DNA of 51,536 nucleotides from Pseudotamlana agarivorans (GTDB lineage Bacteria; Bacteroidota; Bacteroidia; Flavobacteriales; Flavobacteriaceae). Below the pieces are notes generated by a model. That model ran no database searches and was not told the origin of the DNA. It saw only the letters and a list, made by a program, of their open reading frames with translations. Below, one piece after another: positions 1-51,536 of this stretch. Within the stretch, counting starts at the first letter, position 1; every line of letters begins with the position of its first letter. Both the position numbers and the translations under genes were made by a program. Where the stretch lies: assembly GCF_001642835.1 (NCBI RefSeq), contig NZ_LXEI01000019.1:1-51536 (forward strand), in the 5' to 3' direction.

Positions 1-1
1 A

Positions 2-151
2 ACCTTAAAACACTTTATAGCACTCTGTTACTTGTTTTTTTTAAGTTGTAATGCACAACCTAAAAAAGCAACACCAGAGCAACAACGCATTATGGAAACA
101 GCTAAACACAACTTTGTGTTTGTAAAAGGTGGTACCTTTACCATGGGCTAA
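2..151 (+). pseudogene. truncated FGE-sulfatase-like lipoprotein, N-terminal remnant
   Basis: The reading frame is open from the left edge and stops at 149-151. It encodes a hydrophobic stretch ending in a lipobox-like LSCNAQ, then a short linker, then FVFVKGGTFTMG. The last motif is the usual opening of the formylglycine-generating-enzyme (sulfatase-modifying factor, GldJ/GldK-like) domain. A stop follows straight after the MG, so the whole catalytic domain of more than 200 residues is missing. I see no continuation in the other frames downstream. The start codon lies outside the window. It is most likely a decayed or partially duplicated gene; a functional short peptide is unlikely. Confidence 0.6.
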
Positions 152-282
152 ACTAACTTTTGTTTCTAATCCCTTTTAAAGCTAACCTGCAGTCAGAAAT
201 TAAAGCTTTTAGAAGTCAATTTAGAGGAGTCAAAAATAAAGAATCCTTCCTATTTAGATTAACTACAATTTTTGCATAAACA

Positions 283-310
283 CAACAATTGGGATTGATC
301 CCAATTGTTG
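283..310. repeat. perfect 12-bp inverted repeat
   Basis: CAACAATTGGGA and TCCCAATTGTTG form a perfect stem around a TTGA loop. It lies in the otherwise empty 152-384 stretch between the truncated lipoprotein and the tRNA. No T-run follows on either strand, so an intrinsic terminator is not certain; it could equally be a terminator relic of the lost gene or a protein-binding palindrome. Confidence 0.55.
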
Positions 311-384
311 CCTAGCACCCAACTTTTGTTACTGATCCGCTTTCTGATTATAAAATATAAGTATAACACATAATTCTTTAAAAC

Positions 385-417
385 AAAAAAGCTCCACTAT
401 TGCTAGTGAAGCTTTTT
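385..417 (-). terminator. intrinsic terminator of tRNA-Arg
   Basis: Read on the minus strand, AAAAAGCTTCACTA pairs with TAGTGGAGCTTTTTT around a GCAA loop (one G-T pair). It begins two bases after the 3' end of the tRNA, the expected place for its terminator. Confidence 0.8.
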
Positions 418-418
418 G

Positions 419-492
419 TGAGCCCTGCAGGATTCGAACCTGCGACCGCCTCCTTAGAAGGGAGGTGCTCTATCCAGCTGAGCTAAGAGCCC
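419..492 (-). tRNA. tRNA-Arg (anticodon UCU)
   Basis: On the minus strand the sequence begins GGGCTCTTAGCTCAGCTGG and ends in the T-arm GCAGGTTCGAATCCTGC followed by the 3' acceptor strand. The cloverleaf is complete: a 7-bp acceptor with two G-U pairs, a D-arm, an anticodon loop CTTCTAA giving UCU, a short variable loop and a TTCGAAT T-loop. CCA is not encoded. UCU reads the AGA/AGG arginine codons that A+T-rich genomes favour. The gene is flanked by its own terminator. Confidence 0.95.
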
Positions 493-631
493 TCAAGAAA
501 ATCATTTTTGATTTCCGGTGTGCAAATATATAAATTAACTTTAAATGTAACCAAAAGAAATCTTCTTAATTTTTACTAAAATTATAAATTATAAAAAACA
601 CCTTGATTTACTGAACTTTAGAAAGTGCCTT

Positions 632-671
632 AAACAACAAAAGCATCATAATTATGATGCTTTTGTTGTTT
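632..671. terminator. terminator 3' of the symporter gene
   Basis: A perfect 40-bp palindrome (arms of 20 bp, AAACAACAAAAGCATCATAA and its complement) lies 15 bp beyond the symporter stop codon. The arms are rich in A/T at the base, so each strand ends in a short T-rich run. It probably stops leftward transcription of the symporter before it reaches the tRNA. Confidence 0.7.
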
Positions 672-686
672 TTCATTTATTTATTT

Positions 687-2315
687 CTACCAAAATAAGG
701 CATAAAGCACAGTAAGTAAAATACATACTACGAAAGATCCAATATTGAATGTTGGCGATGTTTTAAACAACTCCTTAGACAATTCAATACCTTTAGGATC
801 ATCAGCACCTTTATTTTGAAGATGACTTAATATCATAATTATTGCCATGGTAAGTAAGGCCGTGATTCCCATTTGGTGCATCCAAGGCTCAAATATTGGG
901 ATAGGTAAAAACTTTAAAGCTAATGCAATTGGAATGGATGCTACAGCACCCCAGATCGCAGCATTATTAGTTGTTTTCTTCCAGAATAAACCTAGTAAGA
1001 ATACCGCTAAAATTCCTGGACTCACAATTCCTGTATATTCTTGAATGAATTGAAAAGCTTGATCAATTCCCCCTAATAGTGGAGCAACAATAACAGCGAT
1101 TAGTAAAGCTACTGCTCCTGAGATACGACCAACATTAACAGTCGCTTTATCGGTAGCATTCTTATTGATATATTGTTTATAAATATCCATGGTAAAAATG
1201 GTAGACGTCGAATTTAGCATCGATGCCAACGAGGACACTACCGCAGCGGCTAAAGCAGCAAAGGCCACACCTTTTAATCCAACTGGTAAGAACTGAAGTA
1301 ACCACGGGTATGCTTTATCGGCTTGAGCTGCAGAAGGCACATTCAACTGCCCTACTTCACCTAAATTAGCCATAATAGCAGGATCATTAACCATTACATA
1401 TGCAGCAATACCTGGTATAACTACGATTAAAGGAATAACTAGCTTTAAAAAGGCTGCTAATAAAATACCCTTTTGAGACTCTCGTAATGATTTTGCCGCC
1501 AAGGTACGTTGTATAATATACTGATTGAATCCCCAGTAGTATAAATTCGCGACCCATAGTCCGCCAACTAATACCCAAATACCCGGTAAATTGTTGTAAT
1601 TATCATTTGTTTCATCAAGAATCATATGAAATTTCTCTGGTGCGGCTTCCCATACTTTAGCAAAACCTTGTATAACGCCTTCACCTCCAGAAACTGTATT
1701 TAAAGCCAGGTAAGTTGTAATTAAACCACCCAATACTAAAAACACCACTTGAATAACATCGGTCCAAGCTACAGCCGATAAACCACCATACAAAGAGTAT
1801 GCTGCTGCAAACAAAGCCAGTCCAATTATGGCATACATCATATCTACACCCATTATTGTTTCAATAGCTAATCCCCCTAAGTAGAGTACCGAAGCCAAGT
1901 TCACGAAAATGTAAAGTCCTAACCAAAAAACGGCTAAGATGGTTTTAAGGTTTGTTGAAAAACGTTTCTCAACAAATTCAGGAATGGTATACAGTCCCTT
2001 TTCAATAAAAATAGGTAAGAAATACTTACCTACAATAATTAGTGTTAATGCTGCCATCCACTCATAAGATGCAATGGCAATACCTAGGGCAAACCCAGAG
2101 CCAGACATCCCAATAAATTGTTCTGCAGAAATATTAGCTGCAATTAGTGATGTTCCAATAGCCCACCATGGTAGTGATTTACTTGCTAGAAAATAATCTT
2201 CGGCGTTCTTTTGGTGGCCTTTTTTATCTCGGGAGACCCATAAACCTACGCCTAGTATCAAAATGGCGTAAGCTACAAATACTACATAATCCCAGAAATC
2301 GAAACCTGCTGTCAT
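687..2315 (-). CDS. Na+/galactose (glucose) symporter, SGLT-type SSS family
   Basis: The 542-residue product is a multi-pass inner-membrane solute:sodium symporter. It matches the vSGLT type along its whole length. Recognisable stretches are SLIAANISAEQFIGMSGSG (residues about 56-74, with the conserved Glu65-Gln66 pair of the sugar site), YIFVNLASVLYLGGLA, YSLYGGLSAVAWTDVIQ, and LYYWGFNQYIIQRTLAAK near residue 260, which contains the Asn and Tyr that line the sugar cavity in vSGLT. It should import galactose or glucose with Na+. It is transcribed away from the galactose regulator and catabolic genes, so the shared intergenic region can control both. The substrate is inferred from the family and from the galactose operon next door. 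Confidence 0.9.
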   Translation of the reverse strand: MTAGFDFWDYVVFVAYAILILGVGLWVSRDKKGHQKNAEDYFLASKSLPWWAIGTSLIAANISAEQFIGMSGSGFALGIAIASYEWMAALTLIIVGKYFLPIFIEKGLYTIPEFVEKRFSTNLKTILAVFWLGLYIFVNLASVLYLGGLAIETIMGVDMMYAIIGLALFAAAYSLYGGLSAVAWTDVIQVVFLVLGGLITTYLALNTVSGGEGVIQGFAKVWEAAPEKFHMILDETNDNYNNLPGIWVLVGGLWVANLYYWGFNQYIIQRTLAAKSLRESQKGILLAAFLKLVIPLIVVIPGIAAYVMVNDPAIMANLGEVGQLNVPSAAQADKAYPWLLQFLPVGLKGVAFAALAAAVVSSLASMLNSTSTIFTMDIYKQYINKNATDKATVNVGRISGAVALLIAVIVAPLLGGIDQAFQFIQEYTGIVSPGILAVFLLGLFWKKTTNNAAIWGAVASIPIALALKFLPIPIFEPWMHQMGITALLTMAIIMILSHLQNKGADDPKGIELSKELFKTSPTFNIGSFVVCILLTVLYALFW

Positions 2316-2346
2316 AATAAGTTAGTTTTTTAGTTAAGTTGAAAAG

Positions 2347-2354
2347 CAAATATA
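2347..2354 (-). promoter_or_regulatory. -7 box of symporter promoter
   Basis: On the minus strand the bases read TATATTTG, matching the Bacteroidetes TAnnTTTG -7 consensus, about 30 bp upstream of the symporter ATG. I could not fix a clear -33 element. Confidence 0.5.
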
Positions 2355-2393
2355 AAATTTATTTACAACTAAATTAGAACAATCTTCAAATAA

Positions 2394-2416
2394 CCTACTG
2401 GTAGGGTGTGGTAGGT
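2394..2416. promoter_or_regulatory. putative GntR operator between symporter and gal genes
   Basis: CCTACTGGTAGG is a two-armed palindrome (CCTAC/GTAGG). A further GGTAGGT follows 5 bp later on the same face. It sits between the divergent promoters of the symporter and the GntR regulator, just upstream of the regulator's -7 box. That is where an autoregulatory operator would be expected. The assignment is inference from position and symmetry. Confidence 0.45.
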
Positions 2417-2432
2417 ATAAAATATTTTTTCA

Positions 2433-2440
2433 TATCTTTG
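2433..2440 (+). promoter_or_regulatory. -7 box of gal operon promoter
   Basis: TATCTTTG matches TAnnTTTG exactly. It lies only 9 bp before the ATG at 2450, so the transcript would start about 5 nt ahead of the start codon or be leaderless. This box argues against the longer reading frame that opens at a GTG at 2408. Confidence 0.6.
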
Positions 2441-2449
2441 TTTCACATT

Positions 2450-3442
2450 ATGATAGAAATAAAAACAAATACAGGAACACCTAAGTACAAGCAAATCATT
2501 TTAGCTGTAGAACAGGCTATTTCTAATGGAGATTTAACCCTTGGTATGCAATTACCTTCCATTAATAGCATTAAAGAAACCCACAAACTTTCTCGCGACA
2601 CAGTTTTGATGGCTTATAACGATTTAAAAAACCGAGGCATTATTCAGTCAGTTGTTGGTAAGGGCTATTTTGTTGCTAGTGAACATGTCCATATTCAACA
2701 AAAAGTATTTTTACTTTTTGATGAATTAAACAGTTTTAAGGAAGATTTGTACAATACTTTCCTTACAGAATTAGGCAAAAACATTCAAGTTGATATTTTC
2801 TTTCATCATTTTAACGAAAATACCTTTAGTAAATTGATTAACGAACATCTTGATGACTATCATTACTACATCATCATGCCTGGGCTACTAAAAAGCACAT
2901 CAAAAGTTATTAACGTGTTGCCTAAAGACAAAGTTTTCATATTAGATCAGCTTCATAACGACCTCAAAGATTACGCTGCGATTTATCAGGATTTTGAAAA
3001 AGATATTTTTTCTAGTCTGAGTAAAGTGAAGGATCTCATAAAAAAATACAAACAATTCGTTTTGGTTTTCGACCCCAAAAAACAACCTTCTGGTATGAAA
3101 AAGGGCTTCGTGAAGTTTTGTAAGCAAAACGAGATACCCTACCAAATTACCGCCGTTTTTGAGCCTGAAACTCTAAAAAAAGGCGATTTATACATCACAC
3201 CAGACGACAGGAGTTTATTAAATATCATTAAAGTTTTGAAAAATGAAAACCTCGCGATCTCTAAAGATATTGGCGTGATTTCATATAACGAAACCCTCCT
3301 AAAAGAGGTTGTTGAAGGAGGTATTACCACAATTTCAACAGATTTTAAATACATGGGGAAACGTTTGGCAAAAATGATTCTAAACAACGAACATACTCAA
3401 GTTAAAAACCCACATAACATATTCATTAGACATTCATTATAA
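2450..3442 (+). CDS. GntR-family regulator with sugar-binding-protein-like effector domain
   Basis: The 330-residue product has an N-terminal GntR winged helix (residues about 1-75, with GTPKYKQIILAVEQAI, LPSINSIKETHKLSRDTVLMAY and GKGYFV) followed by about 250 residues of a LacI/periplasmic-binding-protein fold. This is the architecture of Bacteroidetes sugar regulators that sense a sugar in the cytoplasm. It heads the mutarotase-galK-galT operon (12 bp to the next gene), so it very likely controls galactose use. I chose the ATG at 2450 because the upstream GTG lies before the -7 box and because the HTH then begins at residue 1-5 as is normal for the family. Effector identity is inferred from context. 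Confidence 0.88.
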   Translation: MIEIKTNTGTPKYKQIILAVEQAISNGDLTLGMQLPSINSIKETHKLSRDTVLMAYNDLKNRGIIQSVVGKGYFVASEHVHIQQKVFLLFDELNSFKEDLYNTFLTELGKNIQVDIFFHHFNENTFSKLINEHLDDYHYYIIMPGLLKSTSKVINVLPKDKVFILDQLHNDLKDYAAIYQDFEKDIFSSLSKVKDLIKKYKQFVLVFDPKKQPSGMKKGFVKFCKQNEIPYQITAVFEPETLKKGDLYITPDDRSLLNIIKVLKNENLAISKDIGVISYNETLLKEVVEGGITTISTDFKYMGKRLAKMILNNEHTQVKNPHNIFIRHSL

Positions 3443-3454
3443 AACCACATTATT

Positions 3455-4345
3455 GTGTATAATATAAATCATCATCCAGAAGAACAGATTTTAGAGATTG
3501 AAGATTCAACTTCTAAAACGTATGCTAAAATTCACCTAAATCAAGGTGCATCCTTACAAGAATTAACATTAAACGGTCAACAAATCATTCAGAATTTAAG
3601 ACCACTAATTTATGAAAACACGTATGCCTCGGCGATTCTTTTTCCTTTTGCGAACAGAATAAAAGATGGGCAATACACCTTTAACGACCAAGACTATCAA
3701 TTCGATATCAATCAAAAGCAAGAAAATAACGCACTTCATGGATTGATCTATAACAAACGCTTTGATATAAGCGATACTGAAGTTTCAAAACATAAAGCTT
3801 CGGTCGTCTTAAAGTTTAAAGAAGAGAATGAGTCAAATGGTTTTCCTTACACCTACCAAATCAAGCTAAAGTACACGATTAGCAATCAAGGCTTAAGCTT
3901 AGAATTTTCAGTAAAAAACACCAGTTCAAAATCCTTTCCGTTTACGGTTGGCTGGCATCCATACTTTGTTTGCGAAGATTTAGACCAAAGTGTTCTACAA
4001 TTTGATAGTACCAAAAAAATTATAATCGGCGAACGCAATATAGGCACAGGCGTTGAAACCATTCAACCTATTAAAAACTTCAAATTAAAACACCAACAAC
4101 TCGATGATTGCTGGGTTTTAAACTCTGGAGATGTGAATTTTAAAACACCTGGTTACGAGTTAAAAATAGCTTCTGATGGCGACAATAACTTTATGCAAGC
4201 CTACACCCCTCCATTTGAAAACATCATTGCTATCGAACCTACAACTGGTGTATCCGATAGCTTTAACAATAAAATAGGACTTCAAGTTCTAGAACCCAAC
4301 AACCAATTCAGCATCAGCTGGAGTTTACAACTAAATCTTAATTAA
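3455..4345 (+). CDS. galM: aldose 1-epimerase (galactose mutarotase)
   Basis: The protein has 296 residues of the galactose mutarotase-like fold. It interconverts alpha and beta anomers of galactose so that galactokinase gets the alpha form. Landmarks are FPFANRIKDG, the His in NALHGLIYNKRF, the second His in FTVGWHPYF, and the Glu in the C-terminal AIEPTTGVSDSF that acts as base. Translation appears to begin at a GTG (3455); no in-frame ATG lies near the start. It is the second gene of the gal operon, 12 bp after the regulator and 12 bp before galK. It is closer to the LacX-like branch than to long GalM, so the precise sugar is inferred from the operon. Confidence 0.88.
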   Translation: MYNINHHPEEQILEIEDSTSKTYAKIHLNQGASLQELTLNGQQIIQNLRPLIYENTYASAILFPFANRIKDGQYTFNDQDYQFDINQKQENNALHGLIYNKRFDISDTEVSKHKASVVLKFKEENESNGFPYTYQIKLKYTISNQGLSLEFSVKNTSSKSFPFTVGWHPYFVCEDLDQSVLQFDSTKKIIIGERNIGTGVETIQPIKNFKLKHQQLDDCWVLNSGDVNFKTPGYELKIASDGDNNFMQAYTPPFENIIAIEPTTGVSDSFNNKIGLQVLEPNNQFSISWSLQLNLN

Positions 4346-4357
4346 AAGTCTACTAAA

Positions 4358-5506
4358 ATGAGCACAGCACTAATTAATGATGTTAAAAAGGTTTACATCG
4401 ACACGTTTAACAAAGAACCTCTTCTTATTTTTTCTCCAGGACGTATCAATATTATTGGTGAGCACACCGATTATAATGATGGTTTTGTTTTTCCGGCAGC
4501 CGTAAACAAAGGTATTGCAGCAGCTATTGAAAAAAGTGACTCAAACATATCTACCGCCTACGCGCTTGATAAAAAGAGTAAAATAGAATTTGAGCTCGAT
4601 AAAATAAAACCTTCTACAGAAGGACATTGGCAAAATTATGCGCTTGGTGTTGTTGCCGAAATTCAAAATAGAAATAAAACGGTAGGTAACTTTAATATTG
4701 TTTTTAAAGGTGATATCCCTGGAGGAGCAGGCATGTCTTCATCGGCGGCTTTGGAAAATTCGGTGGTTTTCGGACTTAATGAACTTTTCAAATTAGGCCT
4801 TTCTAAGGAAGACATGATTTATATTTCACAGAAAGCGGAACACAATTATGCGGGGGTTAACTGCGGAATCATGGATCAATACGCGAGCATGTTTGGAGTT
4901 AAAGATCACGCCCTTCATTTAGATTGCCGAAGTATTGAAGCGAAACCTTATAAAATTGATTTTAAAGATCATCAGCTTATGCTTATTAATACTAATGTGA
5001 AGCATAGTTTATCTGATAGCGCTTACAATGACCGCCGTTCTGCTTGCGAAAGCATTTCAAAATTATTAAATATCAAGGCTCTTCGAGATGCTACCGAACA
5101 AGATTTAGAAACTATAAAAGATCAAGTAACACCAGAGAACTACCAAAAAGCTTTATTTGTAATTCAAGAAAATGAACGTACACAAAAAGCTGCTGAAGCT
5201 ATTAAGGATAACGATTTAGAAACTTTAGGCGCCTTAATTTACGACTCTCACCAAGGGCTGCAACACCAATACAAAGTAAGCTGTGAGGAATTAGATTTTC
5301 TTGTAAACCAAGCTAAATTTAACCCTCATGTTTTAGGTGCTAGAATGATGGGTGGCGGATTTGGCGGCTGTACCATTAATTTAATTGCAAAATCTGAAGC
5401 CAAAGCCTTTGCAGAACACGCTTCAAAAGCCTACAAAAAAGCATTTAACAAAGACTGTTCTGTTTATTTTATTGAACTCGCAGAAGGCACACATCTGGTT
5501 AACTAA
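4358..5506 (+). CDS. galK: galactokinase
   Basis: The product has 382 residues, the usual GalK length, and belongs to the GHMP kinase superfamily. It phosphorylates alpha-D-galactose at C1 with ATP. The galactokinase signature GRINIIGEHTDYNDG is at residues about 29-43, the glycine-rich ATP loop GGAGMSSSAALE at about 122-133, the catalytic Asp region NCGIMDQYASMFG near 170, and the C-terminal GHMP motif MMGGGFGGC near 328. It sits between the mutarotase and galT with 12-15 bp gaps, so it is co-transcribed. Confidence 0.96.
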   Translation: MSTALINDVKKVYIDTFNKEPLLIFSPGRINIIGEHTDYNDGFVFPAAVNKGIAAAIEKSDSNISTAYALDKKSKIEFELDKIKPSTEGHWQNYALGVVAEIQNRNKTVGNFNIVFKGDIPGGAGMSSSAALENSVVFGLNELFKLGLSKEDMIYISQKAEHNYAGVNCGIMDQYASMFGVKDHALHLDCRSIEAKPYKIDFKDHQLMLINTNVKHSLSDSAYNDRRSACESISKLLNIKALRDATEQDLETIKDQVTPENYQKALFVIQENERTQKAAEAIKDNDLETLGALIYDSHQGLQHQYKVSCEELDFLVNQAKFNPHVLGARMMGGGFGGCTINLIAKSEAKAFAEHASKAYKKAFNKDCSVYFIELAEGTHLVN

Positions 5507-5521
5507 AAAATTCCTTTAACA

Positions 5522-6544
5522 ATGACAAACACTAACTTACAAGACTACTCACACAAACGATACAATATCCTAACGGGAGAATGGGTTTTAGTTTCTCCGC
5601 ATCGCGCCAAACGCCCATGGCAAGGACAAAATGAAGCGGTTTCAAACGAAAAACGTCCTAGCTACGATGAAACCTGTTATTTATGTGCTGGAAACACGCG
5701 AATTAATGGTGAAGTTAACCCTAAATACACCGATGCTTTTGTATTTACAAACGACTTTGCAGCATTACAAAAAGATTCCAAAACTTTTGCTGTAAACGAC
5801 GGGCTTTTAGTTGCACAGAGTGAAACAGGCATTTGCAAAGTGGTATGTTTTAGTCCAGACCATTCTAAAAGTTTGGCCGATATGACGCCTAAAGAGATTG
5901 AAAAAGTAGTTTTCACTTGGCAAAAAGAATTTAAAGATCTAGCAGAAAACTCAGACATTAATTACGTACAGATTTTTGAAAACAAAGGCGCTGTAATGGG
6001 ATGCAGTAATCCGCATCCTCACGGACAAATCTGGAGTCAGTCTACGCTTCCAAACGAAGTTGACAAAAAAAACACCCAGCAACTTAATTACTTCAACAAA
6101 AATAACAGCAGTTTATTAGGCGATTATTTAGCACAAGAATTAGAAAAACAAGAGCGTATCATTTTTGAAAATGATGAATTTGTAGTTTTAGTTCCGTTTT
6201 GGGCCGTTTGGCCGTTTGAAACCATGATTGTTCCTAAAAAACATCAAGCAAATATTTTGGATATGAGCGCCGAACAAGCGTTACAATATGCTGAAGCCAT
6301 TTCGGTAATTACTAAAGCATATGATAAATTATTCAACACCTCGTTCCCCTACTCTAGTGGAATTCACCAAGCGCCAACCGATGGAAATGAAAACAAACAT
6401 TGGCATTGGCACATGAGTTTTTATCCGCCACTTTTAAGAAGTGCTACCGTTAAAAAATTCATGGTAGGTTACGAAATGTTTGGTTCGCCACAACGCGATA
6501 TTACTGCTGAATCGGCTGTAAAAATGCTACGTGATTTACTTTGA
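5522..6544 (+). CDS. galT: galactose-1-phosphate uridylyltransferase
   Basis: The 340-residue HIT-superfamily enzyme transfers UMP from UDP-glucose to galactose 1-phosphate. The active-site motif NPHPHGQIWSQ places the nucleophile at His167, and CYLCAGN (residues 52-58) gives the two cysteines of the structural metal site. The C-terminal HWHWHMSFYPPL is also typical. It ends the gal operon. No UDP-galactose 4-epimerase gene is present in the window, so galE must lie elsewhere. A long inverted repeat that may end the transcript follows 30 bp downstream. Confidence 0.96.
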   Translation: MTNTNLQDYSHKRYNILTGEWVLVSPHRAKRPWQGQNEAVSNEKRPSYDETCYLCAGNTRINGEVNPKYTDAFVFTNDFAALQKDSKTFAVNDGLLVAQSETGICKVVCFSPDHSKSLADMTPKEIEKVVFTWQKEFKDLAENSDINYVQIFENKGAVMGCSNPHPHGQIWSQSTLPNEVDKKNTQQLNYFNKNNSSLLGDYLAQELEKQERIIFENDEFVVLVPFWAVWPFETMIVPKKHQANILDMSAEQALQYAEAISVITKAYDKLFNTSFPYSSGIHQAPTDGNENKHWHWHMSFYPPLLRSATVKKFMVGYEMFGSPQRDITAESAVKMLRDLL

Positions 6545-6576
6545 TAATCTAATTAAGTTACGTTATAAATTCTAAA

Positions 6577-6708
6577 GAGGCTGTCTAAAAAGCGAAGACT
6601 TTGTCATATTGAGCCTGTCGAAATATCCCAACTCTCCTATGATCATAATAGGTTTCGACAAGCTCAACCTGACAAACTGGGAATTCATTAGCTTTTTAAG
6701 ACAGCCTC
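6577..6708. repeat. 132-bp imperfect inverted-repeat element
   Basis: The outer arms are GAGGCTGTCTAAAAAGC (6577-6593) and its complement GCTTTTTAAGACAGCCTC (6691-6708, one extra base). A second inner pair, GAGCCTGTCGAAA and TTTCGACAAGCTC, differs by one base. The unit contains no reading frame. It resembles the dispersed intergenic hairpin elements of flavobacterial chromosomes (REP/MITE-like), and it may double as terminator of the gal operon. Confidence 0.75.
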
Positions 6709-6785
6709 GGTTATTTTACAGCATTAAATACTAAATTCTAGCTTCAAAAGTTATATTTTTAGCCATCCAAAAACACAAGCCTTTC

Positions 6786-8348
6786 ATGAAACGCTATTTA
6801 TATTTTTTTCTTACCCTAACTTTTTTAATGCTTTGGAGCTCATGCCGTAAAGATTTTGAATTTTCACCAAGTACCGGAAGTCTTCATTTTTCAAAGGATA
6901 CCGTTTATTTAGATACCGTTTTCACCGATATAGGATCGAGCACCTATAATTTAAAAGTTTATAACAGAAGTGATCAGGATATTTCTATTCCTTCCGTGCG
7001 TTTGGCTTTAGGTGAAGCGTCTAATTATCGTTTAAGTGTTGATGGAATTCCTGGAAAAACCTTCGAAAATATAGAAATTCAAGCCAACGACAGTATATTT
7101 ATCTTTGTAGAATCGACCATAGATATCAACACCTTACCAAGTTTAGACGGCACTTTTTTATACACCGATCAAATTGAATTTGACACCGATGCTAACCTTC
7201 AAACCGTCGAGTTAGTAACTCTGGTTCAGGACGCTGTATTTATATATCCTAATCGAGATGACACCACTAAGGTTATAGAAACTTTAACCATAAATATTAA
7301 TGGTGAAGCCGTTGAAACCGATATAGAAGGTCGTGAACTTTTACCATCTGAACTCACTTTTACAAACGAAAAACCATATGTAATCTATGGCTTTGCTGCA
7401 GTTCCAGAACAAGAAACTTTAAGCATTGAGGCCGGATCACGCATTCACTTTCATGAAAATTCAGGGATTTTAGTACTCAACGGCGCCTCTATTCATGTAA
7501 ATGGTGAATTTAGTAGTGATCAAGACAAACTAGAAAACGAAGTTATTTTTGAAAGTGATCGTTTAGAACCAGGGTTTTCCGATATTCCGGGACAATGGAG
7601 TGCCATTTGGCTTTTCGAAGGAAGCGTAAATAACATTATAAATTACACCACCATAAAAAACGCAACGGCAGGAATTATTAGCGATGGAAATCCTTTAGGA
7701 GCACCAGACAAACTAAGCATTTCAAACAGTAAAATTTATAATTCCAGCAGCTACGGCATACTAGGAAGAAATAGCTCTATTAATGCTGAAAATGTGGTTA
7801 TAAATAATTCCGGACTCTCTTCTTTTGCTGGTGTTATTGGTGGAAAATATAATTTTATTCATTGCACCATTGCAAACTATTGGGATAGCAGCTTCAGACA
7901 ATTTCCATCTTTACTATTAAATAATTACACTGTAGATGAAGACGATAATGTGATTGTTACCGATTTAACCGAAGCTAATTTTAGCAATTGTATCATATAC
8001 GGCGATGAAAATATAGAAATTTTAGCAGATGAAGTCGAAGCTGATCAAGTCGCATTCAATTTTAAATTTACAAACTGTCTAATTCGTTTTGATGATTATA
8101 ACGACAGCTATGACGGACCGAATTACGATTTCACCAATTCCGACCACTACGTTAATGTGATTTTAAACAACGATCCAGACTTTAAAGATCCGTTTTTAAA
8201 TGAGCTCATTATTGGTGATAAATCGGCGGCCAACGACCAAGGCGACATAGGCTATGCCCTACGAGTACCAACCGATATTTTAAATGTGAGCAGACTTGCT
8301 TCTCCAGATTTAGGAGCTTATCAGCACATTACTTTTGATGAAGATTAA
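6786..8348 (+). CDS. large surface lipoprotein with predicted beta-helix region
   Basis: This 520-residue protein begins with a lipoprotein signal ending in WSSC (Cys20), so it is exported and lipid-anchored. Residues about 30-130 look like an immunoglobulin-like beta domain (SLHFSKDTVYLDTVFTD). The second half has the short strand-turn repeats of a right-handed parallel beta-helix, for example INYTTIKNATAGIISDG, AENVVINNSG and FSNCIIYGDEN. Such Bacteroidetes lipoproteins are common and of unknown role. I recognise no catalytic motif. It follows the gal operon but is separated from it by the inverted-repeat element, so it is probably its own unit. Confidence 0.7.
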   Translation: MKRYLYFFLTLTFLMLWSSCRKDFEFSPSTGSLHFSKDTVYLDTVFTDIGSSTYNLKVYNRSDQDISIPSVRLALGEASNYRLSVDGIPGKTFENIEIQANDSIFIFVESTIDINTLPSLDGTFLYTDQIEFDTDANLQTVELVTLVQDAVFIYPNRDDTTKVIETLTININGEAVETDIEGRELLPSELTFTNEKPYVIYGFAAVPEQETLSIEAGSRIHFHENSGILVLNGASIHVNGEFSSDQDKLENEVIFESDRLEPGFSDIPGQWSAIWLFEGSVNNIINYTTIKNATAGIISDGNPLGAPDKLSISNSKIYNSSSYGILGRNSSINAENVVINNSGLSSFAGVIGGKYNFIHCTIANYWDSSFRQFPSLLLNNYTVDEDDNVIVTDLTEANFSNCIIYGDENIEILADEVEADQVAFNFKFTNCLIRFDDYNDSYDGPNYDFTNSDHYVNVILNNDPDFKDPFLNELIIGDKSAANDQGDIGYALRVPTDILNVSRLASPDLGAYQHITFDED

Positions 8349-8431
8349 CATGAAGCGAATCATATATAATGACGCTCCAAAAGCACCTTAATAAAAGCAT
8401 TAATACATAAGAATCGTTTGTTTTGTAAACC

Positions 8432-8923
8432 ATGAAAACCGTAATTATTTCAGGAAGCTCTAGAAACGATGGCCATACGAATGCTCTAACAAATCAACTT
8501 GTAAAAAACACCAATTGGGATCTTATTAATCTTAATGATTATAATATTGGTTACTTCGACTACGACCATGCTAGTCAAGGCGATGATTATCTGAATTTAA
8601 TTCGAGAACTCCTTGATAACTACGACACAATCGTTTTTGCTACGCCCGTTTATTGGTATGCTATGAGTGGCATCATGAAAGTATTTTTCGATCGGTTAAC
8701 TGACTTAATAACCATAGAAAAAGAACTTGGAAGAAAACTACGCGGTAAAAATATGGCCGTTATAAGTAGTTCTCATGGCGAAAACCTTGGTGAGCATTTT
8801 TGGCTCCCATTTCAATCTACTGCAACATATCTAGGCATGAATTATCTTGGACATGCACACACGATTTCGACAGCATCTAATGATTTCATTATTGAAAATT
8901 TCATTAAATCTGTAGGCAAATAA
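8432..8923 (+). CDS. NAD(P)H-dependent FMN reductase, flavodoxin fold
   Basis: The product has 163 residues. The N-terminal IISGSSRNDGHTNAL is the FMN phosphate-binding loop of the NADPH-dependent FMN reductase (YwqN/WrbA-like) family, and FATPVYWYAMSGIMKVFFDRL at residues about 70-90 is the second flavin-binding element. It is a cytoplasmic flavoprotein that reduces quinones or similar acceptors; the exact acceptor cannot be read from sequence. It stands alone and shares a bidirectional terminator with the convergent glyA. Confidence 0.85.
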   Translation: MKTVIISGSSRNDGHTNALTNQLVKNTNWDLINLNDYNIGYFDYDHASQGDDYLNLIRELLDNYDTIVFATPVYWYAMSGIMKVFFDRLTDLITIEKELGRKLRGKNMAVISSSHGENLGEHFWLPFQSTATYLGMNYLGHAHTISTASNDFIIENFIKSVGK

Positions 8924-8992
8924 AATGTCTACCAATGAATTTACTAGAAGGAACATTCTCAACGTATAAACAACTGAACTTTACAAAAAACA

Positions 8993-9027
8993 AAAAATCC
9001 TGCTCAAAGTAATTGAACAGGATTTTT
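8993..9027. terminator. bidirectional terminator between flavoreductase and glyA
   Basis: AAAAATCCTGCTCAA and TTGAACAGGATTTTT form a 15-bp stem with one G-T pair around AGTAA. A-runs and T-runs flank both sides, and two genes converge on it. Confidence 0.85.
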
Positions 9028-9047
9028 CAGGATTTATTAAAATTAAA

Positions 9048-10319
9048 TTACACGAACAAAGGCTTCCCTTTCATCATGTCGTTTACTTTTACTTTAACCG
9101 CTTCTAATACGGTTTCATCTTCAAAGTTTGTGATTACTTCATCAAGTAATTCAACAATAGCCAACATATCATCCTCTTTCAATCCACGCGTTGTTACAGC
9201 AGCAACACCTAAACGGATACCAGAAGTAACAAATGGTGATTTATCATCAAAAGGCACCATGTTTTTATTCACGGTAATATCAGCTTTTACTAGAGCTTGT
9301 TCAGCATCTTTCCCCGATAAGTTTTTGTTACGTAAATCAATTAACATACAGTGGTTATCGGTACCATCAGAAATGATGTTATATCCTTTAGCAACCAATG
9401 CATCGGCCATAGTCGCTGCATTTTGCTTCACTTGTAATTGATAATGTAAAAAATCGTCGGTTAAAGCCTCACCAAAAGCAATCGCTTTAGCAGCAATAAT
9501 ATGCTCTAATGGTCCACCTTGGTTTCCAGGGAAAACGGCAGAATCTAATAAAGAAGACATTTTACGTAAGCTTCCATTTTTAAGTTTGATACCAAATGGG
9601 TTATCAAAATCTTGCCCCATCATAATCATACCACCTCTAGGACCTCTTAAGGTCTTGTGTGTAGTCGTCGTTACAACGTGACAGTGAGGTAACGGATCGT
9701 TTAAAATACCTTTAGCAATAAGACCAGCTGGGTGTGAAATATCAGCCATTAAAATTGCTCCAACGCTATCAGCTATAACTCTAAAACGTTTAAAATCGAT
9801 ATCACGAGAATAAGCAGAGGCACCAGCAATAATTAATTTTGGTTGCTCTTTAGTCGCGATTTCTTGAATTTTATCATAGTTTAAAACCCCAGTTTCTTGT
9901 TCTACACCGTAGAATACAGGGTTATAAAGTTTTCCAGAAAAGTTTACTGGCGAACCATGAGTAAGGTGTCCACCATGAGATAAATCAAAACCTAAAATTT
10001 TATCACCTGGCGTTAAACAAGCGTGATATACCGCTGTATTAGCCTGGCTTCCGGAGTGTGGTTGTACGTTAACGTATTCAGCTCCAAATAATGCTTTTGC
10101 TCTATCAATCGCAATTTGTTCTACTTCATCAACAACCTCACAGCCACCATAGTAACGCTTTCCAGGGTAACCTTCGGCGTATTTATTAGTAAGCACAGAT
10201 CCTGCAGCTTCCATAACTTGTGGGCTTACAAAGTTTTCTGATGCAATTAGTTCAATACCATGTAATTGGCGTTCTTTTTCAGCTTCAATGAGTTCAAAAA
10301 TTTGTTCGTCGCGTTGCAT
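9048..10319 (-). CDS. glyA: serine hydroxymethyltransferase
   Basis: The 423-residue PLP enzyme converts serine and tetrahydrofolate to glycine and 5,10-methylene-tetrahydrofolate in the cytoplasm, the main source of one-carbon units. [11 protein letters not shown] (23-33), the PLP-stacking region [11 protein letters not shown] (112-122) and the Schiff-base motif [16 protein letters not shown] (Lys222) are all intact, and the length is normal. It is a monocistronic gene transcribed leftwards, ending at the shared terminator. Confidence 0.97.
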
Positions 10320-10478
10320 AAAATTAAATTCTGATTAAATATGGCGCAAAAATAGGAAATTGATTAGTTAAAAGCATTAAAAAAAGAATATTAACTTGTA
10401 AGTTTTTAACCATTTTGTTAACTGTTAAAGCTTACTTATATTTTATTCGATTTTTCCTTTTAAAATAAAAAAAATGTG

Positions 10479-10486
10479 TAGGTTTG
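10479..10486 (+). promoter_or_regulatory. -7 box of fumarylacetoacetase promoter
   Basis: TAGGTTTG fits TAnnTTTG and lies 32 bp before the ATG of the next gene, downstream of an A/T-rich stretch. Confidence 0.5.
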
Positions 10487-10518
10487 ATAAGAATACAATA
10501 ACTCTTAAAATATAAGTT

Positions 10519-11805
10519 ATGCCACTATCAGCTAACAATCCAGATAGAAAATCGTGGTTACACGTCGATAAAAATTCAGATTTTCCTATTCAAAATATTC
10601 CGTTTGGTGTATTCTTAACACGAGACGACATTATAACTATAGGTACTCGAATTGGTGATACCGCTATAGACTTGGGAGCGCTTCATCAATTAGGTTATTT
10701 TGAAGGCATCCCATTAACCGATGATATTTTTCTTCAAGATTCATTAAATGATTTTATTGCCGACGGCAGAAAAACATGGCGTGCCGTTAGAAATCGAATT
10801 TCTCAAATTTTTGATGCAGACAACGACACGTTAAAAAACAATACAAAACATAAGGAAACCATCCTGTTTAGGTTGGATGAAATTGAAATGCAATTGCCCG
10901 TTCAAATTGGCGATTACACCGATTTCTACTCAAGCATGGAACACGCTACCAATGTCGGTTTAATGTTCAGAGATCATGATCATGCGTTACTACCTAATTG
11001 GTTGCACATTCCTATAGGTTATCACGGTAGAAGCTCTTCTATTATTCCATCAGGAATTCCTGTACACCGACCAAAAGGACAAACCTTACCGGAAGGCGCT
11101 ACAGAACCTGTTTTAGGTCCGAGTCAAGCGGTAGATTTCGAATTAGAAATGGCCTTTATCACGACCGATGCTAATGATTTAGGAGAACCGATTCCAATAA
11201 AAGAAGCTGAAGAATACATTTTCGGATTGGTATTATTTAACGACTGGAGCGCTAGAGACATTCAAAAGTGGGAATACATTCCATTAGGACCATTCTTAGC
11301 TAAAAATTTCGCCTCCTCAATATCACCATGGATTGTAACCCTAGATGCTTTAGAGCCATACCGGGTTGAGAGTCCGAAACCAATTAAGCCACAATTAGAA
11401 TATCTAAAATACGAAGGCAAAAAGAGTTATGATATTAATTTAGAAGTTGCTATTCAACCAAAAGGTGCTAAAGAAACAGTGGTTAGTAAATCCAATTTCA
11501 AATACATGTATTGGAATATGGTACAGCAATTAGCCCATCACACCATAAACGGCTGCCCGATAAATTCTGGGGACCTCATGGGTAGTGGCACGATTTCTGG
11601 CCCAACAGAAGACAGTTTCGGATCGATGCTTGAACTCACCAAAAATGGAGAAAAACCTATAAAAATGAAGGATGGCAGCACTAGAAAATATATCAATGAT
11701 AACGACACCGTAATCATGCGTGGATTTTGCGAAAAAGATGGTACACGCATCGGTTTTGGCGAAGTTTCAACAAAGCTGCTTCCTGTTTATAAAAAGAAAA
11801 AGTAA
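10519..11805 (+). CDS. fahA: fumarylacetoacetase
   Basis: The product has 428 residues, the usual size for FAH. It cleaves fumarylacetoacetate to fumarate and acetoacetate, the last step of tyrosine and phenylalanine breakdown. The N-terminal SH3-like domain (residues 1-120) opens with SWLHVDKNSDFPIQNIPFG. The catalytic domain has DYTDFYSSMEHATNVG, with the metal-binding Asp, and the catalytic His region MFRDHDHALLPNW, followed by PIGYHGRSSSI and the later GPFLAKNF. No other tyrosine-catabolic gene is nearby, so it appears to be a single-gene unit with its own promoter and terminator. Confidence 0.96.
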   Translation: MPLSANNPDRKSWLHVDKNSDFPIQNIPFGVFLTRDDIITIGTRIGDTAIDLGALHQLGYFEGIPLTDDIFLQDSLNDFIADGRKTWRAVRNRISQIFDADNDTLKNNTKHKETILFRLDEIEMQLPVQIGDYTDFYSSMEHATNVGLMFRDHDHALLPNWLHIPIGYHGRSSSIIPSGIPVHRPKGQTLPEGATEPVLGPSQAVDFELEMAFITTDANDLGEPIPIKEAEEYIFGLVLFNDWSARDIQKWEYIPLGPFLAKNFASSISPWIVTLDALEPYRVESPKPIKPQLEYLKYEGKKSYDINLEVAIQPKGAKETVVSKSNFKYMYWNMVQQLAHHTINGCPINSGDLMGSGTISGPTEDSFGSMLELTKNGEKPIKMKDGSTRKYINDNDTVIMRGFCEKDGTRIGFGEVSTKLLPVYKKKK

Positions 11806-11840
11806 TACACTAAAGATTCATTCTTTAGGCTAATAATTCG

Positions 11841-11889
11841 AGGTTATTTAGGTTCCCTATTCCGTTAGGCACTTAAATAACCTTTTTTT
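11841..11889 (+). terminator. terminator of fahA
   Basis: AGGTTATTTA and TAAATAACCT form a 10-bp stem with a 23-nt loop, followed directly by a run of seven T. Confidence 0.8.
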
Positions 11890-11901
11890 ATGATAGTTTT
11901 T

Positions 11902-12636
11902 TTATTTACGCTTAGATTTTTCAAGGATTTCCTCATCTTCAATCTCTCTCGCTTTAGACAAAGCACTGGCAACCAATCCTGCAGGAATCGTTACAATACC
12001 AACACCAATAATAAGAATAAAAAAGGTGAATATTTTACCACCATCTGTAATGGGATAAACATCGCCATACCCGACTGTTGTTAAGGTAACAATAGCCCAC
12101 CAAGCACTATGAAACACCGAAGAAAACACCTCGGGTTGCGCTTCATTTTCAAAATAATAAATACCTGCAGAAGCTAGAAAAACAAAAATTCCAGTTACAA
12201 TTAAAAAGAGAATAACTTCTTCTTTTACGATCCGGGCCGCTATATGAAATCGGTTAAGCGCTTTGTTATAACGAATTAACTTTAAGGCTCTAAAAATTCT
12301 AAACAAACGAAACGCTCGCAAAGCCCGTAAATCATAAACCCTACTAATGTAAAAAGGAAAAATAGCGAGAAAATCAATAATCCCATAGAAACTAAAAATA
12401 TATTTCAATTTATGCTCAGCCACATATATGCGTAAAATATATTCTATAGTAAAAACAAGGACACAAAATATCTCGAAACCTTCAATAAATGCAATGGTGC
12501 TTTTTGAGTTATTTGGTAAAGTTTCTACAGCGAATGATATAAGGGACAAAAGAATTAAAACCTGAATAAAATAATCAAATATTTTTCCGTTTTTAGAGGT
12601 GTTGTCTTCAACTAGTACGCGTAATTTGTTTCTCAT
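11902..12636 (-). CDS. voltage-gated-type potassium channel (6TM, Kv-like)
   Basis: The 244-residue inner-membrane protein has the plan of a six-helix Kv channel. The S4-like voltage sensor, residues about 95-125, carries regularly spaced arginines (RALRAFRLFRIFRALKLIR). The pore helix and selectivity filter read TLTTVGYGDVYP, the canonical K+ filter. S6 follows (FFILIIGVGIVTIPAGLVASAL). The C-terminus is a short charged tail with no RCK/TrkA domain. It should be a tetrameric K+ channel. It stands alone, convergent with fahA. Confidence 0.93.
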   Translation of the reverse strand: MRNKLRVLVEDNTSKNGKIFDYFIQVLILLSLISFAVETLPNNSKSTIAFIEGFEIFCVLVFTIEYILRIYVAEHKLKYIFSFYGIIDFLAIFPFYISRVYDLRALRAFRLFRIFRALKLIRYNKALNRFHIAARIVKEEVILFLIVTGIFVFLASAGIYYFENEAQPEVFSSVFHSAWWAIVTLTTVGYGDVYPITDGGKIFTFFILIIGVGIVTIPAGLVASALSKAREIEDEEILEKSKRK

Positions 12637-12719
12637 TTAATATCTTTTTTACGATATAATATTACATAAAAATGTCACATTAAAACCAAAACTGAACACA
12701 AAATTATGGCTATTTCATA

Positions 12720-13166
12720 TTAAAACAGCTTACCCCCCTCCTCAGAAAACTTCAAAAAATCTCCAGAAGAAATCCATTTTAAATGACTTACAGAACGGTT
12801 ATAAAGATACACCCAAGTTTCAATTGGCGTTCCATCATCTAACCTAGCCTGAACACTTTCCCGCTTAAACAAATCGGATGCGCTTGGAACAGGACCTATA
12901 CCTTCATATTCATCCAAAACTTTAAAAACATTTTCAAAATCATCTATTTTAAAAACAGATCCATAGACTTTTTCTTGAGTATTTGAACTAACAACAGCAC
13001 CTGGAAACCACGACACTTGATAAAGTTTCCCTTGAAAACTGCCCGTACCAACAAACTTCGCATGGGCCGCCAAAAATCTAGACATGTCATTTTTAACACC
13101 TTTTAATAAAGTGCCATAAACAAATAAATAATCTGGTTTCAAGTTTACACTATTAAATAAACGCAC
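12720..13166 (-). CDS. gamma-glutamylcyclotransferase family protein
   Basis: The product has 148 residues of the GGCT/AIG2-like beta-barrel fold. The signature YLFVYGTLLKG (residues about 13-23) binds the gamma-glutamyl group, and the catalytic Glu fits VLDEYEGIGP near residue 90. Members release 5-oxoproline from gamma-glutamyl amino acids or peptides. It overlaps the end of ytxJ by 14 bp and apparently uses a GTG start inside that gene, so the two are translationally coupled. A 5-oxoproline-degrading operon lies at 24.4-26.7 kb; a link is plausible but inferred. Confidence 0.85.
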   Translation of the reverse strand: MRLFNSVNLKPDYLFVYGTLLKGVKNDMSRFLAAHAKFVGTGSFQGKLYQVSWFPGAVVSSNTQEKVYGSVFKIDDFENVFKVLDEYEGIGPVPSASDLFKRESVQARLDDGTPIETWVYLYNRSVSHLKWISSGDFLKFSEEGGKLF

Positions 13167-13548
13167 TCAAATCAATGGCATTAATCGAACCATGTGAATC
13201 ATGCTTAACAACCTCGCCATTTTTTATGATTAATAATTGAGGTGATTCGTGTCTCACTTGAAACTTATAACCTGTTTCATTTGAAACGTCTCGGTAATTC
13301 AATAAATCTAAATAATACAAATCCAAATCACTTTCCGATACATTGTAAGCAGCTACAAATTGCTTCATAACCATTCTACTAATACCACATGTTGTAGAGT
13401 GCTTAAAAATAGCTTGTGTTTTTGTATTCGATTTTTCTTTAATGGTTTCTAATTGCGACACTTCGGTTAAAGGAATCCATGGTAATACCTTTTCTTCCTT
13501 TTTCTCTTTTGCTTCAGACGAACCAAATAATTTATTTAATAAACTCAT
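13153..13548 (-). CDS. ytxJ: bacillithiol-system redox protein YtxJ (monothiol bacilliredoxin type)
   Basis: The 131-residue thioredoxin-fold protein carries the family motif FKHSTTCGISRMV, with a single cysteine at about residue 54, as in YtxJ/DUF2847. YtxJ is thought to remove bacillithiol from proteins, so this points to a bacillithiol-using organism. I use the ATG at 13548; a TTG two codons upstream is also possible. The N-terminus before residue 20 is lysine/glutamate-rich. It is the first gene of a two-gene unit with the gamma-glutamylcyclotransferase. Confidence 0.85.
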   Translation of the reverse strand: MSLLNKLFGSSEAKEKKEEKVLPWIPLTEVSQLETIKEKSNTKTQAIFKHSTTCGISRMVMKQFVAAYNVSESDLDLYYLDLLNYRDVSNETGYKFQVRHESPQLLIIKNGEVVKHDSHGSINAIDLSAFI

Positions 13549-13673
13549 AATCAACAGATTTATAGTATTCCGCGAAAGCGAAAATTGAAATATTATTTTT
13601 AATTTTACAGTAAGTCGGTATCTATTTCGAACCTTACAAAAGACAAAAAGTCAGTCAAAAACAAGTAATAACC

Positions 13674-13684
13674 GACATTTTGTC
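13674..13684. promoter_or_regulatory. possible heat-shock control element ahead of clpB
   Basis: GACATTTTGTC, with GACA/TGTC arms, is followed by a further TGACAAA and lies about 100 bp upstream of the clpB start. Similar GACA/TGTC-containing sequences precede chaperone genes in related bacteria as far as I recall. No CIRCE element is visible. The role is inferred from position only. Confidence 0.3.
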
Positions 13685-13786
13685 TGACAAATCCTATTGG
13701 TAAGATTATTGACTTTATGTGCTTGTAAATGTAAAATAATTAAGATTTCCGTTTTCACGGAAGTTAAAGAAATAAAAAAATATATC

Positions 13787-16393
13787 ATGAACTTGAATAA
13801 TTATACCATAAAATCACAAGAAGCCATTCAGCAAGCGCAACAAATCGCGCAAGGCTACGGGCATCAACAAATTGAAAACGAACACCTCTTTAAAGGTATT
13901 TTTGAAGTCGACGAAAACGTACTTCCGTTTCTATTAAAAAAATTAAATGTAAATGTTTCCATTCTTGAACAAGCTTTAGACAAACAAATTGAAAGTTTTT
14001 CAAAAGTATCGGGCGGCGAACTCATGTTGTCTCGTGAAGCTGGAAAAACCTTAAATGAAGCAGCCATCATTGCTAAAAAAATGAAGGATGATTATGTTTC
14101 TATAGAACATTTAATTCTAGCTGTTTTAAAATCGAACAGTAAAATTGCACAAATGCTAAAGGACCAAGGGGTTACCGAAAAAGGTCTCACAGCAGCCATT
14201 AACGAATTACGTCAGGGTGAAAATGTCACCTCTCAAAGTCAGGAAGACACCTATAATTCGTTAAACAAATACGCTAAAAACTTAAATCAATTAGCCAAAG
14301 ACGGCAAATTAGACCCAGTTATTGGTCGTGATGAGGAAATTAGACGTATTCTTCAAATTTTATCGCGAAGAACTAAAAACAATCCCATCCTAGTAGGTGA
14401 ACCTGGAACAGGAAAAACAGCTATTGCCGAAGGGTTAGCGCATAGAATTATTGATGGCGACATCCCAGAAAACCTTAAAGACAAACAAATTTTCGCCTTA
14501 GACATGGGCGCATTAATTGCTGGTGCTAAATATAAAGGTGAATTTGAAGAACGACTAAAAGCCGTTATTAAAGAGGTAACAACTAGTGAAGGTGATATCG
14601 TATTATTTATTGACGAAATACACACCCTGGTGGGTGCTGGTGGCGGACAAGGCGCTATGGATGCGGCTAATATTTTAAAGCCTGCCCTAGCCCGTGGCGA
14701 ACTGCGTGCTATTGGCGCAACAACCTTGGATGAATACCAAAAATACTTTGAAAAAGACAAGGCTTTAGAGCGTCGTTTTCAAAAAGTAATGGTCGATGAG
14801 CCAGACACTGAAAGCGCTATTTCTATTTTAAGAGGTATTAAAGAAAAATATGAAACACACCATAAGGTTCGTATAAAAGACGAGGCTATTATTGGCGCTG
14901 TTGAATTGTCTTCAAGATACATCACCAACCGTTTTCTTCCAGATAAAGCCATCGATTTAATGGATGAAGCGGCATCGAAACTACGTATGGAAATCAACTC
15001 TAAACCTGAAGAATTAGATGTGTTAGATCGAAAAATCATGCAGTTGGAGATTGAAATTGAAGCCATTAAACGTGAAAAAGATGAAACAAAGTTAAAATCA
15101 CTTCGTGCCGATTTAGCCAATCTTAAGGAATCTAGAAATGAAATTAATGCCAAGTGGAAAAGTGAAAAGGAAGTTGTAGACAACATCCAAAACACCAAAC
15201 AAAATATTGAAAACTTTAAGCTTGAAGCTGAAAAAGCCGAGCGTGAAGGCGATTACGGAAAAGTAGCCGAATTACGTTACGGTAAGATAAAAGAAGCCCA
15301 AGAGCAGCTTGAAACGTATCAGCAAAAATTACAAGAGCACGCCGAAAACTCTTTAATTAAAGAAGAAGTGACTTATGATGATATTGCTGAAGTGGTTGCT
15401 AAATGGACTGGCATACCCGTGACAAAAATGCTACAAAGCGAACGCGAAAAGCTACTTAAACTTGAACAAGAGTTACACATACGTGTGGTAGGTCAAGAAG
15501 AAGCTATTGAAGCGGTAAGTGATGCCGTAAGAAGAAGTCGTGCTGGTTTACAAAATCCACAAAAACCTATTGGTACCTTCCTATTTTTAGGAACCACAGG
15601 TGTTGGTAAAACTGAATTAGCCAAAGCGTTGGCAGAATATCTTTTTGATGATGAAAATGCAATGACCAGAATTGATATGAGTGAATATCAAGAACGTCAT
15701 GCTGTAAGCCGTTTAGTAGGTGCACCTCCAGGATATGTAGGTTATGATGAAGGCGGACAGTTAACCGAAGCCGTTAGACGTAAACCTTATTCTGTGGTAC
15801 TTTTGGATGAAATTGAAAAAGCGCATCCAGATACCTTCAATATTCTACTACAAGTATTAGATGAAGGCCATTTAACAGATAATAAGGGACGCATTGCAGA
15901 TTTTAAAAACACCATTATTATTATGACTTCTAATATGGGAAGTCAGATTATTCAAGAACGATTTGAAGCTGTCAAAGACATTCAAACCGCTATTGAAGGT
16001 GCTAAGGTTGATGTTCTGGCTTTACTGAAACAAACAGTAAGACCAGAGTTTCTAAACCGAATTGACGATACCATAATGTTTACACCATTAAGCAAAGAAA
16101 ACATCGTTGAAATTGTAGGTTTACAATTAAAAAGCATCACTAAAATGATTGCAGCACAAGGCATAACCTTTGATGCGACAGCTGAAGCCATCAACTATTT
16201 AGCAGACAAAGGATACAACCCTGAATATGGTGCTAGACCCGTGAAACGCGTCATTCAAAAAGAAGTACTAAATGCTTTAAGTAAAGAAATTCTAGCAGGA
16301 AAAGTAACTACAGACAGTATTATTCTACTGGATGCCTTTGACGAGCAATTGGTTTTTAGAAATCAAGGCGATTTAATACATGAAGAAGTTTAA
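13787..16393 (+). CDS. clpB: ATP-dependent disaggregase ClpB
   Basis: From the ATG at 13787 the protein has 868 residues, the normal ClpB size. The frame runs a further 30 codons upstream, but that part has no family match, so I reject it. Order: N-domain (1-145, two ClpN repeats), NBD1 with GEPGTGKTA and [10 protein letters not shown], the long coiled-coil middle domain (about 400-525) that separates ClpB from ClpA/ClpC, then NBD2 with [22 protein letters not shown] and the C-terminal D2-small domain. With DnaK it rescues aggregated proteins. It is monocistronic with a strong terminator. Confidence 0.97.
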
Positions 16394-16455
16394 GGTAAAT
16401 CATTTTTTCTGAGTAAAATCGCTCTCAAAAGCCTTAAAGACAATTAATTAAACAT

Positions 16456-16497
16456 AAAAAAGCAACGAGAAGAATTACAATATTCTCGTTGCTTTTA
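16456..16497 (+). terminator. terminator of clpB
   Basis: AAAAGCAACGAGAA and TTCTCGTTGCTTTT give a 14-bp perfect stem with an 11-nt loop, 62 bp after the clpB stop. The base of the stem provides A-runs and T-runs on both strands. Confidence 0.85.
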
Positions 16498-16740
16498 ACG
16501 TTTTTTAAATAATTTAATAATTATTTAGTAAAAAAAAGTTGAAAAATAAAATTTTACACCATGTTTTCTACAATTTACACAAATACCCTACCGTTAATCT
16601 AAAAAACTAAGTATTTTAAGTAAAAACCCCCTTTTATTTCTAGTTTAGCTTTAATAATTAATTCTCTAAACGGGCTTTTTTCTACAAAAACTTTAATGTT
16701 TTAATGAAAAACTCACAGTAAAAACCTAATTATCAGCTTC

Positions 16741-17502
16741 ATGAACATTTCACCTTACCTAGATTACACCCTCCTAGAATCGACAAGTACAGAACGTGAA
16801 ATTATCGACTTATGCAATAAAGCAAGAGAAAACAATTGTTTTAGCATTTGTGTAAACGGTTCGTACGTATCATTGGCGAAACAATTTCTACAGGATACAG
16901 AAATTAAAGTAACTACTGTTGTTGGTTTTCCGATGGGCTGCGCTACGACTAAATCTAAAATCTACGAGGCAAAACAAGCCATTTTAGATGGTGCTGAAGA
17001 AATAGGCATGGTTGTAAACTTAGGTTATGTGAAGAGTAAAAATTATGTTTCGGTATTAAAAGATATTAGCGACGTAAAAATGGCTATTGGTAATATTCCT
17101 CTTAAAGTCATAATAGAGATTTCAGAATTAAACAAAAATGAGATTGTTAGAATTAGTGAAATTTGCATCGATGCTAAAGCCGATTTTATAGAAACATCTA
17201 CAGGGTTTACAAAAAGTGGCGCCACACTTACAGCTATAAAAATCATTAAAAAAACCATTAAAGATGCCGCTCAAATTAAAGCTTCTGGTGACATTCTTGA
17301 TTTTGATTCGGCTGTTAAATTTCTTGAAGTTGGTGCCGATCGTCTTGGAGTAACTCCCGCATTTAAAGGCTTAAATAATAACAGCCGACAACAAAGAAAC
17401 AGTAAAATCTACAAGAAATACTTAGAATCTGCTGCTAAAAAATCTGAGTCTACGAATTCCGAATCTTTAAAAGATTCAATCACCACTCACAGCAAATTTT
17501 AG
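16741..17502 (+). CDS. DeoC paralogue lacking catalytic residues (pseudoenzyme)
   Basis: The 253-residue product aligns without gaps to the deoxyribose-phosphate aldolase encoded next door: DYTLLESTSTE versus [18 protein letters not shown] versus VVGFPLG, KASGDI versus KASGGI. The Schiff-base lysine (Lys152 in the neighbour, ADFIKTSTG) is Glu151 here (ADFIETSTG). The catalytic aspartate (DEIDMV, Asp90) is Gly89 (EEIGMV). The phosphate loop TSSG has become VTPA. Only the second lysine (Lys180) is kept. A 45-residue charged, Ser-rich tail follows the barrel. The frame is intact, so the gene is probably expressed. It cannot work as a normal aldolase; a regulatory or binding role is inferred. Confidence 0.85.
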   Translation: MNISPYLDYTLLESTSTEREIIDLCNKARENNCFSICVNGSYVSLAKQFLQDTEIKVTTVVGFPMGCATTKSKIYEAKQAILDGAEEIGMVVNLGYVKSKNYVSVLKDISDVKMAIGNIPLKVIIEISELNKNEIVRISEICIDAKADFIETSTGFTKSGATLTAIKIIKKTIKDAAQIKASGDILDFDSAVKFLEVGADRLGVTPAFKGLNNNSRQQRNSKIYKKYLESAAKKSESTNSESLKDSITTHSKF

Positions 17503-17633
17503 CATAAATCTACTAGACAGGTACATTCTATTTAACAGTAAAACAAGGTTAAATAGAAAAATGTTAATACCTTTATAACAGCTACGGGAAAAATACCCCC
17601 CTTTTAGCATATACCGTTATAAAAAATTAACGC

Positions 17634-18299
17634 ATGAATCCATTTAGCCCATACATTGATCACACACTATTAAAAGCAACCGCCACTAAAAATGACATTA
17701 TAACGCTTTGTGAAGAAGCCCAACAATATCATTTTTTCTCAGTTTGCGTAAACAGCTGTTTTGTGTCACTCGCCAAAAAAACTTTAGAAAAGTCGAAGGT
17801 TAAAGTTTGTTCGGTGGTAGGTTTCCCTTTAGGGGCCATGAGCACAGAAGCGAAAGTTGCAGAAGCACAAAACGCTTTAAAAGATGGTGCCGATGAAATT
17901 GATATGGTTATCAATATCGGCTTATTAAAAAGCAAAGACTACCAAGCCGTAGAACAGGATATTGCAGCCATTAAAAGCATCATGCCCAACCAGGTTTTAA
18001 AAGTGATTTTAGAAACCTGTTATTTAGATGATTCTGAAATTTTAAAAGCTAGTGAGATTGCTATACAAGCAGGAGCCGACTTTATAAAAACATCTACAGG
18101 CTTTGGTTCACGTGGTGCTAGCACCAATGATATTAAAATTATGAAAAGTGCCTGTACTACGAACACTAAAATCAAGGCTTCAGGAGGCATTCGAGATGCC
18201 GAAACTGCCTTACACTATATCAATTTAGGTATAAAACGCTTAGGAACATCGTCTGGAATTGCCATCGTAAACGGTACCACTTCAAATTCTAATTATTAA
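17634..18299 (+). CDS. deoC: deoxyribose-phosphate aldolase
   Basis: The 221-residue class I aldolase splits 2-deoxyribose 5-phosphate into acetaldehyde and glyceraldehyde 3-phosphate. All catalytic residues are present: Asp90 (DEIDMV), Schiff-base Lys152 ([10 protein letters not shown]) and Lys181 (KIKASGGIR), with the phosphate-binding loop RLGTSSG at about 202-208. The length is that of bacterial short DeoC. It lies 131 bp after its inactive paralogue and 11 bp before deoD, with which it forms a deoxynucleoside salvage operon. Confidence 0.95.
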
Positions 18300-18310
18300 A
18301 AAATACATGT

Positions 18311-19009
18311 ATGAGTGTTCATATTGAAGCCAAAAAAGGAGACATCGCAGAAACCATATTACTACCTGGCGACCCTTTACGAGCCAAATGGATTGCAGAA
18401 ACTTTTCTAGAAAACCCGGTTTGTTTTAACAAAGTAAGAAACATGTTTGGCTATACAGGAACCTTTAAAGGGAAACGTGTTTCTGTTATGGGAACTGGCA
18501 TGGGAATCCCCTCTATTTCTATTTATGCACACGAACTTATTACCGAATATGATGTAAAAAATTTAATTCGTGTAGGAAGTGCTGGGTCCTATCAGGAAGA
18601 TGTAAAAATTAGAGATATTGTTTTAGCCATGGCTGCCTCATCAAATTCAGGGTTAAACGAAATACGTTTTAACGGTGCTGATTATGCACCAACCGCAAAT
18701 TTCGACTTATTCAAAAAAGCATTAAAAGCTGCTGAATCAAAGAACATTCCTATAAAAGCAGGAAATATTTTTAGTTCTGATGAATTTTATGCCGACGATT
18801 TTAAATCCTATAAAAAATGGTCCAAATTCGGAGTACTTTGTGTAGAGATGGAAACTGCGGGACTATATACGGTTGCTGCAAAGCACCGTGTCAATGCCCT
18901 TTCTATATTAACTATTTCAGATTCGTTGGTTACGGGAGAGCGTACTACAAGTACCGAACGAGAAACGACTTTTAGAGAAATGATTGATATCGCTTTAGCT
19001 CTTGTTTAA
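18311..19009 (+). CDS. deoD: purine-nucleoside phosphorylase, DeoD type
   Basis: The 232-residue hexameric-type PNP cleaves purine (deoxy)nucleosides with phosphate to the base and (deoxy)ribose 1-phosphate. Visible motifs are [14 protein letters not shown] (phosphate binding, about 18-31), MGTGMGIPS (62-70), the nucleoside site [10 protein letters not shown] (about 177-186) and the catalytic loop [16 protein letters not shown]. It follows deoC by 11 bp. Together they turn purine deoxynucleosides into glycolytic intermediates once a phosphopentomutase acts; none is present here. Confidence 0.95.
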
Positions 19010-19210
19010 TCTTCTTTATCACCTTATCAAATATTGTTAACACATTATTTATTAGGTAAAAGATGGATCATAAAAAAACTACTTTTACTACCTGTTATAG
19101 GTGTTTACAAAACCTCATAAATCCAATCCTTATTGAAGGATAAGCAAACTAAACCCCATATTTATTCAATCTAACTGGATAAACAAAGCGCTTTAAAAAG
19201 TTATTCCAAA

Positions 19211-19246
19211 AAAAAATGTTGGTCTAAAATTTAGACCAACATTTTA
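19211..19246. terminator. terminator of the susC-susD operon
   Basis: AAAATGTTGGTCTA and TAGACCAACATTTT pair around AAATT. It lies 23 bp past the susD stop codon and is flanked by A-runs and T-runs, so it could also serve the converging deoD transcript. Confidence 0.85.
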
Positions 19247-19268
19247 AAAAATTATTTATACAAACTTA

Positions 19269-20864
19269 TTAGTACCCAGGATTTTGTTCTAAATTAGGGT
19301 TTAGAAGAATCTCATCACCAGGAATTGGCAATAAATAATCACGACTTGGATCCCAGAATTTTTGTGCTGGTCCAACTCCAGATTCAGTAGTTACCTCAGA
19401 CTCTAAACCATTCGGTCCAAATGCTTCATCACCTAATCTTCTTCTTACAATATCGTACCATCTTTTAAATTCGAAAGCTAGTTCTAATCTACGCTCTTCT
19501 AAAACGATGTCTCTAAACTCATCTTGAGACGATCCAGAAACATCTGCAGGAGATGCACTTGGCACGAAACCGTTTGTTACACCACCACGTCTTGCTCTCT
19601 CTCTAACTTGATTAAGGTATCCTTCTGCTTCACTAGTTCTTCCCAATTCATTTGCAGCCTCAGCAGCAATTAAAAGCACTTCAGCATAACGCATAAGACA
19701 GTAGTTAGATTTTGCACCCCTAGCATTACCATCTTGAGATGGTGTTTTACTTGCCATACGTGTATATTTACCTACATGAGGTCTATTAACACTCAAACCA
19801 TCGTTAGCTACAAACTCTGTATAAGGCACCGCTGGTCCACCTTCCTCAAATACCATAGTATCATCAAAAGAAACAGCTCTTCTGTAATCATTCGCATCCC
19901 AAGTGGTATAAACCTTAAGTGCAGGTACTTGAACTGACCATCCACCACCTCCAGTGATATTTGGTAAATATTGTAAATCACCTCTACCTCCTGTCATTGC
20001 TGCAACATAATTTCTTCCTTGGTCACCATCAGAAACACCTGTAAAATCTAATACGAAAATAGGCTCGATTGATTCATCAATCTTAACAGAATCAAATAAA
20101 TCTTGAAAATCAGGCTCTAAACCTAAGTTGTAACCACCATTAATAAGCTCTGTAGCTTCATCATAAGCTCCTTGCCAGTTTTCTCTAGTTAAATGTACTG
20201 ACGCTAAGTAAGCAATTGCTGCTGATTGTGCAGGTATAGCTCTAATTGGATGTTCAGTAGGAGACAACCATTGTTTAGCATACTCGAAATCTGCAATAAT
20301 ACCTGCATAAACTTCATCAACTGGAGTTCTTGGAGCAACAGCAGCTTCAGTTAACAACGTTGTATCATCAATATAAGGAATAGCACCAAACTGTCTTACT
20401 AAATGATAATAAGCTAATCCTCTTGCAAAACGAGCTCTTGCAATAACTTCATTTAATACACCTTCTTCTACCTCACCTACTAATTGATTTCCAGCTTTTA
20501 TACCATCGTTCGCTGCACGAATGATTTGGTATACTTTTGGCCAATATGCATTACTATTATTTGTAATTAACTCATTGTTGACATTTACTGTAAAATCATC
20601 ATGTTCTTTACGTGGTACATTAGATGTTCTACCAATAGCAAGCATATCACTACGGAACATAAGAACTTGCCCCATTTCTCTAGATAAGAAGTTTCTATGG
20701 TGCATGTGTACATAAGCACCAGAAACAAAACCTTCAACTTGATCTAAGCTTAAATTGCTAAAGTAATCGTCCGGGCTTATTTGAGATTTTGGATCTTCCT
20801 CTAAATCAGAGCACCCAAGTATTGAAAAGCCAATCAATACTAATAAATATTTATATGTTTTCAT
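19269..20864 (-). CDS. SusD/RagB-family nutrient-binding outer-membrane lipoprotein
   Basis: The 531-residue protein starts with a lipoprotein signal (cysteine at residue 18, ILGCSDLEEDP) and has the TPR-rich SusD fold. Family marks are YFSNLSLDQVEGFVSGAY near the N-terminus, ARFARGLAYYHLVRQFGAIPY near residue 145, and the C-terminal RRLELAFEFKRWYDIVRR and YLLPIPGDEILLNPNLEQNPGY. It caps the SusC transporter and captures the substrate at the cell surface. It is 15 bp downstream of susC. No glycoside hydrolase or other enzyme accompanies the pair, so the substrate cannot be named. Confidence 0.95.
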   Translation of the reverse strand: MKTYKYLLVLIGFSILGCSDLEEDPKSQISPDDYFSNLSLDQVEGFVSGAYVHMHHRNFLSREMGQVLMFRSDMLAIGRTSNVPRKEHDDFTVNVNNELITNNSNAYWPKVYQIIRAANDGIKAGNQLVGEVEEGVLNEVIARARFARGLAYYHLVRQFGAIPYIDDTTLLTEAAVAPRTPVDEVYAGIIADFEYAKQWLSPTEHPIRAIPAQSAAIAYLASVHLTRENWQGAYDEATELINGGYNLGLEPDFQDLFDSVKIDESIEPIFVLDFTGVSDGDQGRNYVAAMTGGRGDLQYLPNITGGGGWSVQVPALKVYTTWDANDYRRAVSFDDTMVFEEGGPAVPYTEFVANDGLSVNRPHVGKYTRMASKTPSQDGNARGAKSNYCLMRYAEVLLIAAEAANELGRTSEAEGYLNQVRERARRGGVTNGFVPSASPADVSGSSQDEFRDIVLEERRLELAFEFKRWYDIVRRRLGDEAFGPNGLESEVTTESGVGPAQKFWDPSRDYLLPIPGDEILLNPNLEQNPGY

Positions 20865-20879
20865 ATTCTTTTCTTTTTT

Positions 20880-23800
20880 TTAAAATTTTAAATTAAGACT
20901 TAAATTGAAAGATCTAATTGTTGGATAGTTTCCAAAGTCATGGCCTTGTGCTACATTCGTTGTAGTAGTATCACCTGCACTAGTTCCAAAGTAACTTACT
21001 TCTGGATCTAAACCAGAGTAGTTTGTAATTGTGAATAAATTTTGTCCACTAACTGCTAATCTAAGATTATCTAGACCAATTTTTTCAACAAAATTTGAAT
21101 CAAAAGTATAACCAATAGAAAGGTTTTTCAATCTTACATAGCTCCCATCTTCAATGAAACGAGAAGAAATTTCTCTATCTCTAATCTTATTTGAAGGAAT
21201 GTTAGAATCAGTATTTGTAGGAGTCCATGCATCTAAAGCATCGGTAACAGTGTTTGAATCTCCATTATATAACTGAACATTTGTTAAGTTTAAAATTTCA
21301 CCACCTACAGAACCCTGGAAAAAGATGTTTACATCTAAGTTCTTGTAAGTAAGAGTATTATTAAAACCAAAGTTCCAAGCTGGATTAGGATCACCAATAA
21401 TCTTTTCATCATTAGAATCAATCACCCCATTTGTATTTCCATCTGCATCAGGCACATCAGTAAACAAAGGATCTCCTGCCTCTTGATAATTATTTTTTAA
21501 AGCCGTTCCTTCTGGTATGTTTACACCATCATATACACCACGATACTCATGACCCCAAAATGAACCAATAGTTTCTCCTTCTCTTAAGATATAAGTATTC
21601 TTACCTGAGAAATACCCTGGAGCAGCACTACCAATAATATCAGCACCATTAACTAAAGATACAACCTCGTTTTTATTCGTTGACCAGTTAAAATCTGTTG
21701 TCCAAGTAAAGTTCTTGTTAGTAATATTTGTCGTGTTTAAAGACAATTCGAAACCTTTATTATTAATCTCTCCAATATTTTGAAATACCACCAAAGATGT
21801 AGCACCTAAGTAATCTGGAGTTGACGTAGCGTCTAATAAAAGATCTTTAGTATCAATGTTATAGTAATCAAAAGAAAATGAAATTCTATTATTTAATAAT
21901 CCTAAATCAAAACCAATGTTAGTTTGGTATGATGTTTCCCATTTTAAATCAGGATTAGCTTCTTGAGCTACAGCAACTGATGCATCAGTTCCAACTTCTG
22001 TTGAAGGTGTAACTAAAAGCGCAGCTAAAGACTGGTAAGGGGAAATTGCTTGATTACCTGTTAAACCATAACTCGCTCTTAATTTTAAATTAGAAATCGT
22101 GTTACTATCTTTTAAGAAGTTCTCATTAGAAATTTTCCAACCAATAGCTCCAGAAGGAAAAACAGCATATTTATTATTCTCAGCAAAGTTTGAAGCACCA
22201 TCTCTTCTTACTGTAGCTGTGAATAAGTATTTATCATTCCAGTCATAATTTACTCTACCAAATAGCGACTGAATCTCAGAAGCTGAATACGAAGAAGTAA
22301 CTCTTCTAGTCTCAACATGACCAGCTTCTAAATTATACCACATAAAGTCATCAGACAATAAATTTTGAGTACTTGCAGAAAACCTTTCGTTAGTTACATT
22401 TTGAAAAGAATATCCTCCTAATACTTCTAAATTACCTTTTCCTAGCTCTGCACTATAAGTTAAGTAGTTTTCACTTAACACATTAGTTCTTTTTAAATTT
22501 GCTAAACTTGCACCTCCAGTTGAAAGTTGAAAAGTTTGAGGTTTAAAATATGCAGCAGTTTCATTTCTTGTACTAAAACCGAAAGTAGTTCTAAAATCAA
22601 GGTTTTTGAATATTTGCCAGTTAGCATATAAGTTTGCTCTAAAATCATCAGTTTTAGTTTCATTAACAATCTCATTTGCAACCGCATAAGGATTCTCAAT
22701 AGCATCTCCTACTGAGTTTGTTGAAAAATTACCGTTTTGATCATAAAACCCTCTATCTGGTGTAAATCTCATAGCTAATGATACAACATCATCACCTCCA
22801 CCATTTACATCACCAACAGCATCTTCTCCTGAAGATTGCGTAGAAACACCATCTTTAGTACTTCTTGAGCCGTAAACGTTCATACCTAATTTTAACTTAT
22901 CTGTTACTTGAGCATCTACATTAGATAAAAACGTAAATTTTTCAAATGCAGAATTAACAATAATACCATCTTGGTCATAATAGTTTACAGAAGAATAAAA
23001 ATTAATTTTCTCAGACCCTCCAGAAAATGAAGCTTGAGTATTAGAAATATCACCTGTTCTATATATTACATCTTGCCAATCTGTGTTTTCTGTACCTTGT
23101 ACATAAGAACTAAATGATTGTTGGTATTCAGCAAATTGATCTGCATCTAATAAATCTAATCTATTTGCAGTATTTTGAACAGAATAAGCTGTATTAATTT
23201 CTACAGATAAATTACCAGTACGTCCTTTTTTAGTTGTTACTAAAATAACACCACCAGATCCTCGAGATCCATAAATAGCAGTAGCAGAGGCATCCTTTAA
23301 AACTTCCATGGCAGCAATATCAGCAGCTTGTGGCATCTCAGCACCAACAAAACCATCTACAACTACAAGTGGTCCACTATTTGCACCAATAGAAGTATTT
23401 CCTCTTACCTTAATACTAATAGGAGCACCTGGCTCACCTCCATTATTAGACTGAACTACAACACCGGCCGCACGACCTTGAAGCGCTTGTTCTGCGTTAG
23501 AAGTTGGAAATGCCGTAAGCTCATCAGATTTTACAGAAGATACAGAACCTGTAATATCACTCTTTTTACGTGTCCCATAACCTACTACTACAACTTCCTC
23601 AAGTTGACTTGCGTCTTCTTGCATTACTACGTTTACTGATTTTTGACCTGTAATTGTTACAGTTTGTGTTAAATACCCGATGTATGAAAACTGAAGTACA
23701 TCTCCAGGCTTAACATCTAATTGAAAACCACCATCAAAGTCGGTAGCCGTTCCAGTTGTTGTTTTCGCTACAATAACATTAATCCCGGGAATTGGAACAC

Positions 23801-23906
23801 CCGCCTGGTCTGTTACAATACCGGACACCTGGTATCCGTCTTGTGCGAACAATGATATATTAAATATCATCATTAACATTAAAGCTAGTTTAGTTTTTAA
23901 ATTCAT
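20880..23906 (-). CDS. SusC/RagA-family TonB-linked outer-membrane transporter
   Basis: The 1008-residue protein has, in order: a signal peptide (1-21), a carboxypeptidase-regulatory-like domain (about 24-100, VSGIVTDQAGVPIPGINV), a TonB-box region ending EEVVVVGYGTRKKSDITG, a plug domain (VRGNTSIGANSGPLVVVDG, IYGSRGSGGVILVTTKKG), and a 22-strand barrel ending in the aromatic-terminated FNLSLNLKF. It imports large substrates with SusD using TonB energy. Two palindromic operators sit upstream of its start. The pair stands without degradative genes between the deo cluster and the 5-oxoproline operon. Confidence 0.96.
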   Translation of the reverse strand: MNLKTKLALMLMMIFNISLFAQDGYQVSGIVTDQAGVPIPGINVIVAKTTTGTATDFDGGFQLDVKPGDVLQFSYIGYLTQTVTITGQKSVNVVMQEDASQLEEVVVVGYGTRKKSDITGSVSSVKSDELTAFPTSNAEQALQGRAAGVVVQSNNGGEPGAPISIKVRGNTSIGANSGPLVVVDGFVGAEMPQAADIAAMEVLKDASATAIYGSRGSGGVILVTTKKGRTGNLSVEINTAYSVQNTANRLDLLDADQFAEYQQSFSSYVQGTENTDWQDVIYRTGDISNTQASFSGGSEKINFYSSVNYYDQDGIIVNSAFEKFTFLSNVDAQVTDKLKLGMNVYGSRSTKDGVSTQSSGEDAVGDVNGGGDDVVSLAMRFTPDRGFYDQNGNFSTNSVGDAIENPYAVANEIVNETKTDDFRANLYANWQIFKNLDFRTTFGFSTRNETAAYFKPQTFQLSTGGASLANLKRTNVLSENYLTYSAELGKGNLEVLGGYSFQNVTNERFSASTQNLLSDDFMWYNLEAGHVETRRVTSSYSASEIQSLFGRVNYDWNDKYLFTATVRRDGASNFAENNKYAVFPSGAIGWKISNENFLKDSNTISNLKLRASYGLTGNQAISPYQSLAALLVTPSTEVGTDASVAVAQEANPDLKWETSYQTNIGFDLGLLNNRISFSFDYYNIDTKDLLLDATSTPDYLGATSLVVFQNIGEINNKGFELSLNTTNITNKNFTWTTDFNWSTNKNEVVSLVNGADIIGSAAPGYFSGKNTYILREGETIGSFWGHEYRGVYDGVNIPEGTALKNNYQEAGDPLFTDVPDADGNTNGVIDSNDEKIIGDPNPAWNFGFNNTLTYKNLDVNIFFQGSVGGEILNLTNVQLYNGDSNTVTDALDAWTPTNTDSNIPSNKIRDREISSRFIEDGSYVRLKNLSIGYTFDSNFVEKIGLDNLRLAVSGQNLFTITNYSGLDPEVSYFGTSAGDTTTTNVAQGHDFGNYPTIRSFNLSLNLKF

Positions 23907-23941
23907 TTGTTAATTTTTTTTGTTAATAAAATATCTAGTTA

Positions 23942-23981
23942 TGGTAAACCAATCTGGTTTTTTAAATTGGTACACCAATTT
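23942..23981. promoter_or_regulatory. two GGTnnACC palindromic operators upstream of susC
   Basis: TGGTAAACCA (23942-23951) and AAATTGGTACACCAATTT (23964-23981) share the core GGTnnACC, with dyad centres 26 bp apart, 35-75 bp upstream of susC. TGGTnnACCA is the classic binding site of FadR-subfamily GntR repressors. The pair therefore marks the susCD operon as specifically regulated. The regulator is not encoded in the window (the GntR at 2450 has a different domain plan and different nearby repeats). Confidence 0.6.
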
Positions 23982-24355
23982 GGCGATGCTAATATATGTT
24001 ATTATTATGTTAAAATCACAATGAATTTTAAAGAAATCTAAAAATCAACTCGAAATAATCTTGATATAACAATAAATTGAAGAGATTTTTTCCATCATCT
24101 CAGTGAGGATAACGCTTTCATGTTTAGAACATAATCCTACTATACTTCCACAAATAACCAAACTGTTAATTACAGATTAAAAAACAGTTAAATTTAAAAT
24201 TAACACCTGTTTAAGTTATGAGCTGTTAACACTAGAAAAAAGATCATTATAGGCATAATATATAGAAGAACACAAGACATACTTTAAGGACTTAATTCCA
24301 ACATGTCTTAAACGAACTAAAAAACACATCATGATAAGAATAAAATGCTCCCTTA
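23982..24355. other. intergenic region with no gene seen
   Basis: Beyond the operators this A/T-rich stretch between susC and pxpC holds no convincing reading frame, RNA gene or strong hairpin on either strand. Confidence 0.5.
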
Positions 24356-25198
24356 TTATAACGAAAATTTTATAAGTTGTCCGGTGTATTTTTGGGCAAG
24401 GCAATTAAGACTTTCTTGTTTTAACTGTAACACTCTGGGATAGCCTCCTGTAGTTTGACAGTCTCTCATTAAAATTATCAATTTCCCTGAAGGTGTTAGT
24501 TGTACCGAACCAGGTAAAACTGGCGTGGTAATAATGGGTTCTAAAGTATTTTCTATAAGTTCCTCTAACTGGTAGGCCATTCGGTTATTATTTTTAGATA
24601 TAATAAATGGCTTGTCTATTAATAAATGCTGTTGTACTTCAGACAATAAATCATATTCTGGACCTTTGAAAACGCCTAGTTGACTTTGAATAAAATAATC
24701 TTTATTTATTTTTAAACGAGCATTTTTAGGATAACTTTGATTGGATTGGGGCTCAATAGCCAACAAATCGCCGTCTTGAATCACATGATTATGAGTAACG
24801 CCTTGATACATACTTCGGCTACGCATAACCACATCGGTTTTAAAGCCTCCTTTAACCGCCAAATACGTTCTTATTCCGCCGTTTGCTGATAAAAAACTTA
24901 AAACATCGGCAGCTTTTACCGCTATCATTTTATAATTAGGAATACGAGTACCGTTTAATTTAGCACGCATATCGGCTCCCGAAATACAAATAAAGGTGTC
25001 GCATTGAAATTCTAGTTTTGCACCAAGCATGGTCATTTCCAAAACTGCAGAGTCTTCGGCATTTGCGAGAATCGTATTAGCGAATAGCATGGCTTGTTTA
25101 TCCATAGCTCCAGAATACGGCACTCCATATTCCTGAAACCCATAACGCCCCAGATCTTGAATACTAGAATATAATCCGCTATTTAAAACCTTAATCAA
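24356..25198 (-). CDS. pxpC: 5-oxoprolinase subunit C (biotin-dependent carboxyltransferase-like domain)
   Basis: The 280-residue protein belongs to the KipA/PxpC family (N-terminal LNSGLYSSIQDLGRYGFQEYGVPYSGAMD is diagnostic; later MLGAKLEFQC, LAVKGGF and MRDCQTTGGYPRVLQL). With PxpA and PxpB it forms the ATP-dependent 5-oxoprolinase that opens 5-oxoproline to glutamate. Its start overlaps the end of pxpB by 8 bp, so translation is coupled. It is the last gene of the operon and is slightly short compared with the roughly 300-335 residues usual for the family. Confidence 0.93.
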   Translation of the reverse strand: MIKVLNSGLYSSIQDLGRYGFQEYGVPYSGAMDKQAMLFANTILANAEDSAVLEMTMLGAKLEFQCDTFICISGADMRAKLNGTRIPNYKMIAVKAADVLSFLSANGGIRTYLAVKGGFKTDVVMRSRSMYQGVTHNHVIQDGDLLAIEPQSNQSYPKNARLKINKDYFIQSQLGVFKGPEYDLLSEVQQHLLIDKPFIISKNNNRMAYQLEELIENTLEPIITTPVLPGSVQLTPSGKLIILMRDCQTTGGYPRVLQLKQESLNCLAQKYTGQLIKFSL

Positions 25199-25919
25199 TG
25201 GTCACCTCACTTTCTATTTGATACACGCCAGCATCAACCAATACTTTTATATCATTAAACTCTTTTAAATTCACAGCATAAAACTGAATGCGATCACCGG
25301 GTGCTGTAAAACAAGGCGGATTTAAATTTTTATCAAAAAAAGGAATGGGCGATTGCCCTATAATATTCCAACCTCCAGGACTTTCAGATGGATACACGCC
25401 TGTTTGGTTTCCGCCAATAGCAACAGCACCTTTTTCTATAGCCAATCTAGGCGTCGATTTTCTTGGCATACTTAAAGTATCATCCAAACCGCCCAAATAT
25501 AAAAATCCGGGTAAAAACCCAATAAAATAAACGGTATAAGTCACTTTGGTGTGACGTTTCATGATTTCTGATTTCGTAATGTTTTTTACTGCTGATAGGT
25601 GCTCTAAATCTAAAGCAAAGCAATCATCGTAACAAACAGGGATTCGCCAAAGCTGCGACGTTCTTTTTTCTTCGTTTTCAGCTGAAGTATAAATATTCTT
25701 TAAAACTTCTATTTTTTTCTGAAAATTAACGGGTGTATGAAAAAGAATCAACAACGATTGATAAGCTGTTCGTACCTCAGCAATATCGGCAACATCAACA
25801 TTTCCTATTTTTGATTTAAAACCTAACACATCTTCCAGAATAGACTCTGAAATTTGATTTGGCCATTCCACCAAAATCCCTTGTTCACCAAAGGGTTTAT
25901 ACGAAAGCTTAAAACTCAT
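25191..25919 (-). CDS. pxpB: 5-oxoprolinase subunit B
   Basis: The 242-residue protein belongs to the KipI/PxpB family (allophanate-hydrolase subunit 1 type). The hallmark TVYFIGFLPGFLYLGGLDDTLSMPR is seen at about 148-172, with VAIGGNQTGVYPSESPGGWNIIG after it. It provides the phosphorylating part of the PxpB-PxpC subcomplex. It lies 2 bp after pxpA and overlaps pxpC. Confidence 0.94.
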   Translation of the reverse strand: MSFKLSYKPFGEQGILVEWPNQISESILEDVLGFKSKIGNVDVADIAEVRTAYQSLLILFHTPVNFQKKIEVLKNIYTSAENEEKRTSQLWRIPVCYDDCFALDLEHLSAVKNITKSEIMKRHTKVTYTVYFIGFLPGFLYLGGLDDTLSMPRKSTPRLAIEKGAVAIGGNQTGVYPSESPGGWNIIGQSPIPFFDKNLNPPCFTAPGDRIQFYAVNLKEFNDIKVLVDAGVYQIESEVTID

Positions 25920-25921
25920 TT

Positions 25922-26659
25922 TTAAATAATTTGAATGCCTTTAGCGTTTAACTGTTTCGTTAAATTTAAAATTAAACTATAGGCTTCAGGGTTATCGCCA
26001 TGCACACAAAAGGTATCTGCTTTAATTTGCTGAAATTCTCCAGTAATAGTTTTCACTTTTTCAGTTGAAATCATATTAAAAACATGTTCAACCATGATAT
26101 CAGAATCGCTTATCAAGGCTTTTGAATCACTTCTAGAAACCAATGTTAAATCGGCATTATAATTACGATCTGCAAAGGCCTCGTACATAATTGGAATTCG
26201 GTTTTCAATAGCCAATTTAGCGATTACCGAATTATAAGGCACATACAAATGTACTCGTAACATCAAACATTTCATAACTTCAATGATTACTTGAGCAATT
26301 TTTTCATCCACTGCAGCTAAATTATACAAAGCGCCATGAGGCTTCACATGATGAAGGTGCAGGTGTTCGGCCTCTAAAATTCGAATTAAATCTTTTATTT
26401 GATTTTTAATAGAGGTGTACAGGGCTACACTAGGCATATCTATAGCTTTTCTTCCAAAATGATCTTTATCAGGAAAACTGGGGTGTGCCCCTATTTTAAC
26501 ACCGTGTTTTTTTGCTAAACGTGACACGGCAGTCATGGTTTCCATATCACCAGCATGACCACCACAAGCGATATTACAAGAAGAGATGAACGGCATAAGC
26601 TCGGCTTCGTTGCCAAGGCCTTCGCCTACATCGGCATTAAGATCTATACGGGTTTGCAT
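25922..26659 (-). CDS. pxpA: 5-oxoprolinase subunit A (LamB/YcsF family)
   Basis: The 245-residue protein opens with IDLNADVGEGLGNEAELMPFISSCNIACGGHAGD, the LamB/YcsF signature carrying the metal and substrate residues. Further marks are GAHPSFPDKDHFGR and VKPHGALYNLA. It is the hydrolytic subunit of 5-oxoprolinase. It follows the Nramp-like carrier by 2 bp. Operon order carrier-pxpA-pxpB-pxpC resembles the ycsFG-kipIA arrangement of Bacillus subtilis. Confidence 0.95.
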   Translation of the reverse strand: MQTRIDLNADVGEGLGNEAELMPFISSCNIACGGHAGDMETMTAVSRLAKKHGVKIGAHPSFPDKDHFGRKAIDMPSVALYTSIKNQIKDLIRILEAEHLHLHHVKPHGALYNLAAVDEKIAQVIIEVMKCLMLRVHLYVPYNSVIAKLAIENRIPIMYEAFADRNYNADLTLVSRSDSKALISDSDIMVEHVFNMISTEKVKTITGEFQQIKADTFCVHGDNPEAYSLILNLTKQLNAKGIQII

Positions 26660-26661
26660 GA

Positions 26662-27891
26662 TTAAAAAATATTTAAATCGAACACCTTATTTAAGGTAGC
26701 AACAGACAACAAGATACTAATAATTAAAACAATAGCACCTAATACATTTTGTTTAAAACTGTTTTTATGTTCGCCTAATACGGTAGATTTATTCATTACC
26801 CAAATTAAAAACCCTGCAATTATAGGTAATAAAACACCATTAGTAACTTGCGCAAATTTTATAATCTCAATGGATTTAATTCCTAATGAAGAAAACAGAA
26901 CTCCTAAAATAATAATACTCCCCCAAACACTTTTAAACTTTATGGTACGCATATCACTTTTCCAGCCCAAACAACCACTCATCACAAAAGCGGCGGCTAA
27001 TGGGGCCGTAATAGCACTTGTAATTCCAGCGGCAAACAAGCCTATAGCTAAAAAATACTTAGCAAAACTCCCAAACAAAGGTTCTAAGCCTTTTGCTAAA
27101 TCTATAGCACTGTGTACCTCAGTCGCTTGAATGGATGCTGCCGAAATCATGATACACATAGATACCATACCACCTAAAACTACAGCTACAATAGTATCCT
27201 TTCTGGCATATTTTAAATCGACAGGTTTTTGCCACTTCTCCTTAACTAATGAGGCGTGCAAAAATAAGTTATAAGGCACTACCGTAGTTCCTATTAAAGC
27301 GATAACGGTGAGTAAATTTTCTTTTGAAATATTTGGAATGAAGGCACCTTTAAAAACATCGCCTAGATTTGGTTTTGTAATAATAGCTGTAAGAAGAAAT
27401 GCCAAACTCATTAAAGTTACCAAAGCCACTAAAACCCGTTCCAGAATTTTATAATTGCCCATGTACAATAACGAAAAAGCAATGACTCCAATTAAAACAC
27501 TTAAACCATTTAAAGAGAAACCTCCTATAGCCAAACTTTTTTTACCGATAATAGCCTCTAAACCCAAAACGCCACCACTTATATTTCCGGCTTCGTAGGC
27601 GGCATTCCCAATAACGATGGCCGAGAGTATTAAAAGTAAAGCCAATACTTTTATTACCGGATGCTTTATTTCTTCACGAATAATTTCCGATAAGCCTTTT
27701 TGAGAAATAACACCTAATCTAGCCGACATTTCCTGTAAAACAATAGTTGCCAAAATGGACAAAACCATAGCCCACAATAAGGAAAAACCAAATCCTACGC
27801 CAGCTAAAGTGCATACCGTCACGGTACCAGGGCCAATAAACGCAGCTGCTACCAAAGGACCTGGGCCAATATTTTGAAACCAGTTTTTCAA
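26662..27891 (-). CDS. Nramp-family (YcsG-like) carrier lacking the metal-binding motifs
   Basis: The 409-residue, roughly 11-helix inner-membrane protein is clearly of the Nramp family (GPLVAAAFIGPGTVTVCT; LGVISQKGLSEIIREE; GNAAYEAGNISGG). In metal-transporting Nramps helix 1 carries DPGN and helix 6 MPH. Here helix 1 reads GPGT (Gly20 in place of Asp) and helix 6 VPYN (Val205-Pro206-Tyr207). The metal ligands are thus gone. It is 2 bp upstream of pxpA and probably carries a substrate of that pathway, such as 5-oxoproline or another small organic solute. That is inference from context; the residue changes are read directly. Confidence 0.85.
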   Translation of the reverse strand: MKNWFQNIGPGPLVAAAFIGPGTVTVCTLAGVGFGFSLLWAMVLSILATIVLQEMSARLGVISQKGLSEIIREEIKHPVIKVLALLLILSAIVIGNAAYEAGNISGGVLGLEAIIGKKSLAIGGFSLNGLSVLIGVIAFSLLYMGNYKILERVLVALVTLMSLAFLLTAIITKPNLGDVFKGAFIPNISKENLLTVIALIGTTVVPYNLFLHASLVKEKWQKPVDLKYARKDTIVAVVLGGMVSMCIMISAASIQATEVHSAIDLAKGLEPLFGSFAKYFLAIGLFAAGITSAITAPLAAAFVMSGCLGWKSDMRTIKFKSVWGSIIILGVLFSSLGIKSIEIIKFAQVTNGVLLPIIAGFLIWVMNKSTVLGEHKNSFKQNVLGAIVLIISILLSVATLNKVFDLNIF

Positions 27892-27924
27892 ATGGATGTT
27901 TAGGTGTTAACCATTTTTATTGGT

Positions 27925-29046
27925 TTAATTTTTAGAAACAGCGTTTAGGGAATAAATAGCAAAACTTCCTAACCAATGTCCGCCCTCATAACTATCTTCA
28001 AAAATACTAGGTAAAGAATAATTGATACTTTGGTTGGCTATATTTTTAAGATGATTAAACTCTGGTAAGTCTTCAGCAATTTTATAAAAATTCCATGCTC
28101 TAGAAAAATTCACACCATCTAAATGTACCAAATGACCATCGGTTCTATCAGACACTTTTCCGGGTTCTAAATTGTAGTTTTTATTTTTAAGTTCTGGCAG
28201 AAATTTATCTATCCACACTAAAAATTCGTCTTTAGACAGTAAACGTTTCATTAAAGCTGCTTCTTCAAGACATGGTGATAAAAAATCACTTCCGCTAGGC
28301 TCCCAGCTCATCGGACAATTTTCATCATTCAAATAAAACGCTTTGGCACGTTCGGCGATGGCTGTTTTAAGCGCTTCGTGATTTACTGTTTCGGCATAAT
28401 CGTATGCAAAAGATAATCCGAAGGCTGTATTAGTATGCGTTCCTACACGTAAAGGATAGTTTAATTTTGGTAAAAACTCAATGTATTTATCAACTATCAA
28501 ATCGGTTAAGGGTTGTAAGTTAGCTTCCAGCGTTCTTGCCGTCTCATCATCCCATGTATGTAGTGTTTCTGCTAATTTTAACAACCAAGCCCAACCATAT
28601 GTACGCTCGTAACTTTTATTATGCTTTCCATGAAAGTAGGCGACTTCAGCTTCTATATTTTCCTTAGACATGTTGTTTAGCAAACGTTGTTTAATTTGCT
28701 CGGCACCTTCTAGATCTGGAAAGTTTTTTAATAAACTTACCAAACTCCAATGACCATGAACCGCCGAATGCCAATCAAAACAACCATAAAATGCGGGGTG
28801 CAAAAAATGTGGCGCTTTTAAATCGTAATCCGCTCCAAGAGTTTGAGACAATCGGTTAGGATACTCAATATTAATACAGTGCAATGGTAACTCAGCCAAT
28901 TTATTTGCATGTGTAAGACCCAATTTTGGAACTTCTGCAATAGCAACTTCTGGTAGCGTGGTTGTAACCAGTACTTCCTCTTTCTTTTTTGAGGATTGAC
29001 ACCCCAAAAACATAGCCATAGCCAGTAAAGTATATAAATATTTCAT
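27925..29046 (-). CDS. DUF2891-family lipoprotein
   Basis: The 373-residue protein has a lipoprotein signal (FLGCQSSKKK, Cys16) and then matches the DUF2891 family: LHCINIEYPNRLSQTLG, HPAFYGCFDWHSAVHGHW, and GTHTNTAFGLSFAYDYAE. The fold is probably an alpha/alpha barrel as in other such families, with conserved His and Trp residues that suggest a periplasmic or surface enzyme, but no reaction is established. It ends 33 bp before the Nramp-like gene on the same strand, so it is likely the first gene of the 5-oxoproline operon and might act on a gamma-glutamyl or pyroglutamyl peptide (speculative). Confidence 0.8.
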   Translation of the reverse strand: MKYLYTLLAMAMFLGCQSSKKKEEVLVTTTLPEVAIAEVPKLGLTHANKLAELPLHCINIEYPNRLSQTLGADYDLKAPHFLHPAFYGCFDWHSAVHGHWSLVSLLKNFPDLEGAEQIKQRLLNNMSKENIEAEVAYFHGKHNKSYERTYGWAWLLKLAETLHTWDDETARTLEANLQPLTDLIVDKYIEFLPKLNYPLRVGTHTNTAFGLSFAYDYAETVNHEALKTAIAERAKAFYLNDENCPMSWEPSGSDFLSPCLEEAALMKRLLSKDEFLVWIDKFLPELKNKNYNLEPGKVSDRTDGHLVHLDGVNFSRAWNFYKIAEDLPEFNHLKNIANQSINYSLPSIFEDSYEGGHWLGSFAIYSLNAVSKN

Positions 29047-29259
29047 AAGCGTAAAAAAGTTTAAAAACCGAAACTATTAAATTAAAACATATTATTAAAG
29101 AAATAATATAGGTTTTCAATGATTTACTCTAAAAAATTTACACTTTTAATACTCTAAAGCTAAAACAGTTACACTTTTTATTCATTTTTTTTGATTTTTT
29201 CACGCAACTAATCATAAAATCTCACATCTCTTAATCAAACAAATTAAAAACCCAAAATC

Positions 29260-29826
29260 ATGAAAAAATCAATTTTAGCAGTAAAAAGTATCGTATCTCT
29301 ATGTTTAATAAGTGGCTTAATGTTTAGTTGCGATAACAACGACGATGATGATATGGTATGCCAAGAAGAAATAACAGGAGAATTAACAGAACATGAAACA
29401 GCATTTGCTGGTGAATGGATTCTAAAAAGCATTGTGGCTGATGAAGAAATTGATTTAACTGATGATGATACCGACAACCCAAGTACAGACATTTTTTCTC
29501 AATATGATGCATGTTTACAAGATGCGGTTTACAATTTCCAATCGGATAGAGCTTACCTATTCGAGATAGGACTAAATGCTGAAGACTGTGATGACCAACA
29601 AAAAATTGAAGGCACTTGGAAATTAAGTGACGAAAATATGTTAACTATCCTTTCTAATTGTGTAGAATCGCGTACAGCTCTTGAACTTAAAGAAGACAAC
29701 ACAGAGTTTACTGTAGAAAACACTGTAGTTTTCACGGATGTTAACGACGAGGAGATGACTCTAAAAATTACAACTACCTATGCAAAATCTGCAGGGGAAG
29801 ATGTAGAGGAAGAAGAAGCTGAGTAA
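29260..29826 (+). CDS. small acidic lipoprotein, lipocalin-like domain
   Basis: The 188-residue product has a lipoprotein signal ending GLMFSC (Cys24), then an Asp-rich linker (DNNDDDD). The remainder matches the Bacteroidetes lipocalin-like pattern: FAGEWILKSIV near residue 50, YNFQSDRAYLFE, and IEGTWKLSDENMLTI near 130. The C-terminus ends in a Glu run. Such proteins are surface or periplasmic with unknown ligand. It is a single-gene unit with a good terminator. Confidence 0.75.
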   Translation: MKKSILAVKSIVSLCLISGLMFSCDNNDDDDMVCQEEITGELTEHETAFAGEWILKSIVADEEIDLTDDDTDNPSTDIFSQYDACLQDAVYNFQSDRAYLFEIGLNAEDCDDQQKIEGTWKLSDENMLTILSNCVESRTALELKEDNTEFTVENTVVFTDVNDEEMTLKITTTYAKSAGEDVEEEEAE

Positions 29827-29898
29827 GACTAGTTAATTTTTTTGATAATACAATACACTTAGGAAGGCAAAATGGGTTTATCTCACAAACCCATAACT

Positions 29899-29953
29899 AA
29901 AGCGACTACCTAACAGCTGAAGTTATATTCACTGTTAGGCAGTCGCTTTTTTT
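29899..29953 (+). terminator. terminator between lipocalin-like gene and comM
   Basis: AAAGCGACTACCTAACAG and CTGTTAGGCAGTCGCTTT form an 18-bp stem with one mismatch, followed by a T-run. Two genes converge here and it may serve both. Confidence 0.85.
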
Positions 29954-29954
29954 A

Positions 29955-30665
29955 TTAGCCCAACCATCCTTCGCGATCCAAACTTCTATATTGAATCGCC
30001 TCACTAATATGGGTGCCATTAATACTATCTGAACCATCTAAATCGGCAATAGTTCTGGATACTTTTAAAATACGATCGTAGGCTCGTGCGGAAAGGTTTA
30101 ATCGGTCCATGGCCGTTTTTAGCAACTCCTTTGAAGCCACATCTAATCCACAATAATTCCTAATTTGTTTGCTATTCATTTGGGCATTATAATGCACCGT
30201 TTCAGATTCGGAAAAGCGCTGAGTCTGAATCACTCTAGCCTCAGTTACTCGTTTTCTAATCTCTACTGACGTTTCACTCTTGCGTTCATCAGAAAGCTTT
30301 TCAAAAGGTACTGGCGTTACTTCAATATGAATATCTATGCGATCTAATAAAGGTCCTGAAACCTTACTTAAATACCGCTGCATTTCGGCAGGACTCGAAG
30401 TTACTGGTGCATTGGGGTCGTTAAAATAACCTCCCGGACTTGGGTTCATACTGGCAACTAGCATAAACGACGAAGGATACGTAACCGTAAATTTCGCTCT
30501 AGAAATGGTGACTTCCCTGTCTTCCAACGGTTGACGCATCACTTCTAAAACTTCACGTTTAAATTCAGGAAGCTCATCCAAAAACAAAACCCCGTTATGC
30601 GATAATGAAATTTCTCCAGGTTGTGGGTAACTGCCTCCTCCAACGAGGGCGACGTTTGTTATAGT
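29955..30665 (-). pseudogene. comM: comM (YifB, Mg-chelatase-like AAA ATPase), 3' half only
   Basis: About 237 codons of the C-terminal half are intact: TITNVALVGGG, SHNGVLFLDELPEFKREVLE (Walker B region), the sensor YPSSFMLVASMNPSPGGYF, and the C-terminal helical domain ending in EGWLG. Reading upstream, homology ends after codon ACT (30663-30665), inside the conserved HHTIS(D/N)VALVGGG block, and the next in-frame codon is a stop (30666-30668). The N-terminal half, with the Lon-like fold and Walker A, is missing. Prophage genes begin just beyond. ComM is a helicase used in natural transformation; this copy cannot make full-length protein. Confidence 0.88.
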
Positions 30666-30710
30666 TTATAATGAGGGGGTTATATAAGCAACTGAAATAT
30701 AGTTATTTAA

Positions 30711-31307
30711 TTATTTAGAAACCAGCTTAATAATTATATGTGAAAGTCTTCTTCTTTCACCTACAGTACCAGCAACATCACCTTCATTCATCCAGTTAGA
30801 CCATTCTGTTGGTGATTCACCATCATTAAACGGTTGTTCTGCAATACATTTAGCTTTAGTACATTCAAACTTTACTTTATAAATAACTTTGTAATTGGGT
30901 AAATTTCCTAATCTTATTTGAATAGCTTCCATTCTTTTACCTTCACCTTCAGTACCTGCTAATTGACCATCACGTACCCAAGGCATCCAACCTTTACTTT
31001 CTGAATGTGCCCTATACTCAATATACGCCCCTTTCGGTGCATTTTTAAGTCGAATTTTTATTCCCTCAATTCGCTTGGTATCACCATCTTCAACCCAAAA
31101 TTCTTGAACAACACCTTCACCTTCACTTACATTTCCGATAGCTTTTTTAACTTTCTTACTTTTACCAGCAAGCATACCACTACTAACCCACCCTTGTTTA
31201 TCCCCATCAGATTGAATATGTACAGTATATTCCAAAGAAACTTGTGCTTTGGAATTTAAAAACAATAAAAAACATAACAAAAACGAATAAACCTTAAATG
31301 ATTTCAT
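30711..31307 (-). CDS. secreted ChW-repeat protein at the prophage edge
   Basis: The 198-residue product has a clear signal peptide (residues 1-21, ending NSKAQ) and then about three copies of a ChW-like unit: QGWVSSGMLAGKSKK then GIKIRL, GWMPWVRDGQLAGTEGEGKR then IQIRL, and EWSNWMNEGDVAGTVGERRR then IIIKL. ChW repeats were first described in secreted clostridial proteins and are thought to mediate binding. It is the last prophage gene before comM, 104 bp past the tape-measure stop, with its own possible promoter (a TATCTTTA box about 56 bp upstream). A surface-conversion (moron) role is inferred. Confidence 0.75.
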   Translation of the reverse strand: MKSFKVYSFLLCFLLFLNSKAQVSLEYTVHIQSDGDKQGWVSSGMLAGKSKKVKKAIGNVSEGEGVVQEFWVEDGDTKRIEGIKIRLKNAPKGAYIEYRAHSESKGWMPWVRDGQLAGTEGEGKRMEAIQIRLGNLPNYKVIYKVKFECTKAKCIAEQPFNDGESPTEWSNWMNEGDVAGTVGERRRLSHIIIKLVSK

Positions 31308-31410
31308 AACTGTAAAGAATTAATTAATAAATATTTTTCATTAATTATTTCTTATGGGAGTTACTAAAGATACTAATTTAAAATCATAAACACCTCATTA
31401 TCAGTATATT

Positions 31411-33933
31411 TTAAAATATTGAATTAGTTTCAATCACGTTTACTCTATTATTTACGGTTGATATTTCTTCAACTGAAACAATTGGTGCTGGTAATGATTG
31501 ATTTGCAATAGCTATTTTTGTTGCTAAATCATCGGTATTAATTAAATTATTATTTGGAATATTAACCCTTCCAGCAATACCACCGTTTGCCATTAATGGT
31601 ACACCACCACCAGCTTGATTTAATTCAGATAATAATGGTAAAAACATTGAAGTACTTCTTCTATTAATAATTGCTTCACCATCTTCAGCTTCAATTGGAA
31701 TACCCCCTTGTGAATGTCTTGCACCTCTTAATAACATACCTCTTTCAGCTTTTTTAAGATTTGCACTTTCTCTTTTTGGTGGTTTAGTTGAAACTATTTT
31801 AGCTATGTTTACAGCACCAACCGCACCCACTAATGCACCAGTAGCAATACCAATAAGACCACCATCAGCCAATGCTTTAGTAACACCTTGAGCTGTATTA
31901 ATCGCAGCAGCAGCAACCGCAGCAGCTTTACCAGCAGCCGATTCTTTACCTAATAAATCAGAAATACCATTAAATACAGTACCAGCAGCAGCTAATTTTG
32001 AATTTTGTTTATCCTTTTCTAATTGTTCTTGATAATTAGCATACTTTTCATTTATTAATGAAATATCAGCACCACTTTGTTCAGCGTTTGCAACTTCTTG
32101 AAGTCTTTGTTGTTCTAATCTTTCAGCAGCTAAATCAAATTCATTTGTAAAACGTTCTTCATTTATTGCTAATTGATTTTCATAATCAATGGCTTCAGCT
32201 TCAATTTGGGCTTCTTTTCTTGCCTTTTGTACTTCTTCTTTTGCTTTATAATTATCATCATCAATTATTGCAATGGCATTATCATATTCAGTTTTATTTA
32301 TAACACCTTCTTCAAATTGAAGTTTAGCAAAATCCCTTTGTTTTTGTGCTAATGCATCTAAACGTTCTTGTTCAACTTTTAAAGATTCTTCACTAAAGAA
32401 TTTATCATTATCTAATTTTGAATAATTATTTCTTATATAATTATCTAATTCAATTTGTGCATTTGTAACCGCAGCATTTGCTTTAGCATCAGCTAATTCA
32501 TTTTGAATTTTTAAATATTCAGCATCAAATTTTGCTTGTGATATACTTTTAGTTGCTAATTCTTTTTGAAGTATGGCAACCCTTTTTTGTGCTACTTGTT
32601 CATCTATTGCTAATTGTTCTTCAAGGGTTTTTGCTCTTACACCTTGTGATTCAATATATTTTTCTAATTCATCATTCATTAAAGCAATAGCTTTTTCACT
32701 TGCTTCTTTTCTTAATGAATTTAGATTCACCAATTGTTCTGATTCTTGTCCAGTTATACGTTCTTGTATATCAGCAATATTTGTTAAAGCTTCAGCTTGT
32801 TCATCCAATGCTGTTTTTGTTGAACCTTCGGCTTTTATTCTTTCATTGGCAACTTGAAGTGCTAATTGTGCAATTGATAATTCATCAGATAATTGATTTT
32901 TTAAAACCTTACCTAATTCATCATTGGCTTTAATTCTTTCAGCCATTGATTTTGATTCATCATCACGAATTTGTCTAAGTTTTTCAGCATCTCTTTGATA
33001 TTCCAATTGAATCTTTTGTGCTTCTCTTTGTGCTTTGGTTAATTGTGCTTCAGCATCAGCCAATGCTTTTGCATCTTTAGCACCTTGTTGAACTTCTTTA
33101 TTAAAGTTTTTAATTGCATTGGCTTGCTTATCAAACCCTAATAAATCAAGTCCTGATGCAATAGTTGATAAACCAGCATAAATAGCTTTTTCAGCCAATT
33201 CAAACCCCTTTACAAGTCCATCAATTAGAAATTCACCTAATGGTTCAAGTATTTTTAATAATGTATTTGTGATACCTTGAAATGCACTAAAAGCTTTTTT
33301 AATTTTATTGGTTGAATCTTCGCTTCTATCCATCGCATTTTTAACCAATGCGAATGCACCAACCAACACCGCTAATAATGCACCTATTGGTGTTGCAATA
33401 AAAGATAATGATGCTTTAGTCATTGATTTAAAACCAGCAACAACACCACCTAAACCACCAGTTACTTTATCAAGTGCTTCAGGATAGTTACCAATATTTT
33501 GTTTTTGTTTTTCAAGTGAAGATGAATTTTCATTTATTTTACCATTGTTTTCATCCATCTTTTTATTGATGGTTTCGATGGCTTTTGCACCTTCATCAGT
33601 TGAAGCATTTAATTGATTACGTACTTTAACCAATTCAGCATTATTTGCTTTTGCTTCATCAACTGTTTTGATTTCTTTACTAAGTGCATCATTAAGTTTT
33701 TGATTTGCACCAGTTGTAGCTTGAAGTACTTTTACTTGTGAATTATATTCTTGTTTTAAGCTTTTTAAATCAGCTTCATTTTGTATAAAAGTTTTGCTGG
33801 TAGTTTCACCAGCATTTTTAAGTTCTTTTTGTGTTGCAGTTAAATCTTCAATACTTTTTTTAGTTGATTGAAGTGATGATAATAATTTTTTATTGTCAAT
33901 GTTTAATTCCGCAATTGCTATTTGTTGTGGCAT
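31411..33933 (-). CDS. tail tape-measure protein
   Basis: The 840-residue protein begins with about 150 residues of coiled coil (NKKLLSSLQSTKKSIEDL; INKKMDENNGKINENSSSLE), followed by a hydrophobic segment (FIATPIGALLAVLVGAFALV, residues about 178-197), and then a very long second coiled coil rich in Ala, Glu, Lys and Gln (about 280-640). Near the end are Gly/Ala-rich helices (AAGKAAAVAAAAINTAQG). This is the pattern of tape-measure proteins, which set tail length and help DNA cross the envelope. It lies downstream of the other tail genes. Confidence 0.9.
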   Translation of the reverse strand: MPQQIAIAELNIDNKKLLSSLQSTKKSIEDLTATQKELKNAGETTSKTFIQNEADLKSLKQEYNSQVKVLQATTGANQKLNDALSKEIKTVDEAKANNAELVKVRNQLNASTDEGAKAIETINKKMDENNGKINENSSSLEKQKQNIGNYPEALDKVTGGLGGVVAGFKSMTKASLSFIATPIGALLAVLVGAFALVKNAMDRSEDSTNKIKKAFSAFQGITNTLLKILEPLGEFLIDGLVKGFELAEKAIYAGLSTIASGLDLLGFDKQANAIKNFNKEVQQGAKDAKALADAEAQLTKAQREAQKIQLEYQRDAEKLRQIRDDESKSMAERIKANDELGKVLKNQLSDELSIAQLALQVANERIKAEGSTKTALDEQAEALTNIADIQERITGQESEQLVNLNSLRKEASEKAIALMNDELEKYIESQGVRAKTLEEQLAIDEQVAQKRVAILQKELATKSISQAKFDAEYLKIQNELADAKANAAVTNAQIELDNYIRNNYSKLDNDKFFSEESLKVEQERLDALAQKQRDFAKLQFEEGVINKTEYDNAIAIIDDDNYKAKEEVQKARKEAQIEAEAIDYENQLAINEERFTNEFDLAAERLEQQRLQEVANAEQSGADISLINEKYANYQEQLEKDKQNSKLAAAGTVFNGISDLLGKESAAGKAAAVAAAAINTAQGVTKALADGGLIGIATGALVGAVGAVNIAKIVSTKPPKRESANLKKAERGMLLRGARHSQGGIPIEAEDGEAIINRRSTSMFLPLLSELNQAGGGVPLMANGGIAGRVNIPNNNLINTDDLATKIAIANQSLPAPIVSVEEISTVNNRVNVIETNSIF

Positions 33934-33979
33934 TAGTCATAATATATTTGGTATTGTGGTTAATCTGTGTTAACCATTA

Positions 33980-35920
33980 TTAGTAAGGTATTTCTACCAT
34001 TTCAGCTTCAGCAATTGGTGAAGCAACATTATATTTTAATTTATTTACGTAGTAATATTTTCCAGTTTGTTTTAAATAAATCAGTTGGAAAAAATCAAAT
34101 TCGTGAATATCAAATAAATTCAATTCTAACTTACATTTAACCGCTTTATATGATTCCAACGCATTTATAAAATCTGAATAGTAATCATCAAAAACTTGTG
34201 AAAATGGAATTGGTAATGAACTTATATTAGTGTATTCGTTAATCCTTACAGATACTAAATCATTGAAGTAAATAAAGTATTCTTCAGGTGTATCACTTTT
34301 AGTTAACTTTACTAATTTTTGATTTGATTCAGATGCTTCATAAATAAAATTATTAGCATCAAATTCATCTTCTTCTTTAGTTAATAATGGATTATAATAA
34401 TGAATCTTTTTACTTGACCTTCTCGGAAATACTTCAAATTCTGAAGTGAATACCGTTGTTTGTGAAGCTCCTAATTTATTATCAAGTGTGAAAAAATCAT
34501 CATAATAAGCATCACTTGAATCTGAATATTTATACTTAAAATAATTTTGTTGTGCATACGTATGTGTAAATGATTCTTCTTCAATTGAAATTAATTTACT
34601 TGTATAATCAATTGCATCACTTTTATCATTTAAAAGATTATCAATGTTTTTAACCTCAAAAATATTAGTGTTTCGTTTCTTGTTAAGAATTAAACCATAT
34701 CTGTTTAAAACGTCTTTAACAAAATCAGTTTGTTTAATATCACCTAAATTTAAGGTATCACCCGAAACTGTATAAAATGTTTCACTTTGGGCTGAAAATG
34801 TGATTTCTAAATAAATACTATAATCTATCCTTCCATCACCATTAACTTCTTCATTTGAAGAATAAATATCAAAATTGATGGTATCACCTGATTTAACATC
34901 AATAATTAAATTGAATGGTTCATCATCATACGAATTATCATTTAATCTAAAATAATGTACTGCCTGACCTATTCTATCATTAGTATAACGTATATCTAAA
35001 AATTCACCCAAATTAATGTTATAATGTGGTGTAATGGTCATATTTAAAAAACCATCATATTCAACTGTAACACCAGTATCAATGAATGTTAATTCTGAAT
35101 TTGAAGAAGATGGATTTAAACCTACGAAATCATCAATTGAAGTGAATTGTGTATCACCAGTATAATCAACTATTATACTATTTGTATTCTCATTTACAAC
35201 TGATAATGTAATTGGTTGTGGTGTTGGTATAACATAACCTTCTTTTAATGTGATATATTCATTTTTGAACTCACTATATAATTTAGTATCTGTGAATAAA
35301 TCACCTTGAATTTGAAAACCAGCTTCTTCAAAAATGGAATTAAAAATAAATTCCGTTTTGATTAATGGGTATGTTTCATTTAAAGAATAGCTATTATTAT
35401 AATCAAAACTAAAATCATCATCTTCACGTTCTAAAAAATCAAGATTTCTTGAATAAGTGAAATTATAATCATCTTCATAAATCGAATGATTACCATTCAC
35501 ATATAATTGGTAGTTACTTATATTTAGATTATGGGTTAAACTTGATTTATTTAGGTCATTAATAGTACTTGATTTGATTTGCTCACTTAGTTCAATAATT
35601 CCATTATATATACTAATTTCAAATTCTTTATCAGTTACTTTATCTATAATGCAATAGCCATTTGAAAAAATAGGTATTGAATTATATAAATAACTACATT
35701 TTAAACGATTATAAGGCATTCTTGAAGTATTTCCAACAATACCTAAACCATCAAATATTTTGATGTTATTTGCTGTCTTTGGTAGCTTAATTGTATTACT
35801 ATAACTTGATTGTTTTGCTGTAATACTACCTAAAGAATTAAGGGTTAAAGTTCTATTTATTTTACCATCACTATATAAATCAACTCTTTTATCTTCAATT
35901 AATAATTCTTCTTGTATCAT
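33980..35920 (-). CDS. phage tail protein, baseplate/tip type
   Basis: The 646-residue protein opens with RVDLYSDGKINRTLTLNSLGSITAKQSSYSNTIKLPKTANN. An N-terminal segment of this type (a strand set followed by SxSxTIxLPxTxNN) is common to tail proteins of Bacteroidetes phages. The rest is beta-rich and Asn/Asp/Ser-rich, with a late DVLNRYGLILNKKRNTNIFEVKNI stretch. Position between the tape measure and the smaller tail genes supports a distal tail or hub role. I see no enzymatic motif. Confidence 0.65.
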   Translation of the reverse strand: MIQEELLIEDKRVDLYSDGKINRTLTLNSLGSITAKQSSYSNTIKLPKTANNIKIFDGLGIVGNTSRMPYNRLKCSYLYNSIPIFSNGYCIIDKVTDKEFEISIYNGIIELSEQIKSSTINDLNKSSLTHNLNISNYQLYVNGNHSIYEDDYNFTYSRNLDFLEREDDDFSFDYNNSYSLNETYPLIKTEFIFNSIFEEAGFQIQGDLFTDTKLYSEFKNEYITLKEGYVIPTPQPITLSVVNENTNSIIVDYTGDTQFTSIDDFVGLNPSSSNSELTFIDTGVTVEYDGFLNMTITPHYNINLGEFLDIRYTNDRIGQAVHYFRLNDNSYDDEPFNLIIDVKSGDTINFDIYSSNEEVNGDGRIDYSIYLEITFSAQSETFYTVSGDTLNLGDIKQTDFVKDVLNRYGLILNKKRNTNIFEVKNIDNLLNDKSDAIDYTSKLISIEEESFTHTYAQQNYFKYKYSDSSDAYYDDFFTLDNKLGASQTTVFTSEFEVFPRRSSKKIHYYNPLLTKEEDEFDANNFIYEASESNQKLVKLTKSDTPEEYFIYFNDLVSVRINEYTNISSLPIPFSQVFDDYYSDFINALESYKAVKCKLELNLFDIHEFDFFQLIYLKQTGKYYYVNKLKYNVASPIAEAEMVEIPY

Positions 35921-35925
35921 TCATA

Positions 35926-37044
35926 TTAGTAATTCATCGTATATTGAATTGGTAGTTCAATATTTATTATAATTTCATTGATGTTTTTCTTCTTTTTTTC
36001 ATCAATTGAACCATCAACATTTACGGTTATCCATTTACCGTTAACAAATGGTGTTTCACTTGTATATAATTGTATTGATGGTGAACTAAGTATTGATTTT
36101 AAATAAAATAATTCATCATTACTTACATTCGTTTTTACTCTCAAATCTTTGGTTACTTCTTTACCGATTGAATATGAAAATGAATTTGGTGATTCATCTA
36201 AATTTTTGAATTCATTTCTTGTTGCTTCAGCAATACTTTTTGAACTAGTTGATGACCTATAAAATTTATCAAACAGATAAAAATTATACCCACCATCATC
36301 ATTATACCATTTCAAATAAACACCACATTTTGAAGGTACTTTCTTTAAATTCAAATTAGTTTTAAAGCTACCATTGTTATAAATATTTAATCTATTTACC
36401 GTATCGGTTAAAGGTAGCAAGCCCGTTGTGGTTGTGTTTTCATTCCCTTTATCAATCCAAATTCTTGAAGTTCCTGAAGTTGAAGCTGTGAATGTTGCAT
36501 CATCACCAGTTTGCACATTAATTATTTTAATTTCATCATCTTCATTCACTTTTTGTAATTCAAAAAAGAACGGAAAACCTTCAAAATGTGTTAATGTATA
36601 ATCAATACCATTTTTTGATTTTGATAAAATTTGTTGATTATTATTAAATACAACTTCATCAACTTGTTTAACGCTTTTGAAAAATGTGAATGATTTTGTT
36701 AAATCTTCTTCATTTGGAAAATCATCTTCAAAATCAAAAGTATTTGACATATAAAAATCTAATTCCAAATTCAATATTCTATCATCCAATATTTCAAAAA
36801 ATCCTATTGGTAATTGATGATTATCTTCAAAACCATTTTCATTAATATGCACCTTTGCGATTTCTTTTAAATTGAATTGAAAATCACCGTTTAAATCAGG
36901 ATAAATTCTAAAAGGTTTTGAAAACATTGGTGTTGTGATTTCTGTATATTTTATATCATCAAATTGCGATGATTTAAAATTTATATATGAATCATTATAT
37001 GCTGGGTATAAATCAGTTATTTCTTTTGAAAATATAATAGCCAT
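35926..37044 (-). CDS. phage tail protein, unknown
   Basis: The 372-residue protein is beta-rich with no signal peptide. The start (FSKEITDLYPAYNDSYINFKSS) and the even spread of short strands suggest a structural tail or tip component. It ends 5 bp before the next tail gene and begins 3 bp after the connector-like gene, so it is firmly within the tail operon. I do not recognise a named family. Confidence 0.55.
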   Translation of the reverse strand: MAIIFSKEITDLYPAYNDSYINFKSSQFDDIKYTEITTPMFSKPFRIYPDLNGDFQFNLKEIAKVHINENGFEDNHQLPIGFFEILDDRILNLELDFYMSNTFDFEDDFPNEEDLTKSFTFFKSVKQVDEVVFNNNQQILSKSKNGIDYTLTHFEGFPFFFELQKVNEDDEIKIINVQTGDDATFTASTSGTSRIWIDKGNENTTTTGLLPLTDTVNRLNIYNNGSFKTNLNLKKVPSKCGVYLKWYNDDGGYNFYLFDKFYRSSTSSKSIAEATRNEFKNLDESPNSFSYSIGKEVTKDLRVKTNVSNDELFYLKSILSSPSIQLYTSETPFVNGKWITVNVDGSIDEKKKKNINEIIINIELPIQYTMNY

Positions 37045-37047
37045 TTC

Positions 37048-37515
37048 TTATTTATTTTTTTCTAATATGATTAATGAAGCTTCCAATTCGTTAACAAATT
37101 GATTTACATTGAATTGTGATACTCTATTAATTATTTCATTTATTCTTTGTGGTGTAATTACTTCTTCATAAATCTTTAAATGATTATTTGAATTAGTTCC
37201 TTTACTAGCAATTTTTTTTGCTATTGCCCACGCTAGACTTGTAACACTCATTTTTTCACTATAAGGTGTTATTCCTCTTGCTTCAATCCATTGTTTAATT
37301 GATTCAACTGGTGGCATCTTACCAGCACGTCTACCAGCCAAATATGTATAACCATATAAAGTACCTTTATTAGTACCATAAACGGCTTCTAAGCCTTGTT
37401 CAAATTCACCTGAAACTCTTTTACCACTAGCGTTATAAACCTTTATTATATCACTTATAATGGCTTCCATTTCTTCTTTAATTATATCATTATTTGATTT
37501 AGCTTCATTACTCAT
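37048..37515 (-). CDS. probable tail-completion / head-tail joining protein
   Basis: About 155 residues, mostly helical. The block YLAGRRAGKMPPVESIKQWIEARGI followed by SLAWAIAKKIASKGT is a pattern I associate with Bacteroidetes phage connector or tail-completion proteins. I choose the ATG at 37515 over a GTG two codons upstream. It overlaps the end of the preceding gene by 8 bp, indicating translational coupling. Confidence 0.5.
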   Translation of the reverse strand: MSNEAKSNNDIIKEEMEAIISDIIKVYNASGKRVSGEFEQGLEAVYGTNKGTLYGYTYLAGRRAGKMPPVESIKQWIEARGITPYSEKMSVTSLAWAIAKKIASKGTNSNNHLKIYEEVITPQRINEIINRVSQFNVNQFVNELEASLIILEKNK

Positions 37516-37915
37516 TATCACTTATGGTATAATTAACTATAACCCCCGAAAAATTATAATCGAGTGCATTTATTATTTCAATTGTTGACCAACTAACAAG
37601 GGTGAAATTTGTTTCACATTTCACATAATTTTTGATAATATCGGTTGAATCATTTATGATTGGTTTAATATAATTTTGATAATGTGTATCATAATCTTCA
37701 TCAATATCTGATGATTTAACCAACATAAATGAACCTGAATAATCAGTACTTTCAGCACCACCATAATCATCAAAATTGGTTAAGATTTTAATGGGGTCAA
37801 CCAATAAATGAACCTTTGTTAATTCATCTGAATCATATAGGTTTTGAAAGTCTTGTCTTGCATATTGGAAAATCCAGTCATTTACAATACTTATATTCTT
37901 AAAAATTTCATACAT
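37508..37915 (-). CDS. phage protein of the connector/tail region, unknown
   Basis: The 135-residue product has no recognised family. Its size, acidic character and position after the terminase and before the tail genes match the small head-tail joining proteins found here in other phages. It overlaps its downstream neighbour and is 6 bp after the upstream one. Confidence 0.45.
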   Translation of the reverse strand: MYEIFKNISIVNDWIFQYARQDFQNLYDSDELTKVHLLVDPIKILTNFDDYGGAESTDYSGSFMLVKSSDIDEDYDTHYQNYIKPIINDSTDIIKNYVKCETNFTLVSWSTIEIINALDYNFSGVIVNYTISDNE

Positions 37916-37921
37916 TTTATT

Positions 37922-38461
37922 TTAGTTATTAATCGGCTTCATTTTATTTATTTCGTGTTGCAAATCTTGAATCTCTTTATCAAGATATAATTTGACAAAA
38001 ACAACACTATATTTTAAATCTAATATTGAATCAAACTTTAATATATCACCATTGGCTAATGAATTAACCACATTGTAAACACCAAATTTTTCTAATCTTT
38101 TACTACCATCTAAAATTTCAAATCTTGAATCACTATATTTTGGTTTTAAATGATTCATTTCTTTATTCACTAATGATATTAATTGATTTTGAACGTCTTT
38201 TAGTAATGGAAAAAATTCAATTATTTCTAGTTGAAGTACTTCTTCTTCACTTATACCTTGTACCATTGAAATAATATTGATGAATTCATTTTCATCACTT
38301 ATTGTTTTCTTAATTGTTTCAACCTCTCTAAGGGTTAAATCAGTTAATTTTATATTAGTTTCAATTGGTGTTAAGTGAACTAATATTTCAACATATTCTT
38401 TAATTAGTTGGTCATCTTGCTGAAGGAAATCTTCAAGAATGTAATTTGTAATTGTATTCAT
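37922..38461 (-). CDS. phage protein, unknown, helical
   Basis: The 179-residue acidic helical protein (LQQDDQLIKEYVEILVHL; GISEEEVLQLEIIEFFPLL; LYLDKEIQDLQHEINKM) starts directly after the large-terminase stop. It has no recognised motif. A tail-assembly or chaperone-like role is possible from its place upstream of the tail genes, but the evidence is weak. Confidence 0.4.
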   Translation of the reverse strand: MNTITNYILEDFLQQDDQLIKEYVEILVHLTPIETNIKLTDLTLREVETIKKTISDENEFINIISMVQGISEEEVLQLEIIEFFPLLKDVQNQLISLVNKEMNHLKPKYSDSRFEILDGSKRLEKFGVYNVVNSLANGDILKFDSILDLKYSVVFVKLYLDKEIQDLQHEINKMKPINN

Positions 38462-39637
38462 TTAGCTTAACCATCTTAATGTGTTGTAATTATTATTTCT
38501 TGTAGATAATCTATCCATTGCAAAATATCTTACTGCATCTAATAAGTGATTATGCTTATCAATTGGTGTATTTAATTTTTCACCATTATTATCTTTTTCC
38601 CACGTATAATTGTTTAATTCAGATATTAAATTCTCACTTCTTTTAGTTACAAATAGGTTATATTCCTGAACGATTGAAATACCATCTAAAATTGAACCAG
38701 CACCTTTTTTAACAGCTTTTGCTGGTATGCTGTTATTTCTTAATTCAGCAATAATTTCAGGTCTTGCTGAATCGCAAACAATTATATTTTGTGTTAATTC
38801 TGAATCACTTTTTATATGATTCACAATTTGATTATTTAACAATCCACTTTTGTAAAGTGATTCATCAAGAATTAAATCATTTATACCTCTTTGATAGATT
38901 TTTACTAATGCGTTCGGGTCGTTAAAACCAAAATCTAAACCAGCACCTATATATTTACAATCGGCTGGTATATCATCAATTAATTGATAATTATATATAG
39001 TTCCATCAACTTGACCTTCTTCACCATAAACATATACAGCTACAAAGTTTTTCCAATAACTTGAACCATTTTCAGCTTTTTTAATAGCTTCTTTATATTC
39101 TTGAATTACATTCTTTGATAAATATTCATTGTCTTTATATGTGAGTTTAACAAAGTTGGATTTATCATCCTTTATATATTCCCTTATCCAAGATAAATGT
39201 GATGGATTGTAATCAAGAAAAATGAACTGTTTGGTTCTTATTGAAAGTTGTGTGAAGGCTTCACGATTTATATTATTTGCTTCATTTACAAATAAAACAT
39301 CCCTTCTTGCACCCCTAAGTTTACCACCATCTTCAACACCAAACCATTCAATTGTACAACCGTTTAATTTATAGCTGTTATTGGTCTTGTTATGGTGTTT
39401 TTCATCATAAAGATTATTTGCAATTAGTATATCAATTAAATCTTTTGCAGCACCCCTTCTTAAATGTGGAAATGATTCACTTACAATTGATATTGTTAAA
39501 GGGGTTTTTGATTTGGTACATAAAATAATAAGGTATTGAAGAATTGAATAAGTTTTACTTGAACCACCAGCACCTTGAATTATTCTAGTTCTTGCTTTTA
39601 TTTTTGTAATCTTTTTAAAGGCTGTGGTTAATTTCAC
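38462..39637 (-). CDS. terminase large subunit (PBSX-like)
   Basis: The 391-residue DNA-packaging motor has an ATPase with Walker A GAGGSSKT (22-29), the adenine/coupling region SIVSESFPHLRRG, Walker B DVLFVNEA (113-120), and a C-terminal RNase-H-like nuclease with its acidic residues in GAGLDFGFND, IIVCDSARPEI and NHLLDAVRYF. Length and motif order fit the PBSX/phage-terminase-3 family. Translation begins at a GTG that overlaps the small-subunit stop codon (GTGA). It is placed between the lysozyme and the tail genes and not ahead of the portal, which is unusual. Confidence 0.93.
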   Translation of the reverse strand: MKLTTAFKKITKIKARTRIIQGAGGSSKTYSILQYLIILCTKSKTPLTISIVSESFPHLRRGAAKDLIDILIANNLYDEKHHNKTNNSYKLNGCTIEWFGVEDGGKLRGARRDVLFVNEANNINREAFTQLSIRTKQFIFLDYNPSHLSWIREYIKDDKSNFVKLTYKDNEYLSKNVIQEYKEAIKKAENGSSYWKNFVAVYVYGEEGQVDGTIYNYQLIDDIPADCKYIGAGLDFGFNDPNALVKIYQRGINDLILDESLYKSGLLNNQIVNHIKSDSELTQNIIVCDSARPEIIAELRNNSIPAKAVKKGAGSILDGISIVQEYNLFVTKRSENLISELNNYTWEKDNNGEKLNTPIDKHNHLLDAVRYFAMDRLSTRNNNYNTLRWLS

Positions 39638-40173
39638 TCTATCTCATCATTATTATCTTTTTTCGTTATTAATAAGTTTTCTTCTTTTACTTCATCAAAA
39701 TCAATATCTACCATATCGATTAATTTTTTATCACCACCTTCAATTTGAAGTGTGATGTTACCACTTCCAAGGGTTAAATGATTTTGTTTAAGTTGAAGAT
39801 GGGTGTTTTTTCTCTCTAAAGCCCACAAATAAGGGTATGCGTTTTTCTTGTCATCATCGAATGCTTTTGCTGTTAAGTTCATTTTTTGCTTAACACGTCC
39901 AACATTTAATGCATTTAAAAAATCTTCTTTTTCTTCATCGGTCAAATATTGAAGTGATGAAATTGACCTTGAATTATTTTGATTTGGTGACTTTAGAAAT
40001 TCAAAATATGACATTGATATTTTGTGTTTTTTACCAACCAAATCATTCACTAAATAGAATAAATCAGTATCACTTAGTAAGGTTGTATTTTCGTCTTGAA
40101 GTACTTCTTTCATCTTCATCATCCAAACCTTAACTTTTTCATTTTTACTGTATCTTAACTTTTTTTCACTCAT
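39634..40173 (-). CDS. probable terminase small subunit
   Basis: The 179-residue protein lies immediately before the large subunit with a 4-bp stop/start overlap. It is charged and helical, with a possible DNA-binding segment in LYLVNDLVGK-type and ALNVGRVKQKMNLTAKAF helices in the middle. The central part and the acidic C-terminus match the general plan of a small terminase (DNA-binding N-terminus, oligomerising core, partner-binding tail). The assignment rests mainly on gene context. Confidence 0.65.
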   Translation of the reverse strand: MSEKKLRYSKNEKVKVWMMKMKEVLQDENTTLLSDTDLFYLVNDLVGKKHKISMSYFEFLKSPNQNNSRSISSLQYLTDEEKEDFLNALNVGRVKQKMNLTAKAFDDDKKNAYPYLWALERKNTHLQLKQNHLTLGSGNITLQIEGGDKKLIDMVDIDFDEVKEENLLITKKDNNDEIE

Positions 40174-40196
40174 TAATTTATTGGTTAAACATTCCG

Positions 40197-40667
40197 TTAT
40201 TTTGTTGGTGTACTGTAAAGAAAAAATTCTTCATTCCTTCTTTTGGTTAACCCTTTTAGCACCACTTTTTTATTATTTACCGTTCCTTTATTCCATCTTT
40301 TGAATTGGTATTCAATAGCATCAAAATCATTTGGGTTATTATTGATTTTTTTTAATAGTGTGCTTCTTTTAAAGTTATATACACCAACGTTATAAGTAAA
40401 TGAAACAAGTGATGAAAATTGATTTTCATTTATATCACTTGTTACATATTCATTTACTTTATCTTCAAAAGTTTTGATAATATTTTCAAATAGTTCATCA
40501 CCTCTTTTACGTGTGATTGGTTCATCGTTTAAGGTAACTTTTGAACCATCTTCATAATAGGTATTACCCCATCCTATTGTTGGAATCCCTGAAGGGCATA
40601 AATAAGGGTGATTTCTGAAGGATTCATATTTGTGAATTAGTTTTATACCAGTTTTTGTTGTTTTCAA
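40197..40667 (-). CDS. phage lysozyme, GH24 (T4-type)
   Basis: The 156-residue endolysin cleaves the peptidoglycan glycan backbone. The catalytic Glu15 is in HKYESFR, the substrate cleft motif PTIGWGNT follows at residues 29-36, and the C-terminal GLTKRRNEE is typical. It has no signal peptide, so a holin should release it; the small membrane protein at 43154-43534 is a candidate. It lies between the SGNH tail protein and the terminase genes. Confidence 0.92.
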   Translation of the reverse strand: MKTTKTGIKLIHKYESFRNHPYLCPSGIPTIGWGNTYYEDGSKVTLNDEPITRKRGDELFENIIKTFEDKVNEYVTSDINENQFSSLVSFTYNVGVYNFKRSTLLKKINNNPNDFDAIEYQFKRWNKGTVNNKKVVLKGLTKRRNEEFFLYSTPTK

Positions 40668-40700
40668 TCATCTTAATTTAATTTTCAATTATTCTTTTTT

Positions 40701-43124
40701 TTAAACTATTAGGTTTCTCAAAGTACCTACTACAATACCAGCAAATCTTTTAGCACCATAATCAGAAGGATGCGTATAATCATATAAAAAATCACCAATA
40801 TTATTTGTTGTCCAATTTATTTTTTCTTGAATATCAGCAACTAATAAATTTCTATATTCGGCTACATCTCTATATACTTCACCCCATCCAACATTTCTAA
40901 TAGCATTAACAGTTCTATGAGGTGGTGTCACTAGAATTATTATAGCTGCGGGATGATTTGTTTCTATATAATCAATAGCATAGTTTAATATACCTTGTGG
41001 CGTGCTTCTATCCCTACTTGTTACATCTCCATAAGGCAACGAAATACTTTGATTTGTACCACCTGCAATTGTTATTACTGTAGCATCCGATGGTATATTA
41101 GCAAGATTTGCATCATTAAGATTATTTACTGGTTGTGAACCCCAAACACCTAAGTTTGTATAGGACATACCGAAATAATCACTCACATAATCTATATAAT
41201 CTTTACCGTGAGAACCGTCACCATTTGTGATTGAGTCACCAAAACATACTATTCTATTATTTTGTAGCAATAGACTGGTAAGTCTTTCAGAAGTTTTAGC
41301 GTTAAGCGCATAATCAGAAATATTAAAATACCTATCAGTAAAGTCAATTTTCTGAACTAAATCATAGAATTCTTCTAATGAAAATTTATTAAAAAAGGTG
41401 TTCTCTACCCAACAAGAATGACTGCTAACTACTTTAAACTTAGCCCCAGAATCAAACCATCTAATCCCCGCAGTCGAATAAATACCTTGAAATAAAATAA
41501 AGGTGTATTTCTCACCAACCGTTGTAAATAAGTGGTCTAAATCATCGTTATCAATTTGAGGTCCATTTGTTTCTACTAAAACATCTGTAGAGCCTCCAGT
41601 TAATTCTGTTAATTCAATTTCCACTGTTGTTAAGAAATTGGAGAAAGTATTTTGTTTTGGTGTTAAAGGCAGAAATGCAAAAGCACCAACAGAATCTGTA
41701 TTTAGTGAAAGTATTGTATCACCATTTTCTTCTGTTACTACTGAATTTCCGTTAAAAGGAACTATTTCAGAATCATTATAATAGTCTCTAAATCTAGTAT
41801 AAAAAGTATCTCTTTTTAATTTATCAATTTCTTCATCTATGGTAATACTTGATTCTATAATTAAAAATGGGTCAGTTGGGTCACCATTAATATGATGACT
41901 AGCTACGATGAAAGCTACATCAGTATCATTTTTATCAATTTCTAAATTGTAAATAGTATCCTTTTCTGAAGATGCTAAAAGAGTTTTTATATAAGTTTTG
42001 TTTTCATCGAATAGACCAATACACCCCACAACAGAAACTCCATAACCTTTATAACTAATTTTATCACCCGCTTTTGCTGGTAAAAACCCAGTACCTAAAT
42101 AAGTACCAATTGGTGTTGAACCATCTGTTCTAAAATGTTCTTTTTGTTTTCCTAAATCAAAATAATTCTCTCTGTTAATTCGTCTTTCAGAACTAATAAA
42201 TAAACTTTTATTGTAGTCATCGTTTGATTGAATTTCTATAAAGTCACAACTACTAGGGGTTTTAGTTGCAAATCTCACAAAGTAAACCCAGTCAGGTACA
42301 ATTTCATTGTATGTTAAAACATAATTATTATCATTAACACTTACCATTAATGGAGCGTGAACCGATTTATCTTTAGAATATCCATATATAACAGGTTCAG
42401 TTACGAATGAGCCAAAACCTCTAAACTTTAAACGTGTTACGGATGGCACAACCTCATAAAATTCATCTGTATAAAATGAAAATCCGCCACCTAGATTAGT
42501 GATACTTCCATCATCGCGTAATATACCATCAATCCAAGTCGCATCTGCTTTTACATCTACACCATTACCACTATTTTCATTTCCTTTATTAATTATTGTA
42601 TCTTCAAAGAAAGTAACCGCTTTACCAGTTACACCTTTGCTAGTATTACTTTCATCAATGGTATTTTCATATAAATCAGCGTTTTTAATCCAGCTTGAAC
42701 CATTATAACCATAATATCCATTATTTGAATCAGTACTATCATTTGCAACTATCGCTGAATCATTTAAAGTGTTACCAGTTGATGCATTTAAATCACTTAA
42801 TGTTTGATAGGTTTTTATTGAATTAATATTAATTGAATCAATACTATCTTGTAAATCATCAATTTGGGCTGATACAGAACTAGGTAAAACAAAATCAAAA
42901 ACTAAATTTAATAACGCTTCAACCGTATCTTCTTGATTGGTATATGTAACACCATCAATAATAAATTCATCATATGGTGTACCACTTATTAATTGTTGCT
43001 TTGTATCATTTACATTATATATTCCAATTGCATTATCACCTTGCTTTAATGGTTGGTATATTTTCGCATATTGCACACCATTTATTTCAAAATGTTTATC
43101 GTTAATATTATTTATTACAATCAT
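40701..43124 (-). CDS. tail-fibre/spike protein with C-terminal SGNH hydrolase domain
   Basis: The 807-residue protein has an N-terminal virion-binding part (residues 1-150, with a short coiled coil IDDLQDSIDSI near 105), two beta-sandwich-like middle regions, and a C-terminal SGNH/GDSL esterase domain. In that domain the nucleophile block is FGDSIT (Ser about 631), the Gly/Asn block AGGTNQ is near 688, and the catalytic pair DYTHP (Asp about 782, His about 785) is near the end. It probably removes acyl groups from a host surface glycan during adsorption. Deacetylase activity is an inference from the fold. Confidence 0.82.
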   Translation of the reverse strand: MIVINNINDKHFEINGVQYAKIYQPLKQGDNAIGIYNVNDTKQQLISGTPYDEFIIDGVTYTNQEDTVEALLNLVFDFVLPSSVSAQIDDLQDSIDSININSIKTYQTLSDLNASTGNTLNDSAIVANDSTDSNNGYYGYNGSSWIKNADLYENTIDESNTSKGVTGKAVTFFEDTIINKGNENSGNGVDVKADATWIDGILRDDGSITNLGGGFSFYTDEFYEVVPSVTRLKFRGFGSFVTEPVIYGYSKDKSVHAPLMVSVNDNNYVLTYNEIVPDWVYFVRFATKTPSSCDFIEIQSNDDYNKSLFISSERRINRENYFDLGKQKEHFRTDGSTPIGTYLGTGFLPAKAGDKISYKGYGVSVVGCIGLFDENKTYIKTLLASSEKDTIYNLEIDKNDTDVAFIVASHHINGDPTDPFLIIESSITIDEEIDKLKRDTFYTRFRDYYNDSEIVPFNGNSVVTEENGDTILSLNTDSVGAFAFLPLTPKQNTFSNFLTTVEIELTELTGGSTDVLVETNGPQIDNDDLDHLFTTVGEKYTFILFQGIYSTAGIRWFDSGAKFKVVSSHSCWVENTFFNKFSLEEFYDLVQKIDFTDRYFNISDYALNAKTSERLTSLLLQNNRIVCFGDSITNGDGSHGKDYIDYVSDYFGMSYTNLGVWGSQPVNNLNDANLANIPSDATVITIAGGTNQSISLPYGDVTSRDRSTPQGILNYAIDYIETNHPAAIIILVTPPHRTVNAIRNVGWGEVYRDVAEYRNLLVADIQEKINWTTNNIGDFLYDYTHPSDYGAKRFAGIVVGTLRNLIV

Positions 43125-43153
43125 TTAAATTCATACTCTTTTACTTTTCGTTA

Positions 43154-43534
43154 TTATTCCAATTCACCGTATTTTTCAACGTATTTCTGAATGGTCTTTT
43201 TTTGCTTTTCAATCAAATTATTTAGCTGTTTATTAACTTCTTTTAGAACACTTAATTCAGCTTGTAGTTTTCCAAAACTTTCTTCAAATTCAGCTTGTAA
43301 ACGTTCAATTCTTGCTTTATATCTTTCGTCTATATCATCAACGAATTCTTGATATAAGTCCATATTTTGTTGAAGGTTATTCAATGAATTTTTTTCTAAT
43401 TCTTTATTATTTTTTTTAATACCGAATTTTATTGCAATAGTATCTTTATACCATAAAGTTATTGCTGCTATCACATAGCCTATGTACTTCAACAACTCAT
43501 ATATTTGTGGTACATCATTTAGGTTGTTTTTCAT
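43154..43534 (-). CDS. holin- or spanin-like membrane coiled-coil protein
   Basis: The 126-residue protein has one predicted transmembrane helix (YIGYVIAAITLWY, about residues 17-32) and then about 85 residues of coiled coil (ERLQAEFEESFGKLQAELSVL). It is near the lysozyme and the SGNH tail gene. Membrane proteins of this plan are often holin-like or spanin-like in Bacteroidetes phages. No family match is certain. Confidence 0.5.
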   Translation of the reverse strand: MKNNLNDVPQIYELLKYIGYVIAAITLWYKDTIAIKFGIKKNNKELEKNSLNNLQQNMDLYQEFVDDIDERYKARIERLQAEFEESFGKLQAELSVLKEVNKQLNNLIEKQKKTIQKYVEKYGELE

Positions 43535-43562
43535 TATTATTTAAGTAGGTTTTTACTTTTCG

Positions 43563-44075
43563 TTATTTTATCACAGTAAATCTTTGTGAATTGGTATTTA
43601 TATTTGGATTATTCCCGCTTGAATATCTAGGAAATAATGAAGATTTTGATTTCAGATATTTATCAATCATTTCAAACTTAATTGAAGCATCAATAACCGT
43701 TTGTTTGCTTATATCCTTCAATAGATTTCTATCTACTGGTGTTGAATCTTGTGAAAACTTTGTCACCGCACCAAATGGTGTTAAATTGGTGTTTACTGAA
43801 TACACATATCTTGAATAAGTATAATCTGATAGTAATGATTTTATACCCTCTTGATAATAATTTGAACCATTACAAGTAAAGGTTGAACCACTTAATAAAT
43901 CTTGATAATCTTGATTATTTAAGTTTTCGATTAAATCAAAATAGAAATCATTTAATACATCATATAAATCAACTGATTGTGCTAATTTTATACATTCGTT
44001 TATTTTATCAGTATCAATTTTTTTACCTACATCACGATATGTTGCAAATTCATTTGCTGTTATTATATTATTCAT
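43563..44075 (-). CDS. head-tail connector protein (DUF6712-like)
   Basis: The 170-residue protein starts at the ATG at 44075, overlapping the portal stop by 8 bp; an upstream in-frame start at 44096 would overlap more and adds no conserved residues. The opening NNIITANEFATYRDVGKKID and the helical layout resemble small connector proteins of Bacteroidetes phages. Position straight after the portal supports a head-completion role. Confidence 0.55.
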   Translation of the reverse strand: MNNIITANEFATYRDVGKKIDTDKINECIKLAQSVDLYDVLNDFYFDLIENLNNQDYQDLLSGSTFTCNGSNYYQEGIKSLLSDYTYSRYVYSVNTNLTPFGAVTKFSQDSTPVDRNLLKDISKQTVIDASIKFEMIDKYLKSKSSLFPRYSSGNNPNINTNSQRFTVIK

Positions 44076-45192
44076 TTTCCGTTGGTATATTATCACTTGT
44101 TATTTGCTCAAATGGGTTGATTATTTTTAAATCAGCTTCAATTGGTTTAGTGAATTTCCCCATCAAATTTTGAAACACTTCTTCAATCATATCACGTTCT
44201 TCTTCTTTGCTCTCAAATAGCTGTTTTTTAGCTTCTTTAAGCATTTCACCACTATTACCAAACATTCCATTATCTGATGGATTTACAAGCATTAAAGGCA
44301 CTCCAAATGCTTTACAAATGTTCTTTTCAGCTTGTTCATCAGAATATTTGAATAATTCATCATCATAGGCACTTGTTAAATCTTCTAACTTGATTTGTTT
44401 ATCCAAATCATCGCTCATATTTGATGATTCCAGTAGTAAAATATTACCACTATTTTCAGCACCTTGAAGTTCTTTTAATTTATTTCTGAACGCTCTTCTA
44501 TCATCGTCATTTGAAAAAGGTTGTACTACAACAAGTTTTGTATTTTGGAATCCCTTTTCAGCACCATTACTTCTAAATATTTGTGAATTATTTTCTAATA
44601 ATGCTTCATTTAAAACTGGGTTAAGGTCTGTTAATGAATAGATTGCATTTGAATCTTTTTGTATATGAAGAATTTGACCTTTATAATTTCTAATTCCACC
44701 AGCATTTTCAATTTGGCTTTCAATTACTGTTTTATTGGAATTAAAACGGTTATATATTTTGAATGATTCAGCTTTAGGTTTGTTTTCCCAATCAGCGATA
44801 ATATATTTACCACTATAACCTAAATCATCTTGTTTACCTATTCTAACTTGTGTGAATGGTATTACTTTAATTGAAGTGATTTCAAATAATAAGTTATAAC
44901 TAACGGCTATGTATAAATTATTATGTTTTGCATATTCCCTTGAAGCAATTCTTAGAACTTCATTAAGGGTTTGACCATCTTTATTAATTGTGATTTTACC
45001 TAATTCACCAAATGATTTACCATAAATAGCTTTAGCAACTTTATCAACACACGTTTTTGAAGTAACTGATATATTAATTAATGTTTCAATTAATTGTGGG
45101 AATAAATTATCATTACCAGCCGTATATATATCATTTCTTTTGTCAAGTTTAACCGATAAAATATTATGTTTTATTTCATTATATAATTTCAT
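44068..45192 (-). CDS. phage portal protein
   Basis: The 374-residue protein shows the portal plan: an N-terminal clip/wing region, the stretch SLTDLNPVLNEALLENNSQI where many portals carry a PLxxA-type helix, and a C-terminal DEQAEKNICKAFGVPLMLVNPSD, the conserved FGVPPxLL-like portal motif. It forms the dodecameric DNA gate of the head. It is shorter than most portals (about 400-500 residues). It follows the capsid genes. Confidence 0.85.
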   Translation of the reverse strand: MKLYNEIKHNILSVKLDKRNDIYTAGNDNLFPQLIETLINISVTSKTCVDKVAKAIYGKSFGELGKITINKDGQTLNEVLRIASREYAKHNNLYIAVSYNLLFEITSIKVIPFTQVRIGKQDDLGYSGKYIIADWENKPKAESFKIYNRFNSNKTVIESQIENAGGIRNYKGQILHIQKDSNAIYSLTDLNPVLNEALLENNSQIFRSNGAEKGFQNTKLVVVQPFSNDDDRRAFRNKLKELQGAENSGNILLLESSNMSDDLDKQIKLEDLTSAYDDELFKYSDEQAEKNICKAFGVPLMLVNPSDNGMFGNSGEMLKEAKKQLFESKEEERDMIEEVFQNLMGKFTKPIEADLKIINPFEQITSDNIPTENE

Positions 45193-45201
45193 TTAAGGTT
45201 C

Positions 45202-45735
45202 TTACTTTTTAGTAGAACCTCTTTTTTTATAGGTTCTTTTTGGTGAAGCTTTTTTAGCTTCACTTATTTTTTTGTCCTTACAAGTTGAACAAGGTTTTTT
45301 TGAAGTTTCTTTAACATCTTCTTCAGTTTCTTCAGCATTATCTTCACCAATTAATTCTTTCCAATTTTCAGGGTATTTTGAAAATAAATCTATTCGTTCA
45401 TTTTTAATTTGTAAAAATCTGATTGCTAATTCATCAGTCATTTTATCATTTGAAATTGTTTCTGAACCACCTTTTTGAAGTTTATAAATCACAAAGGGTT
45501 TTCTTAATTGAAAATTTGTCATTTTATATAATTTACGTAGCTGATTAATCATAAATTGAATTTCATTAGGACAAGACAAACAAACATTAGTGTGAAATTT
45601 TTCTTTATAATCCTTTACCAATAAATTAATATTTGATTTTAAAAATTTTGAATCGTTTGAACTAAGTATTTCTTGTATTGTCATTTTGATATAAGAATCA
45701 AATAAAGGCTGAATTGGTGTTACCCTATCAGCCAA
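45202..45735 (-). CDS. unknown phage protein with two CxxC pairs and a basic tail
   Basis: The 177-residue protein apparently begins at TTG (45735). It has two cysteine pairs: CLSC at about residues 53-56 and CSTC at about 148-151. It ends in a very basic tail (KKASPKRTYKKRGSTKK). The cysteines could bind a metal ion and the tail could bind DNA. It sits between the capsid-associated gene and the portal. I recognise no family. Confidence 0.45.
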   Translation of the reverse strand: MADRVTPIQPLFDSYIKMTIQEILSSNDSKFLKSNINLLVKDYKEKFHTNVCLSCPNEIQFMINQLRKLYKMTNFQLRKPFVIYKLQKGGSETISNDKMTDELAIRFLQIKNERIDLFSKYPENWKELIGEDNAEETEEDVKETSKKPCSTCKDKKISEAKKASPKRTYKKRGSTKK

Positions 45736-45766
45736 TTATTATTATTGTTTATGTTAATCTTATTTA

Positions 45767-46345
45767 TTATGCTTCAGCAAATAAAGCATCATAACTAGCT
45801 TTACTAGTTGCATAATCACTTTCTAAGAAAGTCATATATGGGTATTGTTCAACAGCACCTTCTTCAGTACTTAATGTGAAGACTAAACCAGCACTATTTT
45901 CATTTGTGTTATGTGTCATTTCTGATAATCTTAGACCGTTTTCATATCCGTAAATCTTGAATTCATCTAAACCATCAAGACCAGCATATTTGGTTCTTAC
46001 AACCATCACAAATAAGCCATCTTTGATTTCTTTTGCACGTTCCGCATTTTCGGTTGAATTGGTTGATAATCTTGAAGCAAATGAAGCCGTAAAGCCATCA
46101 ATATCTTCACTATTTGGAGCGTAAACCGCACCAGCACTACCTAATTCTTTGAACCATTCTAATTTATAACCAGTTTTACCACTAGCAAGTGTTAAAGCTG
46201 ATACAGTTGCACCACTAGCAGTTGTATTTGAAAAATCAATATCATCATAGTTGATAATTACGGCACTACTACCTTTTAGACCTTTTTTAGGTGCATCATC
46301 ACAACTTTGAAGTATATCATCAGTTAATTTATTATTACAAGCCAT
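45767..46345 (-). CDS. phage structural protein, possibly tail tube or head decoration
   Basis: The 192-residue protein is Ala/Ser/Thr-rich and looks like a beta-sandwich structural subunit (SAVIINYDDIDFSNTT; VVRTKYAGLDGLDEFKIYG; GLVFTLSTEEGAVEQ). It lies 75 bp downstream of the major capsid gene. Major tail proteins and head decoration proteins both occupy this place in other phages; I cannot choose between them. Confidence 0.5.
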   Translation of the reverse strand: MACNNKLTDDILQSCDDAPKKGLKGSSAVIINYDDIDFSNTTASGATVSALTLASGKTGYKLEWFKELGSAGAVYAPNSEDIDGFTASFASRLSTNSTENAERAKEIKDGLFVMVVRTKYAGLDGLDEFKIYGYENGLRLSEMTHNTNENSAGLVFTLSTEEGAVEQYPYMTFLESDYATSKASYDALFAEA

Positions 46346-46420
46346 TTTTTAATTTATATTTTCTTTTATATGGGGGTGAATTGCTTCACCCCATATATTT
46401 ATTATTTTGAAGTTGTGTTA

Positions 46421-47338
46421 TTACACAGTTAATGTGAATTCAACAATTTCATCAGCATTAGAGATTTGAACACCAGCTTTACCTTTAGTTCTTAACATTA
46501 CTTTGTCTAATGTTTTATCATAAAATGCTTCAATTGTTTCAGTTTCAGAAATTACATCTGAACCTACTATGAAGTTTGAACCTACTGATGCAAACATTCT
46601 TGAAGTACCGTCTAAACCATAAACTCTGATTAGTTTACCGTGTCCACCACCGATTTCATATACACCATTATCGTGTTCTGGTTTGTAGTGATATAAATTA
46701 TCAGATTTTTCTTTTGAGATGTACATATCAAATACATCATCACCAACTAAGGTTACATAGTCTTTACTTCTTTTTACTTTTGCTGGTGCTGCAATTCTCA
46801 TATCTTCAACAAGACCTTTTACATTGTCTTTTGTGATTGCAGTCGCACCTGAAGTATTACCATCTATTACATTTGAATCAGCATCAATTAATTTGATGAA
46901 ACCATCAAATAATTGGTAAGTACTACCACTAGCAGTATTACCTTGCCAATAAGTCATTTCTAAAGTTTCAGCAATTGAAGCTACTTTAGTGTTAACAATT
47001 TCTTCTTCAAATGGTAAATCATCACCATTGTTAGAACCCGGTGCTAATACCGTATTAGGTAATTTTGTTTGTAAATCATCTGAACAAAATGATTCAAATA
47101 CCGTGAAAGGCTTCACAGTTAATACAACCTCATTGATAACCGCATCACCTGAAGGTGTTGCACAGTTACCTGATTGTAATGTAGCTGCACCACTTACGTG
47201 TGGTACAGATGTTGAACCTTTTACATTCGCCATATATAATGCGAATTTCCCAGTGTCACCACCAGTGAATAAGGTCTTTGTTAATGCTTTATTTTCTCTT
47301 GAAATAAAGTCTGAAAAGTTTGATACATCGTATGCCAT
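46421..47338 (-). CDS. major capsid protein
   Basis: The 305-residue protein follows the protease/scaffold gene by 24 bp, the classic HK97-type order. It has the composition and length of a mature-type capsid subunit, with a P-domain-like segment VPHVSGAATLQSGNC, GDAVINEVVLTVKPFTVFES and a C-terminal IEAFYDKTLDKVMLRTKGKAGVQI. No sheath or baseplate motif is found. The identification depends on context and general fold. Confidence 0.75.
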   Translation of the reverse strand: MAYDVSNFSDFISRENKALTKTLFTGGDTGKFALYMANVKGSTSVPHVSGAATLQSGNCATPSGDAVINEVVLTVKPFTVFESFCSDDLQTKLPNTVLAPGSNNGDDLPFEEEIVNTKVASIAETLEMTYWQGNTASGSTYQLFDGFIKLIDADSNVIDGNTSGATAITKDNVKGLVEDMRIAAPAKVKRSKDYVTLVGDDVFDMYISKEKSDNLYHYKPEHDNGVYEIGGGHGKLIRVYGLDGTSRMFASVGSNFIVGSDVISETETIEAFYDKTLDKVMLRTKGKAGVQISNADEIVEFTLTV

Positions 47339-47362
47339 TTTAAATTAATATTTAACTCTCTT

Positions 47363-48640
47363 TTAGCCTCTTAAGTAATTTGAAGCTTTATTATTATTTG
47401 TATTGTTTATTTGTAATTGAGCATTAACAGTAGCTTCTTCACTACCAATAAGTTTTTTTAATGCTTTGATTTCTTCTACTTGATTATCATTAGCAGCTTT
47501 TAATTCCGCTAACATTTTTAAGATTTCAGAATTTTCAACTTCTTCAGTTGGTTCTTCAGTTGGTTCTTCAGTTGGTTCAGTTGATTCAGCTTCTTTGATA
47601 AATCTGATTACACCATCACTATCAACTAATATTTTTCTACCATCAGCTAATTCATATTCACCAGCAGTTACAGCTTTTGGTGCTTCACCTTCTTTTGATG
47701 GCTTATATTCAACCACATCACCGATTTCAAAAGTTTCATTTACAACTGATACTTCCCATTTGCTGATTTCACTTATTTCAGCAGCAACCGCTTCAGCTTC
47801 AACTTCTTCTTCGGTTTCTTCTTCAACTTCTTCTTCAGTTTCTTCAGCTTCTTTGATTTCCACTAATTCACCAGCTTCAAAAATCCAAGTTGAACCATCG
47901 GTTTGAACTCTTTCACCTTCAATTGGTTTACCATCTTCATCAATCGCTTTATCACCCACAATTGGTTGTGCATCTTCAGCGATTTCAGGAAAATTGATTA
48001 TATCACCATTAGCATCAGCGATTTCAAGATTTACAATTGAATCATCTGAATCATCTGTGAAAAATTCATTCAATGCTTTTATGAATTGTTTTGTTTTACT
48101 CATTTTTTTAAATTCTTTATTGTCATTATTCAACATTGCAACCGCCTTTAGTTCAGCAACAACACCATTTGAAAATCCTAATGAAACCGCTTCTTCAGCG
48201 TTCATATATGTTTCATTTTTTAATAAATTTTGGATTGTTTCGGTGTCTATTGAAGTATGTGAACTATAAAAATCTGATAAGTGTTTTTCGATTTCTCTAA
48301 GCTCTTTTGCAGCCTTTTCAAGTGTAGATGCTTCACCTTGTACTGTATTCCACGGCAAATGAATCATTATGTCACCATTTTCTTCAATTAACCTTGTATC
48401 ACCAGCCATATAAATGTAACTAGCGATGGAATAAGCTTTTTTTGCTACCGTAGTAACTGGTATTTCAAGATTCTTTAAATATTGATATATATCTTTTCCA
48501 ACAGTTACATAACCACCAATGGAATCAATTTTAACTTCACATTCCGTTGGATTATCAAAACTTTTGTACTGTCTGATTACATCGATTAGATTAGTATCTT
48601 CACCTATTACACCACTTATGTATATAATTGCTTTGTTCAT
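47363..48640 (-). CDS. ClpP-like prohead protease fused to scaffold-like region
   Basis: The 425-residue protein has an N-terminal ClpP-type serine protease (1-165): IDSIGGYVTVG, nucleophile Ser71 in KKAYSIASYIYMAGD, His94 in IMIHLPW, and an acidic residue (Glu143) before YMNAEEAVSLGF. Residues 185-400 form a very acidic, low-complexity linker (Glu runs, three EEPT repeats) around small beta units (GEYELADGRKILVDSDGVI). The C-terminal 60 residues are a coiled coil (LAELKAANDNQVEEIKAL), as in scaffolds. One polypeptide would thus serve as scaffold and be self-removed during head maturation. Confidence 0.85.
   Translation of the reverse strand: MNKAIIYISGVIGEDTNLIDVIRQYKSFDNPTECEVKIDSIGGYVTVGKDIYQYLKNLEIPVTTVAKKAYSIASYIYMAGDTRLIEENGDIMIHLPWNTVQGEASTLEKAAKELREIEKHLSDFYSSHTSIDTETIQNLLKNETYMNAEEAVSLGFSNGVVAELKAVAMLNNDNKEFKKMSKTKQFIKALNEFFTDDSDDSIVNLEIADANGDIINFPEIAEDAQPIVGDKAIDEDGKPIEGERVQTDGSTWIFEAGELVEIKEAEETEEEVEEETEEEVEAEAVAAEISEISKWEVSVVNETFEIGDVVEYKPSKEGEAPKAVTAGEYELADGRKILVDSDGVIRFIKEAESTEPTEEPTEEPTEEVENSEILKMLAELKAANDNQVEEIKALKKLIGSEEATVNAQLQINNTNNNKASNYLRG
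47543..47578. repeat. 3 x 12-bp tandem repeat inside the protease/scaffold gene
   Basis: TTCAGTTGGTTC occurs three times in a row and encodes the EEPT repeats of the linker. Copy number could vary by slippage without breaking the frame. Confidence 0.85.
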
Positions 48641-48681
48641 ATACTGTTATATGAACCAAATGGTGGGTATTTTTCCGTTTT

Positions 48682-48699
48682 ACAACGTCCGAATGTTGT
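48682..48699. promoter_or_regulatory. 18-bp near-palindrome upstream of the late (head) operon
   Basis: ACAACGTCCGAATGTTGT has 5 perfectly paired outer bases on each side and only two irregular inner positions. It lies about 42-60 bp upstream of the protease start, between a terminator and the gene, where an operator for the late operon would be placed. No matching TAnnTTTG box was found, so late transcription may use a phage-specific signal. Confidence 0.4.
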
Positions 48700-48703
48700 A
48701 TAA

Positions 48704-48739
48704 ACAAAAAAACCACCCTTGTGAGGTGGTTAAAAAAAA
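48704..48739 (-). terminator. terminator downstream of the nuclease-like gene
   Basis: AACCACC and GGTGGTT (48711-48717 and 48725-48731) form a stem with a 7-nt loop. On the minus strand it is followed by a run of T, 32 bp past the stop of the nuclease-like gene. It separates that unit from the late operon. Confidence 0.8.
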
Positions 48740-48770
48740 TTAATTATGTCACTAATTAATCAGATAAATG

Positions 48771-49244
48771 TTAGTTGATAGCTTGTTGTGGGTCTATGTA
48801 AAATACTGGCTTAAACTCATACGTATTATTACCATTTGAAGCTGTATGTTTTGGACAATTTTCAAATTTTATTGCATCCATTTTGGTATGATTTAAATCA
48901 AATAATAAATCTTTATCTGTATATCTGACCAAATAAAATGCTCTTATATCCTTATTGATGTTCTTTTCCTTATTCTTGCATTTTGAAACAATATCAATTA
49001 AACTTTTATACTTATCAAGTTGAATTAAACACCCACCAGCATAATAATCTGAAGTAACATTTCTTGTCTTGACTTCACATATACCATTTATTTTAAATGG
49101 GGTGTTTGTGTTACCACTTATGAATGTAAAATCAAATTTTGAAAAACCTTCATTATATATTTTTTCAATTTCAATTTCTTTATTGGTTTGGCAAAAACCA
49201 GTTATTGTTTCTGTTTCTTTGTTTATATAATCATTAAAATTCAT
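48771..49244 (-). CDS. PD-(D/E)XK nuclease-like phage protein
   Basis: The 157-residue protein has the spacing of a PD-(D/E)XK fold: Glu in the first helix (KEIEIEKIYNEGF), Asp in KFDFTFISG, ExK in NGICEVKTRN, and a following helix with GCLIQLDKYKSL, where Gln and Tyr often complete the site. It may be a Holliday-junction resolvase or restriction-like endonuclease. It is transcribed alone between a promoter-like element (49281-49308) and the terminator at 48704-48739. Confidence 0.6.
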   Translation of the reverse strand: MNFNDYINKETETITGFCQTNKEIEIEKIYNEGFSKFDFTFISGNTNTPFKINGICEVKTRNVTSDYYAGGCLIQLDKYKSLIDIVSKCKNKEKNINKDIRAFYLVRYTDKDLLFDLNHTKMDAIKFENCPKHTASNGNNTYEFKPVFYIDPQQAIN

Positions 49245-49280
49245 TTGTAAAATTGGTTAATACTATCTTTATATATTTAT

Positions 49281-49308
49281 AAATAGTATCGAATAATAAA
49301 AAGTTCAA
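49281..49308 (-). promoter_or_regulatory. 28-nt phage promoter-like element, copy 2
   Basis: On the minus strand it reads TTGAACTTTT then ATTATTCG then ATACTATTT. It matches the copy at 51107-51134 at 25 of 28 positions with the same length. TTG and TACTATTT are 17 bp apart, close to the host -33/-7 spacing, and the nuclease-like gene starts about 37 bp downstream. It also abuts the ATG of the oppositely oriented membrane-protein gene. Confidence 0.55.
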
Positions 49309-49311
49309 AAA

Positions 49312-49797
49312 ATGAAGAAAAAAAATGAAATAAAATATCAAGAATGGTCTGAACATCTAACAAGTACTAAAGAAAAATCAGATTATTCTTTAAAAAGAAT
49401 GGATTTACTTATAATAACTATAAGTGGTGGTGGTCTTTACGTTTTATTTGAAACTTTAAGAGAATTTAAAACGGGGAATATTTTAATAGAAAATACTAAT
49501 CTATTGTTTTGTACTGGACTTTTTTTACTCCTAACTATTCTTTTAAATTTTGGCTCACAACTAAGTGGATATTATGCAAACAATTATGAAGAAAAATATA
49601 TTATCATTGAACTTAAATTACTAGAGGGTGAAAATTTGAATAAAAAAGATAAAACTGAATTGAAAAATGAACAAAATGGATATGACAAATCCCAAAATTG
49701 TTATAATAACATTACTCATATATTAAACAATGCATCAATTCTAACAATGATGATAGGATTAGGACTACTAAGTTATTTTAGTTATTCTATTTTTTAG
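49312..49797 (+). CDS. three-helix membrane protein, possible moron
   Basis: The 161-residue product has three predicted transmembrane helices: DLLIITISGGGLYVLFETL (about 31-49), NLLFCTGLFLLLTILLNF (about 63-80) and ILTMMIGLGLLSYFSYSIF at the end. A charged cytoplasmic loop of about 45 residues separates helices 2 and 3. No family is recognised. It is the only right-facing gene in the visible prophage and has possible promoter elements of its own (TTGG at 49253, TATATTTA near 49271). Such isolated genes often alter the lysogen, for example by excluding other phages; that is inference. Confidence 0.6.
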   Translation: MKKKNEIKYQEWSEHLTSTKEKSDYSLKRMDLLIITISGGGLYVLFETLREFKTGNILIENTNLLFCTGLFLLLTILLNFGSQLSGYYANNYEEKYIIIELKLLEGENLNKKDKTELKNEQNGYDKSQNCYNNITHILNNASILTMMIGLGLLSYFSYSIF

Positions 49798-49948
49798 GTC
49801 TAGTACCTGTTTTTAAACCTTTAGTATTTTCAGCACCCCTTCTTTCAGTATAACCTAAATTAATTGGTTTTTCTTGATTAGAATTTGAACTATTGTTTGA
49901 ACCACTATTATTTGATGAATTATTACCGTTCTTATTTTTATCACACAT
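49787..49948 (-). CDS. small Asn/Ser-rich phage protein (53 aa)
   Basis: A short frame begins ATGTGTGATAAAAATAAG and ends TAG at 49787. It encodes an N-terminal Asn/Ser-rich flexible stretch (residues 5-24) followed by a conserved-looking tail, PINLGYTERRGAENTKGLKT, with basic residues at the end. It uses the codon style of the neighbouring phage genes. Its 3' end overlaps that of the right-facing membrane gene by 11 bp. No family is recognised. Confidence 0.5.
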   Translation of the reverse strand: MCDKNKNGNNSSNNSGSNNSSNSNQEKPINLGYTERRGAENTKGLKTGTRPKK

Positions 49949-50032
49949 ATTTCTAATTTTGTATAAAAATACTAGTTTTTTAAACCATCATAAGTCAATT
50001 TACCTTTATTCTTATCAACACATTGTTAACTC

Positions 50033-50344
50033 TCAAATTTCTTCAATAAATGTTTTTTCAAGGTATTTTTTAATTTGAATAACATTACTGGTATCAAATG
50101 TTTTATCAAAAATGACTAGCATTTCAATTGAAATAATAGCACATTCATAAAAAGTTCTGTTATCCTTATATTCTTCAATTTCTATATTTACAATCACATC
50201 ATCCAAATCATCATAATAACTTAATAAATCACCCTTTATTTGGTTTTCAATATTGGTTGATGTTACACCATTCTTAAATAATTTAATACCTTTTAAAACG
50301 CCTGAAATGGCTATCATTCTATTCTGTAATTCTGTTATTTTCAT
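50033..50344 (-). CDS. unknown small phage protein
   Basis: The 103-residue acidic protein (helix, then strands VIVNIEIEEYKDNRTFYECAIISIEMLVIF) shows no known motif. It starts within the stop of the preceding gene (4-bp overlap), so it is the third gene of the sigma-like operon. Confidence 0.5.
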   Translation of the reverse strand: MKITELQNRMIAISGVLKGIKLFKNGVTSTNIENQIKGDLLSYYDDLDDVIVNIEIEEYKDNRTFYECAIISIEMLVIFDKTFDTSNVIQIKKYLEKTFIEEI

Positions 50345-50574
50345 CTTGCATTTTTATTAAGTCTTGTTATTATTCGTTGAATCGAATTAGGGTGCATATT
50401 GTTTTCTTTTGATAAAATATTATAACGTTCACCCTTAGTTCCTGATAGGGAATAAAATCTGTCATAAATTGCAATATGTTGTATAATGGTTGAATCAACA
50501 ATCACTTTATTACGAATCAATTTTATTATTGTTGTTAAATTATTTTTGTCATTTACTAATTGATATAATGTCAT
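50341..50574 (-). CDS. small HTH-type phage protein
   Basis: The 77-residue product ends in ERYNILSKENNMHPNSIQRIITRLNK, which has the helix-turn-helix pattern of a DNA-binding or sigma-region-4-like module. Its ATG follows the sigma-like stop codon directly. It could work with the sigma-like protein as a split second domain. That pairing is inference; the HTH is a by-eye call. Confidence 0.5.
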   Translation of the reverse strand: MTLYQLVNDKNNLTTIIKLIRNKVIVDSTIIQHIAIYDRFYSLSGTKGERYNILSKENNMHPNSIQRIITRLNKNAR

Positions 50575-51057
50575 TTATTTTTTAAGAATTTTATAAATCG
50601 TTTTTTCATTTTGAATCAAATGAAATGGTTGATATACCTTTATTATATTTTTTACAGAAACACCATCTTCATAATATTTTTTTTGAATAAATTTTTCAAT
50701 TTGTGTTAACTGTTTGGAATGCTGATTTAAATAATCTTTAGTCTCAATTTCATTTGCTAAATCAGTTGAAGATTCTAACAAATCAATCTTACGTGTTTCT
50801 TCACCATCACTATCAACTATATGTTCATCAAGTGATTCTTTATTTAGTTGATTTTTGATTACAAAATGTTTGCAATGAAAATAAAGATGCTGAAAAGCAA
50901 ATGTTTGAAAAGTACCTTTTGAAGGATTAAATTTATTTTTGATTTCAAATAATTTGATATAACATTCGTTGAATAAATCATTTCTAAATTGTTTATCAAA
51001 ACGGTTGATGATTAGGTGTATAAGTGGTTGATAATCATTTATATTTATTTCGTTCAC
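50575..51057 (-). CDS. phage RNA polymerase sigma-factor-like protein
   Basis: The 160-residue protein has a sigma-70 region-2-like segment at residues about 25-62: DLFNECYIKLFEIKNKFNPSKGTFQTFAF, with the pattern of xLxxExxxxLxxxxxKFDPxKGxFxTFAx, then basic/aromatic residues (HLYFHCKHFVIKN). After an acidic linker comes a C-terminal HTH-like part (YYEDGVSVKNIIKVYQP...KTIYKILKK) as in region 4. Translation begins at GTG. It heads a three-gene operon behind the 28-nt promoter-like element and an 18-bp palindrome, so it is a strong candidate to switch on other phage genes. Confidence 0.65.
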   Translation of the reverse strand: MNEININDYQPLIHLIINRFDKQFRNDLFNECYIKLFEIKNKFNPSKGTFQTFAFQHLYFHCKHFVIKNQLNKESLDEHIVDSDGEETRKIDLLESSTDLANEIETKDYLNQHSKQLTQIEKFIQKKYYEDGVSVKNIIKVYQPFHLIQNEKTIYKILKK

Positions 51058-51077
51058 TATTCATATATTTTCTTTGT

Positions 51078-51095
51078 GGTGATGTTTACATCACC
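51078..51095. promoter_or_regulatory. perfect palindrome, likely operator of the sigma-like operon
   Basis: GGTGATGT and ACATCACC form a perfect dyad around TT. It is between the promoter-like element at 51107-51134 and the start codon at 51057, i.e. near the expected transcript start. A phage repressor or the phage regulator itself could bind here. Confidence 0.55.
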
Positions 51096-51106
51096 TTATT
51101 TATAAT

Positions 51107-51134
51107 AAATAGTATGGAATATTGAAAAGTTCAA
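51107..51134 (-). promoter_or_regulatory. 28-nt phage promoter-like element, copy 1
   Basis: On the minus strand TTGAACTTTT, then CAATATTCC, then ATACTATTT. It lies 50-77 bp upstream of the sigma-like gene and matches the element at 49281-49308 at 25 of 28 positions. Confidence 0.55.
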
Positions 51135-51155
51135 TATTTATTAAAAAAAAATTGA

Positions 51156-51179
51156 AAATAATTTCAATTGAAGATTTTT
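51156..51179 (+). repeat. 24-bp direct repeat, left copy
   Basis: AAATAATTTCAATTGAAG followed by ATTTTT. An identical copy lies at 51381-51404. Each holds the small palindrome TTCAATTGAA. The two copies flank the iteron array. Confidence 0.85.
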
Positions 51180-51208
51180 GAAGTTAGAATTTGAAGTGTT
51201 TTTAGTGA

Positions 51209-51291
51209 TACCGTATTAGATACGGGTAAGTACCTTACTAAATACGGGTAAGTACCGTATTAGATACGGGTAAGTACCTTACTAGATAAGG
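51209..51291 (+). repeat. 22-bp iteron array (four units)
   Basis: Units start at 51209, 51231, 51253 and 51275, exactly 22 bp apart; the fourth is cut after 17 bp. Units 1 and 3 are identical, with core CCGTATTAGATACGG (arms CCGTAT/ATACGG). Unit 2 has CTTACTAAATACGG and unit 4 CCTTACTAGATAAGG, the latter again a dyad. Units are joined by GTAAGTA. Spacing of two helical turns and the A/T-rich DNA that follows are typical of replication iterons or multi-site operators. Confidence 0.85.
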
Positions 51292-51301
51292 TTTATAACT
51301 A

Positions 51302-51338
51302 ACAAGAAGCTAACAAAAAGAAAACAAGAAGCTAACAA
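51302..51338 (+). repeat. 15-bp direct repeat pair, 22-bp period
   Basis: ACAAGAAGCTAACAA occurs at 51302-51316 and 51324-51338, again 22 bp apart and directly downstream of the iterons. Confidence 0.8.
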
Positions 51339-51340
51339 TA

Positions 51341-51536
51341 CGTTAGTATTAATATATACTACGTAGTATAGGGATTTTTTAAATAATTTCAATTGAAGAT
51401 TTTTAAAAATATAGATGTTAACCAGGTTAACTTTTATAAAACCTTTCTTCTATTAATATATATTACATATAGTATATAATAATAAATATAATAAGTAATA
51501 ATAAATATAATATATAACTGCGTTAGTATTAATGTA
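51341..51536. repeat. palindrome and A/T-rich repeat zone
   Basis: TATACTACGTAGTATA (51355-51370) is a perfect 16-bp palindrome. CGTTAGTATTAAT occurs at 51341-51353 and again at 51521-51533. A right copy of the 24-bp repeat lies at 51381-51404. The rest is almost pure A/T and would melt easily. No gene is seen between 51058 and the right edge. Confidence 0.75.

Follow-up and report, generated by a model that had tools for sequence, protein, structure and literature searches.

GATC and CATG Are Almost Absent from a Lineage of Temperate Phages in Flavobacteriaceae

The late-gene part of a temperate phage integrated in the genome of Pseudotamlana agarivorans contains neither GATC nor CATG, and this absence is a trait of the phage lineage to which it belongs. 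In all likelihood, purifying selection from Type II restriction in other Flavobacteriaceae has held GATC and CATG (and also GGCC) close to zero in this Flavobacteriaceae lineage. The DNA under study (hereafter the window) is a stretch of 51,536 nucleotides, contig NZ_LXEI01000019.1 (C10 below) of assembly GCF_001642835.1.

Two Words Are Almost Missing from the Prophage

The original prediction was that both words are absent from positions 30666..51536 of the window and frequent in the host DNA to the left. Counting bears this out: GATC and CATG each occur 0 times, against 54.0 and 49.5 expected under a maximal-order Markov model (z = -8.7 and -8.3), and the longest run without either word extends from 30341 to the window end, while the adjoining host DNA (1-30665) holds 62 GATC (88.9 expected) and 99 CATG (98.9 expected). 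The remainder of the prophage appears to lie outside the window, at positions 108605-116905 of another contig (C7), which brings its total over both contigs to 29,172 bases. There, GATC is absent and CATG occurs once, at 115699. Total absence is thus true of the window, and extending the count to the right part of the prophage upheld it for GATC but not strictly for CATG (whole prophage: GATC 0/78 expected, CATG 1/76). The two words lie below an observed/expected ratio of 0.1, our threshold for near elimination, a ratio that is here derived from the maximal-order Markov model and may differ from the statistic of PMC6286503. The host shows no equal depletion, GATC being mildly low (84/141) and CATG hardly lowered (129/144). 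Nor is the deficit general to palindromes, since GTAC (63/59), TGCA (90/94), AGCT (102/119), ACGT (50/53), and CTAG (36/37) are near expectation in the whole prophage, in which CCGG and GGCC stand at 1/14 and 0/5.

Several null models were compared with these counts. In 200 order-1 and 200 order-2 simulations, the lowest values reached were 26 and 32 for GATC and 56 and 30 for CATG. Shuffling synonymous codons in the 29 reading frames with 100 codons or more gave 47.4 GATC and 23.9 CATG, against 0 and 1 seen. Moreover, the codon switch that had been noticed in the sequence is complete: before C, the phage uses GAT 0 times and GAC 17 times for Asp (500/38 elsewhere), and before G, it uses CAT 0 times and CAC 11 times for His (65/18 elsewhere), while host genes of the window have GAT 43/GAC 19 and CAT 33/CAC 14 in the same contexts. 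The effect therefore bears on the words themselves and not on composition, reading frame, or palindromes generally.

Some other words are also low. Two nonpalindromes are depleted on a single strand of the window, CTTA (84/153.5, z = -7.1) and AAGC (39/77.8, z = -6.7), a deficit that counts against pure specificity, though both are far from absent. GGWCC and CCWGG look low as well.

Gene Content and Insertion Site

The region 30666..51536 carries the late genes, all those named here on the minus strand, and its segment 30711-51057 is identical to the IMG/VR record G060. We identified a tail tape measure-like protein (31411..33933; PHROG virion structural and tape measure families), a terminase large subunit (38462..39637; PHROG 2, E = 2e-35), an endolysin (40197..40667; PHROG 7, E = 3e-49), a protein with a GDSL/SGNH hydrolase domain (40701..43124; Pfam Lipase_GDSL_2) whose position suggests a role in the tail, a portal protein (44068..45192; PHROG 11226, E = 1e-79), a major head protein-like product (46421..47338; weak PHROG head-protein matches), a head maturation protease (47363..48640; PHROG 94, E = 7e-35), and a sigma factor-like regulator (50575..51057; PHROG 351, E = 8e-9). 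The part on C7 encodes a serine recombinase, the integrase of the prophage (C7:108665-110443), and an orphan adenine-methylase-like gene (C7:114236-115018; MTS, weak Eco57I and N6_Mtase matches, and weak Type II methyltransferase matches). The G+C content of the prophage is 28% and its strands are skewed in composition.

No 25-mer is common to C7 and C10, so the join of the two contigs is based on gene order compared with the related Mariniflexile prophage and on two halves of a split host gene. This gene, a Mg-chelatase-like gene that we take to be of the ComM type, has its C-terminal part at 29955..30587 of the window (minus strand; Pfam Mg_chelatase and Mg_chelatase_C) and its N-terminal part at C7:107756-108604, the latter matched only to its Cochleicola counterpart. 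The occurrence of the halves on C7 and C10 indicates that the prophage inserted within the gene. In Cochleicola, the same gene is also split by a prophage, which is flanked on either side by sequences 75% (C7 half) and 83% (window half) identical to ours. The integrase and the insertion into a host gene identify the element as a temperate phage. A related serine recombinase is present in the Tenacibaculum and Cochleicola phages and was not found in the parts of the Mariniflexile and G061 phages covered.

Avoidance Is Maintained across the Lineage

The portal protein served as query for relatives and as basis of the tree. Relatives with a portal 55-80% identical to it were found in Mariniflexile (Mgro), Tenacibaculum (Tsol), Cochleicola (Coch), and one viral contig (G061), and each has 0 GATC and 0 CATG over the 21-32 kb examined. 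A further record, G062, contains 0 GATC and 1 CATG; no early gene of the group was seen in it. The absence is directly observed to be exact, to persist over large divergence, and to be shared by relatives from several host genera. When the five phages (our own, Mgro, Tsol, Coch, and G061) are pooled, GATC (0/411), CATG (1/360), and GGCC (2/26) are the three lowest of the 136 strand-merged tetramers, restricted to those with more than 20 expected; all three are palindromes and the next word, CAGG, stands at 0.52. The depletion goes beyond the codon-shuffle null (300 shuffles) in each of the five phages.

In 216 aligned gene pairs, we also counted new sites arising from one-step neighbors. GATC was gained 0 times out of 16,669, CATG once out of 15,679, and GGCC 0 times out of 2,630, against 0.7-2.4% for GTAC, CTAG, TGCA, AGCT, TCGA, ACGT, and CCGG; four palindromes made of A and T alone reached 3.3-5.0%. 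These near-zero gains compared with control palindromes indicate that selection against GATC and CATG is specific and continues in separate lineages.

The avoided set varies among relatives, as L104 lacks GGCC and CCGG, and L100 lacks GATC while keeping CATG at 38/72. In G028, phage and flanking DNA are depleted alike, so the agent there could be a genome-wide bias. The sampled host DNA of Mariniflexile (G069:C14, a nonprophage contig of that genome) is low in GATC (53/138), and a local GATC enzyme is therefore possible there. Three elements were excluded from the tree, L101 (GATC 0/39, CATG 11/39), L106 (10/19, 10/18), and G048 (37/66, 29/47), and the duplicate records L002, L005, L009, L014, L136, and L137 were left out. 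A separate tally of changes omitted rows with fewer than 10 expected sites (L006 for GATC; L006 and L108 for CATG).

Search for Enzymes in the Host and Candidates in the Family

A search for matching enzymes in the host, proposed along with the original prediction, came back empty: the sequenced genome has no match to PF00145, PF02086, PF01555, PF04556 (DpnII), PF05315 (ICEA, a search that matched 0 of 14 control genomes and thus has no positive control), PF02976 (MutH/Sau3AI), or alignment A2 (12 of 20 first-look candidates scored). A restriction system of these seven families in the present host was accordingly dropped as the source, and the pressure must come from other hosts, from an enzyme family outside these seven, or from the past.

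Among 249 Flavobacteriaceae genomes, 13 encode candidate GATC cutters, whose specificity is assigned by homology; DpnII is above cut-off in 4 and MutH/Sau3AI-like proteins occur in 9. FatI from Flavobacterium aquatile cuts CATG; our search of the literature on this enzyme and species returned nothing relevant. A candidate CATG system is predicted in 17 of the 249 genomes from a partner protein of D12 methylases that is related to an ICEA/NlaIII-linked one. Its nuclease candidate has no family match (Pfam and NCBIfam for two members, PADLOC for one), and a search for a solved-structure relative gave a single match, with an E-value of 0.15. At least three of the 17 candidate methylase loci lack CATG depletion (L117, 17/17; L128, 13/13; L127, 14/15). 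In one host with both kinds of genes (G225, an anecdotal case), a distant phage has GATC 1/36 and CATG 8/44; in G193, a host not among the matches to these families, the corresponding values for a distant phage are 129/141 and 72/98.

Probable Origin of the Avoidance

Restriction in other Flavobacteriaceae would act each time phage DNA enters a cell with a Type II enzyme for one of the words: genomes bearing the site would risk being cut, those without it would survive entry, and the site-free state would thereby be maintained. The agent would act mostly in hosts other than the sequenced one, and the candidate enzymes of sister genera would have the GATC or CATG specificity that homology suggests. 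The original prediction of long selection by host restriction systems or other proteins is strongly supported as to specific and long selection against the two words; restriction is its best explanation, and none of the seven families is found in this host. If selection rests during lysogeny, integrated copies must be young or often mobilized, and the one surviving site in five phages would correspond to a neutral divergence of about 2e-4 substitutions per base since the last purge. With almost no copies of two probable enzyme targets, the lineage can probably pass unseen through the defenses of many hosts. A bolder reading, which we hold to be possible though somewhat short of even chances, is that of a host-hopping lineage invisible to the full range of 4-5-bp Type II cutters common in Flavobacteriaceae (GATC, CATG, GGCC, probably GGWCC and CCWGG) and able to lysogenize enzyme-free genera. 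The site-free state would then be a clock: as the first GATC or CATG is expected after about 1e-3 substitutions per base, a site-free prophage would be a recent or still mobile insertion.

Four rival explanations were weighed. The pressure might come mainly from an enzyme family outside our screen that the present host or close relatives of it carry, and not from other genera. The screen covered seven families, Type I and IIG methylases lying outside it, and host GATC is mildly low; yet host CATG is about normal, and the survey PMC6286503 did not observe that Type I and IIG sites are avoided, which makes this source unlikely. It is still less probable that the phage or a co-traveling element makes a GATC/CATG endonuclease directed against host or rival DNA, site loss being self-protection. 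The near-total, lineage-wide absence and the orphan methylase-like gene would fit, but the Pfam and PADLOC scans of a subset of the early and unknown genes revealed no nuclease family, shared or otherwise, and G062 is almost site-free although its record shows no early gene of the group. The methylase-like gene itself, present in our phage, Mgro, and Coch, was discarded as a cause because it was not found in the equally site-free Tsol and G061, the latter possibly incomplete.

A GATC-reading DNA-binding or repair process might also be what the phage avoids, an idea put forward for phiX174 with respect to methyl-directed mismatch repair, given that phiX174 is devoid of GATC and that added sites lower its mutation rate (PMC5014478). 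Such a process leaves CATG, GGCC, and the low-looking GGWCC and CCWGG unexplained, and the host has no match to PF02086 (Dam-type) or PF02976 (MutH) that would point to repair of the Dam/MutH type; we regard it as very improbable. The faintest chance goes to a bias in mutation or base composition, the phage being AT-rich, to which the low G+C content, the skewed strands, and the deficits of CTTA and AAGC would be attributed. Every null applied (Markov, simulation, codon shuffle) predicts GATC by the dozen and no fewer than 11 CATG, GTAC and CTAG are at expectation with the same letters, and the codon used switches according to the base that follows; these controls rule bias out as the cause, barring a mutational mechanism that targets the two words specifically.

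Comparison with Known Cases

The kind of phenomenon is already known. Restriction in other hosts would liken our phage to those surveyed by Rusinov et al. 2018 (PMC6286503), which have specifically lost short Type II sites; for GATC, the compositional bias was below 1 in every one of the 46 phages with an enzyme-encoding host. The survey examined sites of the hosts' own enzymes; its operational test is that the host encodes a matching one, and none was found here in the seven families searched. We thus see a resemblance in how avoidance works, with other hosts as its likely source, and do not claim that our phage passes the phage-host test. Near-total site elimination was also reported there to be less frequent in temperate phages, which counts against our preferred explanation. 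Unusual here are the completeness of the avoidance, the near disappearance of two words together, the temperate lifestyle, and a lysogenized host whose genome yielded no matching enzyme.

Like our phage, phiX174 has 0 GATC, where about 20 are expected, and differs in being a 5.4-kb coliphage whose GATC loss has been linked to mismatch repair (PMC5014478). In sea-ice metagenome prophages (PMC12570018), site counts were likewise compared with the host, but two of them contain 180 and 144 copies of GATC and regulatory roles were proposed. Site counts could reveal the frequency with which temperate phages move between genera and the time that prophages stay put, and those presented here point to the candidate CATG restriction system of the family. 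Another parallel is the Cellulophaga phage phi46:1 (KC821611), with a portal 38% identical to ours, in which GATC (0/51) and GGCC (0/69) are absent; its avoided set is different, CATG being kept (41/47) and CCGG lost (0/82).

Loss of GATC and CATG from the Prophage

GATC and CATG are both missing from the late part of the prophage (30666-51536), where trinucleotide frequencies predict 54.0 and 49.5 copies, respectively, and where order-1 and order-2 simulations (200 each) never gave fewer than 26 GATC and 30 CATG. The original prediction, that both words are missing here and abundant in the host DNA to the left, is borne out: positions 1-30665 hold 62 GATC and 99 CATG, with at least 6 GATC and 11 CATG in each of six 5-kb host windows. 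GTAC and CTAG, two palindromes with a similar base content, are at expectation; counted on the strand as given, two nonpalindromic words also fall below it, though both are present (CTTA, z -7.1, 84 copies; AAGC, z -6.7, 39 copies).

Contig C10, on which the prophage genes are late genes of a tailed phage, terminates at 51536, and the rest of the prophage probably lies on a second contig, C7, of the same genome. The two contigs do not overlap; their junction is suggested by the gene order of the Mariniflexile prophage (L011) and by an Mg-chelatase-like gene interrupted by the prophage, with one half on C7 and the other on C10, an arrangement also seen in Cochleicola. The C7 part carries genes for a serine recombinase (C7:108665-110443) and a short tyrosine recombinase (C7:112224-112763), a sigma-like gene (C7:113514-114203), an orphan methylase-like gene with motifs DLCAGIG and NPPF (C7:114236-115018, minus strand), and a gene related to HTH_36-domain genes of the relatives (C7:115249-116049). 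The methylase-like gene is 89% identical in the Mariniflexile prophage and 78% in that of Cochleicola; no counterpart was found in the remaining two of the five phages analyzed below. On C10, the gene adjoining the attachment end (30711-31307, minus strand) encodes ChW (clostridial hydrophobic W) repeats, matched at E 7e-29; no relative of it was found among the compared phages, and it is possibly a lysogen cargo gene.

Over the whole prophage (29,172 bases), observed and expected counts are 0/78 for GATC and 1/76 for CATG, so that the absence extends to the C7 part for GATC and not for CATG. The sole CATG (C7:115699) is the exact centre of a perfect 22-base palindrome (C7:115690-115711; L067, about 691-712), inside a coding frame and 1.2 kb short of where the contig stops.

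Specificity and Persistence of the Selection

Among portal-protein relatives drawn from viral contigs and genomes, neither word occurs in the phages of Mariniflexile gromovii (21 kb examined), Tenacibaculum soleae (30 kb), and Cochleicola gelatinilyticus (32 kb), nor in the viral contig G061 (30 kb). When these four and our prophage, the five most depleted phages, were pooled, GATC (0/411), CATG (1/360), and GGCC (2/26) were the three lowest of 136 strand-merged tetramers, ranked where more than 20 copies were expected; the next was CAGG, with a ratio of 0.52. GGWCC (2/45) and CCWGG (6/50) also look avoided, on a rougher expectation, GANTC is not (370/320), and CCGG is low only in our prophage (1/14) and the Tenacibaculum phage (0/6).

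Shuffling synonymous codons in reading frames 100 codons or longer predicts 29-71 GATC and 19-27 CATG per phage. As had been proposed for Asp and His, codon choice follows the next base: across the five phages, Asp is GAT 0 and GAC 90 times before C (elsewhere 2305/202), and His is CAT 0 and CAC 49 times before G (elsewhere 271/116). Likewise, Ile is never ATC after a G-ending codon (0/324; elsewhere 451/3189), and Met follows a C-ending codon once in 463 cases, versus 926/9180 for four control codons. When 216 pairs of orthologs were compared (DNA divergence 26-44%, depending on the phage pair), one-step neighbours yielded new sites in 0/16,669 cases for GATC, 1/15,679 for CATG, and 0/2,630 for GGCC; the same counting gave 0.7-2.4% for seven control palindromes and 3.3-5.0% for four AT-only palindromes. 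Because the pairs share phages, the gains cannot be counted as independent; the difference from the controls is nonetheless large. These patterns argue that selection against the words is both exact and current.

If every substitution is treated as equally likely, each unit of neutral divergence would bring some 4,286 new sites to the five phages together. They carry one, which, assuming no selection during lysogeny, places the divergence since selection last acted at about 2e-4 substitutions per base. A site-free state would soon be lost in prophages resting in permissive hosts, and the five are therefore presumably recent or still moving.

Distribution of Avoidance among Relatives

As expected from an arms race, the set of avoided words shifts from relative to relative. 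Record G062 has no GATC and one CATG, and G065 retains some of both (9/47 and 17/39). GATC alone is absent from G066 (CATG 16/19), L010 (CATG 17/23), and L100 (GATC 0/66, CATG 38/72), while L103, L104, L105, and L107 each retain 10-15 GATC and L102 is undepleted (GATC 15/14, CATG 13/11). In the portal tree (27 rows; avoidance taken as a ratio below 0.1), GATC is avoided in 13 of 26 counted rows (six or more state changes) and CATG in 7 of 25 (three or more); these numbers of changes are rough because the tree leaves 8 of its 24 inner forks open and has long branches that come together. Other phages also have entirely purged 4-bp words: phi46:1 (KC821611.1, L083) lacks CCGG (0/82) and GGCC (0/69) along with GATC (0/51; CATG 41/47). 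CCGG is fully purged in BV57P1 as well (OP172736.1, L084; 0/78). GATC is not depleted in BV57P1, TCUEAP1, or phi13:1.

Restriction-site avoidance is established. Rusinov et al. (2018; PMC6286503), who tested sites of host-encoded enzymes, report that elimination is rarer in temperate phages; our host differs, no such enzyme being detected with the seven families searched. Our searches of the openly accessible literature turned up no description of this phage lineage, nor any case of temperate flavophages that have lost GATC and CATG together.

Restriction Genes in the Hosts

Long selection by host restriction systems or other proteins had been put forward as the cause. The search of the own genome for GATC and CATG enzymes gave no match to PF00145, PF02086 (Dam-type/D12 methylases), PF01555, PF04556 (DpnII), PF05315 (ICEA), PF02976 (MutH/Sau3AI), or the nuclease-candidate alignment A2; candidate genes do exist in other Flavobacteriaceae. 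Among the relatives' named hosts, searched with PF01555 and PF02086, G069 (Mariniflexile) has no match to the former and a single weak above-cut-off match to the latter (23.5 bits), G070 has none to PF02086, G071 has one below cut-off, and both G070 and G071 show weak sub-cut-off matches to PF01555. G079 (Cochleicola) is absent from the DpnII, ICEA, A2, and MutH-family matches, provided that the searched set included it.

Of 249 Flavobacteriaceae genomes, 4 have DpnII above cut-off, 62 D12 methylases, 2 ICEA (one a mere 29-residue stretch), and 9 MutH-family matches, each as two stretches within a frame of 379-481 codons (one with an internal stop), which is the layout of Sau3AI. Flavobacterium psychrophilum is described as having a methylase for GATC but not the accompanying nuclease (PMC11837570); GATC systems are therefore present in the family.

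In genome G036, the ICEA gene adjoins a D12 methylase, to which 16 more are 60-71% identical (alignment A3). At 15 of these 17 loci, a 203-228-aa protein (A2, 15-row alignment), present in 17 of the 249 genomes, adjoins the NlaIII-linked-type D12 methylase, and relatives of DUF6427 and DUF4254 genes flank the pair in 11 loci. Members such as L113:753-1439 (+) and L128:1550-2161 (+) show a conserved D...FD-x-K pattern, whose invariant residues D117, D126, and K128 we take to resemble the PD-(D/E)XK nuclease motif; A2 has no Pfam/NCBIfam match (two members scanned) and no PADLOC match (one member). With the 17 loci pooled, none of 16 palindromes has a lower ratio than CATG (146/283), but GGCC (0.60) and GATC (0.67) are also low; CATG is undepleted in L117, L127, and L128, and its ratio is 0.77-0.91 in four other host samples. 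Judging from these sequences, we infer that the D12 methylase and A2 form a CATG-specific system, with A2 a candidate family of CATG restriction nucleases.

A few cases suggest that host gene content and phage site depletion are linked. The G225 host has both a MutH-like and an A2 gene, and its contig C121 bears a distant phage in which GATC is 1/36 and CATG 8/44; the G235 host has a MutH-like gene and a phage with GATC 16/50, adjoining DNA being low too. G193 does not appear among the hits to these gene families and carries a phage with GATC 129/141 and CATG 72/98. Two genomes outside the set screened for those genes have phages with GATC 63/90 and CATG 47/55 (G395) and GATC 26/43 and CATG 26/49 (G408). 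In G028, phage and flanking DNA are depleted alike. At this locus (G028:C1:1005000-1064999, L077-L079), in a 2.6-Mb genome of the same bacterial family, the flank has CATG 0/39, GATC 5/57, GGCC 2/45, and CTAG 7/59, and the phage is low in these words too.
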